From Closterium sp. NIES-65 (Eukaryota; Streptophyta; Zygnematophyceae; Desmidiales; Closteriaceae): DNA of 64,000 bases. Under the pieces are notes generated by a model that saw only the letters and a program-made list of their open reading frames with translations, searched no databases and was not told the origin of the DNA. Location: assembly GCA_948144175.1 (NCBI GenBank), contig CANXME010000407.1:26001-90000 (forward strand), written 5' to 3'. A program made the position numbers and the translations under genes. This document shows positions 1 through 64,000 of the stretch, in pieces. Positions within the stretch are counted from its first letter, which is position 1, and each line of letters opens with the position of its first letter.

Positions 1-90
1 CCGTAACTGCTAGGGGGAAACACAGGTTGTCAAATCACAGAGTGCATAATACAGAGTACACCAGTTTCACCTACACTTGCCACCACTTAC

Positions 91-835
91 TCTGTGTAGT
101 ACGTGCCGTAGCCGCCACCGGGAGGAAGGTCTGGTAACCCCTCCTTTGACAGAAACCAGCACAGCGGGACGAACATCGCTATGGGTGCGTCCGCCTTGCA
201 GACGAAGAGCGCGATGTGGAGGAGCCGAATGATGTGACGGGTGGAAGCGTCCGTGGTCTGCCACCGAGTAAGTGTGGCCTGCTTCGCCTTCTCCGCCTCC
301 GCCTTCTCCTGATTCTCCACCACGTTCTTGTGTGCACAGGTCGCGGAGTGAGTGCGGATGCTGCCAATCTGGAGATCCCGCCCACCCTCACCCTTCGCCC
401 CATACGCGGTGTGCGCTAGTGGATCTCTGTGCTTCACAGAAATGGTGCACTTCAAAGACGGACAACTGCTAGACATGCGGAGTAAACGCAACCATTTGAA
501 ACTACCTGCCCACTGGCCGTCAAACGTCTTCTTCACCGACTCGTACTCAGCATCTGCCAGAGCAGTGGGTGGCTTCGGATCGGCCGAAGGAGCATGGCGC
601 TTGTTTGAAGTAGCGTCTCGAGGAGGAGGGGCGCCCCAGAGCGTGTGCTGCTTGTATGTAGTTCCTGGGCGCGGTCATTCGACGGGCGCGGTGCTGACCG
701 TCGAAGGCGAAGCAGTAGGCGGCTTTGACGAGCCCTCGCCACCTTCGGGAACTAAATCTATGTCAGGATGTGGCTCCCACGCCATGGGTGAGTATGGCGG
801 CTCGAACGGATAGACCGTTCCTACCACACATTCTG
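91..835 (-). pseudogene. TTF-type zinc-finger / hAT-transposase-like gene, 3' piece, broken
   Basis: The minus strand reads from a proline-rich linker (SPECVVGTVYPFEPPYSP) into KKTFDGQWAGSFKWLR and then a Cys/His cluster (CPSLKC, then HTAYGAKGEGGRDLQIGS, then CAHKNVVE), followed by a helical segment ending GLPDLPPGGGYGTYYTE. This order resembles the TTF-type zinc finger plus linker found at the N terminus of hAT-like transposases and their domesticated relatives; that assignment is from family knowledge and is tentative. A good splice donor (gtaagt) follows at about 90-85, so the gene continues off the left edge. One in-frame TGA near 676-674 breaks the frame (probably from CGA). The 5' part lies at 2192-2651, separated by an LTR element. 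Best read as a degenerate transposon gene or a host gene derived from one. Confidence 0.5.
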
Positions 836-840
836 GTGAC

Positions 841-1060
841 TGTCAGAATTATATTCTTATACCTGCATGTAGTTCTAGCTGTAGTGTAGATATTAACTTT
901 ATAGGTGGTGCACCTCTTTGTTTGCTATATGTACTCTAGTGCTTTAGTAAACATCATTCCCCTCTCTCCTTGGCACAAATCTAGCTCGACTCCCTTGGCC
1001 TAGGCTACTAAGCCTAGGCCCACTTAAATCCAACTACCTATTTATGCCACTATTCTAACA
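841..1060 (+). repeat. Left LTR of element A
   Basis: 220 bp, near-identical to 1972-2191, with only about a dozen substitutions visible. Contains a short palindrome around cctaggctactaagcctagg. Confidence 0.92.
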
Positions 1061-1194
1061 TGGTATTGGAGTCTGTTAAGTCCTGGCCTGCGGGCCAGCC
1101 TCACACTTCCGGTGCTGTTTTTCCAGTCGCGCGCCTCGCGCACGTGGCGATTATCATTCTGTCCCGCGCCCGGGTGGCGCGTGACGTTTTTTCT

Positions 1195-1500
1195 GCCCGT
1201 CGCGGACCCGCCCCTGGCGCCCGCGACGGTGCCCTGAGCAGCCGCGGACCCGCCCCTGGCGCCCGCGACGGTGCCCTGAACCGTCGCGGACCCGCCCCTG
1301 GCGCACGCGACGGTGCCCTGAGCCGCCGCGGACCCGCCCCTGGCTCCCGCGACGGTGCCCTGAGCCGCCGCGGACCCGCGCCTGGCGCCCGCGACGGTGC
1401 CTTGCGCCGCTGCGGACCCGCCCCTGGCACCCGCGACAGTGCCCTGAGCCGCTGCAGACCCGCCCTTGGCGCCCGCGACGGCGCCTCTATCTCACCCCGC
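1195..1500 (+). repeat. 42-bp minisatellite inside element A
   Basis: About seven units of 42 bp. Each holds cgcggacccgcccctggcg and translates on the plus strand as a 14-residue repeat around RGPAPGARDGAL. A multiple-of-three period keeps the frame open over about 160 codons, but nothing else supports a protein. Confidence 0.88.
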
Positions 1501-1971
1501 GCCTGCACTCGCTGCAGCCGCCCCTGCCCTACCTGCGCCGACCCTCTGTAGCCGCTCTGCGGCTTTATCTCCCCCCCCCCCCCCCCCCCCTCCTCTTCCT
1601 TCGTCTCCCTGCAGCCGTGGGGGGGAGGGTATGGCGGTGGCGTGTGTGGGGGTGATGGGTGGTGTGCTTCCCTTTCCCTCCTCCTTTCGTTCCCACTGCT
1701 GCAGCTGCCGCTGGGGGGGAGAGTGTGAGGGTGTGGGGGAGCCAGGGGAGTGGCACTGGGGTGGCGGGTGTGAGACCAACCAGCCGCCCCTCCTGAAGTG
1801 GGGGGGGGGGGGGGGGGGAGGAGGAGAGTAAAGGGGTGGCAGGAGTGCCTGCCCCTTTGCTGCTATACCTGCTCTGTTGCCTTGCCTGCTGTTGTTGTTT
1901 TATCTGTCTGTGGTCTATCCCTGCAGGTTGTGTTCTGCACTTAGCTATTCCTGCATACAGTTATGAGGGGA

Positions 1972-2191
1972 TGTCAGAATTATATTTTTATACCTGCATG
2001 TAGTTCTAGCTGTAGTGTAGATATTAACTCTATAGGTGATGCACCTATTTGTTTGCTATATGTACCTTAGTGCTATAGTGAACATCATTCCCTTCTCTCC
2101 TTGGCAGAAATCTAGCTCGACTCCCTTGGCCTAGGCTACTAAGCCTAGGCCCACTTAAATCCAACTACCTACTTATGCCACTATTCTAACA
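1972..2191 (+). repeat. Right LTR of element A
   Basis: Partner of 841-1060 with the same start (tgtcagaattatatt) and the same end (attctaaca), followed by the target duplication gtgac. Confidence 0.92.
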
Positions 2192-2651
2192 GTGACGGCT
2201 CACGAGGCGGCGGGTGTGCAATGGGAACGGCGTAGTTCTCGCTAAGGCGTGGTAAGACGCCCAGAACGGAGAGGCCGTTTCTCGCGCCATCAGGTGGATC
2301 GGGCCCTCCAGCGGGCATTGTGGAGTTGAACCGTGAGAAGGGTTGAGAATGAGGGCCAAGCGCAAGACCCCTTCGTAGAGAACGACCCTCTGGCAGCCTC
2401 GAAAGGGCCGTTTCTTCCACGGGGCGGGCTCTGTTATGGCCAGCAAGGCAGCACTGAGGCTGCAACTTGTTGTTAAGGACAGCTTGAAGCTGTCCTTGAC
2501 AGCCAATTCTGTTGTGATGGCGGTGGGCGTGGCAACAACTGACGTGGTTCAACAATGTGTTGGCAGTCCTGCGCCAGAAACAACCAATGAGGTTTCTTGG
2601 CGTGCTGCCGACAACGAAACAAGTTTCCATGCACGTGGTCACAAGCGACAA
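2192..2651 (-). pseudogene. 5' piece of the interrupted zinc-finger/transposase-like gene
   Basis: Minus-strand open frame ending in HPPPREPS at the insertion point of element A. With the element removed it continues without a frame change into SPECVVGTVYPF at 835. The start codon is unclear; no strong ATG context is seen and an upstream exon is possible. The sequence is Arg/Pro-rich with no recognised domain in this part. Kept separate from 91-835 because the element physically divides them. Confidence 0.4.
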
Positions 2652-2940
2652 CGGGTGTTTGTGGGGGTGTTGTACGTTTTGTCACCACTAGAACTATGGT
2701 CTGATTCGCATTAAAAAATATTCGGTAACAGGGTAGTGTACACCAATCCCTGATTCCGTCAGGGTAACCTAAAAACCTATCAGGGTGAAATAAAACATGC
2801 TCTTTTAAGAGAAGGGTAACTATTGTGCAATCGTGATTTCGGCAGGGTAATCCTGAAAAAGCGGCCGGCCCCCAGGGTAATCAGGGCGTGATATTTTGGG
2901 CCCTGAGGTGCGAGTTGTTTTTTTTTTTCTAGTCGACTCT
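2652..2940. other. Intergenic stretch with scattered cagggtaa motifs
   Basis: No gene seen. Between about 2730 and 2890 the octamer cagggtaa or a close variant occurs roughly six times at irregular spacing, on the plus strand only. It is not a telomere repeat. Function unknown. Confidence 0.4.
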
Positions 2941-4419
2941 TCCCTTCACCCTCGGTTCCCTCACCACACTCGCTTACCTGTGAGTAGCCACCTGCACAGT
3001 GCCAGTAGCTTCTGAGAATTCTCTGAGGTCAAATATACCTGCCACTCTCGGTTCCCTCACCACCCTTGCCTACCTCTGAGCTACCTTGCCACCTGCACAC
3101 GGAGAAAACAAATCTCGACTCGACCTGTGACTCTTCGGCTATTTGTGTGTGTGAGTTGCTTTTCCATACGCGTCTCTTCCCACCACCCTCGCCTACTTGT
3201 GAGTTGCCATGCCACCTGCACAAAGAGGAAACGAAGCTATGCCAGTGACCCCCCTCTTCAGCAATTTGAGAGACGCTTCTGATAAAGGAAGGGCTCTGAG
3301 ATGTCTCGAAACACTTCTCCACATTCTACACTTCGCGTGAACAAGTTATTATCATTTCACCCCCCCTCCCCCACCCCACAACATACTCTCGTCTTCGCTG
3401 CCATACGCTGTGCTTAAAACTCCCTCTTTGTATCCATCTTCATTCCCTCAACCCACCGTGCAGTAACGTAGACAACACATTGCTCACCTGCCCTACCACT
3501 CCAGCCTCCTGTGAGATGCCTCAGGCCCGATTTCTGGCTTCTGTGTTCTTCATTCACATAAATTCGTGATTCCTTATTTCCCGCTCTCATCCTCACACCG
3601 TGCAGTAACATAGACAACACGTCGCTCACTTGCCCCGCTACCCCAGCCTCCTGTGAGGTGCCTCAGGACCCCCTATCCGTCTTTTGTGTCGACTGCGCCA
3701 CCTGCTGCTCCCAATGTTCTGCTTCTGGTACGTCCCTTCTGCCTTCCTCCTGCCTTTCATCCTGGAGTCCCTTTTGAGAATCCTCAGGACCCCTATCCGT
3801 CTTCTGTGTCGACTGCGCCACCTTCTGCTCCCAGTGCTCTGCTGCTGGTAAGTCTCTCTGCTTCCTACCAAACATCATGTCTCACCCGCCTGTTTGAAAA
3901 GCTTCACAAGAGCCCTTAACATTTATCATTTCTGCTCCCAGGGCTCTGCTGTACAAGTAAGCACATGTCTTCCTCTTGCTGCTCATGAATCTCTTACACA
4001 TTTAGAAGCGAGGTAATTTTCCAGACTGACTCAAAAATATCGCTGCGGGTAAACCCATGCCCTCCCCTTGCCGCTCATGACTCACCTGCACTTTTCAAAA
4101 TGTTTCAAGAAGGCCATTCAAAGTTTTTAACCAATCTCATCTTCCTTCTCTTGCGCATGGTCATCCAAGTATCTTATTCTGCCATCTAAACCTGATTTTC
4201 TCTTCAAGCTGCAAAAATATTCCATTTGCCACTCCAGCTGCTCTTCTACTTGTGAGCCTAGCCTCCCGGCCCCCCTCCTCCTTCGCCTTTTCCTGCTGCT
4301 ATCAAACCATTGTCCCATGTCCCCTTTCATGCACCCTTCTTTCATTCGTTCCGTGTCACCTAGTTCCGCAATTTCTTCTCTTCTTATTTTTTCCCCGAAC
4401 GGTTGCATAGTCTTGCCCG
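2941..4419 (+). repeat. Degenerate tandemly duplicated exon-like pieces upstream of a proline-rich ORF
   Basis: Several segments recur in direct order. A block around cctcggttccctcacca recurs near 2950, 3045 and 3175. A block with accgtgcagtaac starts at 3455 and 3597. A block with cctatccgtctt...cagtgctctgctgctg lies at 3661-3727 and again at 3782-3847, each ending at a splice-donor-like g|gtacgt or g|gtaagt; a third shorter copy lies near 3931-3955. The plus-strand translation of the middle block is DPYPSSVSTAPPSAPSALLL, in keeping with the proline/serine-rich frame downstream. I read these as duplicated short exons of one gene or its decay products. Confidence 0.5.
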
Positions 4420-4878
4420 TTGCTCAATGGCTTGCCGTATGATTGGAATCTGTCGTTCCTTTTTCCCCCATTCCCGGCCTGCTACACCAACCTCAAAGCT
4501 CCTCAAGCCCCTCCGATCCAGCCGCCAGCAGCAGCACCACCATCACTAGCAGCACCACCAGCAGCAGAACCATCAGTTGCAGCACCATCATCAGCAGCAC
4601 CAGTGCCTTCACCAATGCCACCTCCACCAACCCAACCACCATCTGCAGCACCAACAACACCCCCACCTGCAGCGCCACCATCACCAGGGCCATCATCACC
4701 ATCACCTTCCAGCAGCCCGTCCATCCCATCCCCACCATCCCCACTACCACCACCACCAACACCACCTTCACCATCGCCACCACCAACACCCAAACCTGCC
4801 TCGCCAGTGTTTGTGAGAGCCCTCTACATCAATGCAATGATAGTTTCCGTGCTAGCCCTCATTATTGTTGTCTTTTGA
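4420..4878 (+). CDS. Proline/alanine-rich protein, probable 3' exon, with C-terminal hydrophobic tail
   Basis: The frame runs from a short non-repetitive head through about 95 residues of Pro/Ala/Ser runs (PPPPTQPP, SPSPSSSPS, PLPPPPTPPSPSPPP) to a C-terminal hydrophobic segment (ALYINAMIVSVLALIIVVF) and stop. This layout resembles arabinogalactan- or extensin-like wall proteins, whose hydrophobic tails are often GPI-anchor signals. Family resemblance is by composition only. The true start is uncertain: a ttttcccccattcccgg tract suggests a splice acceptor within the first 60 bp, so this is probably a terminal exon of a longer gene that includes the upstream repeated pieces. Confidence 0.4.
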   Translation: MLNGLPYDWNLSFLFPPFPACYTNLKAPQAPPIQPPAAAPPSLAAPPAAEPSVAAPSSAAPVPSPMPPPPTQPPSAAPTTPPPAAPPSPGPSSPSPSSSPSIPSPPSPLPPPPTPPSPSPPPTPKPASPVFVRALYINAMIVSVLALIIVVF

Positions 4879-6082
4879 TGTGAGTGATGGATTTCACAGT
4901 TGCTGTTTATATATGCAGGGTGAGTGTTTTGTGATGGGGCATAAGCTTTGCCGCTAGTCATCGGTAGCTATTTATCTACTTGGAGTTGCTGGTCAAATAA
5001 GAATGTGATTTTTAAATGAGGAGAAGGTAGCTGAGGTCGATGGTTGAAGTTGTTCACCCTTACACCTTGTAAAAGTTATGTGAACCCCGTGTAAAAGATC
5101 ATGCTTGTTGTGAACCTGTTACGATTCTCAATTATATCTCTTGACAGTGTGGTGTATATATCACGTCCGTACGAATTTCCTCCCCGTCGGTCAATGTTTG
5201 TGGTGTTGAAATTCGCGAGGAAACCCGGTTTCGCGATGCGGAACCCCGAAGGCTTGCTTCGCGAACGATTTTTCACCAAGCGAAGAATATCATTTACCAC
5301 CAGCACATCTCGGCGAATCTCGAACGAAACTGAGGTGGTACACCAAGTGAGTGGCATGTGTGCGCAAAACTCCCCGATTGGGACAGTCGTTGTGGTCAAC
5401 GAGGAATTACACTGAAATATTTCCCCCTCTCACACAGTCCTGGTCTTTCCTCAGGAGTTTCCGGCGGACACAGAACAGCCCCCTCTCGCACCGCTCAGCA
5501 AGGTTAAGTCTCAACAACACGGCAGCTTCTACCTCCAATAATTGTGACTAGGAATGGAGCAACCTCCAATAATCGTAACTAGAGATCGAGCCGCCGCCAA
5601 AACTGCATCGTCAGTCCGACGATAATCAAACAGCGAGCCCGTAGGGAAGATTCCTGTGTCGGAAAAGCGGTCCGAGAGTCGGGATTGCATCACAGACCAG
5701 TTAGTATCCGTGCAGTCCTGGTGACATCGCGAGCGCGCCTCGGCTATACGTTACGTCCGAGCCGAGACGAGCTATGGGCCGCGAAACAACCAATTCAAGC
5801 TCTGTATTCTCAGCGCTCTCCAGCTTGCGTATCAAGTATAAAGTAACAACGGTGTCTCCACATTATACGTTCGATAGCGCATCCGTCTCGCGCATTTGTC
5901 TGATTTTTAGTAAGCCACCGCTAATCGCGTTCCGTCGTCGGACACACTTTGTCGTCGCATCGACGAGCTATCTTGGTGCCATCCCGCTGCCGCCGGTCTT
6001 GCAAAGAGTCTCCCCAAAGCTTACCGTCTTGGTCCGTCTCTCCTGTTCGCTTGATTCACAGCATTGACTCATAGGACCAACG
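4879..6082. other. Intergenic region, no supported gene
   Basis: Only short frames on both strands, none with a recognisable domain. It should contain the 5' flank of the EXORDIUM-like gene. A duplicated phrase (acctccaataatcgtaact / acctccaataattgtgact) occurs near 5530-5580. Confidence 0.5.
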
Positions 6083-6178
6083 ATGGGTGCATTTTCCACA
6101 AGATCGACCCTTACCTTTCTGGTCGCACTCATAGCGATGCTAGCAGCGGTTTCCCACGCCCTCGGCAGCCGCGAATAA
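6083..6178 (+). CDS. Signal-peptide ORF in frame with the EXORDIUM-like gene, ended by TAA
   Basis: ATG at 6083 opens a 31-codon frame with a textbook secretory signal: a polar/basic start (MGAFSTRST), a hydrophobic core (LTFLVALIAMLAAVS) and a cleavage region HALGSRE. The TAA at 6176-6178 lies in the same frame as the downstream EXORDIUM-like frame that begins at ATG 6197. EXORDIUM proteins are secreted, so this is very probably the real N terminus, either broken by a nonsense change, spliced in a way I cannot see, or a sequencing error. Confidence 0.55.
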   Translation: MGAFSTRSTLTFLVALIAMLAAVSHALGSRE

Positions 6179-6196
6179 AGTGTAGGGACACCTACA

Positions 6197-7955
6197 ATGG
6201 CTGGGCTGAAATTTGGTATTCCTCGGAGGGCAATGCGGCGTGTAATGCGGGGACCCAGCGACCAGATCTCCGTAGATCCCTCTGATACTCCCGCATTGCG
6301 GCCACACAGCGCCTCTGCACCTCCGGCGGGGGACCAGCAGCCCTCACCTCTCCGTTCAGCCACCGCTTCCGCCGCCCCTCCTGGGGCAAGGCTCATTCCC
6401 CTGCGTGGCGCGAGATCTGCGCGAACCGCCGTGTCGCCATACGCAATAGTGCCAAATTCCACTGTAACGGCCCAGAGCTCGTCCGCGACGCGGTTCGTCC
6501 CTCTCAGGCTGCGCCTCGGAAAGCTGCAGCATCAGCTGCAGCGGCGCGAGCTGGAGGGTGCGATGGACATCGCGAACCAGGGTGGCCCGATACTGGCCTA
6601 CCCGAAGGTGTACTTAATCTACTATGGGACCTGGCTCGAGGGGGCCGGGCAGGATGTGATTGAGAATTTCATAAACTCGCTGGGCGGGGATACGGGGAAC
6701 CAGGGGGACCAGACGGGGGAGAACAGTGTGCGACGGTGGTGGGACATCTCGACCAACTACTACCAGAATAACGACGACGGCTCTCAGACGTTCGTCAGTC
6801 CCGAGGTGAGTGTGTTGGTGCCCCGTGCCCCCGTGCCCCGTGCATTTCCATTTTTTGTGCACTTACAAACATGCGATGGTCGCCTGCTACTCCTCTCAAA
6901 TCGCATCATTTTCGCTTCATGTGCTTATACTATTCGGGCTCACTACTTTTACACCCGACACCCTCACCCGAATCCGAGTCAGATCGTGTTGGGCGGCACG
7001 GTGACAGACGAGGGATCTAACGGCTGGGAATCCATCGATTTGGGGATGATTGAGTCATGCGTGTGATTTTTCTGCTGGAACCGCGTTGCTCGCTTCGTTG
7101 TCATGCTATGCCATCATTCCCTGTTGCCTCTCGTATTTCAAACTTACTTCCTCAACCCCACCTTTTCACTCACCACAACCATCCGCTTCCACCCACCCAT
7201 CCACTCCCCCCCAGCCCTTTCCTTCCCCCGCACCCTTTCATCCCAAACCCCCCCCCCTTCCCCCGCCGCTCCGTCCATCCCCCCTTTTCTTCGCCAGTCG
7301 TCAGCACGCACGTCGGAACGGAGCTGCCCGTAGACACTGACGGAATCTACCTCGTTCTCACGAGTGCTGACGTCAAGGTTGACGGATTCTGTGACGAATT
7401 CTGCGGATTCCACACCTCTCATACTTTGGATTCGGGGGAAAATGTCGCTATTGATTTCATAGGGCACCACGACCTGTGCTGCAAATACGGCGAGTGAGTG
7501 TCGGCTCCGTGTTTTACGAGGGTGGGTGAGAGAATGTGAAGGAACATCATTTCCCTTTCCAATTCTCAACTACTATTCCACCAACTCGACTACTGCTTTC
7601 AGCACCACAGCCCAAATCCATCACTTACCAACCGTATTCCACATCCCCAAACCCATCCAGCGTCACGCCCAATGGCATGCCAGGAATTGACGGCATGATC
7701 TCCACGATTGCTCACGAAGTCACCGAGGCTGCTACCAACCCTGACGTCTCGTCCGGATGGATGGCCTCGGACGGCGAAGAGAATGCCGATATGTGCGCGT
7801 GGCAGTATGGAGATGTTTCACAGGACACTGATGGTGATGGTAATATGTATGACTACAACATGGTTGGGAACGATGGGATGCGGTTCATGGTTGAAGGTAA
7901 CTGGGACCTGATTACTAATTCATGCCAAATTCAAGCACAGGATGATGGGTACTAG
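6197..7955 (+). CDS. EXORDIUM-like / phosphate-induced (Phi-1) family secreted protein
   Basis: EXORDIUM proteins are apoplastic plant proteins linked to brassinosteroid and carbon-status growth responses. Proposed exons: to 6805 (donor gtgagt), 6983-7062, 7305-7493, 7661-7955. Phases agree and the last frame ends TAG after QDDGY. Recognisable family blocks are AYPKVYLIYYGTWLEG, SVRRWWDIS, DGIYLVLTSADV, a Cys-rich GFCDEFCGFH and CCKYG, then NGMPGIDGMISTIAHEV with EAATNP, and a C-terminal NSC. The N-terminal 115 residues are low-complexity and not family-like. The third junction is uncertain: an upstream acceptor could retain a few more residues before TPNGMPG. The missing signal peptide is at 6083-6178. 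Confidence 0.72.
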
Positions 7956-9954
7956 AACTGAAATTCTTTTTGGCATGTCTTGTCCTGCTCCAACTCCTTG
8001 TTGGGAGGAGTACCTGCTATGGCTGCTAAGTCACATTCACATTCAGTCAAGAATAAAGGGGTTTATTTTGAGTTTTGGACCCTGAATTTTATATCTGCAT
8101 ATGTACTTCAAGTATTTGTGTTGTCCTTTTGCTAATTATAGTAGTAAGAAGATTCTTGGTTTGTGTGCCACTTTTGCACTCATCAAAATAGAGCGTTCAG
8201 TTTGGCACCATTATCTCTAAACAAACCTACCGTAAACTGTAACGACTCAGACAAAATCGATAAATCCGATCGCCAGGCTCCGTTAAAACCCGTGTCCCAA
8301 ATCGCGGACCGCGAGGGTCAAGTTTTTAAAACTTGACGAAGTTGAGTGTCCAAGCTTTTGAAAGTCACGCACCTGCAATTTGGGACTTTCGAAGACAGAT
8401 TCAGAGCGTATTCCAAAGCACGAACACCATCCGAAGTGGCCCCACCCGAACTTCTTGGGGCTCAGGATGGTGTCTGTGTGGGGCAGGCCCCCACTCTTGA
8501 CTTTTGGGGTCGCAGGGTTGGCCAGAACGGTCGTCTGCGTCGTCTGACGCAGAGCTGGTTTGGTTTGCTTCGCGCCCAATAGAATCTGCCAGAACCCGTC
8601 GCAGTGTAGCCTCCCAAACGTCAAGTTCTGACTTCGCGGGCAATTGTGAAACTTGTGCCGCGAAATCGTTTTTCCCCCCGCTTTGAACATTAGATTTGGT
8701 TGACACTCGCGATCTGGCACTCCATCCCTTCCAACTCTATGCTTCTTGTTTCCCGTGCCTTGAAACCATACAAAACTTGCACTTGTCATAACACATTCGA
8801 CACCAACTACTAGCCAGCAAAGGTCCTCTCCCACCCATTCACAATGGCTCCTAGGAAAAAATGTGCTTTTCGGGCTCAGGCAGTGGAAGAACAGTCACCC
8901 CCTGTGCCATGCCCTGATCCTCCGTTTGTTGTCTGGATGAAGCAGCAGATGGACATGGGGATCAGTCGCCTTCGCCTCATTGGAGTCACGGACTCACAGG
9001 GCACTAGTTTTGTGACGTTAACTGGTCACGGTAACTCAGCCTGTCAGGTTCAATGTCCCAATCATACACCAACATGGCATGAAACCCCTTGTCGCATGAA
9101 GACGTGCAAGACGGTCGCATGTTACGTGGCCGTCAGCTCCAAAGTGTCTTGATGCCGAACCGCGTGGCGCAACATTGAAATTAGAATTTCCAACATTGCG
9201 GACCGCGTGGCCCAACTTCGGATGGTGTCCGTGCTTTGGAATACGCCCTCACTCACCAGGGGGAACCGAGGGTTGGCTGGGTCTCGCGAAAAAAACGAAC
9301 CTAGACGAAATTGCGAACTCTCGCCAAAGCCTACACCAGAAAAACTCCCTCTGGTCAACTTTTAAAAGCATGAACAATTTGGGCCGCCGGCTTTAAGGCA
9401 TAGAGCAGTGATAATCGCCATTTGCCATTTCTGCGACAGCTTTCTGACACCGTCGTGTCCCGCGCAGCTGCGCCCCACACACAAGCCCCCCTGGAGTGCT
9501 CGCTCCAGACCGCGAGAGCTTTCTGATCCTCCGCCATTTCACCGAAGTACCTCTAAGCCCTACTAGTTCCTTCGCGTGGTTATGCTCGGAGCTGCTCTCG
9601 TCGTAGCTCGGATCTCGCGTTCACACGTTGGCCTGATAGCAGTCGGCAACCTTTCTTGGGGGCTCATATGATTGGGATTTGATACGCTGTTTTAAAAACA
9701 GGGAGCCTGAATATTGTAGCTATGGTCGCAATGGTGTATGTTTGAGATTGCGAGCCATCGGGGACATCCACGGTCGACCGCGAGTGACAGCGAAGGCGGT
9801 TTGTGTACGAAGCAAGGAGATAATCAGGCATGATCTAGGATCCAGATCAATTTGATTAGCTAAACAACGATCTAAATCAGTGGCACGAGCGTCAAGCGTC
9901 GTGACCGTTGTTCGTTGATCGTTGATCGTTGAGCGTCGACCGTCGATCGTCGCG
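7956..9954. other. Intergenic region with an interrupted inverted repeat
   Basis: No supported gene. A 33-bp segment at about 8406-8438 is repeated as its reverse complement at about 9214-9246 with one mismatch (shared core gtgctttggaatacgc). A second phrase, gcggaccgcg, occurs near 8305 and 9198. A 102-codon frame lies between (8844-9152, MAPRKKCAFRAQ...), with no recognised domain. The arrangement could be a decayed inverted-repeat transposon. The right end holds the promoter region of the Rab enzyme gene. Confidence 0.4.
9765..9797 (+). repeat. Shadow copy of exon 1 start of the Rab enzyme gene
   Basis: 33 bp reading catccacggtcgaccgcgag and onward closely matches 9953-9986 (start of exon 1), with the ATG changed to ATC. 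It lies about 190 bp upstream. Confidence 0.7.
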
Positions 9955-12900
9955 ATGCACGGTCGACCGCGAGTGACGGTGAAGGCTGAGGGCAGCGCGG
10001 CGGGACAGCAGAAGGCGGCGGAGTCGAACAAGAAGGCTCTTCGGCTGCGCGCCTTGCAGGAGAAGGTGCTGACGTGGCACCAGCAGAACGTGTGAGTGGC
10101 TAAGGGGAACGCTAACATACCACTGGTAAGGCATTTTGCAGAGATCAAACTTGCACGGAGCTTTTGAGTCGACTCGAGAGTCATCAGGGATTGCAGGGTG
10201 CAGTGCTGTGCACCTCAGCTCCCCGCATCGCGTTTCCATGGATTTACCGCAAAGAAGCTCCCCCCCACACCCCTCCTCCTCCCTCCACCAGCCAGCGCTG
10301 CTCTGCTGGAGCAGAGCAGCGTGTACTTGTACGTGTACGAGTACGTGTACGAGTACGAGTACGTGTACGTGTACGTGTACGAGTACGTGTACGTGTATGA
10401 GTACGTGTACGTGTACGTGTACGTGTACGATTACGTGTAAGTTCACGTTTACGTGTACGTAGCATAGATCTACCACAAAAAGGCCTTCCGTCCCGCTCCC
10501 TCTTTCCCTCCCCACCCCCACTGCCCACCCTCTGCCAGTTCTATCCCCACCAGTTATTCGCCCGAGGCACTAGCCGCCAGCGCTGCTCTGCTGGAGCAGA
10601 GCCTCGACGTGTACGTGGCGTGGAACTATTCAAGAACGTGTACGCCTCCCCCTTTCCCTCCCCCGCCCCTTGTCCCTCTGCTAGAGCAGAGCCTCGACGT
10701 GTACGTGGCGTGGAACTATTCAAGAACTCTTGCACTCGAGGCGTGGAACTACCGCGAGGAGGCTTTCCATTCCACAAGAAGGCTTCCCTTCTTTGGCTGC
10801 CCTCCCTCCTGCCTTACCACTTCCCATCAGATTCTTGCTCGAGGCACTAGCCGCCATCTGCCCCTCATTCATTACTAGCCGCCATCTGCCCCTCATTCAT
10901 TACTAGCCGCCATCTGCCCCTAATTCATTACTAGCCGCCATCTGCCCCTCATTCATTACTAGCCGCCATCTGCCCCTCATTCATTACTAGCCGCCATCTG
11001 CCCCTCATTCATTACTAGCCGCCATCTGCCCCTCATTCATTACTAGCCGCCATCTGCCCCTCATTCATTACTAGCCGCCATCTGCCCCTCATTCATTACT
11101 AGCCGCCATCTGCCCCTCATTCATTACTAGCCGCCATCTGCCCCTCATTCATTACTAACCGCCATCTGCCCCTCATTCATTACTAGCCGCCATCTGCCCC
11201 TCATTCATTACTAGCCGCCATCTGCCCCTCATTCATTACTAGCCGCCATCTGCCCCTCATTCATTACTAGCCGCCATCTGCCCCTCATTCATTACTAGCC
11301 GCCATCTGCCCCTCATTCATTACTAGCCGAGCCGCCAGCGCTGCTCTGCAGGAACAGACACTCAATGTGTACTTGGCGTGGAACTGCCGCAAGAACGCTT
11401 CCCCCTTCCACCTCCCTCTCCTCCCTTTTTCCTCTGCAGGAGCAGAACCTCGATGTGCACGTGGCGTGGAACTACCTCTTTTTCCCCACTTAAAAGTGGC
11501 TTTCCCCCCTCCCCCCCCTCTTCCCTTTTTTTCCTGATTTCAGCTACTCGCCTGAGGCTCTAGCAGCCAGCGCAACTCTCCTAGAGCAGAACCCTGACGT
11601 GTATGTGGCGTGGAACTACCGCAAGAAGGCTCCCTTCTTCTCCTTCTCCCCTCCCTCTTTGCCTTTCAGTTACTCGCCAGAAGCACTAGCCGCCAGCGCT
11701 GCTCTCTTAGAACAAAACCCTGACGTGTATGTCACGTGGAACTACCGCAAGAAGGCGTTTGCCCACCGATGCGGTGCTCTGGAGGCAGGGGAGGGTGGGA
11801 GCAGGGAGGGGAAAGCGGTGCAGAGGGGTTTGGAGGTGAAAGAGGGGGAGAAGGAGGCGCAGGGGAAAGAGGGGCAGGGGGAGGGGGGGAAAGAGGCGCA
11901 AGGAGAGGGGGGATCAGGGGGGGGAGAGGTGGGGACGGATGGGGCAATGGGTGAGGCGGAGAGTGCAGGAGGGAGGGGTGACAAGAGGGGAGAGAGTGAA
12001 GTTGAGGGGAAGAATGATGGGAAGCAGGGAGAGGAGCAGGAGAGGGTGGAACGGGAGCGAGAGGAAAAGGCGAAGAAGGAAGAAGAGAAGAAGATAGAGG
12101 AAAGGAAGATAGAGGAACGGAAGATAGAGGAATGGAAGATAGAGGAACGGAAGATAGAGGAACGGAAGATCGAAGAAGCTAAGGGGAAGCTAGCAGACGA
12201 AGAGCTGAAGCTGGTGAGTGAGTAAACGGCGTGGCTGATGGTACCATTGGCATAACGTGCGAGTCTGACAATGGTACACTCACTGAGTCGCTCCTGAGAA
12301 TTCGAAAAAAACGGACGAAGATCTGTAACTGGTGAGTAGTTTTGAGTGACCAATAGTACGTTTGGCACAATAGCGAGTCTGCCAATACTACACTGGACTG
12401 GATGAGGAGGTTGGCTCAAACCAACCCCCCACCCCTCCTCTTAACTCATCCCCTCCCCCCTCCATTGCTACTCTCCCTCACACATGCAAAACAGATAGAA
12501 GCAGCGGTACGGCACCTGGCCTGGCACCACCGCAAGTGGCTTCTTGAGTCGCCTCAGAGATGTATCCTTTAACTCTCTCCGTTCCTCCTCTTCCCCCCAA
12601 ACACTCACATCAGATAGAAGCAGCGCTACGGTACGGACCAACCCCAAGTGCTACGGCGCCTGGCACGAGTCACCGCAAAGATCTATCCTTTAACTCTCTC
12701 CGTTCCTCCTCTTCCCCCCAAACACTCACATCAGATAGAAGCAGCGCTACGGTACGGACCAACCCCAAGTGCTACGGCGCCTGGCACGAGTCACCTCAAA
12801 TATCTATCCTTTAACTCTCTCCGTTCCTCCCCTCCCCTTAAACACACACAACAGATAGAAGCAGCACTATGGCGCCTGGCCTGGCACCACCGCAAGTGGC

Positions 12901-15900
12901 TTCTTGAGTCACCTCAGAAATGTATCCTTCAACTCTCCCTCTCCAACCCAACTTCTTCCAAACACTCGCAACAGATAGAAGCAGCCCTACGGACCAACCC
13001 CAAGTGCTACGGCGCCTGGCACCACCGCAAGTGGCTCTTCGCCCTCTCCTCCACCGAGCCTCTCCCAAGCCTCGGAGCCAACCTCGGGCCGAGCCTGCAG
13101 CAGGTTCGGATCAATCTGCGGACGGAGGCTCGGATCGCCCGGGAGCAGAAGCTGTTGGGGATGATGCTGAGTGCCGATGATCGGAACTTCCATGCCTGGG
13201 ACTACTGGAGGTGAGAGAGGGATTGAGAGCGGTATTGATGGGTATGGGTGGTGGTGATGCGGATGTTGCTGGGGATGATGCTGAGTGCCGATGATCGGAA
13301 CTTCCACGCCTGGGACTACTGGAGGTAACGGTGGTGAGGGGTGATGATGGGTGTGTATGGTGATATTGCAGGTTGATGCTGAGAGCAGATGATCGGAATT
13401 TCCATGCCTGGGAGTACTGGAGATGTTGTAGGGATTGAGAGCGGTGCTGATGGGTGGGTGGTGATGCAGATGCTGTGGGGTTACAACCTTGCTCGCCTGC
13501 CACCATTCAGTTCCACCCATCTCATCTTCTCAGTTCCACCCATCTCATCTTGTCAGTTCCACCCATCTCATCTTCTCAGTTCCACCCATCTCATCTTCTC
13601 AGTTCCACCCATCTCATCTTCTCAGTTCCACCCATCTCATCTTCTCAGTTCCACCCATCTCATCTTGTCAGTTCCACCCATCTCATCTTGTCAGTTCCAC
13701 CCATCTCATCTTGTCAGTTCCACCCATCTCATCTTGTCAGTTCCACCCATCTCATCTTGTCAGTTCCACCCATCTCATCTTGTCAGTTCCACCCATCTCA
13801 TCGTCTCAGTTCCACCCATCTCATCTTCTCAGTTCCACCCATCTCATCTTCTCAGTTCCACCCATCTCATCTTCTCAGTTCCACCCATCTCATCTTGTCA
13901 GTTCCACCCATCTCATCTTCTCAGTTCCACCCATCTCATCTTCTCAGTTCCACCCATCTCATCTTGTCAGTTCCACCCATCTCATCTTTTCAGTTCCACC
14001 CATCTCATCTTCTCAGTTCCACCCATCTCATCTTGTCAGTTCCACCCATCTCATCTTGTCAGTTCCACCCATCTCATCTTGTCAGTTCCACCCATCTCAT
14101 CTTGTCAGTTCCACCCATCTCATCTTGTCAGTTCCACCCATCTCATCTTCTCAGTTCCACCCATCTCATCTTCTCAGTTCCACCCATCTCATCTTGTCAG
14201 TTCCACCCATCTCATCTTGTCAGTTCCACCCATCTCATCTTGTCAGTTCCACCCATCTCATCTTCTCAGTTCCACCCATCTCATCATCTCAGTTCCACCC
14301 ATCTCATCTTGTCAGTTCCACCCATCTCATCTTGTCAGTTCCACCCATCTCATGTTCTCAGTTCCACCCATCTCATCTTATCAGTTCCACCCATCTCATC
14401 TTCTCAGTTCCACCCATCTCATCTTCTCAGTTCCACCCATCTCATCTTGTCAGTTCCACCCATCTCATCTTCTCAGTTCCACCCATCTCATCTTCTCAGT
14501 TCCACCCATCTCATCTTGTCAGTTCCACCCATCTCACCTTTTCAGTTCCACCCATCTCATCTTCTCAGTTCCACCCATCTCATCTTGTCAGTTCCACCCA
14601 TCTCATCTTGTCAGTTCCACCCATCTCATCTTGTCAGTTCCACCCATCTCATCTTGTCAGTTCCACCCATCTCATCTTGTCAGTTCCACCCATCTCATCT
14701 TCTCAGTTCCACCCATCTCATCTTCTCAGTTCCACCCATCTCATCTTGTCAGTTCCACCCATCTCATCTTGTCAGTTCCACCCATCTCATCTTGTCAGTT
14801 CCACCCATCTCATCTTCTCAGTTCCACCCATCTCATCTTGTCAGATCCACCCATCTCATCTTCTCAGTTCCACCCATCTCATCTTCTCAGTTCCGCCCAT
14901 CTCATCTTCTCAGTTCCACCCATCTCATCTTCTCAGATCCACCCATCTCATCTTCTCAGTTCCACCCATCTCATCTTCTCAGATCCACCCATCTCATCTT
15001 CTCAGTTCCACCCATCTCATCTTCTCAGTTCCACCCATCTCATCTTCTCAGATCCACCCATCTCATCTTCTCAGTTCCACCCATCTCATCTTCTCAGTTC
15101 CGCCCATCTCATCTTCTCAGTTCCACCCATCTCATCTTCTCAGTTCCACCCATCTCATCTTCTCAGTTCCACCCATCTCATCTTCTCAGTTCCACCCATC
15201 TCATCTTCTCAGTTCCACCCATCTCATCTTCTCAGTTCCACCCATCTCATCTTCTCAGTTCCACCCATCTCATCTTCTCAGTTCCACCCATCTGATCTTC
15301 TCAGTTCCACCCATCTCATCTTGTCAGTTCCACCCATCTCATCTTGTCAGTTCCACCCATCTCATCTTGTCAGTTCCACCCATCTCATCTTCTCAGTTCC
15401 ACCCATCTCATCTTGTCAGTTCCACCCATCTCATCTTGTCAGTTCCACCCATCTCATCTTCTCAGTTCCACCCATCTCATCATCTCAGTTCCACCCATCT
15501 CATCTTGTCAATTCCACCCATCTCATCTTGTCAGTTCCACCCATCTCATGTTCTCAGTTCCACCCATCTCATCTTATCAGTTCCACCCATCTCATCTTCT
15601 CAGTTCCACCCATCTCATCTTCTCAGTTCCACCCATCTCATCTTCTCAGTTCCACCCATCTCATCTTCTCAGTTCCACCCATCTCATCTTCTCAGTTCCA
15701 CCCATCTCATCTTCTCAGTTCCACCCATCTCATCTTGTCAGTTCCACCCATCTCATCTTCTCAGTTCCACCCATCTCATCTTGTCAGTTCCACCCATCTC
15801 ATCTTCTCAGTTCCACCCATCTCATCTTGTCAGTTCCACCCATCTCATCTTCTCAGTTCCACCCATCTCATCTTCTCAGTTCCACCCATCTCATCTTGTC

Positions 15901-18900
15901 AGTTCCACCCATCTCATCTTGTCAGTTCCACCCATCTCATCTTGTCAGTTCCACCCATCTCATCTTCTCAGTTCCACCCATCTAATCTTCTCAGTTCAAC
16001 CCATCTCATCTTCTCAGTTCCACCCATCTCATCTTCTCAGTTCCACCCATCTCATCTTGTCAGTTCCACCCATCTCATCTTGTCAGTTCCACCCATCTCA
16101 TCTTCTCAGTTCCACCCATCTCATCTTGTCAGTTCCACCCATCTCATCTTGTCAGTTCCACCCATCTCATCTTGTCAGTTCCACCCATCTCATCTTCTCA
16201 GTTCCACCCATCTCATCTTGTCAATTCCACCCATCTCATCTTGTCAGTTCCACCCATCTCATCTTCTCAGTTCCACCCATCTCATCTTGTCAGTTCCACC
16301 CATCTCATCTTGTCAGTTCCACCCATCTCATCTTGTCAGTTCCACCCATCCCATCTTGTCAGTTCCACCCATCTCATCTTGTCAGTTCCACCCATCTCAT
16401 CTTCTCAGTTCCACCCATCTCATCTTCTCAGTTCCACCCATCTCATCTTGTCAGGTCCACCCATCTCATCTTGTCAGTTCCACCCATCTCATCTTCTCAG
16501 TTCCACCCATCTCATCTTGTCAGTTCCACCCATCTCATCTTCTCAGTTCCACCCATCTCATCTTGTCAGTTCCACCCATCTCATGTTCTCAGTTCCACCC
16601 ATCTCATCTTATCAGTTCCACCCATCTCATCTTCTCAGTTCCACCCATCTCATCTTCTCAGATCCACCCATCTCATCTTCTCAGTTCCACCCATCTCATC
16701 TTGTCAGTTCCACCCATCTCATCTTCTCAGTTCCACCCATCTCATCTTGTCAGTTCCACCCATCTCATCTTCTCAGTTCCACCCATCTCATCTTGTCAGT
16801 TCCACCCATCTCATCTTCTCAGTTCCACCCATCTCATCTTGTCAGTTCCACCCATCTCATCTTCTCAGTTCCACCCATCTCATCTTCTCAGTTCCACCCA
16901 TCTCATCTTGTCAGTTCCACCCATCTCATCTTGTCAGTTCCACCCATCTCATCTTGTCAGTTCCACCCATCTCATCTTCTCAGTTCCACCCATCTCATCT
17001 TCTCAGTTCCACCCATCTCATCTTCTCAGTTCCACCCATCTCATCTTCTCAGTTCCACCCATCTAATCTTCTCAGTTCAACCCATCTCATCTTCTCAGTT
17101 CCACCCATCTCATCTTCTCAGTTCCACCCATCTCATCTTGTCAGTTCCACCCATCTCATCTTGTCAGTTCCACCCATCTCATCTTCTCAATTCCACCCAT
17201 CTCATCTTCTCAGTTCCACCCATCTCATCTTGTCAGTTCCACCCATCTCATCTTGTCAGTTCCACCCATCTCATCTTCTCAGTTCCACCCATCTCATCTT
17301 GTCAATTCCACCCATCTCATCTTGTCAGTTCCACCCATCTCATCTTCTCAGTTCCACCCATCTCATCTTGTCAGTTCCACCCATCTCATCTTGTCAGTTC
17401 CACCCATCTCATCTTGTCAGTTCCACCCATCCCATCTTGTCAGTTCCACCCATCTCATCTTGTCAGTTCCACCCATCTCATCTTCTCAGTTCCACCCATC
17501 TCATCTTCTCAGTTCCACCCATCTCATCTTGTCAGTTCCACCCATCTCATCTTGTCAGTTCCACCCATCTCATCTTGTCAGTTCCACCCATCTCATCTTG
17601 TCAGTTCCACCCATCTCATCTTGTCAGTTCCACCCATCTCATCTTCTCAGTTCCACCCATCTCATCTTGTCAGTTCCACCCATCTCATCTTCTCAGTTCC
17701 ACCCATCTCATCTTGTCAGTTCCACCCATCTCATCTTGTCAGTTCCACCCATCTCATCGTCTCAGTTCCACCCATCTCATGTTCTCAGTTCCACCCATCT
17801 CATCTTCTCAGTTCCACCCATCTCATCTTGTCAGTTCCACCCATCTCATCTTGTCAGTTCCACCTATCTCATCTTGTCAGTTCCACCCATCTCATCTTGT
17901 CAGTTCCACCCATCTCATCTTGTCAGTTCCACCCATCTCATCTTCTCAGTTCCACCCATCTCATCGTCTCAGTTCCACCCATCTCATCTTCTCAGTTCCA
18001 CCCATCTCATCTTCTCAGTTCCACCCATCTCATCTTCTCAGTTCCACCCATCTCATCCTGTCAGTTCCACCCATCTCATCTTGTCAGTTCCACCCATCTC
18101 ATCTTGTCAGTTCCACCCATCTTATCTTGTCAGTTCCACCCATCTCATCTTCTCAGTTCCACCCATCTCATCTTGTCAGTTCCACCCATCTCATCTTGTC
18201 AGTTCCACCCATCTCATCTTCTCAGTTCCACCCATCTCATCTTCTCAGTTCCACCCATCTCATCTTCTCAGTTCCACCCATCTAATCTTCTCAGTTCCAC
18301 CCATCTCATCTTCTCAGTTCCACCCATCTCATCTTCTCAGTTCCACCCATCTCATCTTCTCAGTTCCACCCATCTCATCTTCTCAGTTCCACCCATCTCA
18401 TCTTCTCAGTTCCACCCATCTCATCTTGTCAGTTCCACCCATCTCATCTTGTCAGTTCCACCCATCTCATCTTGTCAGTTCCACCCATCTCATCTTCTCA
18501 GTTCCACCCATCTCATCTTTTCAGTTCCACCCATCTCATCTTGTCAGTTCCACCCATCTCATCTTCTCAGTTCCACCCATCTCATCATCTCAGTTCCACC
18601 CATCTCATCTTGTCAGTTCCACCCATCTCATCTTGTCAGTTCCACCCATCTCATGTTCTCAGTTCCACCCATCTCATCTTATCAGTTCCACCCATCTCAT
18701 CTTCTCAGTTCCACCCATCTCATCTTCTCAGTTCCACCCATCTCATCTTCTCAGATCCACCCATCTCATCTTCTCAGTTCCACCCATCTCATCTTGTCAG
18801 TTCCACCCATCTCATCTTCTCAGTTCCACCCATCTCATCTTGTCAGTTCCACCCATCTCATCTTCTCAGTTCCACCCATCTCATCTTGTCAGTTCCACCC

Positions 18901-21900
18901 ATCTCATCTTCTCAGTTCCACCCATCTCATCTTGTCAGTTCCACCCATCTCATCTTCTCAGTTCCACCCATCTCATCTTCTCAGTTCCACCCATCTCATC
19001 TTGTCAGTTCCACCCATCTCATCTTGTCAGTTCCACCCATCTCATCTTGTCAGTTCCACCCATCTCATCTTCTCAGTTCCACCCATCTCATCTTCTCAGT
19101 TCCACCCATCTCATCTTGTCAGTTCCACCCATCTCATCTTGTCAGTTCCACCCATCTCATCTTCTCAGTTCCACCCATCTCATCTTGTCAGTTCCACCCA
19201 TCTCATCTTCTCAGTTCCACCCATCTCATCTTCTCAGTTCCACCCATCTCATCTTCTCAGTTCCACCCATCTCATCTTCTCAGTTCAACCCATCTCATCT
19301 TCTCAGTTCCACCCATCTCATCTTCTCAGTTCCACCCATCTCATCTTGTCAGTTCCACCCATCTCATCTTCTCAGTTCCACCCATCTCATCTTCTCAGTT
19401 CCACCCATCTCATCTTCTCAGTTCAACCCATCTCATCTTCTCAGTTCCACCCATCTCATCTTCTCAGTTCCACCCATCTCATCTTGTCAGTTCCACCCAT
19501 CTCATCTTCTCAGTTCCACCCATCTCATCTTCTCAGTTCCACCCATCTCATCTTCTCAGTTCCACCCATCTCATCTTCTCAGATCCACCCATCTCATCTT
19601 CTCAGTTCCACCCATCTCATCTTGTCAGTTCCACCCATCTCATCTTCTCAGTTCCACCCATCTCATCTTGTCAGTTCCACCCATCTCATCTTCTCAGTTC
19701 CACCCATCTCATCTTGTCAGTTCCACCCATCTCATCTTCTCAGTTCCACCCATCTCATCTTCTCAGTTCCACCCATCTCATCTTGTCAGTTCCACCCATC
19801 TCATCTTGTCAGTTCCACCCATCTCATCTTGTCAGTTCCACCCATCTCATCTTGTCAGTTCCACCCATCTCATCTTCTCAGTACCACCCATCTCATCTTG
19901 TCAGTTCCATCCATCTCATCTTGTCAGTTCCACCCATCTCATCTTCTCAGTTCCACCCATCTCATCTTCTCAGTTCCACCCATCTCATCTTCTCAGTTCC
20001 ACCCATCTCATCTTCTCAGTTCCACCCATCTCATCTTGTCAGTTCCACCCATCTCATCTTGTCAGTTCCACCCATCTCATCTTGTCAGTTCCACCCATCT
20101 CATCTTCTCAGTTCCACCCATCTCATCTTGTCAGTTCCACCCATCTCATCTTGTCAGTTCCACCCATCTCATCTTCTCAGTTCCACCCATCTCATCATCT
20201 CAGTTCCACCCATCTCATCTTGTCAGTTCCACCCATCTCATCTTGTCAGTTCCACCCATCTCATGTTCTCAGTTCCACCCATCTCATCTTATCAGTTCCA
20301 CCCATCTCATCTTCTCAGTTCCACCCATCTCATCTTCTCAGTTCCACCCATCTCATCTTCTCAGTTCCACCCATCTCATCTTCTCAGATCCACCCATCTC
20401 ATCTTCTCAATTCCACCCATCTCATCTTCTCAGTTCCACCCATCTCATTTTGTCAGTTCCACCCATCTCATCTTCTCAGTTCCACCCATCTCATCTTGTC
20501 AGTTCCACCCATCTCATCTTCTCAGTTCCACCCATCTCATCTTCTCAGTTCCACCCATCTCATCTTGTCAGTTCCACCCATCTCATCTTCTCAGTTCCAC
20601 CCATCTCATCTTGTCAGTTCCACCCATCTCATCTTCTCAGTTCCACCCATCTCATCTTCTCAGTTCCACCCATCTCATCTTGTCAGTTCCACCCATCTCA
20701 TCTTGTCAGTTCCACCCATCTCATCTTGTCAGTTCCACCCATCTCATCTTCTCAGTTCCACCCATCTCATCTTCTCAGTTCCACCCATCTCATCTTCTCA
20801 GTTCCACCCATCTCATCTTCTCAGTTCCACCCATCTCATCTTCTCAGTTCAACCCATCTCATCTTCTCAGTTCCACCCATCTCATCTTCTCTGTTCCACC
20901 CATCTCATCTTGTCAGTTCCACCCTTCTCATCTTGTCAGTTCCACCCATCTCATCTTCTCAGTTCCACCCGTCTCATCTTCTCAGTTCCACCCATCTCAT
21001 CTTCTCAGTTCCACCCATCCCATCTTGTCAGTTCCACCCATCTCATCTTCTCAGTTCCACCCATCTCATCTTGTCAGTTCCACCCATCTCATCTTCTCTG
21101 TTCCACCCATCTCATCTTGTCAGTTCCACCCATCTCATCGTCTCAGTTCCACCCATCTCATCTTCTCAGTTCCACCCATCTCATCTTCTCAGTTCCACCC
21201 ATCTCATCTTCTCAGTTCCACCCATCTCATCTTGTCAGTTCCACCCATCTCATCTTCTCAGTTCCACCCATCTCATCTTCTCAGTTCCACCCATCTCATC
21301 TTCTCAGTTCCACCCATCTCATCTTCTCAGTTCCACCCATCTCATCTTCTCAGTTCCACCCATCTCATCTTCTCAGTTCCACCCATCTCATCTTGTCAGT
21401 TCCACCCATCTCATCTTGTCAGTTCCACCCATCTCATCTTGTCAGTTCCACCCATCTCATCTTGTCAGTTCCACCCATCTCATCTTCTCAGTTCCACCCA
21501 TCTCATCTTGTCAGTTCCACCCATCTCATCTTGTCAGTTCCACCCATCTCATCTTCTCAGTTCCACCCATCTCATCTAGTCAGTTCCACCCATCTCATCT
21601 TCTCAGTTCCACCCATCTCATCTTCTCAGTTCCACCCATCTCATCTTGTCAGTTCCACCCATCTCATCTTGTCAGTTCCACCCATCTCATCTTGTCAGTT
21701 CCACCCATCTCATCTTCTCAGTTCCACCCATCTCATCTTCTCAGTTCCACCCATCTCATCTTGTCAGTTCCACCCATCTCATCTTGTCAGTTCCACCCAT
21801 CTCATCTTGTCAGTTCCACCCATCTCATCTTCTCAGTTCCACCCATCTCATCTTCTCAGTTCCACCCATCTCATCTTCTCAGTTCCACCCATCTCATCTT

Positions 21901-24900
21901 GTCAGTTCCACCCATCTCATCTTGTCAGTTCCACCCATCTCATCTTGTCAGTTCCACCCATCTCATCTTCTCAGTACCACCCATCTCATCTTGTCAGTTC
22001 CATCCATCTCATCTTGTCAGTTCCACCCATCTCATCTTCTCAGTTCCACCCATCTCATCTTCTCAGTTCCACCCATCTCATCTTCTCAGTTCCACCCGTC
22101 TCATCTTCTCAGTTCCACCCATCTCATCTTCTCAGTTCCACCCATCTCATCTTGTCAATTCCACCCATCTCATCTTCTCAGTTCCACCCATCTCATCTTG
22201 TCAGTTCCACCCATCTCATCTTCTCTGTTCCACCCATCTCATCTTGTCAGTTCCACCCATCTCATCGTCTCAGTTCCACCCATCTCATCTTCTCAGTTCC
22301 ACCCATCTCATCTTCTCAGTTCCACCCATCTCATCTTGTCAGTTCCACCCATCTCATCTTCTCAGTTCCACCCATCTCATCTTGTCAGTTCCACCCATCT
22401 CATCTTGTCAGTTCCACCCATCTCATCTTCTCAGTTCCACCCATCTCATCTTGTCAGTTCCACCCATCTCATCTTCTCAGTTCCACCCATCTCATCTTGT
22501 CAGTTCCACCCATCTCATCTTCTCAGTTGCACCCATCTCATCTTGTCAGTTCCACCCATCTCATCTTCTCAGTTCCACCCATCTCATCTTCTCAGTTCCA
22601 CCCATCTCATCTTCTCAGTTCCACCCATCTCATCTTCTCAGTTCCACCCATCTCATCTTTTCAGTTCCACCCATCTCATCTTCTCAGTTCCACCCATCTC
22701 ATCTTCTCAGTTCCACCCATCTCATCTTGTCAGTTCCACCCATCTCATCTTGTCAGTTCCACCCATCTCATCTTGTCAGTTCCACCCATCTCATCTTCTC
22801 AGTTCCACCCATCTCATCTTGTCAGTTCCACCCATCTCATCTTGTCAGTTCCACCCATCTCATCTTCTCAGTTCCACCCATCTCATCTTCTCAGTTCCAC
22901 CCATCTCATCTTCTCAGTTCCACCCATCTCATCTTCTCAGTTCCACCCATCTCATCTTGTCAGTTCCACCCATCTCATCTTCTCAGTTCCACCCATCTCA
23001 TCTTGTCAGTTCCACCCATCTCATCTTCTCAGTTCCACCCATCTCATCTTCTCAGTTCCACCCATCTCATCTTCTCAGTTCCACCCATCTCATCTTCTCA
23101 GTTCCACCCATCTCAATCTCTCAGTTCCACCCATCTCATCTTCTCAGTTCCACCCATCGCATCTTCTCAGTTCCACCCATCTCATCTTCTCAGTTCCACC
23201 CATCTCATCTTGTTAGTTCCACCCATCTCATCTTCTCAGTTCCACCCATCTCATCTTGTCAGTTCCACCCATCTCATCTTCTCAGTTCCACCCATCTCAT
23301 CTTGTCAGTTCCACCCATCTCATCTTCTCAGTTCCACCCATCTCATCTTGTCAGTTCCACCCATCTCATCTTCTCAGTTCCACCCATCTCATCTTGTCAG
23401 TTCCACCCATCTCATCTTCTCAGTTCCACCCATCTCATCTTGTCAGTTCCACCCATCTCATCTTGTCAGTTCCACCCATCTCATCTTCTCAGTTCCACCC
23501 ATCTCATCTTCTCAGTTCCACCCATCTCATCTTCTCAGTTCCACCCATCTCATCTTGTCAGTTCCACCCATCTCATCTTCTCAGATCCACCCATCTCATC
23601 TTGTCAGTTCCACCCATCTCATCTTGTCAGTTCCACCCATCTCATCTTCTCAGTTCCACCCATCTCATCTTCTCAGTTCCACCCATCTCATCTTCTCAGT
23701 TCCACCCATCTCATCTTGTCAGTTCCACCCATCTCATCTTCTCAGTTGCACCCATCTCATCTTGTCAGTTCCACCCATCTCATCTTCTCAGTTCCACCCA
23801 TCTCATCTTCTCAGTTCCACCCATCTCATCTTCTCAGTTCCACCCATCTCATCTTCTCAGTTCCACCCATCTCATCTTCTCAGTTCCACCCATCTCATCT
23901 TCTCGGTTCCACCCATCTCATCTTCTCAGTTCCACCCATCTCATCTTGTCAGTTCCACCCATCTCATCTTCTCAGTTCCACCCATCTCATTTTCTCAGTT
24001 CCACCCATCTCATCTTGTCAGTTCCACCCATCTCATCTTGTCAGTTCCACCCATCTCATCTTCTCAGTTCCACCCATCTCATCTTCTCAGTTCCACCCAT
24101 CTCATCTTGTCAGTTCCACCCATCTCATCTTGTCAGTTCCACCCATCTCATCTTCTTTGATCCACCCATCTCATCTTCTCAGTTCCACCCATCTCATCTT
24201 GTCAGTTCCACCCATCTCATCTTCTCAGTTCCACCCATCTCATCTTGTCAGTTCCACCCATCTCATCTTCTCAGTTCCACCCATCTCATCTTGTCAGTTC
24301 CACCCATCTCATCTTCTCAGTTCCACCCATCTCATCTTCTCAGTTCCACCCATCTCATCTTGTCAGTTCCACCCATCTCATCTTGTCAGTTCCACCCATC
24401 TCATCTTGTCAGTTCCACCCATCTCATCTTCTCAGTTCCACCCATCTCATCTTCTCAGTTCCACCCATCTCATCTTGTCAGTTCCACCCATCTCATCTTG
24501 TCAGTTCCACCCATCTCATCTTCTCAGTTCCACCCATCTCATCTTCTCAGTTCCACCCATCTCATCTTGTCAGTTCCACCCATCTCATCTTGTCAGTTCC
24601 ACCCATCTCATCTTCTCAGTTCCACCCATCTCATCTTGTCAGTTCCACCCATCTCATCTTGTCAGTTCCACCCATCTCATCTTCTCAGTTCCACCCATCT
24701 GATCTTCTCAGTTCCACCCATCTCATCTTCTCAGTTCCACCCATCTCATCTTCTCAGTTCCACCCATCTCATCTTCTCAGTTCCACCCATCTCATCTTCT
24801 CAGTTCCACCCATCTCATCTTGTCAGTTCCACCCATCTCATCTTGTCAGTTCCACCCATCTCATCTTGTCAGTTCCACCCATCTCATCTTGTCAGTTCCA

Positions 24901-27900
24901 CCCATCTCATCTTCTCAGTTCCACCCATCTCATCTTGTCAGTTCCACCCATCTCATCTTGTCAGTTCCACCCATCTCATCTTGTCAGTTCCACCCATCTC
25001 ATCTTGTCAGTTCCACCCATCTCATCTTGTCAGTTCCACCCATCTCATCTTGTCAGTTCCACCCATCTCATCTTGTCAGTTCCACCCATCTCATCTTCTC
25101 AGTTCCACCCATCTCATCTTGTCAGTTCCACCCATCTCATCTTGTCAGTTCCACCCATTTCATCTTGTCAGTTCCACCCATCTCATCTTCTCAGTTCCAC
25201 CCATCTCATCTTGTCAGTTCCACCCATCTCATCTTATCAGTTCCACCCATCTCATCTTCTCAGTTCCACCCATCTCATCTTGTCAGTTCCACCCATCTCA
25301 TCTTGTCAGTTCCACCCATCTCATCTTGTCAGTTCCACCCATCTCATCTTCTCAGTTCCACCCATCTCATCTTCTCAGTTCCACCCATCTCATCTTCTCA
25401 GTTCCACCCATTTCATCTTGTCAGTTCCACCCATCTCATCTTGTCAGTTCCACCCATCTCATCTTATCAGTTCCACCCATCTCATCTTGTCAGTTCCACC
25501 CATCTCATCTTGTCAGTTCCACCCATCGCATCTTGTCAGTTCCACCCATCTCATCTTGTCAGTTCCACCCATCTCATCTTCTCAGTTCCACCCATCTCAT
25601 CTTGTCAGTTCCACCCATCTCATCTTATCAGTTCCACCCATCTCATCTTCTCAGTTCCACCCATCTCATCTTGTCAGTTCCACCCATCTCATCTTCTCAG
25701 TTCCACCCATCTCATCTTCTCAGTTCCACCCATCTCATCTTCTCAGTTCCACCCATCTCATCTTGTCAGTTCCACCCATCTCATCTTCTCAGTTCCACCC
25801 ATCTCATCTTCTCAGTTCCACCCATCTCATCTTCTCAGTTCCACCCATCTCATCTTGTCAGTTCCACCCATCTCATCTTGTCAGTTCCACCCATCTCATC
25901 TTGTCAGTTCCACCCATCTCATCTTCTCAGTTCCACCCATCTCATCTTCTCGGTTCCACCCATCTCATCTTCTCAGTTCCACCCATCTCATCTTCTCAGT
26001 TCCACCCATCTCATCTTCTCAGTTCCACCCATCTCATCTTCTCAGTTCCACCCATCTCATCTTGTCAGTTCCACCCATCTCATCTTGTCAGTTCCACCCA
26101 TCTCATCTTATCACTTCCACCCATCTCATCTTGTCAGTTCCACCCATATCATCTTGTCAGTTCCACCCATCTCATCTTGTCAGTTCCACCCATCTCATCT
26201 TGTCAGTTCCACCCATCTCATCTTGTCAGTTCCACCCATCTCATCTTGTCAGTTCCACCCATCTCATCTTGTCTGTTCCACCCATCTCATCTTGTCAGTT
26301 CCACCCATCTCATCTTGTCAGTTCCACCCATCTCATCTTCTCAGTTCCACCCATCTCATCTTCTCAGTTCCACCCATCTCATCTTCTCAGTTCCACCCAT
26401 CTCATCTTCTCAGTTCCAGCCATCTCATCTTGTCAGTTCCACCCATCTCATCTTGTCAGTTCCACCCATCTCATCTTGTCAGTTCCACCCATCTCATCTT
26501 CTCAGTTCCACCCATCTCATCTTGTCAGTTCCACCCATCTCATCTTGTCAGTTCCACCCATCTCATCTTGACAGTTCCACCCATCTCCTCTTGTCAGTTC
26601 CACCCATCTCATCTTGTCAGTTCCACCCATCTCATCTTGTCAGTTCCACCCATCTCATCTTGTCAGTTCCACCCATCTCATCTTCTCAGTTCCACCCATC
26701 TCATCTTCTCAGTTCCACCCATCTCATCTTCTCAGTTCCACCCATCTCATCTTGTCAGTTCCACCCATCTCATCTTCTCAGTTCCACCCATCTCATCTTG
26801 TCAGTTCCACCCATCTCATCTTGTCAGTTCCACCCATCTCATCTTGTCAGTTCCACCCATCTCATCTTCTCAGTTCCACCCATCTCATCTTCTCAGTTCC
26901 ACCCATCTCATCTTGTCAGTTCCTTCCATCTCATCTTCTCAGTTCCACCCATCTCATCTTGTCAGTTCCACCCATCTCATCTTCTCAGTTCCACCCATCT
27001 CATCTTGTCAGTTCCACCCATCTCATCTTCTCAGTTCCACCCATCTCATCTTGTCAGTTCCACCCATCTCATCTTGTCAGTTCCACCCATCTCATCTTCT
27101 CAGTTCCACCCATCTCATCTTGTCAGTTCCACCCATCTCATCTTGTCAGTTCCACCCATCTCATCTTCTCAGTTCCACCCATCTCATCTTGTCAGTTCCA
27201 CCCATCTCATCTTGTCAGTTCCACCCATCTCATCTTCTCAGTTCCACCCATCTCATCTTGTCAGTTCCACCCATCTCATCTTCTCAGTTCCACCCATCTC
27301 ATCTTGTCAGTTCCACCCATCTCATCGTCTCAGTTCCACCCATCTCATCTTCTCAGTTCCACCCATCTCATCTTCTCAGTTCCACCCATCTCATCTTGTC
27401 AGTTCCACCCATCTCATCTTGTCAGTTCCACCCATCTCATCTTGTCAGTTCCACCCATCTCATCTTGTCAGTTCCACCCATCTCATCTTCTCAGTTCCAC
27501 CCATCTCATCTTGTCAGTTCCACCCATCTCATCTTGTCAGTTCCACCCATCTCATCTTGTCAGTTCCACCCATCTCATCTTCTCAGTTCCACCCATCTCA
27601 TCTTGTCAGTTCCACCCATCTCATCTTGTCAGTTCCACCCATCTCATCTTGTCAGTTCCACCCATCTCATCTTCTCAGTTCCACCCATCTCATCTTCTCA
27701 GTTCCACCCATCTCATCTTGTCAGTTCCACCCATTTCATCTTGTCAGTTCCACCCATCTCATCTTCTCAGTTCCACCCATCTCATCTTGTCAGTTCCACC
27801 CATCTCATCTTATCAGTTCCACCCATCTCATCTTCTCAGTTCCACCCATCTCATCCTGTCAGTTCCACCCATCTCATCTTGTCAGTTCCACCCATCTCAT

Positions 27901-30900
27901 CTTGTCAGTTCCACCCATCTCATCTTCTCAGTTCCACCCATCTCATCTTCTCAGTTCCACCCATCTCATCTTCTCAGTTCCACCCATCTCATCTTGTCAG
28001 TTCCACCCATCTCATCTTGTCAGTTCCACCCATCTCATCTTATCAGTTCCACCCATCTCATCTTGTCAGTTCCACCCATCTCATCTTGTCAGTTCCACCC
28101 ATCTCATCTTGTCAGTTCCACGCATCTCATCTTGTCAGTTCCACCCATCTCATCTTCTCAGTTCCACCCATCTCATCTTGTCAGTTCCACCCATCTCATC
28201 TTGTCAGTTCCACCCATCTCATCTTGTCAGTTCCACCCATCTCATCTTGTCAGTTCCACCCATCTCATCTTGTCAGTTCCACCCATCTCATCTTGTCAGT
28301 TCCACCCATCTCATCTTGTCAGTTCCACCCATCTCATCTTCTCAGTTCCACCCATCTCATCTTGTCAGTTCCACCCATCTCATCTTGTCAGTTCCACCCA
28401 TTTCATCTTGTCAGTTCCACCCATCTCATCTTCTCAGTTCCACCCATCTCATCTTGTCAGTTCCACCCATCTCATCTTATCAGTTCCACCCATCTCATCT
28501 TCTCAGTTCCACCCATCTCATCCTGTCAGTTCCACCCATCTCATCTTGTCAGTTCCACCCATCTCATCTTGTCAGTTCCACCCATCTCATCTTCTCAGTT
28601 CCACCCATCTCATCTTCTCAGTTCCACCCATCTCATCTTCTTAGTTCCACCCATCTCATCTTGTCAGTTCCACCCATCTCATCTTCTCAGTTCCACCCAT
28701 CTCATCTTCTCAGTTCCACCCATCTCATCTTGTCAGTTCCACCCATCTCATCTTCTCAGTTCCACCCATCTCATCTTGTCAGTTCCACCCATCTCATCTT
28801 GTCAGTTCCACCCATCTCATCTTGTCAGTTCCACCCATCTCATCTTATCAGTTCCACCCATCTCATCTTGTCAGTTCCACCCATCTCATCTTCTCAGTTC
28901 CACCCATCTCATCTTCTCAGTTCCACCCATCTCATCTTCTCAGTTCCACCCATCTCATCTTGTCAGTTCCACCCATCTCATCTTGTCAGTTCCACCCATC
29001 TCATCTTGTCAGTTCCACCCATCTCATCTTCTAAGTTCCACCCATCTCATCTTGTCAGTTCCACCCATCTCATCTTGTCAGTTCCACCCATCTCATCTTG
29101 TCAGTTCCACCCATCTCATCTTGTCAGTTCCACCCATCTCATCTTGTCAGTTCCACCCATCTCATCTTGTCAGTTCCACCCATCTCATCTTGTCAGTTCC
29201 ATCCATCTCATCTTCTCAGTTCCACCCATCTCATCTTCTCAGTTCCACCCATCTCATCTTCTCAGTTCCACCCATCTCATCTTCTCAGTTCCACCCATCT
29301 CATCTTCTCAGTTCCACCCATCTCATCTTGTCAGTTCCACCCATCTCATCTTCTCAGTTCCACCCATCTCATCTTGTCAGTTCCACCCATCTCATCTTGT
29401 CAGTTCCACCCATCTCATCTTCTCAGTTCCACCCATCTCATCTTCTCAGTTCCACCCATCTCATCTTGTCAGTTCCACCCATCTCATCTTGTCAGTTCCA
29501 CCCATCTCATCTTCTCAGTTCCACCCATCTCATCTTCTCAGTTCCACCCATCTCATCTTCTCAGTTCCACCCATCTCATCTTCTCAGTTCCACCCATCTC
29601 ATCTTGTCAGTTCCACCCATCTCATCTTCTTAGTTCCACCCATCTCATCTTGTCAGTTCCACCCATCTCATCTTCTCAGTTCCACCCATCTCATCTTGTC
29701 AGTTCCACCCATCTCATCTTCTCAGTTCCACCCATCTCATCTTGTCAGTTCCACCCATCTCATCTTCTCAGTTCCACCCATCTCATCTTGTCAGTTCCAC
29801 CCATCACATCTTGTCAGTTCCACCCATCTCATCTTCTCAGTTCCACCCATCTCATCTTGTCAGTTCCACCCATCTCATCTTGTCAGTTCCACCCATCTCA
29901 TCTTCTCAGTTCCACCCATCTCATCTTGTCAGTTCCACCCATCTCATCTTGTCAGTTCCACCCATCTCATCTTGTCAAATCCACCCATCTCATCTTGTCA
30001 GTTCCACCCATCTCATCTTGTCAGTTCCACCCATCTCATCTTGTCAGTTTCACCCATCTCATCTCATCAGTTCCACCCATCTCATCTTGTCAGTTCCACC
30101 CATCTCATCTTGTCAGTTCCACCCATCTCATCTTGTCAGTTCCACCCACCTCATCTTGTGAGTTCCACCCATCTTATCTTGTCAGTTCCACCCATCTCAT
30201 CTTGTCAGTTCCACCCATCTCATCTTCTCAGTTCCACCCATCTCATCTTGTCAGTTTCACCCATCTCATCTTGTCAGTTCCACCCATCTCATCTTGTCAG
30301 TTCCACCCATCTCATCTTCTCAGTTCCACCCATCTCATCTTGTCAGTTCCACCCATCTCATCTTCTCAGTTCCACCCATCTCATCTTGTCAGTTCCACCC
30401 ATCTCATCTTGTCAGTTCCACCCATCTCATCTTCTCAGTTCCACCCATCTCAGCTTGTCAGTTCCACCCATCTCATCTTTTCAGTTCCACCCATCTCATC
30501 TTGTCAGTTCCACCCATCTCATCTTGTCAGTTCCACCCATCTCATCTTGTCAGTTCCACCCATCTCATCTTGTCAGTTTCACCCATCTCATCTCATCAGT
30601 TCCACCCATCTCATCTTGTCAGTTCCACCCATCTCATCTTGTCAGTTCCACCCATCTCATCTTGTCAGTTCCACCCATCTCATCTTGTCAGTTCCACCCA
30701 TCTTATCTTGTCAGTTCCACCCATCTCATCTTGTCAGTTCCACCCATCTCATCTTCTCAGTTCCACCCATCTCAGCTTGTCAGTTTCACCCATCTCATCT
30801 TGTTAGTTCCACCCATCTCATCTTGTGAGTTCCACCCATCTCATCTTGTCAGTTCCACCCATCTTATCTTGTCAGTTTCACCCATCTCATCTTGTCAGTT

Positions 30901-33900
30901 CCACCCATCTCATCTTCTCAGTTCCACCCATCTCATCTTCTCAGTTCCACCCATCTCATCTTCTCAGTTCCACCCATCTCATCTTCTCAGTTCCACCCAT
31001 CTCATCTTGTCAGTTCCACCCATCTCATCTTGTCAGTTCCACCCATCTCATCTTGTCAGTTCCACCCATCTCATCTTGTCAGTTCCACCCATCTCATCTT
31101 CTCAGTTCCACCCATCTCATCTTGTCAGTTCCGCCCATCTCATCTTGTCAGTTCCACCCATCTCCTCTTGTCAGTTCCACCCATCTCATCTTGTCAGTTC
31201 CACCCATCTCATCTTCTCAGTTCCACCCATCTCATCTTCTCAGTTCCACCCATCTCATCTTGTCAGTTCCACCCATCTCATCTTCTCAGTTCCACCCATC
31301 TCATCTTGTCAGTTCCACCCATCTCATCTTGTCAGTTCCACCCATCTCATCTTCTCAGTTCCACCCATCTCATCTTGTCAGTTCCACCCATCTCATCTTC
31401 TCAGTTCCACCCATCTCATCTTCTCAGTTCCACCCATCTCATCTTCTCAGTTCCACCCATCTCATCTTCTCAGTTCCACCCATCTCATCTTCTCAGTTCC
31501 ACCCATCTCATCTTCTCAGTTCCACCCATCTCATCTTGTCAGTTCCACCCATCTCATCTTCTCAGTTCCACCCATCTCATCTTATCAGTTCCACCCATCT
31601 CATCTTGTCAGTTCCACCCATCTCATCTTCTCAGTTCCACCCATCTCATCTTCTCAGTTCCACCCATCTCATCTTGTCAGTTCCACCCATCTCATCTTGT
31701 CAGTTCCACCCATCTCATCTTCTCAGTTCCACCCATCTCATCTTCTCAGTTCCACCCATCTCATCTTCTCAGTTCCACCCATCTCATCTTCTCAGTTCCA
31801 CCCATCTCATCTTGTCAGTTCCACGCATCTCATCTTCTCAGTTCCACCCATCTCATCTTGTCAGTTCCACCCATCTCATCTTCTCAGTTCCACCCATCTC
31901 ATCTTGTCAGTTCCACCCATCTCATCTTCTCAGTTCCACCCATCTCATCTTGTCAGTTCCACCCATCTCATCTTCTCAGTTCCACCCATCTCATCTTGTC
32001 AGTTCCACCCATCTCATCTTGTCAGTTCCACCCATCTCATCTTCTCAGTTCCACCCATCTCATCTTGTCAGTTCCACCCATCTCATCTTCTCAGTTCCAC
32101 CCATCTCATCTTGTCAGTTCCACCCATCTCATCTTGTCAGTTCCACCCATCTCATCTTCTCAGTTCCACCCATCTCAGCTTGTCAGTTCCACCCATCTCA
32201 TCTTTTCAGTTCCACCCATCTCATCTTGTCAGTTCCACCCATCTCATCTTGTCAGTTCCACCCATCTCATCTTGTCAGTTCCACCCATCTCATCTTGTCA
32301 GTTTCACCCATCTCATCTCATCAGTTCCACCCATCTCATCTTGTCAGTTCCACCCATCTCATCTTGTCAGTTCCACCCATCTCATCTTGTCAGTTCCACC
32401 CATCTCATCTTGTCAGTTCCACCCATCTTATCTTGTCAGTTCCACCCATCTCATCTTGTCAGTTCCACCCATCTCATCTTCTCAGTTCCACCCATCTCAT
32501 CTTGTCAGTTTCACCCATCTCATCTTGTTAGTTCCACCCATCTCATCTTGTCAGTTCCACCCATCTCATCTTGTCAGTTCCACCCATCTCATCTTGTCAG
32601 TTTCACCCATCTCATCTTGTCAGTTCCACCCATCTCATCTTCTCAGTTCCACCCATCTCATCTTCTCAGTTCCACCCATCTCATCTTCTCAGTTCCACCC
32701 ATCTCATCTTCTCAGTTCCACCCATCTCATCTTCTCAGTTCCACCCATCTCATCTTCTCAGTTCCACCCATCTCATCTTGTCAGTTCCACCCATCTCATC
32801 TTGTCAGTTCCACCCATCTCATCTTGTCAGTTCCACCCATCTCATCTTCTCAGTTCCACCCATCTCATCTTGTCAGTTCCACCCATCTCATCTTCTCAGT
32901 TCCACCCATCTCATCTTCTCAGTTCCACCCATCTCATCTTGTCAGTTCCACCCATCTCATCTTGTCAGTTCCACCCATCTCATCTTGTCAGTTCCACCCA
33001 TCTCATCTTCTCAGTTCCACCCATCTCATCTTCTCAGTTCCACCCATCTCATCTTGTCAGTTCCACCCATCTCATCTTCTCAGTTCCACCCATCTCATCT
33101 TCTCAGTTCCACCCATCTCATCTTCTCAGTTCCACCCATCTCATCTTCTCAGTTCCACCCATCTCATCTTCTCAGTTCCACCCATCTCATCTTCTCAGTT
33201 CCACCCATCTCATCTTCTCAGTTCCACCCATCTCATCTTCTTAGTTCCACCCATCTCATCTTGTCAGTTCCACCCATCTCATCGTCTCAGTTCCACCCAT
33301 CTCATCTTGTCAGTTCCACCCATCTCATCTTGTCAGTTCCACCCATCTCATCTTGTCAGTTCCACCCATCTCATCTTGTCAGTTCCACCCATCTCATCTT
33401 GTCAGATCCACCCATCTCATCTTGTCAGTTCCACCCATCTCATCTTGTCAGTTCCACCCATCTCATCTTGTCAGTTCCACCCATCTCATCTTGTCAGTTC
33501 CACCCATCTCATCTTCTCAGTTCCACCCTTCTCATCTTGTCAGTTCCACCCATCTCATCTTGTCAGTTCCACCCATCTCATCTTCTCAGTTCCACCCATC
33601 TCATCTTCTCAGTTCCACCCATCTCATCTTGTCAGTTCCACCCATCTCATCGTCTCAGTTCCACCCATCTCATCTTGTCAGTTCCACCCATCTCATCTTG
33701 TCAGTTCCACCCATCTCATCTTGTCAGTTCCACCCATCTCATCTTGTCAGTTCCACCCATCTCATCTTGTGAGATCCACCCATCTCATCTTGTCAGTTCC
33801 ACCCATCTCATCTTGTCAGTTCCACCCATCTCATCTTGTCAGTTCCACCCATCTCATCTTGTCAGTTCCACCCATCTCATCTTGTCAGTTCCACCCATCT

Positions 33901-35783
33901 CATCTTGTCAGATCCACCCATCTCATCTTGTCAGTTCCACCCATCTCATCTTGTCAGATCCACCCATCTCATGGACCTCTCAGGAACCCTCTCCTTGTTT
34001 CCGTTCCATTCAGTACCGGTCCTTGCTTCGTCAGTCATGCTGTCCGTGCCCATCCCAATCCAACCATGCATGCAACCCAACCATGCATGCAACCCAACCA
34101 TGCATGCAACCCAACCATGCATGCAACCCAACCATGCATGCAACCCAACCATGCATGCAACCCAACCATGCATGCAACCCAACCATGCATGCAACCAGGT
34201 TCATGTCACATGTGGCCCGCATGTCACCATCCAAGGACTTGGGTTTCACTATGGAGCGAATCAACGCCAACTTCAGCAACTACAGCGCGTGGCACGGCCG
34301 CAGGTGAGTCGTTCAGCTAGGACACGCATGCTCAAAGGGTGCTAGGAGGTGTATCAGGACCTGACCAACTTCTTTCGTCTGTGCGCAACCAAGGACCTGG
34401 CCTTATGCTCTTCACCATGCATCAAATCGAATCAACGCCAACTTCAGCAACTACAGCGCGTGGCACAGCAGGACGTGAGACGAGGGAGGGGAGGAGGGAG
34501 GAGAGAAACAGCTGCGTCCAAGCCAGGGCTGTCCCAGGCAGCCCTGTGAGTTAAACCGTGTGAGCGATTTTTTAGAACTCTCTAATATTGCTTAGCCAGG
34601 ACTATCCCAGGCAGCCCTGTGAGTTGGTGCGGCAGGCCTTCTTCACCGAGCCTGACGACCAGAGCGGGTGGATGTATCAGCACTGGCTGCTGCAGCAGAT
34701 CCTGCTGCCCCTGCCGCCCCTGCCGCCCCTGCTGCCCCTGCCGCCCTAGTTTTCTTCCCCTCCGCTCTCAACCCCTTTGCGTTCCCTCTTCCCCCTTTCG
34801 CTCCGCCCAACAGCAAGCTGCTACCAATGCTCCACGCGTGCCCACCACCACCAACCACGCCCACTGCACCAGAGGCAAAGGGGTTGCCGCAGGCAGCATT
34901 GGAGGAGGAGTGTGAGTTGGTGCGCCAGGCCTTCTTTACGGAGCCAGATGATCAGAGTGGGTGGATGTACCAGCATTGGCTGCTGCAGCAGATCCTGCCG
35001 CCCCTGCCGCCCCGCCTCCTCTCCTCCTGGCCTTCGCCTGGAAGCACTGTCTGCTACTCCTCACCAGAAAATCCACCTGAGAAATCTTCTGGAGGCGATT
35101 CTGCAGCTGGGGAGGGCGTTTCCGAATCCTCTCCCAGAGCTCCGAGGCGGGTTCGGATGTCGGCGGTGCTGGTGTTCTCCGAACCTGTGGTGGGGGTGAC
35201 AAGAGAGAGTGTGACTCTAACGGGGGCTGGGATGGAGGTTGGCGAGTGGAGGGCTGTGGGGGGCGAAGAGGCGTGGCTTTCCGGGCGGCAGTCTGGCTGT
35301 GAGAGGGAAACGGGCGGCGATGTGGGGCCGAAGAGTGCGTCTGTATGGATGGCGCAAGTCGTTTTCTCCACATCTCATGAAGTCAGAGCAGCTGCTGCTT
35401 CCACTGCAGCTACTGATGCTGCTTTCACTGCAGCTACTGATGCTGCTTCTTCTGCTGCTTCTGCGGGTGGGAGGGAAACAGGTGCGGCTGCCTCATCACC
35501 CACCATCCTGGTCTCGTGGGTGTTCGCCCATCCATCTGCCATCCGCTCTGCTGCCACTTGCCAGTCCCTCCTGCTCCCCCACACGGACAGAACCTGCAGC
35601 AACGGTGGCAACGGCAGCAGCAGCTTCACGCTACAGCTGCAAGGAAGCTCGTTGATTCTGCCACAGATGGATGTTTCTGAGACCAATGGCACTCACTCGC
35701 AAGCGACTGTGCCGCCCGTGAACTTCCCCACTCATGACTGGTCCAACTTCCGCTGGCCCTCCTCCTCCCCTTCGCCTCCTCCC

Positions 35784-35833
<50 letters not shown>

Positions 35834-38593
35834 TGCTCCTGCTGCGCCTGCTGCTGCTGATGGTGATGTTGCTGCCAGTGGTGCTGCCGCTAGTGCTGGT
35901 GATGCTGCAGGAGGGAGCGAGCAGTGGCGAGTGGATGTGGTCCAACGGGAGATTGACATGTGTCGCGAGCTCATTGACCTGGAACCAGACAGGTGTGTGC
36001 GTGGTATTCAGTGCGATGTGTCGTGTGACTTGGACCATGCCGTGTCTGTGTGGTGTGGTCCCTCCAACACCAAGAAGAATAGCTCAACCCATTTCTCGTA
36101 TCCCGTCTCCTTTCCTCCTGCTTCCAGCTTCGGTTCCTCTCTCGCACTCTCAAACCCAAAACCCCGCTCCCCTTCCCTTCCTGCTCCCCCTTGCTTGCAG
36201 CAAGTTAGCTATCCCCTCCTTCGCCCACCTGTTCTCCACTTCTTGAGTCAACTAAAACAATCCCCCATTCCCCCCTCCCTGCTTCCGCCCCTTTCCAACC
36301 CTTCAACCATCGTCTTCCAGCAAGTGGGCTCTCCTCTCTCTCTCCCGCCTCCTCTCCACTCATTGAGTCAAATGTCCTCCTACTCTCCCCCCTCCCCCCT
36401 CCACCCCTTCCCCCCCCCCCCCCTCTCCTCGCTCTTCCAGCAAGTGGGCTCTCCTCTCTCTCGCCCGCCTCCTCTCCACACGCCGCCAGCTCCACCACCT
36501 CTTGCCGAACCTACCCGTGCAGGCTCGGCAAGATGCCGAGGCTTGTGAAGAGGTTCGGTCGTTGCTTCGACGGCTGGTGGGGATTGACCCATACCACAAG
36601 GAGTATTACCGAGACCTACTAGAAGCGCTGGAGGGGGATGAGGTGAGTAAGGGTGTGTGTCTAAGAGGAGCATGATGTCTGTGTCGACTCTGGTCAAAAG
36701 GTGGGGGTCGATCCATACTACAAGGAGTATTACCGGGACCTGCTAGAAGCGCTGGAGGGGGATGAGGTGAGTAAGGGTGTGTGTACGGAGAGTGTGTGTA
36801 AGGAGAGTGTGTGAAAAGGTGAGGGTGTGTGTGCAAGAATTGGGGTTGTGAATGAGGTGAGGAACAGCAACAGCATTGGCTGGTGGGGATTGGTCCATAT
36901 CACCAGGAGTATTACCGGGACCTGCTAGAAGCACTGGAGGGAGAGGAGGTGAGGAGGGTGTGTGAATGAGGTGAGGGTGTTTGGATGAGTGTCCCACGTG
37001 GGGTTGAGTGAGTGTCCAACGTGGGGGTGAGTGAGTGCCCCACGTGGGGGTGAGTGAGTGTCCCATGTGGGGGTGAATGAGTGCCCCACGTGGGGGTGAG
37101 TGAGTGTCCCATGTGGGGGTGAGTGAGTGCCCCACGTGGGAGTGAGTGAGTGCCCCACGTGGGGGTGAGTGAGTGCCCCACGTGGGAGTGAGTGAGTGCC
37201 CCACGTGGGGGTGAGTGAGTGCCCCACGTGGGAGTGAGTGAGTGCCCCACGTGGGAGTGAGTGAGTGCCCCACGTGGGGGTGAGTGAGTGCCCCACGTGG
37301 GGGGTGAGCGCTCACCTGGGGGTGAAAGCCCGTGTGTGTCTAACCGGACCTTAGGTTTTCAATCTTGTCCCCTCGTTTGTCTCACACATCTTTGCACCTC
37401 CTCCCATTGCCCCCATCTCCAATTCACCCCATCAGGACACACCCACCACAATAAACACAACCAACACCTCCAGCAGCAGCAGCAGCAGCAGCACCAGCAT
37501 CAGCACCACCACCACCACAGTGTGTCTGTCCCATCGGCACCTCTCCTGCCTGCCAGCGTCCCACCGCCTGCTGCCAGTCTCCACGCTGCTCCTCGACCAC
37601 AACCGCATCTCCACCCTCACAGGTGTGTCGCCCAAAAAGTAGTCACAAAAGAATCGCACACAACCGCACCACAACACCTGCAGCAGTCTGCTGCCAGTCT
37701 CCACGCTGCTCCTCGACCACAACCGCATCTCCACCCTCACAGGTGCGCCGCTCCTCTCGCCCACCTCCCCTCTCTGCATGCTCTGGTAACATCCCAACAC
37801 TTATCTGCGCAAGCTCCCTCCGCCCAACCCCCCCAGGATTCGAGGCGCTTCAGAATCTGCAAGTGCTGGACCTCTCCCACAACCACATCGCCTTCTCCTC
37901 AGCCATCGCTCCTCTCGCCCACCTGCCCGCCCTCCGCACTCTCTCCCTCGCCCACAACCTCCTCGGAGCCAAACCAGTCGACCGCCACCGCTACTGCCAC
38001 CCCTCCCCACGATGCTCCCGCCACCACCAATATTGCCACCCCTCTCCATGGTTGCTTCCCTCCCCCCCCCCATCTGTTCCCCTCTCCTCCCGTCTGTTCA
38101 CTTCTCCCATCTGTTCCCTCCCATCCCCTCCCCCTTCCATCCTCCAGGTTTTGAGGCGCTTCAGAATCTGCAAGTCCTGGACCTCTCTCACAACAGCATC
38201 GCCTTCTCATCAGCCATCGCTCCTCTCGCCCACCTGCCCGCCCTCCGCGCTCTCTCCCTGGCTCACAACCTCCTGGGAGGCAAACCAGTTGACCGCCACC
38301 GCTACTGCCACCCCTCCCCACGATGCAACCGGTTCCCCTCTTGGAACATGCCAAGTAACAGCACGGGGGACGAAGTTTCCTCGTCTGCCGAAGCAGCAGC
38401 AGCAGCAGCAGCAACAGTGGATCTGGTTCAGCAGCATCCGAACCTGTGGACGGTGCTGCAATGCCTGGGCGGGCTGCGCCAGGTGGCAGTGCTTGATTTG
38501 ACGGGGAATCCTGTTTGTCAGTGGGATGGGTATCGGCAGCTGGTTCTTTCCCTGCTGCCACAGCTGGTTCTCTTCGATGGGGGCTCTGTGTGA
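9955..38593 (+). CDS. RGTA: Rab geranylgeranyltransferase (GGTase-II) alpha subunit, with plant-type insert and C-terminal LRRs
   Basis: The alpha subunit pairs with a beta subunit and Rab escort protein to attach geranylgeranyl groups to C-terminal cysteines of Rab GTPases in the cytosol. Exons inferred: 9955-10091, 11670-12213, 12975-13210, 34199-34303, 34814-35992, 36441-36642, 37436-37622, 38148-38593. They total 3036 nt (1011 aa) with consistent phase at every junction. The start MHGRPRVTVK matches plant orthologues. Prenyltransferase alpha repeats follow: NPDVYVTWNYRKK, NPKCYGAWHHRKW, RNFHAWDYWRF, NFSNYSAWHGRS, DQSGWMYQHWLL. Then come an Ig-like insert (VLVFSEPVVGVT), poly-Ala (about residue 665), SKWALLSLARLL, and LRRs (TLLLDHNRIS, LQVLDLSHN, VAVLDLTGNPVCQ). 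Oddities: a charged insert of about 140 residues with KIEER repeats after repeat 1; Trp instead of Arg in the third repeat; a 21-kb third intron; size well above the roughly 570-700 aa usual for the family. Confidence 0.9.
10321..10461 (+). repeat. gtacgt/gagtac microsatellite
   Basis: About 140 bp of hexameric cgtgta and cgagta units (gtgtacgtgtacgagtac). It starts inside an exon-2 copy at the codons for VYV, as though it grew from the exon's own gtgtacgt. Confidence 0.85.
10846..11330 (+). repeat. 28-bp minisatellite (about 17 units) in RGTA intron 1
   Basis: Unit contains tactagccgccatctgccc. The first unit begins inside an exon-2 copy (gaggcactagccgcca) and the array ends by returning to exon-2-like sequence (gccgccagcgctgctctg). 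Units are nearly identical. Confidence 0.92.
12100..12175 (+). repeat. 15-bp coding repeat (KIEER) in RGTA exon 2
   Basis: Five to six units of aagatagaggaacgg encode tandem KIEER/KIEEW in the charged insert, just before the conserved LADEELKL block. The length of 15 preserves frame. Confidence 0.85.
12494..12974 (+). repeat. Four tandem shadow copies of the 5' part of RGTA exon 3
   Basis: The acceptor plus exon start cag|atagaagcagc recurs at 12495, 12614, 12735 and 12855 before the real exon at 12975, so spacing is 119, 121, 120 and 120 bp. Copies 1 and 4 keep the AWHHRKW-like part (gcctggcaccaccgcaagtgg) but lack the NPKCYG codons. Copies 2 and 3 keep accaaccccaagtgctacgg but are damaged after it. 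Confidence 0.9.
13258..13425 (+). repeat. Two shadow copies of the 3' end of RGTA exon 3
   Basis: After the real exon-3 end at 13210, the segment atgatgctgagtgccgatgatcgg...tactggag returns at 13258-13327 (followed by gtaacg, a usable donor) and at 13372-13425 (donor lost, gagatg). Confidence 0.88.
13509..33972 (+). repeat. 20.46-kb satellite array of a 23-bp unit inside RGTA intron 3
   Basis: The monomer is 23 bp with core ttccacccatctcatctt followed by ctcag or gtcag. The unit start agttcc at 13509 is exactly 889 x 23 bp from the last unit start at 33956, so there is no net indel over the array. Variation is mostly a C/G switch in the tail, with rare gatcc, tttcac, catcatc, ctaatc and ccgtctc variants. 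The monomer is about 74% pyrimidine on the sense strand and lacks stop codons in all three forward frames, producing spurious forward frames of up to about 3000 codons. The flanking exons 3 and 4 splice in phase, so the array is intronic. Confidence 0.97.
34063..34198 (+). repeat. 17-bp minisatellite abutting the RGTA exon-4 acceptor
   Basis: Eight units of ccatgcatgcaacccaa. The last unit is altered to gcaaccag, and that cag is the splice acceptor of exon 4 (34199). Confidence 0.9.
34339..34475 (+). repeat. Shadow copy of RGTA exon 4
   Basis: Contains accaaggacctggcctt and aatcaacgccaacttcagca through gcgtggcac, matching exon 4 (34199-34303), and ends in a donor-like ac|gtgaga. The copy reads WHSR where exon 4 reads WHGR. 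It could act as an alternative to exon 4, but its upstream part is out of frame with exon 3. Confidence 0.75.
34523..34749 (+). repeat. Shadow copies of the RGTA exon-5 segment FTEPDDQSGWMYQHW
   Basis: 34605-34749 repeats the stretch encoding the fifth prenyltransferase repeat, after cag|gcagccctgtgag, then runs into a (ctgccgccc)n tract and a stop. A 30-bp start of the same copy is also seen at 34523-34552. The copy used in the gene is at about 34910-35000 within exon 5. Confidence 0.82.
36201..36440 (+). repeat. Two shadow copies of the 5' part of RGTA exon 6
   Basis: Acceptor plus exon start (cag|caagt) recurs at 36201 and 36321 before the real exon at 36441: spacing exactly 120 and 120 bp. 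Both copies lose homology after about 50 bp, at a tgagtcaa phrase. Confidence 0.88.
36700..36948 (+). repeat. Two shadow copies of the 3' part of RGTA exon 6
   Basis: The segment for DPYHKEYYRDLLEALEGDE returns ending at 36766 and 36948, each followed by a donor (gtgagt, gtgagg). The last copy has GEE instead of GDE. Confidence 0.88.
36989..37312 (+). repeat. 23-bp minisatellite with a CACGTG palindrome per unit, RGTA intron 6
   Basis: About 14 units containing gtgagtgagtgccccacgtg. Nearly every unit holds ccccacgtgggg (a G-box core, CACGTG) and a gtgagt donor-like hexamer. It begins just after the last exon-6 copy, near its gtgagg donor. Confidence 0.9.
37687..37742 (+). repeat. Shadow copy of the RGTA exon-7 LRR segment
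   Basis: 56 bp encoding LLPVSTLLLDHNRISTLTG repeats 37567-37622 exactly 120 bp downstream, again followed by a donor (gtgcgc). Spliced in place of exon 7 it would lack the preceding part. Confidence 0.88.
37837..38000 (+). repeat. Shadow copy of RGTA exon 8 (LRR), phase-compatible
   Basis: cag|gattcgaggcgcttcagaat repeats the exon-8 start (38148) 311 bp upstream in the same phase and keeps frame through LQVLDLSHNHIAFSSAIAP and LSLAHNLLGAKPVD. It could be an alternative LRR exon if a donor exists beyond it; I see no strong one. Confidence 0.82.
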
Positions 38594-39061
38594 AGCAGCG
38601 CTGCTGCTGGTGCTGCTCCAGATGCGGCTGCGGTTGGTTCATTCTCTGCTGCCATAGTTAGTGCTCAATGGAGGGTGTGTGACGGGTGGAGGTGGGGAAG
38701 GACACTGCTCTAAGCACTCCTGCTGCACAGTTCTACTACCGTAAGTCTTGATTCTCCTGCTGCATTTGATGCCCTCCCGGATTCGTGTGAGCACAAGGCC
38801 TTGAAAGTGAGGCCATGAAAAATGCGACTGTCCTTGTTGCCGTGTTGGTTCGTCTAGTGAGCAACTCTAATGTCATTGAAGAAACTCTTTCTGATGGAAT
38901 GGAACATTACAAAAGCATTCTCTTTCCTAGCCTAATGTATTACGTTACCTAGCTGCACATACGGTATTTCCTAGTGTAGGTGCATGCATGAGAGGTGCTT
39001 CTGCAATGTTCCCACACCACCCCCATCATCATAGACTGTCCTTGTTGGAATGCAGTACAAG

Positions 39062-40560
39062 TCACACCCTTCCACCGATCACTCTCCCTGAGAGTGCCCC
39101 GTCAGCACCGGAGAATCCGAAGTACAGGTCATCATTGGTGATCCCTTGGATCGATGCCAGCACATCCGCCACGTCAGCAGCTGACGCCCTGACGACATTG
39201 GCCAGCGACCAGGACACAGGGCTCATGGGCACCCACGTGCCAGGCAGGGCGAGGGCTGCTGAAGCAGCAGCGGTGCCGCAGGCGTTGCCCTTGAAGATGG
39301 CCTGCGAGTCCGGGGCCTTGGTCACTCCTGCTACGTACAGGTAGTATGTGAGCAGATAGTCCGAGCCACTGCATTGGGGGGGAGGTGAGGAGGTGGATGG
39401 AGGGAGGTGGAAGGGAACATGAGTCAGCAGGTTTGAACGATCTGAGTAGCACGAGTCAACACGAGTCAGCACGAGTCAGCACGAGTCAACACGAATCAGC
39501 ATGAGTCAGCAAGAGTCAACTTACATCTTGAGGATCTGAATGTCAGCAGCGCCGGCTTGGAGAGACAGCAGGCCGTTGCATGACGTCAGCACGGCACGCA
39601 GCATGCCCGCCTGTTGGGGCAGAAGATTCGCGATATTCCCCACCACGCTGCTATTGACTCCAGCGCCGTTGAGAGCGGAATTCAAGGCGTTGAGCATCCC
39701 GGCGAGGGCGGACACGTTCCCGTTGAGCCCTGCCACTCGCTGCGTCACAGCCGCCAGCCGCTGCCTCACCGCCGCGCGGATCGCCGCGCTCCGGCTCGCG
39801 GAAGCCGCAGCGGTGGCTGCACTAGACAAGCCCACCGAGCCTACGCGTGAGCCTAAGGCCGAGCCTGCGCCCGAGCCTACTCCCGAGCCGATTATCCCCG
39901 CCAGGTCCTTGTTCAGAGCGGCGATGCTGGTGCTGATGGAGGAAATGTTGGATCGAATCCCCGAGATCTGGGAAATCAGATCCGTGAAGTTCAGATTTGA
40001 CCCTGAGATGTTCAGCGCGTTCAGATTAACGAGGCTCGCGTTTAAAGCAGCGAGGTTGGATTTTAGCGCGGATATCTGCGCCTGGAGTGCAGCGTCTGCG
40101 GAAGCGTTGCTGCTGAGGGCCGCCGAGATCTGATCGAGCGATTTCTCGAGAAGCGCGTCGAGAGATGTGATCTGGCCGTTGAGGGACGACTGGAGGCCTG
40201 AGAGCGTCGAGTTGAACGCCGCTGCGGGGCTGCTGCTGCTTGCTGCTGCGACGGCCGCCGCGACGGCTGAATTCAAGCCGGGTGGAAGACGGTTGGTGGG
40301 TAGACTTCCGACGCCGGGAAGAAATCGGCCAGCTTCGACTCGTGGTGTTGCCAAAAGCACTGGATTGAATGACAAAACGAAGAAAGATGAGTTTCCGAGG
40401 ACAAAATGCGACTGAAAGTTCGTGACATACATGTTGTTCATGTGTAGCGCGTGAAGAGGTGCTCTCTGGTGCTGAATAGCTTGGCTTGGCGAAGTGGCTC
40501 ACCTGTGAGGACCAGAGCGACAAGCCCGAGTAGCGTGGAAGGAGCTGCTGTGCGTGCCAT
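39062..40560 (-). CDS. Secreted Ala/Leu/Asn-rich protein of unknown function
   Basis: Three exons inferred on the minus strand: 40560-40503, 40359-39525, 39368-39062. They total 1200 nt, 399 aa plus stop. Splicing exon 1 to exon 2 creates a clear signal peptide (MARTAAPSTLLGLVALVLTV then LLATPRVEAG). The middle is a long helical region with periodic Leu and Asn (LKSNLAALNASLVNLNALN, ISQISGIRSNISSISTS), likely coiled coil with several N-glycosylation sequons, then Gly/Ala-rich and Leu/Asn-rich segments. The C-terminal 100 residues (DYLLTYYLYVAGVTKAPDSQ, GNACGTAAAS, GTWVPMSPVSWSLANVVRAS) look like a compact domain I do not recognise. Convergent with RGTA; a partial copy lies at 58616-59568. Confidence 0.75.
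39440..39520. repeat. 10-bp minisatellite in intron 2 of the secreted-protein gene
   Basis: Eight irregular units of acgagtcaac or acgagtcagc. The paralogous intron at 58980-59095 holds a related, more diverged array (gagtcaaca). Confidence 0.8.
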
Positions 40561-41396
40561 GATGAGTGTCGAGCTACTATTTTTTTAATCGAAGATTGAG
40601 TACTAGTAAGTGGTTGAAGAGAGCTCAGGGAGGCGCTGTTCGCTTAACAATCTAAGATTGGAACGAAAATCGCTATGATCGGTGAGTGCGACGAAATGTG
40701 TGCACGAGTTGTTGTTATCAGTGTCTGAGGTAGTGTGGTGCTGGAATGCTGATTTGGGTTGCGTTGTGAGAGTTGACGCCCAGATCTTTTCTGGTGCTCA
40801 ATTTATATGTTCCTGCGAGACTGCGTGGAGACCTTGGAATTGCAAGGCTTTTGTGCGGTGGAGCTAGAAATTTCGGAAATTTCTGTCCGGACCGCAGATT
40901 GCGTGCGTCTGATTGGTTTACCTCCTCTCATCGAGGCGCACGCGGAGTGGCTGGGAGCGGTGCTGTGAGCGAGAGGTTGGTGGTCGGTCGGTCGGAGGAT
41001 GGTGAGGGCGGAAGGGAGCGTGAATGCAGTTGAATGGACGGGGCAATTGCACCGAAAATGGCAAGCGAATTGCATTGATAAGGGCGTGTTACATTTTCGA
41101 TTTTTCCGTGCGGTCCGGACATTAACCACTCTGAAACAAACTGAAACCCACTTGAACAAAACGTTTAACAAAAAAAACCAATTTGACCGTTCAGACGGTC
41201 CGGTCCGTTTGGGAAAAACCGAAAATGTAGCACGCCCTAAGACACAGTCCTTTCGTTTCTGTTTCGCAACGCTGTACACTTTCATATATAGAAATATCTT
41301 CCTAGGTAGTACAAGACATGAGTTTTATGGGCTCTGGCCCAACTCACATATCAGATTCCCTCCACGCTAGAGAAATTCTACCACAATGTTGAACGG
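40561..41396. other. 5' flank of the secreted-protein gene
   Basis: No gene supported. A symmetric motif tagaaatttcggaaatttct lies at about 40866-40885. The region ends at the Gypsy insertion target aacgg (41392-41396). Confidence 0.45.
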
Positions 41397-41724
41397 TGTT
41401 ACGGGTGCAATGAATCAAAGTAGCGAGAATTGCACTAAGGTGTCAAACGAGTACCAAATGTGAGCGAAGGCATGAGCGAACATTTATACGCGAAACATGC
41501 AAACGGTAACGCGGTGCGTGCGAGCTTAGCTAGTGCTACGCTCGAGCAAGGCTTGGGCTAGTCCCGAAGCGTAGGCCGACACGGCCATGCCAGCAGTGCG
41601 AGGTTTGGTGAAAACAGTGTGCGTGAAGTCGGCGAAGCCCCGTTAGCAGTAACGGGCGAACAACGGTTGTTGCTGTACGCGATGTAGTCGGCCTCCGTAA
41701 GGAATGCCGAGAAAATTCCTTACA
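41397..41724 (-). repeat. 3' LTR of the Gypsy element
   Basis: 328 bp, nearly identical to 48671-48998 (a handful of substitutions), indicating fairly recent insertion. Confidence 0.94.
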
Positions 41725-41726
41725 CT

Positions 41727-41727
<1 letters not shown>

Positions 41728-41757
<30 letters not shown>
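41728..41757 (-). other. Expanded polypurine tract (30-base homopolymer)
   Basis: An uninterrupted run of 30 C on the plus strand (G on the element strand) lies 3 bp inside the 3' LTR, where the polypurine tract primes plus-strand synthesis. Confidence 0.85.
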
Positions 41758-41759
<2 letters not shown>

Positions 41760-41774
41760 AAGAAGCCCCCTCCG

Positions 41775-43243
41775 CTACGCGAGTGCGTGTATATCGCGGA
41801 ATCCCCAGCTCCTCAGGTACACTTGCAGGGCAGGGTGGTTTTCGATGTTGGCCAGGGGCACCCAGCTGTCCTCAGTTGGTGTGCGATCCTTCCAGCGGAC
41901 GAGGAATTCAATCCTCTTGAGTCCCGTGGGGTGTCGAATCCAATGGCTCATGATTTTTTCGGGCTCGATGATCGGCTCCGATGCAGGGCGAGTCATGGAT
42001 GGCGGGCGGTGGCGAGGCAGTTGGCTTGTGGTTGGGATGTAGGGGCGAAGCAAGCTGACGTGGAACGAAGGGCTGATGTACCAGTCGGTCGGTAACAGTA
42101 GGTGCGCGGTTACTGGCGTGATCATGTGGCTGATTTGGAATGGGCCACAGTAGCGCGGTCGAAGTTTTGGTACATCGGGCAGTCGCAGATTTTGCGTGTC
42201 GAGCAGTACGTAATCCCCTGACTGGTATGTGACTGGGCGGCGGTGGCGGTCAGCGTTGCGCTTAGCGATGGCGTTTGCTTTTTTAATTGCTTCTGCGGCT
42301 CTGGTGCGGGCAGCTTGCAGAATTTCGGCGAATTGCTGTGCTTGTGGTGTTGGGTTGTCAAGACTCGGCGTCATGGGCCCTGTAGGATTTTGCCCGTAGT
42401 TCAGGTAGAAGGGGGACTGCTGCGTCGTCGCTGACGTGGCATTATTGTACGCGAACTCGATCAGCGGCAGCTGCTGCTCCCAAGTCGTGGGGTCGTCGCA
42501 CGTGGCACGAATCAACTGCTCCATCGTCTGATTCGTCCGCTCCGTTTGACCGTCGGTCTCGGGGTGGTACGACGAACTGAACTGCAGCCTGGTTCCGAAC
42601 TGCTCCCAGAGGTTCTTCCAGAAGTTGCTGGTGAAATTCGTGTCCCTGTCGCTGATAATCGCTGCTGGTATCCCGTGCAGGCGAACAACGGCCGCGATGA
42701 ACAGACGAGCGGTCTCCTCGGCTGAGATCGACTTTTTGCACGCAGCGAAGTGTGCCATCTTCGTCAACCTGTCAACGACGACCATCACCGTGTCGTTACT
42801 CCCAGGGTTCGAAGGTAACCCTGTGACGAAGTCCATGGTAACCTGCTGCGAGGCGCGCTCGGGCGGTGGTATCGGCTGCAATTGACCCGCCTTCCGCTTC
42901 CTTGAGCTCTTCATCACCTGACACGTGGGGCACGAGCCCACGTGCTGCTGTACGTCGGTCAACAGTTCTGGCCAGTAGTAATACCGCTGTAGTTGCTGTC
43001 GCGTTTTTTCTACCCCAAAATGTCCCGAGGTAATTCCGTCGTGTGCCTCCTGCAGTAGTAGCTCCCTCAGTAGTGAGTACGCGGGTACCCAGATGCGGTT
43101 GGTGCCTGTTTTTACGTAATAAACTCCTTTAGCTTCTGCCAGTTGCTGTGAATTTCCGGTCGTGAAGAATGGGTCAGTGCGGTATCCGTGGGTAAACAGG
43201 CCTATTAAAAGTGGGTTGGTCTGGGCGAGTAAGATGGCGTGGA
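41775..43243 (-). pseudogene. Gypsy integrase and chromodomain, separated from RT by element B
   Basis: From the insertion point the frame reads RNase H C-terminal/connection sequence, then the HHCC zinc-binding integrase start (HDGITSGHFG, CPTC), the catalytic core (TMDFVTGLPS, IISDRDTNFTSNFW, HPETDGQTERTNQ; the D, D, E residues are visible), then the C-terminal region and a chromodomain (EFLVRWKDRTPTEDSW) typical of chromoviruses. The frame is open from 43243 to the stop at 41775. Confidence 0.92.
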
Positions 43244-43248
43244 GTTGG

Positions 43249-44054
43249 TGTCAGATTATTATGCTCTAGCCTGTAATGGGGTGCTCTATAGCGAGTACAA
43301 CCCTTCTAGGTTTTGCTATTTGTATCCTCATTCTTGCTAGTGCAATTCTCTTCTTTCTTCTAAAATTTCACATGGTATCAGAGCAGGTCGATCCCCTTGG
43401 ATCGATCCTGTGGGTGGGCTCACCACCTCGTTGCTTCCGCTGCAACTGCTACTGCTACTCTCTGTGCCGCCGCCGAGAAGCCAGCAGCTCCAGTCGCCCG
43501 TGAGACCGTTGCGCCAGTCGCCCGTGAGCCCGTTGCGCCAGTCGCCCGTGAGCCCGTTGCTCCAGTCGCCCGTGAGTCCGTTGCTCGTCTGCCGCTACTT
43601 TTAGCCGCGGAGCCAGTTACTCCAGTAGCCCGTGTGCCAGTTGTTCCAGTTGCCAGTGTGCCAGTTGCTCCAGTTGCCCGTGTGCCAGTTGCTCCAGTTG
43701 CGCCGTATGCCAGCAGCTTCAGCTGCCGCCCACTACCTCCTCTCCTCTCATAGTCCCTCCTCCTCCACACTAGCCCTCTGCGATAGCCTCTAGCTTTGCT
43801 CATAATTGTGAACTTTAAACTATTGCTTCTTGAACTTGTGCTCAGAATGTGTGGTGACATTGTGATCCACCCTGAGCTTGTACTGCTTTGCTTGCTCTGC
43901 TCATTACACCCCACTTTGGCTATGGGAGTGTGTCAGAATATTATGCTCTAGCCTGTAGTGGGGTGCTCTATAGCGAGTACAACCCTTCTAGGGTTTTCTA
44001 TTTGTATCCTCATTCTTGCTAGTGCAATTCTCTTCTTTCTTCTAAAATTTCACA
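43249..44054 (+). mobile_element. Small non-autonomous LTR retrotransposon B, nested in Gypsy
   Basis: Two 124-bp LTRs (43249-43372 and 43931-44054) begin tgtcaga and end ttcaca. Target duplication gttgg at 43244-43248 and 44055-44059. Primer site tggtatcagagc at 43373-43384 is a perfect initiator tRNA-Met-type site. The 558-bp interior has no gag or pol but holds a tandem repeat (43490-43720). It interrupts the Gypsy RNase H/integrase frame, which rejoins exactly when it is removed. Confidence 0.96.
43490..43720 (+). repeat. Internal tandem repeat of element B
   Basis: Degenerate 24-bp units (ccagtcgcccgtgagcccgt) translating as PVAREPVA and PVARVPVA. The multiple-of-three period leaves a 118-codon plus-strand frame from near the primer site to 43753. 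Confidence 0.82.
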
Positions 44055-44059
44055 GTTGG

Positions 44060-46014
44060 GCGGTAGGGCGGGTGAGTGCGTCGGCGATATTGGATGTGCC
44101 TTTCTTGTACGTAACCGTGTAGTGGAAGTTGGACTCGAGGTAGTCCAACTAGCGAATCTGTCGTGGATTGAGATTCGGTTGGGCGCGTAAGTACTGTAGT
44201 GATCAGTGGTCTGTCCGTACTGTCACGTCGGCGCCAGTCAGGTAACACCGCCAAACCTTGAACGCGTGCACGATCGCCAACATTTCGCGGTCGTGTATCG
44301 GGTAGTTGCGTTCGGGTGGATGCAGCTTGCGGGACTCGTACGCGATTGGCTGGAGGCCGTTCCCGAAATCCTGCAACAGTACTGCTCCCACAGCGATGCC
44401 ACTTGCGTCAGTGACGAGCTCGAACGGACGGTGTGGATCTGCAGTGTGAAGCACGGGCGGTGAGCACAAAATGTTTTTGAGGGCCGAGAAGGCAGCTTGC
44501 TCTTTCTCCCCCCACGTGTACTCAACCCCCTTTCTCAGCAGGTCAGTCAACGGGGCAGTCAGTTTCGCCATGTCGGGGACGAACCGGCGCACGTAGTTGA
44601 CGAACCCCAAAAAACTCTGCAACTCGGTCAAGTTGGTCGGCGCGTGCCATACTTGAATCGTCGCAATTTTCTTCGGGTCTATTTCCACTCCTGCAGCTGA
44701 AATAACGTGTCCCAAAAATTCCAAGCGGTCCTGTAAAAACTCACACTTAGACGCTTTGGTCAGTAGGCGGTGCTCACTCAGTTTTTTAAAAACTGCGTCG
44801 CTGTCCTGTAAATGTTTTGCCTCGTCAGGGCTGTAAATCAGGATGTCGTCCAGGTATACTATGACGCACTTATCTAAGAGCGGGCGGAAAACTTCGTTCA
44901 TGGTCATTTGAAAAGTGGCGGGGGCGTTGGTCAATCCGAACGGCATGACGGTGTATTCGAAGGATCCATAGCGTGTGCGGAATGCGGTCTTAGGGCAGTC
45001 GGGCGGGTTGACGCGAATCTGGTGGTAACCCCCTCGAAGGTCGATTTTTGAGAAAACCCGGGCTGTGCGCAGTTGGTCGATCAGTTCGTCGGCTCGCAGG
45101 ATGGGGTAACGGGATTTGATGGTAACTCGGTTCAGTGCTCTGTAATCTATGCACATGCGAAATCCCCCGTCTTTTTTCGGTGTGAACAGTATCGGTGCTG
45201 CGAAGGGCGACGAACTAGGGCCAATGAATTTCTTCGCGAGCAGGTAATCGAGCTGCTTCCTGAGTTCATCCAGTTTGGGCTGGGTCAGTCGGAACTGTCG
45301 CTGTACTGTTGGCTGTTCCCCCGGTTCTAACTCTATCCTGTGGTCGTGCGGTCGCTGAGGTGGCAGTCCCGTTGGTAAATCGTCCAGGAAAATGTCGCTG
45401 TACTGCTTCAACAGTGCTGCCAGGTCACTCGGTACGTCGGCCAGCAGTTTCTGTAAATCCCCTCCTTTGTCTGCTGCCTCGGCTTCCCGAATGTCGATTG
45501 CGTACACGTCAGCTCCTGCCGCTACGGCGCGTTTCATCGTGATCGCGTTGACACGCACCGACGAAGACTCAGGTGAGCCCCGGCAAGGTAAGGCGATGTT
45601 GTTACCGTTCACTCGCACAGTCCAGTCACCCGTCGCCCAGTCAATTCGCGGGTTGTGTCGTCGCAACCAATCACGCCCGAGTAAAACATCGGTTCCGTCG
45701 AGGGTCGTTGCGAGCATTTCCTGGCTAAACGTGAAGTTACCCCCACATCGAATCCGAACCCGGTCTACGCGTTCCCGTATCGCCAGCGGCGTGCCATCTA
45801 CCAGTCGTGCGTCGATCTCAGGTAAACATTTGTCCAGTGGCAGTCGCAGTTTTTGTGCTGTAGCGGTGTTGGTGAGGCTGTGGCTGGCTCCCCCGTCTAC
45901 GAAGATTTTAACTAAGTCCGTCCCAATTTTCCCACTAAGCAGTATGTGGCTGTCTACCGTGGTCCCCTCCTTACTCGGCCGAGTGTGGTCGATTGCGTGA
46001 ACCGGCACAATCAC
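44060..46014 (-). pseudogene. Gypsy protease, reverse transcriptase and RNase H
   Basis: Minus-strand frame from 46014. It holds an aspartic protease (KIFVDGGASHSLTN), RT with YLDD (VIVYLDDILIY) and upstream palm blocks (FRMCIDYRALNRVT, SKIDLRGGYHQI), then RNase H (FELVTDASGIAVGAVLLQD, HDREMLAIVHAFKVWR, VRTDH). It is broken by TGA at 44205-44203 and TAG at 44151-44149; both replace what is normally Trp in the family context (TGG to TGA, TGG to TAG). The rest of the frame is intact up to element B. Confidence 0.92.
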
Positions 46015-46054
46015 TCGGTGAGGGTCGGTTGGGTCGGACGAGCGGCGTGACCTG

Positions 46055-46401
46055 TCAGTAGAGGGCCCGTCTGCTACTGACTCCCAGCGTTTCCCTGCTG
46101 CTTGGTCTGTTTCTGCTGCTCAGCTTCCCGCGAAGCTGGATTTCCTGAGCGATGTCCTGCTTCAGGCCGCCGATGTAGCGGTCGATGCGCTCGCTCTCGT
46201 GCATATATCCCACCTGCTCGCATAGCGCCAGAAATCCGCTCGTGTATTCTTGGACGGAACCGAGTTGGCGCCAAGTGTGGAGCTTCTGCCGCGCCGCGAT
46301 CAAAGCCGCGATTGGCTCAAAACGAGCGCGTAGACCTGCGCACCACGCGTCCCACGTGCGATACTGGGGCACCTCCACAAAATACGACGGCGCCCAGGAT
46401 C
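46055..46401 (-). pseudogene. Gypsy gag, C-terminal part
   Basis: Encodes the retrotransposon gag core (TWDAWCAGLRARFEP, LHTWRQLGSVQEYTSGF, GYMHESERIDRYIGGL). It joins in frame to the N-terminal part at 47901-48487 once element C is removed. No CCHC knuckle is seen before the stop, so either the tail is lost by frameshift or this family lacks it. Confidence 0.85.
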
Positions 46402-46406
46402 CGGTT

Positions 46407-47895
46407 TGTGAAAGTTAGAAGAGAGAAGAGGGCTGCACTAGCAAGAAAGAGGATACAAATAGCAAACCCTAGAAGGGTTGTACTCGCTATAGAGCACCCC
46501 ACTACAGGCTAGAGCATAAGATAACATTCTGCCACACCCCCATAGCCAAAGTGGGGTGTAATCAGCAGAGCAAGCAAAGCAGTACAAGCTCAGGGTGGAT
46601 CACAATGTCACCACACATTCTGAGCACAAGTTCAAGAAGCAATAGTTTAAAGTTCACAATTATGAGCAAAGCTAGTGGTAGTCACAACGGGCAAGTGAGG
46701 AGGAGGAGAGAGAGTGAGAGGAGAGGAGATAGGAGGCGACGGATGAAGCTGCAGACACACGGGCAACAGGAGGCACACTGGCACAGTGGCTACCGGAACA
46801 ACGCTCCGGAATACTGGAGTAATTGGCCCCGCGGCTAAAGTAGCGGCAGACGAGCAACGGACCCACGGGCGGCTGGCACAGCTGGCTACGACTGGGCTAC
46901 TGGAGCAACTCCCCGGACTACAGGTGCTGCTGGCGACACGACAGCAACCTCCATTCAGCTTCCCCAAACTATCCCACTACCCCCCGGCACACACCCGCTG
47001 CTACACCGCTAGCTCCACTCCCCCTTAGTACCACTCCACCGGCTCCAACACGTCCACCCCCCCTCAGCGACAGCTGCAGCACAGGGAGACGGAGGAGGAG
47101 GAGGAGCAGGGAACGGCACACAGTGAGGTCACCCCCATACCCCTCACCCCCAAACCCTAATTCAAGAGAATGGGGAGCACGAGGGGTGGGGCGCCAGTAG
47201 AAGCACTGGGGGACAGCGGGGAGGGCAGGGGCAGCGAGGAACGGGCCCACCATGGGCCTGGTACGGACGCCCGAGCCGCGCGCAGGCGGCCCGAGTCGCG
47301 CGCGGGCCTGGCGCCGTCCGTACGGGCCGCGCGCGGGGCTGGCGCCGCCCGTACGGGTCGCGCGCGGGCCTGGCGCAGCCCGTACGGGCCGCGCGCGGGC
47401 CTGGCGCAGCCCGTACGGGCCGCGCGCTGCCTGTACAGGCCGCGCGCAGGCCACGACGGGCGACGGGGGGCGACGCGCGGGTCCCCGTCGCCCGTCGCGG
47501 CGCTCTAGAGGACGACGCGCCGAACGACGGGGCAGAAGCCCGCCGCGCGCCTCGGGGCGCACAGCGGGCAGAGAGCCGCCGTGCGCCTCGGGGCGCACGG
47601 CGGGCAGAAAACCGCCGCGCGCCTCGGGGCGCATGGCGGGAAGAAAAACAGCCGAACGCCACGGGGCGTGCGGCACAGAGAGTAGCAGTAGTAGTTGGAG
47701 CGGAAGCAACGAGGTGGTAAGCCCACCCACAGGATCGATCCAAGTGGATCGACCTGCTCTGATAGCATGTGAAAGTTAGAAGAGAGAAGAGGGCTGCACT
47801 AGCAAGAAAGAGGATACAAATAGCAAACCCTAGAAGGGTTGTACTCGCTATAGAGCACCCCACTACAGGCTAGAGCATAAGATAACATTCTGACA
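46407..47895 (-). mobile_element. Small non-autonomous LTR retrotransposon C, nested in Gypsy gag
   Basis: 128-bp LTRs at 46407-46534 and 47768-47895 (plus-strand ends tgtgaaag and ctgaca). Target duplication cggtt at 46402-46406 and 47896-47900. On its own strand the primer site beside the right LTR reads tgctatcagagcagg (one change from tggtatcagagc). LTRs are clearly related to those of element B, but the interior is different: GC-rich repeats of about 30 bp and no gag or pol. Confidence 0.95.
47260..47660. repeat. GC-rich tandem repeats inside element C
   Basis: 47270-47450 holds about six units of roughly 31 bp around ctggcgcagcccgtacgggc. 47520-47650 holds about four units of roughly 36 bp around gccgccgcgcgcctcggggc. 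Both are open in several frames because stops are absent from the GC-rich unit. Confidence 0.82.
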
Positions 47896-47900
47896 CGGTT

Positions 47901-48487
47901 TGTCCTTCCCGTGTCGGTAGAGTCGCGTAGTCTACCGGCTTCGTGACGATGACGCGCCACCAGTCCATGGCGGGTCCTCGCAGCAACGACACGGCGTAGC
48001 GAATCTTCGTCGTATCCTCCGAGACGTAGTTCGCATCGAAGAAGACGTTCAACGTGAAGAGCCACGCCTGAACGGTAGGACCACCCCGTTGACTTGGGTC
48101 AAAGCATGGCGGACGCTGCGGCTTTAGCGGCATCGGCGACGGAAGAGTTGATTCGCCAGCCGGCACTGAAATCGTGACTCGAGGTTGAGTCCTGGCCGCA
48201 TTCGTCGTGTCGGGGTGTGTCGTGCCGTGGTCGTCGTCTCCGTCATGGCGGACGACGCCATCACTTGCGGCGCTCGCGGGTTGCCCCACACTTCCGTGCT
48301 GTGAAGTCTGTGGTGCGGGCTGAATCGGAGTGCCGGGTGCTTGGGATTGTGCTCGTGTGAGGTCGTTTTGCAGGGACGAGCGTTCTGCCGTCAGCGTCGC
48401 AATTTCCTCGGCGCTCTCGCGGATTTGTCGCAGCAGATCGTTCAAGTGCTCTTGCGTGAGAGTTGTGACATCGATATGTTCAGCCAT
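47901..48487 (-). pseudogene. Gypsy gag, N-terminal part
   Basis: Starts MAEHIDVTTLTQEHL with a coiled-coil-like helix (IRESAEEIATLTAERSSLQN), then a Pro/Thr-rich linker, then FDPSQRGGPTVQAWLFTLN and GPAMDWWRVIV, the start of the gag fold. The frame continues at 46401 after element C is excised. Confidence 0.87.
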
Positions 48488-48670
48488 TTCGAAGGGCGTC
48501 GGCTCGTCTTAGTCTAGGCGCAGTCGTGGCTGTACGCGTTTACGAGAGAACGCGAGGACAACGGCTCCTAGGTGCTAAGGTACGTGAGTACCTTCGAGTG
48601 AGAAATCAAAAGTTGATTTCCTGAGGTGCGGAGATGCGCGGTCCGAAAGAAAGGGGCTCTGAATACCAAG

Positions 48671-48998
48671 TGTTACGGGTGCAATGAATCAAAGTAGCGA
48701 GAATTGCACTAAGGTGTCAAACGAGTACCAAATGTGAGCGAAGGCATGAGCGAACATTTATACGCGAAACATGCAAATGGTAACGCGGTGCGTGCGAGCT
48801 TAGCTAGTGCTACGCTGGAGCAAGGCTTGGGCTAGTCCCGAAGCGTAGGCCGACACGGCCATGCCAGCAGTGCGAGGTTTGGTGAAAATAGTGTGCGCGA
48901 AGTCGGCGAAGCCCCGTTAGCAGTAACGGGCGAACAACGGCTGTTGCTGTACGCGATGTAGTCGGGCTCCGTAAGGAATGCCGAGAAAATTCCTTACA
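48671..48998 (-). repeat. 5' LTR of the Gypsy element
   Basis: 328 bp, partner of 41397-41724; flanked on the right by target duplication aacgg. Confidence 0.94.
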
Positions 48999-49049
48999 AA
49001 CGGAAATAACTGATGGAAAAGATCATGATTAGCAATCCAACATACAAAC

Positions 49050-49329
49050 TGTTACGATATGAAGTTTTATGAGAAGGCATTCCTGTATGCTGAAGGAGCC
49101 GACTCTACCGAGAACGAAGTCGAGGAGTCAGGAGAGTCGAAGCGACGCGGCAACCGTCTGACCAAGACCGATGCAGGCAGAAACATTTGAAGTGAAAAGA
49201 GCAGGAACAAGATTTCAAACGGGTTCCCGCGCCGCACGGTTTGAATTTGCTGTAATAAGGGAATGTACACCTTAGAGTACATGGCTACCCTAGGTCCTTT
49301 CGTATTCCTCTCTACTCTTATATAAACTC
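49050..49329. repeat. Solo LTR, left part (split by the Copia element)
   Basis: Begins tgttacgatatg, preceded by caaac (49045-49049), and continues at 57625-57754, which ends gattgtaaca followed by caaac. Total about 410 bp. It is a diverged, inverted-orientation relative of the Copia LTR: the phrase gtacattcccttatt is present as its reverse complement. No internal domain remains, so it is a solo LTR left by recombination. Confidence 0.85.
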
Positions 49330-49749
49330 TGCTGCGATCAGAAGTTGATCGTGGCCTAGGATCTACTCAGGAAGGTTCGCACGTAGAGAAGTGGTGTTGG
49401 TGGGCCCTTGACCTCAATAGCAGAGTGAATGTAAAATGCTTGAGATGATTAAGACATGCAAATACAACGATATAAATAAGAGTACAGGGGAATATGAATC
49501 GACCTAGCTAGCCATGTACTCTAAGGGGTACATTCCCTTATTCAAATATATTCCCAACCGTGCGGCGCGAACAGTTACGAAACTGTTCCCGTCGAAACCA
49601 TCCTGCCTGCAGCTACCTGATGCTGTCCGCTCCGACGGTTCAGATGCGTTCCAACCGTCTGACGCTTCGCATTCATTCGCGATACTGCGTGCTTCTCTTT
49701 GCTGCGGTGAGGAGTGCACAGTAATGTTCAAGTATTACTATTCGTAACA
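49330..49749 (-). repeat. 3' LTR of the Copia element
   Basis: 420 bp, about 95% or more identical by eye to 57200-57619. Confidence 0.93.
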
Positions 49750-49756
49750 CCCCCCT

Positions 49757-51166
49757 TCACTCCTGGCCGCAGCTCGACTTGACCTGCTTGACCACGCCGC
49801 TGAGATCGGAGCAGTGCTGATACTGATGGCGTGGCAGTCGCTTCGTGAGGAAGTCTGCTGCCATGTCACCGGTCGGGCAGTAGGTCAAGTTGACCTTGCC
49901 CTTGTCCACCTCATCCTTCACGAAGAAGTTCTGCAGCGCAATGTGCTTGGTGCGGTTGACGAAACCAGGATTGTTTGCGATGCGAATCGCGCTCTGGTTG
50001 TCGCAGTGCAGGCGAAAGTTTGTTGAGGCCGGAATTTTCGCTTCCTGCAGCAGTTCCTGAAGGTAGAGACCTTGGCGAACAGCTGCTGTTGCTGCGATAA
50101 ATTCAGCTTCTGCCGATGACAGGGCAACCAACTCCTGCTTCTGAGAGTTCCAGGAGATGGGGCCGCTGGGCTCGAGGCGGAAGAGGAACCCTGTCCTGGA
50201 CCGTCGATTGTCAGGGTCAGCGGCGTGATCAGCATCCACGTAGCCGACGAGACTGAAGGATGTGGTTGGGATGGTGGAATAACTGAGCCCGACATAGGGC
50301 GTGGAGATGAAGAATTGAAGGGCTTGCTGAAGATCTGAGAGATTCTCAGCCGTTGGTTTGCGTGAGTACTGAGCCAACTGGCTCGCAATGTAGGAGAGGT
50401 CGGGCCAGCAGGTAACGGATGCGAAAAGCAGGCATCCCAACTGCTGCTGGTAAGTGTGAAGCCCAGCAGGGGACAGGGCTTTGCTGTCAGGCTTGTGGTT
50501 GGGTCCTGGAGTGCGGTAAGGGGTGGAGAGTGGTGCAGGCGCAATGTTGAAGCGCTTGCTAAGCTCCTCCGCATACTTCGCCGCTGAGAGATGAATGGCT
50601 TCCGGTGAGTAGGTGATGTTGAGTCCGAGAAACTGCTTCACGTCATGATTGCAGGTGATGTCGACGCGCCCTGCGAGGCTTCTCTCAAACTGCTCGAGCA
50701 GTTCGTTGCTTGAGCCTGTGTAGAGAAGGTCGTCGACGTAGACCGTGAGGAGGATGTATTCGCCGCGGAAATCGCGACGATACATTCCAGGATCGTGAGG
50801 CAGCTGCTTGAACCCGATTTCAAGCAGTATGTTGTGCAGATACTGCTGCCAGACTCTCGGTGCCTGTTTGATCCCATAGAGGGACTTGCGTAGGTGACAG
50901 ACGCGTGGGTCTCCGTCGCCGTAAGTGTGTGGCTGTTCCACGTAGATCACGGCGTCCACTAATGCGTACAGGAACGCATTCTTCACATCGATCTGCCGGA
51001 GTGGTAGGTGTCGTGCGGCTGCGATGGCGAGGAGAATTCGGACGGACGTGTGACGGCTGACCGGTGCAAATGTCTGGTCAACATCAATCCCATGCCTTTG
51101 ATCGTAGCCACGTACCACCCAGCGTGCCTTGAATCGCTCAATCCTTCCGTCGGCTCCTGTCTTCAC
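49757..51166 (-). pseudogene. Copia reverse transcriptase and RNase H
   Basis: Frame begins in the RT N-terminal block (RIERFKARWVVRGYDQRHG, FAPVSRHTSVRILLAIAA, QIDVKNAFLYA), carries the catalytic YVDD (LLTVYVDDLLYTGSS) and ends with Copia RNase H (VGYVDADHAADPDNRRSRTG, SSAEAEFIAATAAVRQ, LHCDNQSAIRIANNPGFVNR, HIALQNFFVKDEV). About 470 codons are intact. The frame shifts relative to the upstream part near 51190, within the segment following DTWVLVDRAAVKG. Confidence 0.93.
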
Positions 51167-51718
51167 TCGGAAGACCCATTTGCCGGAGAGAATCCCTTCT
51201 CCCCTTTACTGCTGCACGATCGACGAGCACCCAGGTGTCGCGCGACTCGAGTGCCCGGATTTCCGCATCCATTGCTTCGCGCCACTCCTTGCTGTGTGGT
51301 CCAGAAAGAGCTTCGCGCGGATTTCGGGGCTCGATGACGCGTGGCGCCTTCGAAGTTGCGGTGTGAAGCCCGAGTAGCTGCAGTCCTGAGATAGTGCTGT
51401 CGTGGCAACGTTGTGGGATGACTTCCTGTACGTCGTCGTCATCGCTTTCTGGTTCAGGAGGCGCTGGTGGTGCTGTGCCTCTGCCGCTTCCGCCTATTCC
51501 GCTTCCGCCTGCTGCGCCCATTCCTCCTCCCGAGGAATCGTCGTCGTCGTCGTCGCTGCTGCGTCGTTCTTCCCACACAAACTCGCCCCTCGTGTCCTGC
51601 TCCAAGATTGCTGCAGCGGCTTCGTCTTCGGGCGTTGCGTAGCTGTGCCCATCGTTAGCGTAGACGCGGTTCGCGTTCGTTTCTTCGTCGCGGCGGAACT
51701 GGTCGAGGAAGAGGCGCT
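51138..51718 (-). pseudogene. Copia integrase-RT linker region
   Basis: Reads from FLDQFRRDEETNANRVY through an acidic/Gly-rich linker (SSDDDDDDSSGGG) to NPREALSGPHSKEWREAMDAE and DTWVLVDRAAVKG, the usual start of Copia RT. It joins the integrase C-terminus (CDVIFYER) at 54095 once element D is removed. A frameshift near 51190 separates it from the RT frame. Confidence 0.85.
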
Positions 51719-52549
51719 TGTTAGAATAGTAGCGTGACTTAGGAGCCATGGCTAGTGAGTGTCGAGAGAATTTTGGGTGAGGAAAGTCGAGAACGAAGAA
51801 TGAGGGGTTTCACTATAGGAAGTTGGGATACAAATAGCAAACCCTAAACTGGGTTGTACTCACTACAGAGTACCCCACTGCAGGCTAAACAACAAATACA
51901 TTCTGACACACCCCCATAGTCAAAGTGGGGTATAATCAGCAGAGCAAGCAGTCATAGAGCAGGTTCACCAGTACAAGCAAAGCTAGAGGTATTCACAAAG
52001 GGCAAGTGAGGAGGAGGAGGCTGGACTGTGAGAGGAGAGGAGATAGGAGGCGACGGCTGATGCTGCAGACACACGGGCAACATGAGTGGCGCGCACTGTG
52101 GCTACCGGAGCCGTATCTCCGAACTACAGGAGTAACTAGCTCTGCGGCTAGCTCTGAGCGGCAGGAGCAACAGACCCACAGGCGACAGGCGCAGCAGGCT
52201 CTCTGAGCTACCAGAAGCAGAGCCCCGGACTACAGGTGCTGCGGACGACAAGATGGCAGCCTCCGCTCAACCTCCCCCAGCAGTCTCACCCCCCTTTCAC
52301 ACACCCCTTGCTGCACCCCTAGCTCCACTCCCACGTCACCCCCCTAGCACCACTCCCTCGGCTCCCACACACTCACCCCCCTCAGCGGCAGCTGCAGCAG
52401 TGGGAGACGGAGGAGGAGGAGGAGCATGGGGGGGGTTCACACACCCGCCACCCTCATACCCGCCACCCCGCAGTTGCACCCACACCCGCCACCCCCATAA
52501 CCTCCCCCACTGCTGCACCTGCAGCAGGGGATGGAGGAGAAGGGGGAGG

Positions 52550-52770
52550 GGGAGGGGGGCGGGGGGGGGGGGCTGGTGCTGCAGATCTCCTCCCCCCCAC
52601 TGCTGCACCCGCTGCAGGGGGAGGTAGGAGAAGGGAAGGGGGGGGTGGAGGGGGGGGGGGGGGGGGGGGGTCGGTGCTGCAGATCCCCTCCCCCCTTCTG
52701 CTGCACCCGCAGCATGGGGAGGTAGGAGAAGGGTTGGGGGGGGCTGGTGCTGCAGATCCCCTCCTGCCTC
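52550..52770. repeat. 85-bp repeat inside element D
   Basis: Three units of about 85-90 bp around ggtgctgcagatc...ctgctgcacccgc...ggggaggtaggagaagg, interspersed with G homopolymers (52560-52575 and 52640-52665). Confidence 0.8.
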
Positions 52771-53099
52771 CCCCTGAACCTCCAAGCTCCCCCCCTCTCC
52801 CAACACAAGGTGCGGCAGGGAGAGAGAGAGGAGGAGGCATGGCGGCAGCTGCTGCTGCTGAGGCACATCCGCCACCCCCTCACACCCTCTCCCCGCCATC
52901 CCCATGGAGGGGGGGGAGGGGGGGGAGGGGGGCGGGGGCGGAGCTGCGCGTGCGACTGTAGGGCACGCGGGCAGGAGGAACCCCCTCTTGCCACCCCCTC
53001 ACCCACCATGTTGCAACAGGGCACCGGGGCCGCGCTTAGGGGCGGCAGGTCGAGAGGGGCCATGGCTAGGGGCGACGGGGCCATGGCTAGGAACGGGGC

Positions 53100-53420
53100 C
53101 GGGCGCTGGGCAGATACGGGGCCGGGTGCTGGGCTAGGGACGGGGCCGGGTGCTGGGCAGGTACGGGGCCGGGCGTTGGGCAGGTACGGGGCCGGGCGCT
53201 GGGCAGGTACGGGGCCGGGCGCTGGGCAGGTACGGGGCCGGGCACTGGGCAGGAACGGGGCCGGGCGCTGGGCAGGTACAGGGCCGGGTGCTGGGCAGGT
53301 ATGGGGCCGGGCGCTGGGCAGGTACGGGGCCGGGCTTTGGGCAGGTACGGGGCCGGGCGTTGGGCAGGTACGGGGCCGGGCGCTGGGCAGGTACGGGGCC
53401 GGGGCGCGGGCTAAGTACGG
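53100..53420. repeat. 23-bp minisatellite inside element D
   Basis: About 13 units of gtacggggccgggcgctggg plus cag. Further degenerate units (cgggccgggcgcgggctagg) continue to about 53730. Confidence 0.87.
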
Positions 53421-54094
53421 GGCCGGGCGCGGGCGTTATACGGGCCGGGCGCGGGCTAGGTACGAGGCCAGGCGCTGGCGACAGACGGGGCTGGGCGCGG
53501 GCTAGGTACGGGCCGGGCGCGGGCAAGAGACGGGGCCGGGCGCAGGCGTAAGACGTGGCCGAGCGCGGGCTAGGCACGGGCCTGTCGCGGGCTAGGTACG
53601 GGCCGGGCGCGGGGCTAGGAACGGGCCGATCACGGGCTAGGTACGGGCCGAGCGCGGGCGCGAGACGGGGCCGGGCGCGGGCTAGGTACGGGCCGATCGC
53701 GGGCTAGATACGGGCCGGGCGCGGGCGACGGAATCGACGGGGCCAGCGTGGCCGAGGGGCCGAGCTAGGGGCGACGGGGCCAAGGGGCCGAGCCTAGGGG
53801 CTTGGGGCGACGCCAAGGAGCGACGGGCCGGGGCCTAGGCTAGCAGGGCATTAGGTGGTGGGCCCATTAATGTGAGGTCCTAGGAACTATTGCTCTTAAT
53901 ACCATGTTAGAATACTAGCGTGACTTAGGAGCCATGGCTAGTGAGTGTCGAGAGAATTTTGGGTGAGGAAAGTCGAGAAGGAAGAATGAGGGGTTTCACT
54001 ATAGAAAGTTGGGATACAAATAGCAAACCCTAAACTGGGTTGTACTCACTACAGAGTACCCCACTGCAGGCTAAACAGCAAATACATTCTGACA

Positions 54095-55918
54095 ACGCTC
54101 GTAGAAGATGACGTCGCAAGCGTGAGCGATTTTCTGACTGAGGAGGTCCCGCACGATCCACGCCTTGTACTCGTAACTGATGCCGAGGTGGATCCCCCAG
54201 CGAGCGCGGCTGGCGAATTTGCCGATGGTTGAGGTCGGCGGGCGGTATTGAACCATGCACCCCCATACGCGCAGCATGGAGGTATCCCCTTTGGTCCCGG
54301 TCCATTTGACGTGCGGGGACAGATTGCCGGTGATGGCGGTGGTCGAGAGTAGGTTGTGCACCCGTACTGCGTGGTGCATTGCGTAGGTCGAGTAGATCGG
54401 CGGCAATTCCGACTGCTTCATCGGCGCGCGCACCTTCGTCATTAGCGTGCGGTTCGTCCGCTCAGCTACGCCCTGCTGCTGGTGCGCGTAGGGGAGAGAA
54501 ATATGGTGCTCAATCCCCTTTTGCATGAGGTAGGTTTGCATCTGGTTGCTCCTGAATTCTGTCGCGCTGTCAAATTGCCAGATTTTCAACTTCTTCCCAG
54601 ACTGTCGCTCTGCGTGCGCCAGCCAGATGCGAAACACCTCGTAGGCTCTGTCGCGTGACTCCACGTTCACGACCCACACGTAGCGCGTTCCAGCGTCGAT
54701 AAAGGTGAGCGTGTACATTTCGTCCTCGGTTCCGCAGTGCCCCACGTTCAGGAAATCGCTGTACGCCTTGTGTAGCTTGGGGTAGCGATTCCTTCCAGGT
54801 TCGAGCAGCGGGAACGGTTGGTGGCTCAGCGCAGCTTCGGGGCAGACGGTGCAATTGCGCGGATGTGTCGCGCCTCTCACTTCGGAGCCATCAGGGCGCA
54901 GGAGTGCGCCAGGAGCGAAGACGCCTGCGTCGATGCAGTTTTTCAGCTTCGCACGTGAACGGTGTCCGAGGCGCTGGTGCCAGAGAGTATCGTCAGCGCG
55001 AAAGCCGGAGGTGCGTGTGTAGCGTGCGCGTGCTTCCTCAGGGTCTTCGTCACGTACAGGAGCAGGTTCTGCTGCTACTCCCTCTGCTTCTTCTTCTTCC
55101 AGCGCGGTGGTCAGCATCAGCGCCAAGAATTCTCTGTCACGAATCTTAGAGAGCGGAATGTTGGTCCCGGGGATCGTGCCAAGTACGAACGCCGGTTCGC
55201 GTGGCTTAGGGGCAGGTCCGTAGACGGTGCGACGCGGGGTTGACGGCTCGTTGCCCCAGATGATGGAGTGCGCTCGTCCAATCTGCCTGCGGGGAAATGT
55301 GCACGATTCGTAGTGCAGCAGGATGTCTCGCGTCTCGCGATCCGTGCTGAGGTCGACGCTGCAGTCCATGAGCTGTGCGGCGGACAGGAGGTTGAAGCGC
55401 AGGTTCTGGACGATCAGCACATCGTTAAGCGTGATGTGCGTGCGGCTTCCACGTGCTTTGAGTACGACAATGCCTTGTGCGCTTGCGCGCAGGCGTGTGT
55501 TGTTCCCCACAGTGACGTAAGTGACTGTAGGGGTGGGGACGATGTTGGATATGTAACGCTTGGAGCCCACCATATGCTGGCCGCAGCAGCTGTCCAGGTA
55601 CCAGGTGTTGTAGCGCTTGTTGTCGTCACGTGCGAGCAGCGCCAATCGCGGTGTGACGATGTGCGGGGCGTCGAACTTCAGAAATTGCTCGCGCGAGAGC
55701 CAATCAAGTGGCGCCACCCGCATGTCTGGTATGTGCGGGGGACTTTCAAGCAGCGGGACTGGGAGGTTCCAGTCCTGGTCGTCGTCGTCGTTGTAGTCGC
55801 GGCGCGGGCTGAACGGGTTGTTGCTGGTGAACGTGCCGATGGGGTGCGGTGCTGGCTCAGGTGAGGGTGAGCGAGCACAGCGACAACGTGACTCGCCTGT
55901 CATGGCCATGTTGCTCAT
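54095..55918 (-). pseudogene. Copia protease and integrase
   Basis: Protease core is WYLDSCCGQHMVG, with Cys in place of the usual Gly after the catalytic Asp-Ser. The integrase zinc region reads LWHQRLGHRSRAKL...CTVC. The core holds LTFIDAGTRYVWV, WQFDSATEFRSNQM and AHQQQGVAERTNRTL, so the catalytic D, D, E are present. The frame ends at element D. It is in a different frame from gag. Confidence 0.92.
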
Positions 55919-55960
55919 GACGTTGCGCGTAGGGGCAGTTGATGGCTGCTGCTGTTGATG

Positions 55961-57136
55961 CTAAAAGGTTGAGTTCAGATTGCGCGCGGGTGGGGGTTGA
56001 TACCCTTGGGCTGGACGCACGTCGCCTCGTGCGTCTTGTCGGCCGGACCAGTTGCTCGGATTGGTCTGGCGAGGGCGAGATCGGAACTTACATCGATCCG
56101 CCAAATGCCCGAAGTTTCTGCAGATTTTGCAGTAGAGGCGCAGCGGTCGTCGCTCTTCGTTGTTGTCGGCGTAGAAGGCGAGCTGTTCGCGTTCTCGTCG
56201 TAGCGCTGGTCGCTGCTGATCCATATCTCGTTGTTCGACGAGGAGGGCGGCGCAAAGGGCGGCCTCCGAGATGACCCCCTGCTGTCGGAGGAGCGCCTTG
56301 CAGGGCCGCCACTCTGGGCCAAGCCCTTGAAGCACAATGTTCACGAGGATTTCCTCGGAAATCGAGCTTCCCAACTTCACGATTTGATCGCGAAGGCTCC
56401 GATAGTGGTTGATGTAGCTGTTGACCTTCTCCCCTGAGGTAATCTTAGTTTCCAGCAGTTGCTGGAGTAGTCGGCTTGAGGAGACGGAGTCCTTGGGCTG
56501 ATACACGCCGTTCAGGTGGCGCCAAGCGTCGAGGGCTGGGGCAGTAGATGTCTTGTATGAACGAATGTTCAGCTGCTCCGCCGGCGACATGTTACGCAAA
56601 AGAATCCCGTACGCCATCAGGGACTCGTTATAATAGCGAGTCCTTGCGTCGTCGGTGTCCTCAGCAGGTCCCGAGTAGCTCCCGTCGAAATAATGATAAA
56701 TCTGCGCGTTTTGCAGCAGCAGCTCCAGCTCGAAGCTCCAAGTGTAAAAGTCTCTGCCGTCAAAGCACACACTTGTCTTTATTTTTGATATGCTCAAAAA
56801 CCTTGATTGCGCGGAGAGAATTGCTTCATCGCTGGGACAGGGAGTCTTGGGGGTTGAGCCGTTCGTATCTAGGGAGAAGCCTTGCTGGGCGGAGTTTTGG
56901 CCGTTTGGGGCCGGTTGAGTGGGTTGGGAAGAAGTTCCCACATCGCCATTCCGCAATGTCTGGAGCCCTTGCTCCATGCTCGTGAGTCGCTGAAGCAGTT
57001 GTGCAAGGACGGCGGAGGGAATCGTCGTCGTTTCCTCGTTTGTCGCAGCCGGGTTGGGCTGCGCTTCAGCCGTTAGATTTGTCTGACCTCTAGATCCTCC
57101 GGCCATTCTTACACGTGATCGTGTGCCGGACGCCAC
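55961..57136 (-). pseudogene. Copia gag
   Basis: 391-codon frame from MASGTRSRVRMAGG. It contains the UBN2-like gag region (FDGRDFYTWSFELELLLQN, LDAWRHLNGVYQPKDSVS, INHYRSLRDQIVKLGSSI, GLGPEWRPCKALL) and one CCHC knuckle (CKICRNFGHLADRC). It stops 43 bp before the pol frame; Copia elements usually encode one polyprotein, so this is a frameshift or stop in this copy. Confidence 0.9.
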
Positions 57137-57199
57137 TTTCCGAATGTCGCAGACTTCGGAGATGGCGGTGCGAAGGATTCCTGAGTCGCTCTCATACCA

Positions 57200-57619
57200 T
57201 GCTGGAATCAGAAGTTGATCGTGGCCTAGGATCTACTCAGGAAGGTTCGCATACAGAGAAGTGGTGTTGGTGGGCCCTTGACCTCAATAACAGAGTGAAT
57301 GTAAAATGCTTGAGATGATTAAGACATGCAAATACAACGATATAAATAAGAGTACAGGGGAATATGAATCGACCTAGCTAGCCATGTACTCTAAGGGGTA
57401 AATTCCCTTATTCAAATACATTCCCAACTGTGCGGCGCGAATAGTTACGAAACTGTTCCCGCTGAAACCATCCTGCCTGCAGCTGCCTGATGCTGTCTGC
57501 TCCGACGGTTCAGATGCGTTCCAACCGTCTGACGCTTCGCGTTCATTCGCGATACTGCGTGCTTCTCTTTGCTGTGGTGAGGAGTGCACAGTAATGTTCA
57601 AGTATTACTATTTGTAACA
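57200..57619 (-). repeat. 5' LTR of the Copia element
   Basis: Partner of 49330-49749; primer site lies directly to its left (plus-strand gctctcatacca, 57188-57199). Confidence 0.93.
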
Positions 57620-57624
57620 AACCC

Positions 57625-57754
57625 GATGTATGCATGCTATTATCAACTCAGTCATTTACATTCACTCTAACCTGAGATTTAAACTTCCGCTGCAACACTA
57701 CTCTGCGATCAACCCTGAGCGATCCATCGCTAAGTCCCATTTGGGATTGTAACA
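57625..57754. repeat. Solo LTR, right part
   Basis: Continuation of 49050-49329; ends gattgtaaca followed by the target duplication caaac (57755-57759). Confidence 0.8.
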
Positions 57755-57840
57755 CAAACAAATTACCCTAGCTTCCTACAGTGTGAAGTCAACTCCACAC
57801 AATCCAGTAGCCCACGTAGTCCATTCGCCAAACCTGCTGC

Positions 57841-58190
57841 CGAACCACCACCAGCAGCAGCAACCCTGGATCTGGTTCGGCAGCATCCGAACCTGTGAGT
57901 GGTGCTGCAGTGTCTAGGCAGGCTGCGCCAGGTGGCAGTGCTTGATTTGACGGGGAATCCTGTGTGTCAGTGGGATGGGTATCGGGAACTGGTACTCTCC
58001 CTGCTGCCACAGCTGGTGCTCTTTGATGGGGGCTCTGTGTGAAGCAGCGCTGCTGCTGCTGATTTTTTAGGCGCCTCAGGAATCCTGTGTGCCAGTGGGA
58101 TGGGTATCGAGAGCTGTTTCTTTCCCTACTGCCACAGCTGGTGCTCTTTCATGGGGGGCCTGTGTGAAGCGCTGCTGCTGCTCTGTTGCT
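57841..58190 (+). pseudogene. Duplicated 3' end of RGTA (two tandem fragments)
   Basis: 57841-58055 matches the last exon of RGTA (about 38398-38610): cagcagcatccgaacctgtg-like start, gtggcagtgcttgatttgac, then gggggctctgtgtgaagcag at the stop. A second shorter copy (58080-58190) repeats aatcctgtgtgccagtggga through gcctgtgtgaagc. Neither has upstream exons, and an early stop (gtgagt replaces gtggac) interrupts the first. Evidence of segmental duplication of the RGTA 3' region. Confidence 0.88.
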
Positions 58191-58615
58191 GCTCCTGATG
58201 CAGCTGCATGAATCAGTGTCCAGTGGTGGGGTGTGGCTCCTGCCTGAAGCACTATGCTGATACGGTACAAGATCTTACGGGACCATTCTGGTACCTTAGC
58301 TTCTCCCACACTTTGGGGATTGTTACACAAGGAAGGAAGGTTCAAATATTTGTTTGAAAGTGAGGCCTTTTGCACAAGCATGGGATTGTCCCTGTTACCT
58401 CCAACCAAGACCTAAGTGGAGGTTTTTATAGCTATCACGTAACGGGCCATCAAACAAAACTCCTTTTGATGAATGGAACATTACAAAAGCATTTTCTCCT
58501 ATCCCGTGACATACAACTGCATCTAGCTGCACGTTATTTTTGTATCTCCAAGCATGAGTGGTGCTTCTGCAATGTTCCCTCACCAACCCCTGTTCTTGTT
58601 GACATGCAGTGCGAG

Positions 58616-59568
58616 TCACACCCTTCCACCCATCGTTCTCCCTGAGAGTGCCACGTCAGCACCGGAGAATCCGAGGAACAGGTCATCATTGGTGATCCCT
58701 TGGATCAACGCCAGCACATCCGCCACGTCAGCAGCTGACGCCCTCACGACATTGGCCAGCGACCAGGACACAGGGCTCATGGGCACCCACGTGCCAAGCA
58801 GAGCGAGGGCTGCTGAAGCAACAGCGGTGCCGCAGGCGTTGCCCTTGAAGATGGCCTGCGAGTCCGGGGCCTTGGTCACTCCCCCAACGAAGAGGTAGTA
58901 TGTGACCATGTAATCTGAGCCACTGCGTATGGGAGGGGAGGGATGTGGACGGTGTGGAAGGGAAGGGAACATGGTTCAACATCGAGTCAACACGAGTCAC
59001 CAGGAGTCAGCCTGGGCCAACAGGAGTCAACGGGAGTCAACAAGAGTCAACAGCCAACAGGAGTCAACACGAGTCAACAGTCAACACAAGTGACTCACAT
59101 CTTGAGGATCTGAATGTCAGCAGCGCCGGCCTGGAGAGACAGCAGGCCGTTGCATGACGTCAGCACAGCTCGCAGCATGCCTGCCGGCTGAGGCAGAAGA
59201 TTCGCGAGATTCCCCACAACGCCACCGCGCACACCGCCGTCGTTCAAACCCCCATTCAGAGCGTCGTTCACAGCGCCGTTGAGAGCGCTGTTCAAAGCGT
59301 CATCCAGAGCGTTGCTCAGCGCGCCGTGCAAGTCGGTCACCATCCCGGAGAGGGCGGACACGTTCTCGTTGAGCCCCGCGACTCGCTGCGTCACAGCCAC
59401 CAGACGTTGCCTCACGGCCGCGCGGATCGCCGCGCTCCCACTCGTGGAAGCTGCCCCAGCTGCTGGACGCAACGCGCCCGCCAAGCCTGCGCCCAAGCCT
59501 GAGCCCGAGCCAACGCCCGAGCCGAGTATCCCGGCCAGGTCATTGTTCAGAGCGGAGATCATCTCAAA
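58616..59568 (-). pseudogene. Truncated paralogue of the secreted Ala/Leu/Asn-rich gene
   Basis: Exon 3 copy 58922-58616 is 307 nt, the same length as in the complete gene, and encodes DYMVTYYLFVGGVTKAPDSQ and onward. Exon 2 copy runs from 59099 up to about 59568 and ends abruptly in ALNNDLAGILGSG. Signal peptide, exon 1 and the N-terminal half of exon 2 are missing, replaced by unrelated AT-rich sequence. An extra in-frame NALDDALNSALNGAVNDALN segment has expanded relative to the parent. The frame is still open, so decay is by truncation only. Confidence 0.85.
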
Positions 59569-60006
59569 AATCCCTATTGATTATACATACCTTTTACATA
59601 CCTTTTCTATACTCCTTGGTATGTATTTAGTAGGGGTGATTAGGCCTACTATAAAGTAGAAGTTGTCGTACCTTTTTAGTAGGGTCCATTTCCATACGAA
59701 AAGGACTAGCTATTTAGTTAGTAAATGTTCCTCATTTACATGTCACTTATATTACATTTGCTGTCCCAACATCATGAAACTGCCTCCCGTTAGTCATGCA
59801 TTTTCTGTTAAAAAAACATACATTTGCCTGACCAATTGTATGGAATCTGTGCAAATTTGGGGCTCCAATTTCTTGCTGAAAGTGACCCAGATGTTTGTAT
59901 CCGGAATGTAACCATTTGTCCATTTCCCAATTATATATAATACATAAGCTATATAATACAACAGATCCCAGCATGGCACCAACTCGGCCGCCCACATCAT
60001 CCACGT
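59569..60006. other. AT-rich stretch, no gene seen
   Basis: Distinctly AT-rich compared with its surroundings, beginning right at the truncation point of the duplicated gene. Short frames only. It may be the junction of a deletion or an insertion that removed the 5' half of the paralogue. Confidence 0.5.
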
Positions 60007-63000
60007 CTACACACTATCCTCCGCATCCTCCCACTCACCCACATCATCCAGGAGATCACGCTCCATGGTGGCATCACTGTTGTTGGAACCCGTCTTCTTC
60101 TTCTTGCCTTTCTCGGGCTCCACCTGGGCATACTCGAACAGGAGAGCAACCGCCTTCTTCTCGGCGGCATCGGGGTCAGCCCCATCGGGAACGAGGTCGG
60201 GGAACCCGCTGCCCGAGATCACCACAGTCTCGGTGGGTCCAAACACCCACCCCTGATACTGCTCCGACCATGCAGGAAGCTGGTCATCCGGAGACTCCTC
60301 GAGGGTCTTGCGAATGGCCGCCTTCACCTTGCGGTGGTAGCAGGCAATGTCAGCTGCATTCACATCCGCATCCGTAGGAATGCGTTTGCCACGAGCCTTG
60401 TGGTGCACCACGGAATATTCAACCTGTTACAACGGGGGAGTGCAGATTAAAGGGGAAAGGTAGTGTTGGTTAGGCAAACTGGACATGGCAGGCAGGTGGG
60501 AGGTGATAGAGCACAAAAGGCATGCGATGACACCTCCACTCCACGTTCCTGAGGGGTGGTGAGCAGGGAAAGGGATGGGCAGCATTAGGCAGAGTGCAAG
60601 TGCACCGAGCAACAAGACGGGCACAAAACTGAGCCCCTCTATGCTCTTGCCAGCATAAGGGGTGGTTGGAGTGGAGAGGGGCAACATGGGAGAACGGTTG
60701 ATGCATGAAGTATGGAGTGCAACACGCTGGGCATGGAATCAACGCCCTACAAGCTTCTGCCAGTGTGGCAGGAAATGGGCAGGGTGGCATGGGAAACAGG
60801 GAAGGGGGAAAAATGGGGAGAAGGAGAAAGAGGGGAGATTAGGGGATGGCGGAGGAGGCAGGGAGGGGCGGGTGGGGTTATTTAATGGTGCCGCTCATCA
60901 CTGCGAGCTGCAGGCTGCCTCCTGACTCGCCCAGTGAGAACTCAAAGGGGGACTGCCCGTACCTGGGGTTCGGGAAAGGAGAAAAAAGGCGGGAGGGAAT
61001 GGGGAGAAAGGGCCGGGGAAAGAGTGCAGGAAGCAAGGGTTGGGGTGGGGGAGGGGGAAAAAAGGGGGAGAAGGAGAAAAAGGGGAGATTAAGGGATGGC
61101 GGAGGAGGCAGGGAGCGGCGGGTGGGGCCATTTAATGGTGCCGCCCATCACTGCGAGCTGCACCATGCCTCCTGACTCGCCTAGGGAGAACTCGAAACGG
61201 GACTGCCCGTACCTGGGGTTCGGGAAAGGAGAAGAAAAAAGGCGGGAGGGAATGGGGAGAAAGGGCCGGGGAAAGAGTGCAGGAAGCAAGGGTAGGGGTG
61301 GGGGAGGGGGGAAAATGGGGAGAAGGAGAAAAGAGGGGAGATTAGGGGATGGAAAGGAGGAGGCGGAGAGCGGCGGGTGCGGCCATTTGATGGTGCCGCT
61401 CATCACTGCGAGCTGCAGGCTCCCTCCTGACTCGCCCAGTGAGAACTCAAAGGGGGACTGCCCGTACCTGGGGTTCAGTAAAGATGAGGAAAAAATGAAA
61501 TGGGAAAAAGGGGAGGGGAGGGGGAGAGGTAAGGGACAAGAAGCGGCAGGGAGGGGCGGGTGGGGCCATTTGATGGTGCGATTGGTTGGCGGGAGGGTCG
61601 GAGGGAAGATGGTTCGAGGGAAGATGGGGCGACCAACTGGCTATGCAAGGCAATCTTCACGCAACCAATCTTACAGCTACAATTCAACACAAGAAACAAA
61701 GTGCTCGCACATGTGCAAACGTAAAAAATCACACTCATACGTACCAGATACAGCAGATAGGCAATGTGGTACGCCTTCACCACCGTAGCCGACCCGCCAG
61801 CACCCTTCTGAAATGCGTTGCGGACGATGATGTCGAAGAGCGCAGTGCCAAACGGGCGCATCGTGCCTTCAGCAAAGTGCCAGATAAGAAGCCCTCCCTT
61901 TTCTGCTCAGCACATAGATATATAAACAATGGAAACAGACATTGCAGTCATACGTTATATGGAAAGGTGGGTACTTGCTTAACCAAGGGTATGCCAAGAA
62001 CATAAGACGTATACAGCACCATGCGTAACAACTGTGGTTACCAATGCTCACGTACTGCACTTACCAAGAGGCTTGACCAGTGGTATCCCACCCTTGCTCT
62101 CCAAGTTGTATACTTGGGTCGGTGTGCGCTCCTCATCACAAATCAGCTCGCTGTAATCGAACTTCAGACGGGGATTCGCTTCGCAAACTAGCCCATAGGC
62201 GTCAGCAAAATTCCGGCGCCCATTCATCGAGATCCGCGCACGCCAATCACTCTGCTTGCGCGTTGAAGCGCCTGCCCGCGCCACGCAGTACGTCATGACT
62301 GCTACTAGCGCGGCAGCCTTGCTCTCGCCCCAAACGCCGATGAGGCACCGCATCACCACGCTTTCTGACGGGTACACGCTCGTAACGTCGTCCGGTTGGC
62401 GAAAGAACGCCACAACCACAGCAAGCTCCATTTTTTTCTGGTACATGGGAATGCGGAAAAGAATAGGGAGATTTGGAAACTTGGAAACGTGGCAAATCAG
62501 CATGCGAGAAGAACAAGTCGACTCAAAACAGAACAAGGCCAGAAAAGGAGGGGCGTGAGGAAAGGGTGAAGAGGGGATGAGCAAACAGCAATGCCCCTTA
62601 GCCATAACCCACACAAACATAACCCACCAACCCCCATTCCACACTTTCGATATGGCACTTACGTTCCATGCCTTGCCATAGGAAGGCAACTGGCGCATGA
62701 GGATCTGGTCCCTCAACGGGATACCGCTGAGTGACGTGTGCAGGACTACGTCGCACACGTTACCGTTGTTCTTCATCGTTGGATACTTCCGCTTCCGCGG
62801 CACAGCAGGGGAAGCACGGTTGGATGTCAGGCGCTGCAGCATTTCGCGTTCGGGTGTGGCGACATGAGCTTGCTGCGACGTTGGTGCTGATCGCGGCGTT
62901 CCATTGGTGCTTGGAGACCCCGAGGCATGACCCACCGCACCCCTCTCCAGGGAGCAGGACCCGTTGTTAAGTTGCAACAAAAGCGACGAAATCAGCTGTG

Positions 63001-63652
63001 ACTGCTGCTGCGTGGTTCGCTCCAACTCAGCAAGCCGCCCGTTAGCAGCCTGGTCAGATGCCGCGGCAACACCCTCCAGGGGGCTCCCAGCAGGACTTTG
63101 AGAGGGAAGCGACGCCCCATCACGCTCGGTGATGTTGTTCAGCGTGTCCTGTCGCCCGTCCCCTGCGGCACAGGAAATGAGCGTTACGGTTAAAACTGGG
63201 ATACAAGCACAAGAGAAGATCTGGAATACAAGCACAACACAAGTTCCAAAGAACAGGGCAAGAAAAATTCAAGAGCTCTTACCTTGCTTTTCCGTCTGCA
63301 GCTTCGTGCGTTCCTCTTCCTCATCATGCTCCTCATCACTGAAGTCGTCAGCATGGACTTGAACCCCCAAGGGAGCGGCATCACCAGCACCGCTAGACGG
63401 GTCAGCTGCGGCAGCAGAGGCGTTGTCAATGCCGGTGTTGCCCGCAACATCGTCGACATCATCGTTGTCATCGACGTGCTCAGAAGCGCCATCCTTGCGC
63501 GCTTTCGTGATCAGTCGGCCGCCAACAGCCTTGCGCTTCTTGACACCGCCACTCAAGCGGGTACCAAGACCCCCAGCTCCCTGCATCTTCGGGGTCAGCT
63601 TGATGGGGCGCTTGCCTGTCACCTCGCTCCGGACAGCAAGGACAGTAGCCAT
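60007..63652 (-). CDS. Nuclear-type protein of unknown function with acidic N-terminal region
   Basis: Not recognised. Inferred exons on the minus strand: 63652-63283, 63162-62663, 62437-62065, 61902-61745, three 51-nt copies (61457-61407, 61202-61152, 60952-60902), 60423-60007. Phases agree at each junction and the total is 1971 nt (656 aa). The N terminus is basic (KRPIKLTPKMQG, GGVKKRKAVGGR), then acidic (DDNDDVDD, SDEEHDEEEERTK), then a Gln/Leu helix (LERTTQQQSQLISSLLLQL). The central ordered part includes GIPLRDQILMRQLPSYG, MELAVVVAFFRQPDDVTSVYP, GRRNFADAYGLVCEANPRLKFDY and MRPFGTALFDIIVRNAFQKG. The tail is acidic with a KGKKKK cluster. The start ATG at 63652 was chosen for the basic MATVLAVRSEVTG; the frame is open further upstream. 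Could be a transposon-derived gene. Confidence 0.6.
60902..61457 (-). repeat. Three tandem copies of a 51-nt exon-like segment
   Basis: 61457-61407, 61202-61152 and 60952-60902, spaced 255 and 250 bp, each preceded by gggcag and ending gca|gtgatg. Each encodes 17 residues (SPFEFSLGESGGSLQLA; middle copy SRFEFSLGESGGMVQLA). 51 is divisible by three, so one, two or three copies can be spliced in without shifting frame. The surrounding intron sequence (gaaaggagaa, gggccggggaaagag) is copied along with them. Donor strength (gtgatg) is modest. Confidence 0.7.
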
Positions 63653-64000
63653 AGTTCTGGAGGTGGTGAAGACCGTACCGAGGAAGATAGGAACTAGGAG
63701 ACGGATGAATATGATAATAATGCCCAGCGAGTTGTGACTTAAGTAGTAGTTAAGCTGGGCGATTAGATTGAAGCTCCTACAAGCGCAGTTGATTGGCGCC
63801 AAAGGGCAGGTGAGCACTACATTTGGGCAGGTGAAATGCATGGTTGGGCAGGTGATCGGCGGCGCTTGGCAGGTGTATTGATGTTCTGCTAGCAGGTGAT
63901 TGAGAGCCTAGGCAGCTGAAAACGCCACCTGCTACGAGCACTGCTATCTGTTGAGAAAGTCTGGGCATGGAATAGGTTCGACATCTTGTCAATATACGAG
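63653..64000. promoter_or_regulatory. 5' flank of the unknown gene with five CAGGTG motifs about 21 bp apart
   Basis: CAGGTG hexamers (E-box type; CACCTG on the gene strand) start at 63807, 63828, 63849, 63870 and 63893: spacing 21, 21, 21, 23 bp. This is 155-241 bp upstream of the chosen ATG, a plausible promoter position. The flanking gggcaggtga is repeated too, so a short tandem duplication is an equally good origin. Confidence 0.5.

Follow-up and report, generated by a model that had tools for sequence, protein, structure and literature searches.

Tandemly duplicated alternative exons are neighbouring copies of one exon. Internal gene duplications were reportedly treated by Gao and Lynch in 2009 (cited in PMC4974935), and a model put forward by Rogers in 1989 is said to belong to the same field; in it, a tandem duplication gives rise to a new intron whose AG and GT come from the duplicated exon. 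Synthesis-dependent strand annealing, or one-sided invasion followed by end joining, would leave an intact exon, a leftover end and filler between the two. In the potato RdRp gene, a short tandem duplication across an intron-exon border created a new intron in one event (PMC4974935).

Partial exon duplications are known as single cases; in Closterium sp. NIES-65 we find them beside most of the sampled exons, in three gene groups (34 of 47 exons). A search of the open-access literature found no description of genome-wide exon-end copies of this kind. We take the strain as a desmid of the C. peracerosum-strigosum-littorale (C. psl.) complex; vegetative cells are haploid. The assembly that we searched comprises 874 Mb in 2400 contigs and was the single source of DNA; all echo frequencies given below are samples of the NIES-65 genome.

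Shadow copies around the exons of RGTA

The window, a 64-kb stretch of this assembly (C407:26001-90000), carries an intact RGTA gene of eight exons on the plus strand, with a spliced frame of 1011 amino acids without internal stop. The protein has the Pfam domains PPTA and LRR (alpha repeats of the prenyltransferase type, and leucine-rich repeats at the end), its closest relative with a solved structure is the RabGGTase alpha (1dce), and the top protein matches of spliced RGTA are Closterium proteins.

As the earlier note on this DNA had claimed, every RGTA exon is echoed (Table 1). When the exons were compared with the gene's own non-satellite noncoding sequence, 18 same-strand matches representing all eight exons exceeded a threshold of 36, above the top score in 40 dinucleotide-shuffled sets (33); on the reverse strand of the same sequence no echo passed the threshold, the top score being 27. 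Of the 4046 bp of RGTA intron outside satellites, echoes take up 1115 bp, and all 17 intron echoes derive from an exon bordering the same intron. The copy numbers claimed were recovered for exon 1 (one), exon 2 start (about six), exon 3 start (four) and end (two), exon 4 end (one), exon 6 start (two) and end (two), exon 7 (one) and exon 8 start (one), while for exon 5, credited with one or two, a single copy was found, whose reading frame meets a stop shortly afterwards. The exon 8 interior piece, the exon 8 end copy and the exon 2 end copy had not been listed; the last of these shows 78% identity in two other RGTA loci. The splice site said to be typical of the copies is no requirement: the exon 1 and exon 8 end copies lack one and the exon 5 copy starts inside the exon. 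In the exon 2 shadow nearest to its source, the acceptor lies 126 bp upstream of the real one.

Table 1. Functional exons of RGTA, their partial copies and the intron 3 satellite (window positions)
Feature	Position	Strand	Remarks
Exon 1 start copy	9766..9797	+	29/32 identical; 5' of start codon, without splice site
Exon 1 (functional)	9955..10091	+	spliced open frame, MHGRPR start
Exon 2 start, short copy (27 bp)	10291..10317	+	exact match to a stretch of another exon 2 copy
Exon 2 start copy with AG acceptor	10551..10628	+	64/78 identical
Exon 2 start, partial copy	10676..10727	+	98% over 52 bp to preceding copy (10551..10628)
Exon 2 start, 25-bp match	10742-10766		extra to the about six copies
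Exon 2 start copy	11330..11398	+	exon-versus-intron search
Exon 2 start, partial copy	11432..11476	+	sequence match
Exon 2 start copy with acceptor	11538..11630	+	75/87 exon, 6/6 intron columns
Exon 2 (functional)	11670..12213	+	spliced frame
Exon 2 end with donor / its copy	12196-12280 / 12314-12394	+	73% in window
Exon 3 start, four copies and preceding intron end	12460..12957	+	partly 121-bp tandem array
Exon 3 (functional)	12975..13210	+	spliced frame
Exon 3 end, copy 1	13259..13326	+	61/66 exon columns
Exon 3 end, copy 2	13371..13466	+	47/52 exon, 36/46 intron columns
23-bp satellite, intron 3	13507..33972	+	about 890 units
Exon 4 (functional)	34199..34303	+	spliced frame
Exon 4 end copy	34428..34482	+	43/47 exon, 7/8 intron columns
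Exon 5 copy	34618..34733	+	begins 97 bp inside exon; 102/116 identical
Exon 5 (functional)	34814..35992	+	spliced frame
Exon 6 start, weak farther copy	36169..36239	+	30/39 exon columns
Exon 6 start copy with acceptor	36269..36359	+	38/39 exon, 40/56 intron columns
Exon 6 (functional)	36441..36642	+	spliced frame
Exon 6 end, copy 1 with donor	36700..36784	+	61/67 exon, 18/18 intron columns
Exon 6 end, copy 2 with donor	36878..36964	+	62/71 exon, 15/17 intron columns
Exon 7 (functional)	37436..37622	+	spliced frame
Exon 7 end copy with donor	37688..37751	+	55/55 exon, 7/9 intron columns
Exon 8 interior piece	37749..37784	+	83% over 36 bp
Exon 8 start copy with acceptor	37816..38015	+	166/179 exon, 17/23 intron columns
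Exon 8 (functional)	38148..38593	+	spliced frame
Exon 8 end copy	38630..38681	+	3' of stop codon; score 23 vs maximum 17 in 1000 shuffles

An exon 4 search of the assembly recovered three further RGTA loci, one on contig C2336 and two on C2145, and with them the exon 4 shadow at all four loci. Each of the three carries copies of the same eight exons, with copy numbers differing among loci at exon 2 and at the start of exon 3. The array at the start of exon 3 repeats a 121-bp unit in tandem with 93% matches, intron included. In the window this array is longer than at the other loci by two stretches, one of 124 bp and one of 216 bp, which implies that tandem gain or loss of units is recent. With badly aligned stretches excluded, the share of sites that vary among the four loci is 12/916 in shadows, 15/1557 in introns and 36/2991 in exons.

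The RGTA introns also hold five tandem arrays, together about 21.6 kb, of which 20.5 kb consists of the 23-bp unit in intron 3. This satellite is present only in the RGTA of the window and absent from the other three loci; many of its units contain CATCTTGTCAG, with a resemblance to a 3' splice site. In a 28-bp array at 10846-11329 we find ACTAGCCGCCA, which is part of exon 2; to judge by this match, the array may have arisen from an exon 2 shadow. Such satellites contradict the earlier view that mid-intron sequence is not copied, which is nearly right elsewhere (about 6 of 56 repeat components at chaperonin loci look non-exonic, see below).

Once arrays with periods of 50 or less had been masked, the window contains 48 direct and 3 inverted local repeats, 33 of the direct ones within RGTA. 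Window-wide self-comparison revealed no echoes in the Phi_1 gene or in the gene at 39-40.5 kb. By contrast, four local same-strand repeats occur in a neighbouring gene at 2.9-4.9 kb that may be of the leucine-rich repeat type; those at 2947-3866 measure 57-94 bp, and some have GT donors resembling the RGTA echoes. The 3' end of RGTA and the next gene (38385-39925) recur as a segmental duplicate at 57837-59559, 79-89% identical, whose RGTA fragment is interrupted by an in-frame stop and carries an exon 8 end tandem copy of its own (57954-58060 / 58079-58182). Two direct repeat pairs, 41396-41724 / 48670-48998 (98% identical) and 49330-49749 / 57200-57619 (96% identical), flank retrotransposon-like frames on the minus strand and are probably LTRs.

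Echoes in chaperonin and proteasome genes

Exon-end echoing is confirmed beyond RGTA, and it occurs in three unrelated gene groups of NIES-65. The suggestion that a local process repeatedly duplicates exon ends, on one strand, is supported for the chaperonin and proteasome genes as well; it does not extend to every gene of the window or to every exon of these two unrelated families. In all three groups the arrangement is that of a border-crossing tandem duplication, with a same-strand partial copy next to its source.

A profile search with the chaperonin family PF00118 gave 93 matches at 30 loci, the genes being mostly near-identical pairs. Same-strand copies of the matched exon lie within about 1.5 kb at 21 of the 30 loci (10 of 15 distinct exons), and reverse-strand echoes at none of the 30. 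With more exons annotated, 17 of 24 have echoes and 7 do not; exon places were taken from 87 of the 93 profile matches, six rows at a neighbour's profile positions being excluded as echoes. The 21 upstream matches all fall in the first half of their exon, and the 18 downstream ones all in the second half.

At 15 chaperonin loci, after arrays with periods of 30 or less had been masked, we counted 102 direct repeats and 1 inverted. Annotated exons are contained in 30 of the 56 repeat components, and such exons make up 6747 of 44900 unmasked bp. About 20 of the remaining 26 components read as chaperonin-like in translation, as judged by eye from known motifs of the family, which leaves about 6 of non-exonic appearance; a Pfam check of component peptides recognised 5 of 10, three clearly and two at E 0.07.

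In the proteasome family (PF00227), 9 of 15 exons have echoes and 6 do not, a count that includes one stretch, L057, chosen after its echo had been seen in the profile table (8 of 14 without it) and that excludes L052 and L053, though both match the family exactly as L051 does. No reverse-strand echo was found in the proteasome set, and 25 of 26 matches have the expected geometry, upstream copies matching the exon start and downstream copies the exon end. At 846-1025, L057 has a proteasome-like exon with an in-frame stop, three upstream copies and two downstream copies, and this exon may itself be a relic. Because of the stop, L057 was excluded from the analyses of coding constraint, base composition, CpG and simulated flanks.

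Chance similarity is rejected as the source of the echoes in all three gene groups, and inverted or dispersed copying by the ratios of direct to inverted repeats in the window and at the 15 chaperonin loci. Nor do the RGTA copies resemble introner or transposon insertions, which would place one element sequence in unrelated introns: every RGTA intron echo comes from a bordering exon.

Extent and divergence of the copies

The copies consist mainly of exon. In 39 exon-copy pairs from the chaperonin and proteasome genes, with splice borders placed heuristically, the exon part has a median length of 90 bp and is the longer one in 37 pairs, the intron part has a median of 8 bp (quartiles 3 and 18), and lax scoring raises this second median to 27 bp. 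The spacer from exon to copy has a median of 75 bp (31 border-touching pairs). A simulated homologous flank as long as the observed spacers aligns almost fully up to 30% divergence, over 33 bp at 40% and over 1 bp at 50%, and the exon parts of the copies are roughly 75-100% identical to their source. In RGTA, intron flanks at the tandem offset score above 500 shuffles in 5 of 10 tests, with 61-68% identity; those at exons 4, 5 and 7 do not. The exon 7 copy has 0 differences in 55 exon bases, yet its flank is non-matching. Given the 8-bp intron median and the unmatched spacer, most copies look unlike fresh tandem units, although plain tandem repeats do occur among them.

The shadows show no coding constraint and are in all likelihood non-functional relics, not alternative exons. 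Among 72 exon-copy pairs (1904 codons) there are 211 nonsynonymous (N) and 375 synonymous (S) differences; nonsense accounts for 8 of the 211 N changes (3.8%, with 4.4% expected without constraint), and the length of 40 of the 41 gaps is not divisible by three. This conclusion rests on the unconstrained share of nonsense changes together with the frame-breaking gaps, and the same two counts overturned the coding constraint on shadows that codon-position counts of 30/20/77 had suggested. Recent differences in RGTA have an N:S of 8:4 against 13:31 for old ones (P 0.04); in the chaperonins the ratios are 4:3 and 92:160 (P 0.43), and pooling both gives P 0.025. By our own reckoning, the pooled recent ratio of 12:7 leaves free drift and mild constraint indistinguishable.

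Some annotated proteins nevertheless include shadows. The exon 2 shadow at 11538..11630 is coded in P0001 (NIES-64), P0002 and P0003 (NIES-65) and P0005 (Naga37s-1), and the exon 8 shadow is also included in P0002 and P0003; in P0004 and P0006 the exon 2 shadow was not seen. From these protein sequences we read the included shadows as similarity-based annotation or occasional splicing. In the models P0002 and P0005, Phi_1 sequence is moreover joined to RGTA, probably through faulty annotation.

Exons and copies differ synonymously more often than expected if only the exon had been purged while the copy drifted freely for an equal time. On that expectation, 29 of 50 differences in 10 RGTA pairs should be N and the observed N:S is 15:35 (0 of 2000 simulations as low); in 24 chaperonin pairs the figures are 146 of 252 and 92.5:159.5 (0 of 500). 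An exon branch four-fold longer than that of the copy fits both sets. Outside CpG, the chaperonin and proteasome pairs give 90:111 with 118 N expected under equal branches (0 of 1000), but doubling the length of the exon branch gives an acceptable fit (P 0.15); since this smaller asymmetry suffices there, CpG mutability explains part of the excess, not all of it. GC-biased conversion was rejected as its source, differences with exon GC and shadow AT numbering 89 against 78 of the reverse, without bias. Across 34 pairs, S counts are nearly even (dispersion 1.36, P 0.08), N counts are overdispersed (2.10, P 0.0002) and the two are uncorrelated (rho 0.19). A single age per pair rarely reproduces both dispersions (joint 0.0003 to 0.006, depending on age spread), and a fixed template divergence with variable copy age fits better; it should be noted that this argument is post hoc and uses small counts.

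Origin of the shadows and comparison with known systems

We tentatively favour, at a little short of an even chance, a genome-wide process of which the shadows are relics: an exon breaks, one end invades a homologous and probably diverged gene copy, synthesis runs on beyond the exon border, and end joining completes the repair. The breaks, the strand invasion, the end joining and the diverged template are things that we infer. A double-strand break would occur in or at an exon, and one broken end would invade a homologous gene copy; the rest of the exon, the splice signal and some intron would be copied before the end was released, and this copied end would meet the other broken end by end joining. 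The product would be an intact exon, a copied stretch of intron and then the old truncated exon end as an intron relic, lying downstream if the left end had been extended and upstream if the right end had. With a diverged template, either a gene copy or an allele, whose introns did not match, invasion would be possible in exons only and homology would stop at the splice site. The exon border would then be rewritten, the spacer would be foreign intron, and differences between exon and relic would be mainly synonymous, with fixed template divergence and varied copy ages giving even S and overdispersed N.

The predicted end of homology near the exon border is observed, although such a limit could have other origins. 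Repair from a diverged homolog fits better because of this sharp limit, together with the synonymous excess and a spacer that finds no match. Also in its favour, Kawaguchi and colleagues (PMC10407611) describe, for the C. psl. complex, genome-wide gene copy number variation, one strain of hybrid origin and recombination between sequences of different origin. Several results count against it. The exon 4 search yielded four near-identical copies and no diverged RGTA template, which could, however, have been lost at segregation; the chaperonin genes, too, come mostly as near-identical pairs; the exon branch need be only twofold longer outside CpG; half of the RGTA flanks tested match at the tandem offset; lax scoring extends the intron part to 27 bp; and the exon 7 copy is identical to its source with an unmatched flank. 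The earlier proposal of repair-coupled duplication is supported in part: it accounts better than plain tandem duplication for copies that stop near the exon border, but not for the start of exon 3, where the array is a plain tandem repeat.

Recurrent plain tandem duplication in units of 100-300 bp, which needs no exon-specific mechanism, is a real possibility, if one that we doubt. Units straddling a border would be tolerated with one exon left intact, intron-only units would decay twice as fast and be missed, and introns would be short relative to the unit. The geometry is exactly as this predicts (39 of 39 chaperonin and 25 of 26 proteasome matches), as it would be after any tandem duplication that selection tolerates, and the exon 3 start array, its 124- and 216-bp gaps in the other RGTA loci and the five of ten flanks above shuffles all speak for it. 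It sits poorly with the median of 8 bp of intron, since under equal decay copies with exon parts this similar should have a mostly alignable flank, and it must assume unequal exon and copy branches for the synonymous excess, even outside CpG. Old tandem duplicates in which gene conversion homogenised the exon part, while the unconverted intron part drifted away, would account for the high exon identity, the lost flanks and the absent coding constraint. At 11607-11608 of the exon 2 shadow the other three RGTA loci carry the exon's two bases, in line with conversion; yet N and S would afterwards accumulate in the drift ratio, without a synonymous excess, and we consider this origin improbable.

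That excess is what alternative or accessory exons under protein-coding selection would produce, and four annotated proteins do include the exon 2 shadow, two of them the exon 8 shadow too. Against such exons stand the unconstrained nonsense share, the frame-breaking gaps, the 8 N to 4 S recent changes, a variability among the RGTA loci like that of introns (12/916 and 15/1557) and the two protein models without the exon 2 shadow, which together make this account very improbable. Assembly error, raised in the earlier note as something that might undo its claim, has in its favour that all DNA came from one assembly; the copies are degenerate and common to four RGTA loci on three contigs and to paired chaperonin loci, and protein models of NIES-64 and Naga37s-1 carry the exon 2 echo too, so that its probability is next to negligible.

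A stronger form of the repair reading that we favour seems to us rather unlikely: diverged homologs would have served time and again as templates for rewriting exons, hybrid zygotes being one possible setting, with the old ends left as intron relics. Break repair would be confined to starting in exons, the introns of the parental lineages having ceased to match. If true, it would give an exon-by-exon fossil record of inter-lineage repair, with intron growth as a by-product.

If general, the process would make introns grow and supply cryptic splice sites. Echoes would then mislead gene prediction, and annotated Closterium proteins already include some. As relics they would be countable traces of local DNA repair, each with a direction, a breakpoint and an age, which makes the location of breaks and the choice of repair template directly testable.

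Compared with the systems described so far, the Closterium echoes are closest in form to the potato RdRp case, which shares with them a short border-crossing tandem duplication and a partial exon copy in an intron. They differ from that case in affecting 34 of 47 exons with up to about six copies each, and in that homology mostly ends near the splice site. With internal gene duplication, as reportedly treated by Gao and Lynch (2009), and with the Rogers (1989) model they share the duplication of segments within one gene, but the Closterium copies are intronic and not kept as coding. Unlike tandem alternative exons, they are partial and carry frameshifts and nonsense changes. Relative to synthesis-dependent strand annealing or one-sided invasion, finally, the proposal for Closterium is drawn from the anatomy of the copies: an intact exon, a leftover end beside it and unmatched sequence between.
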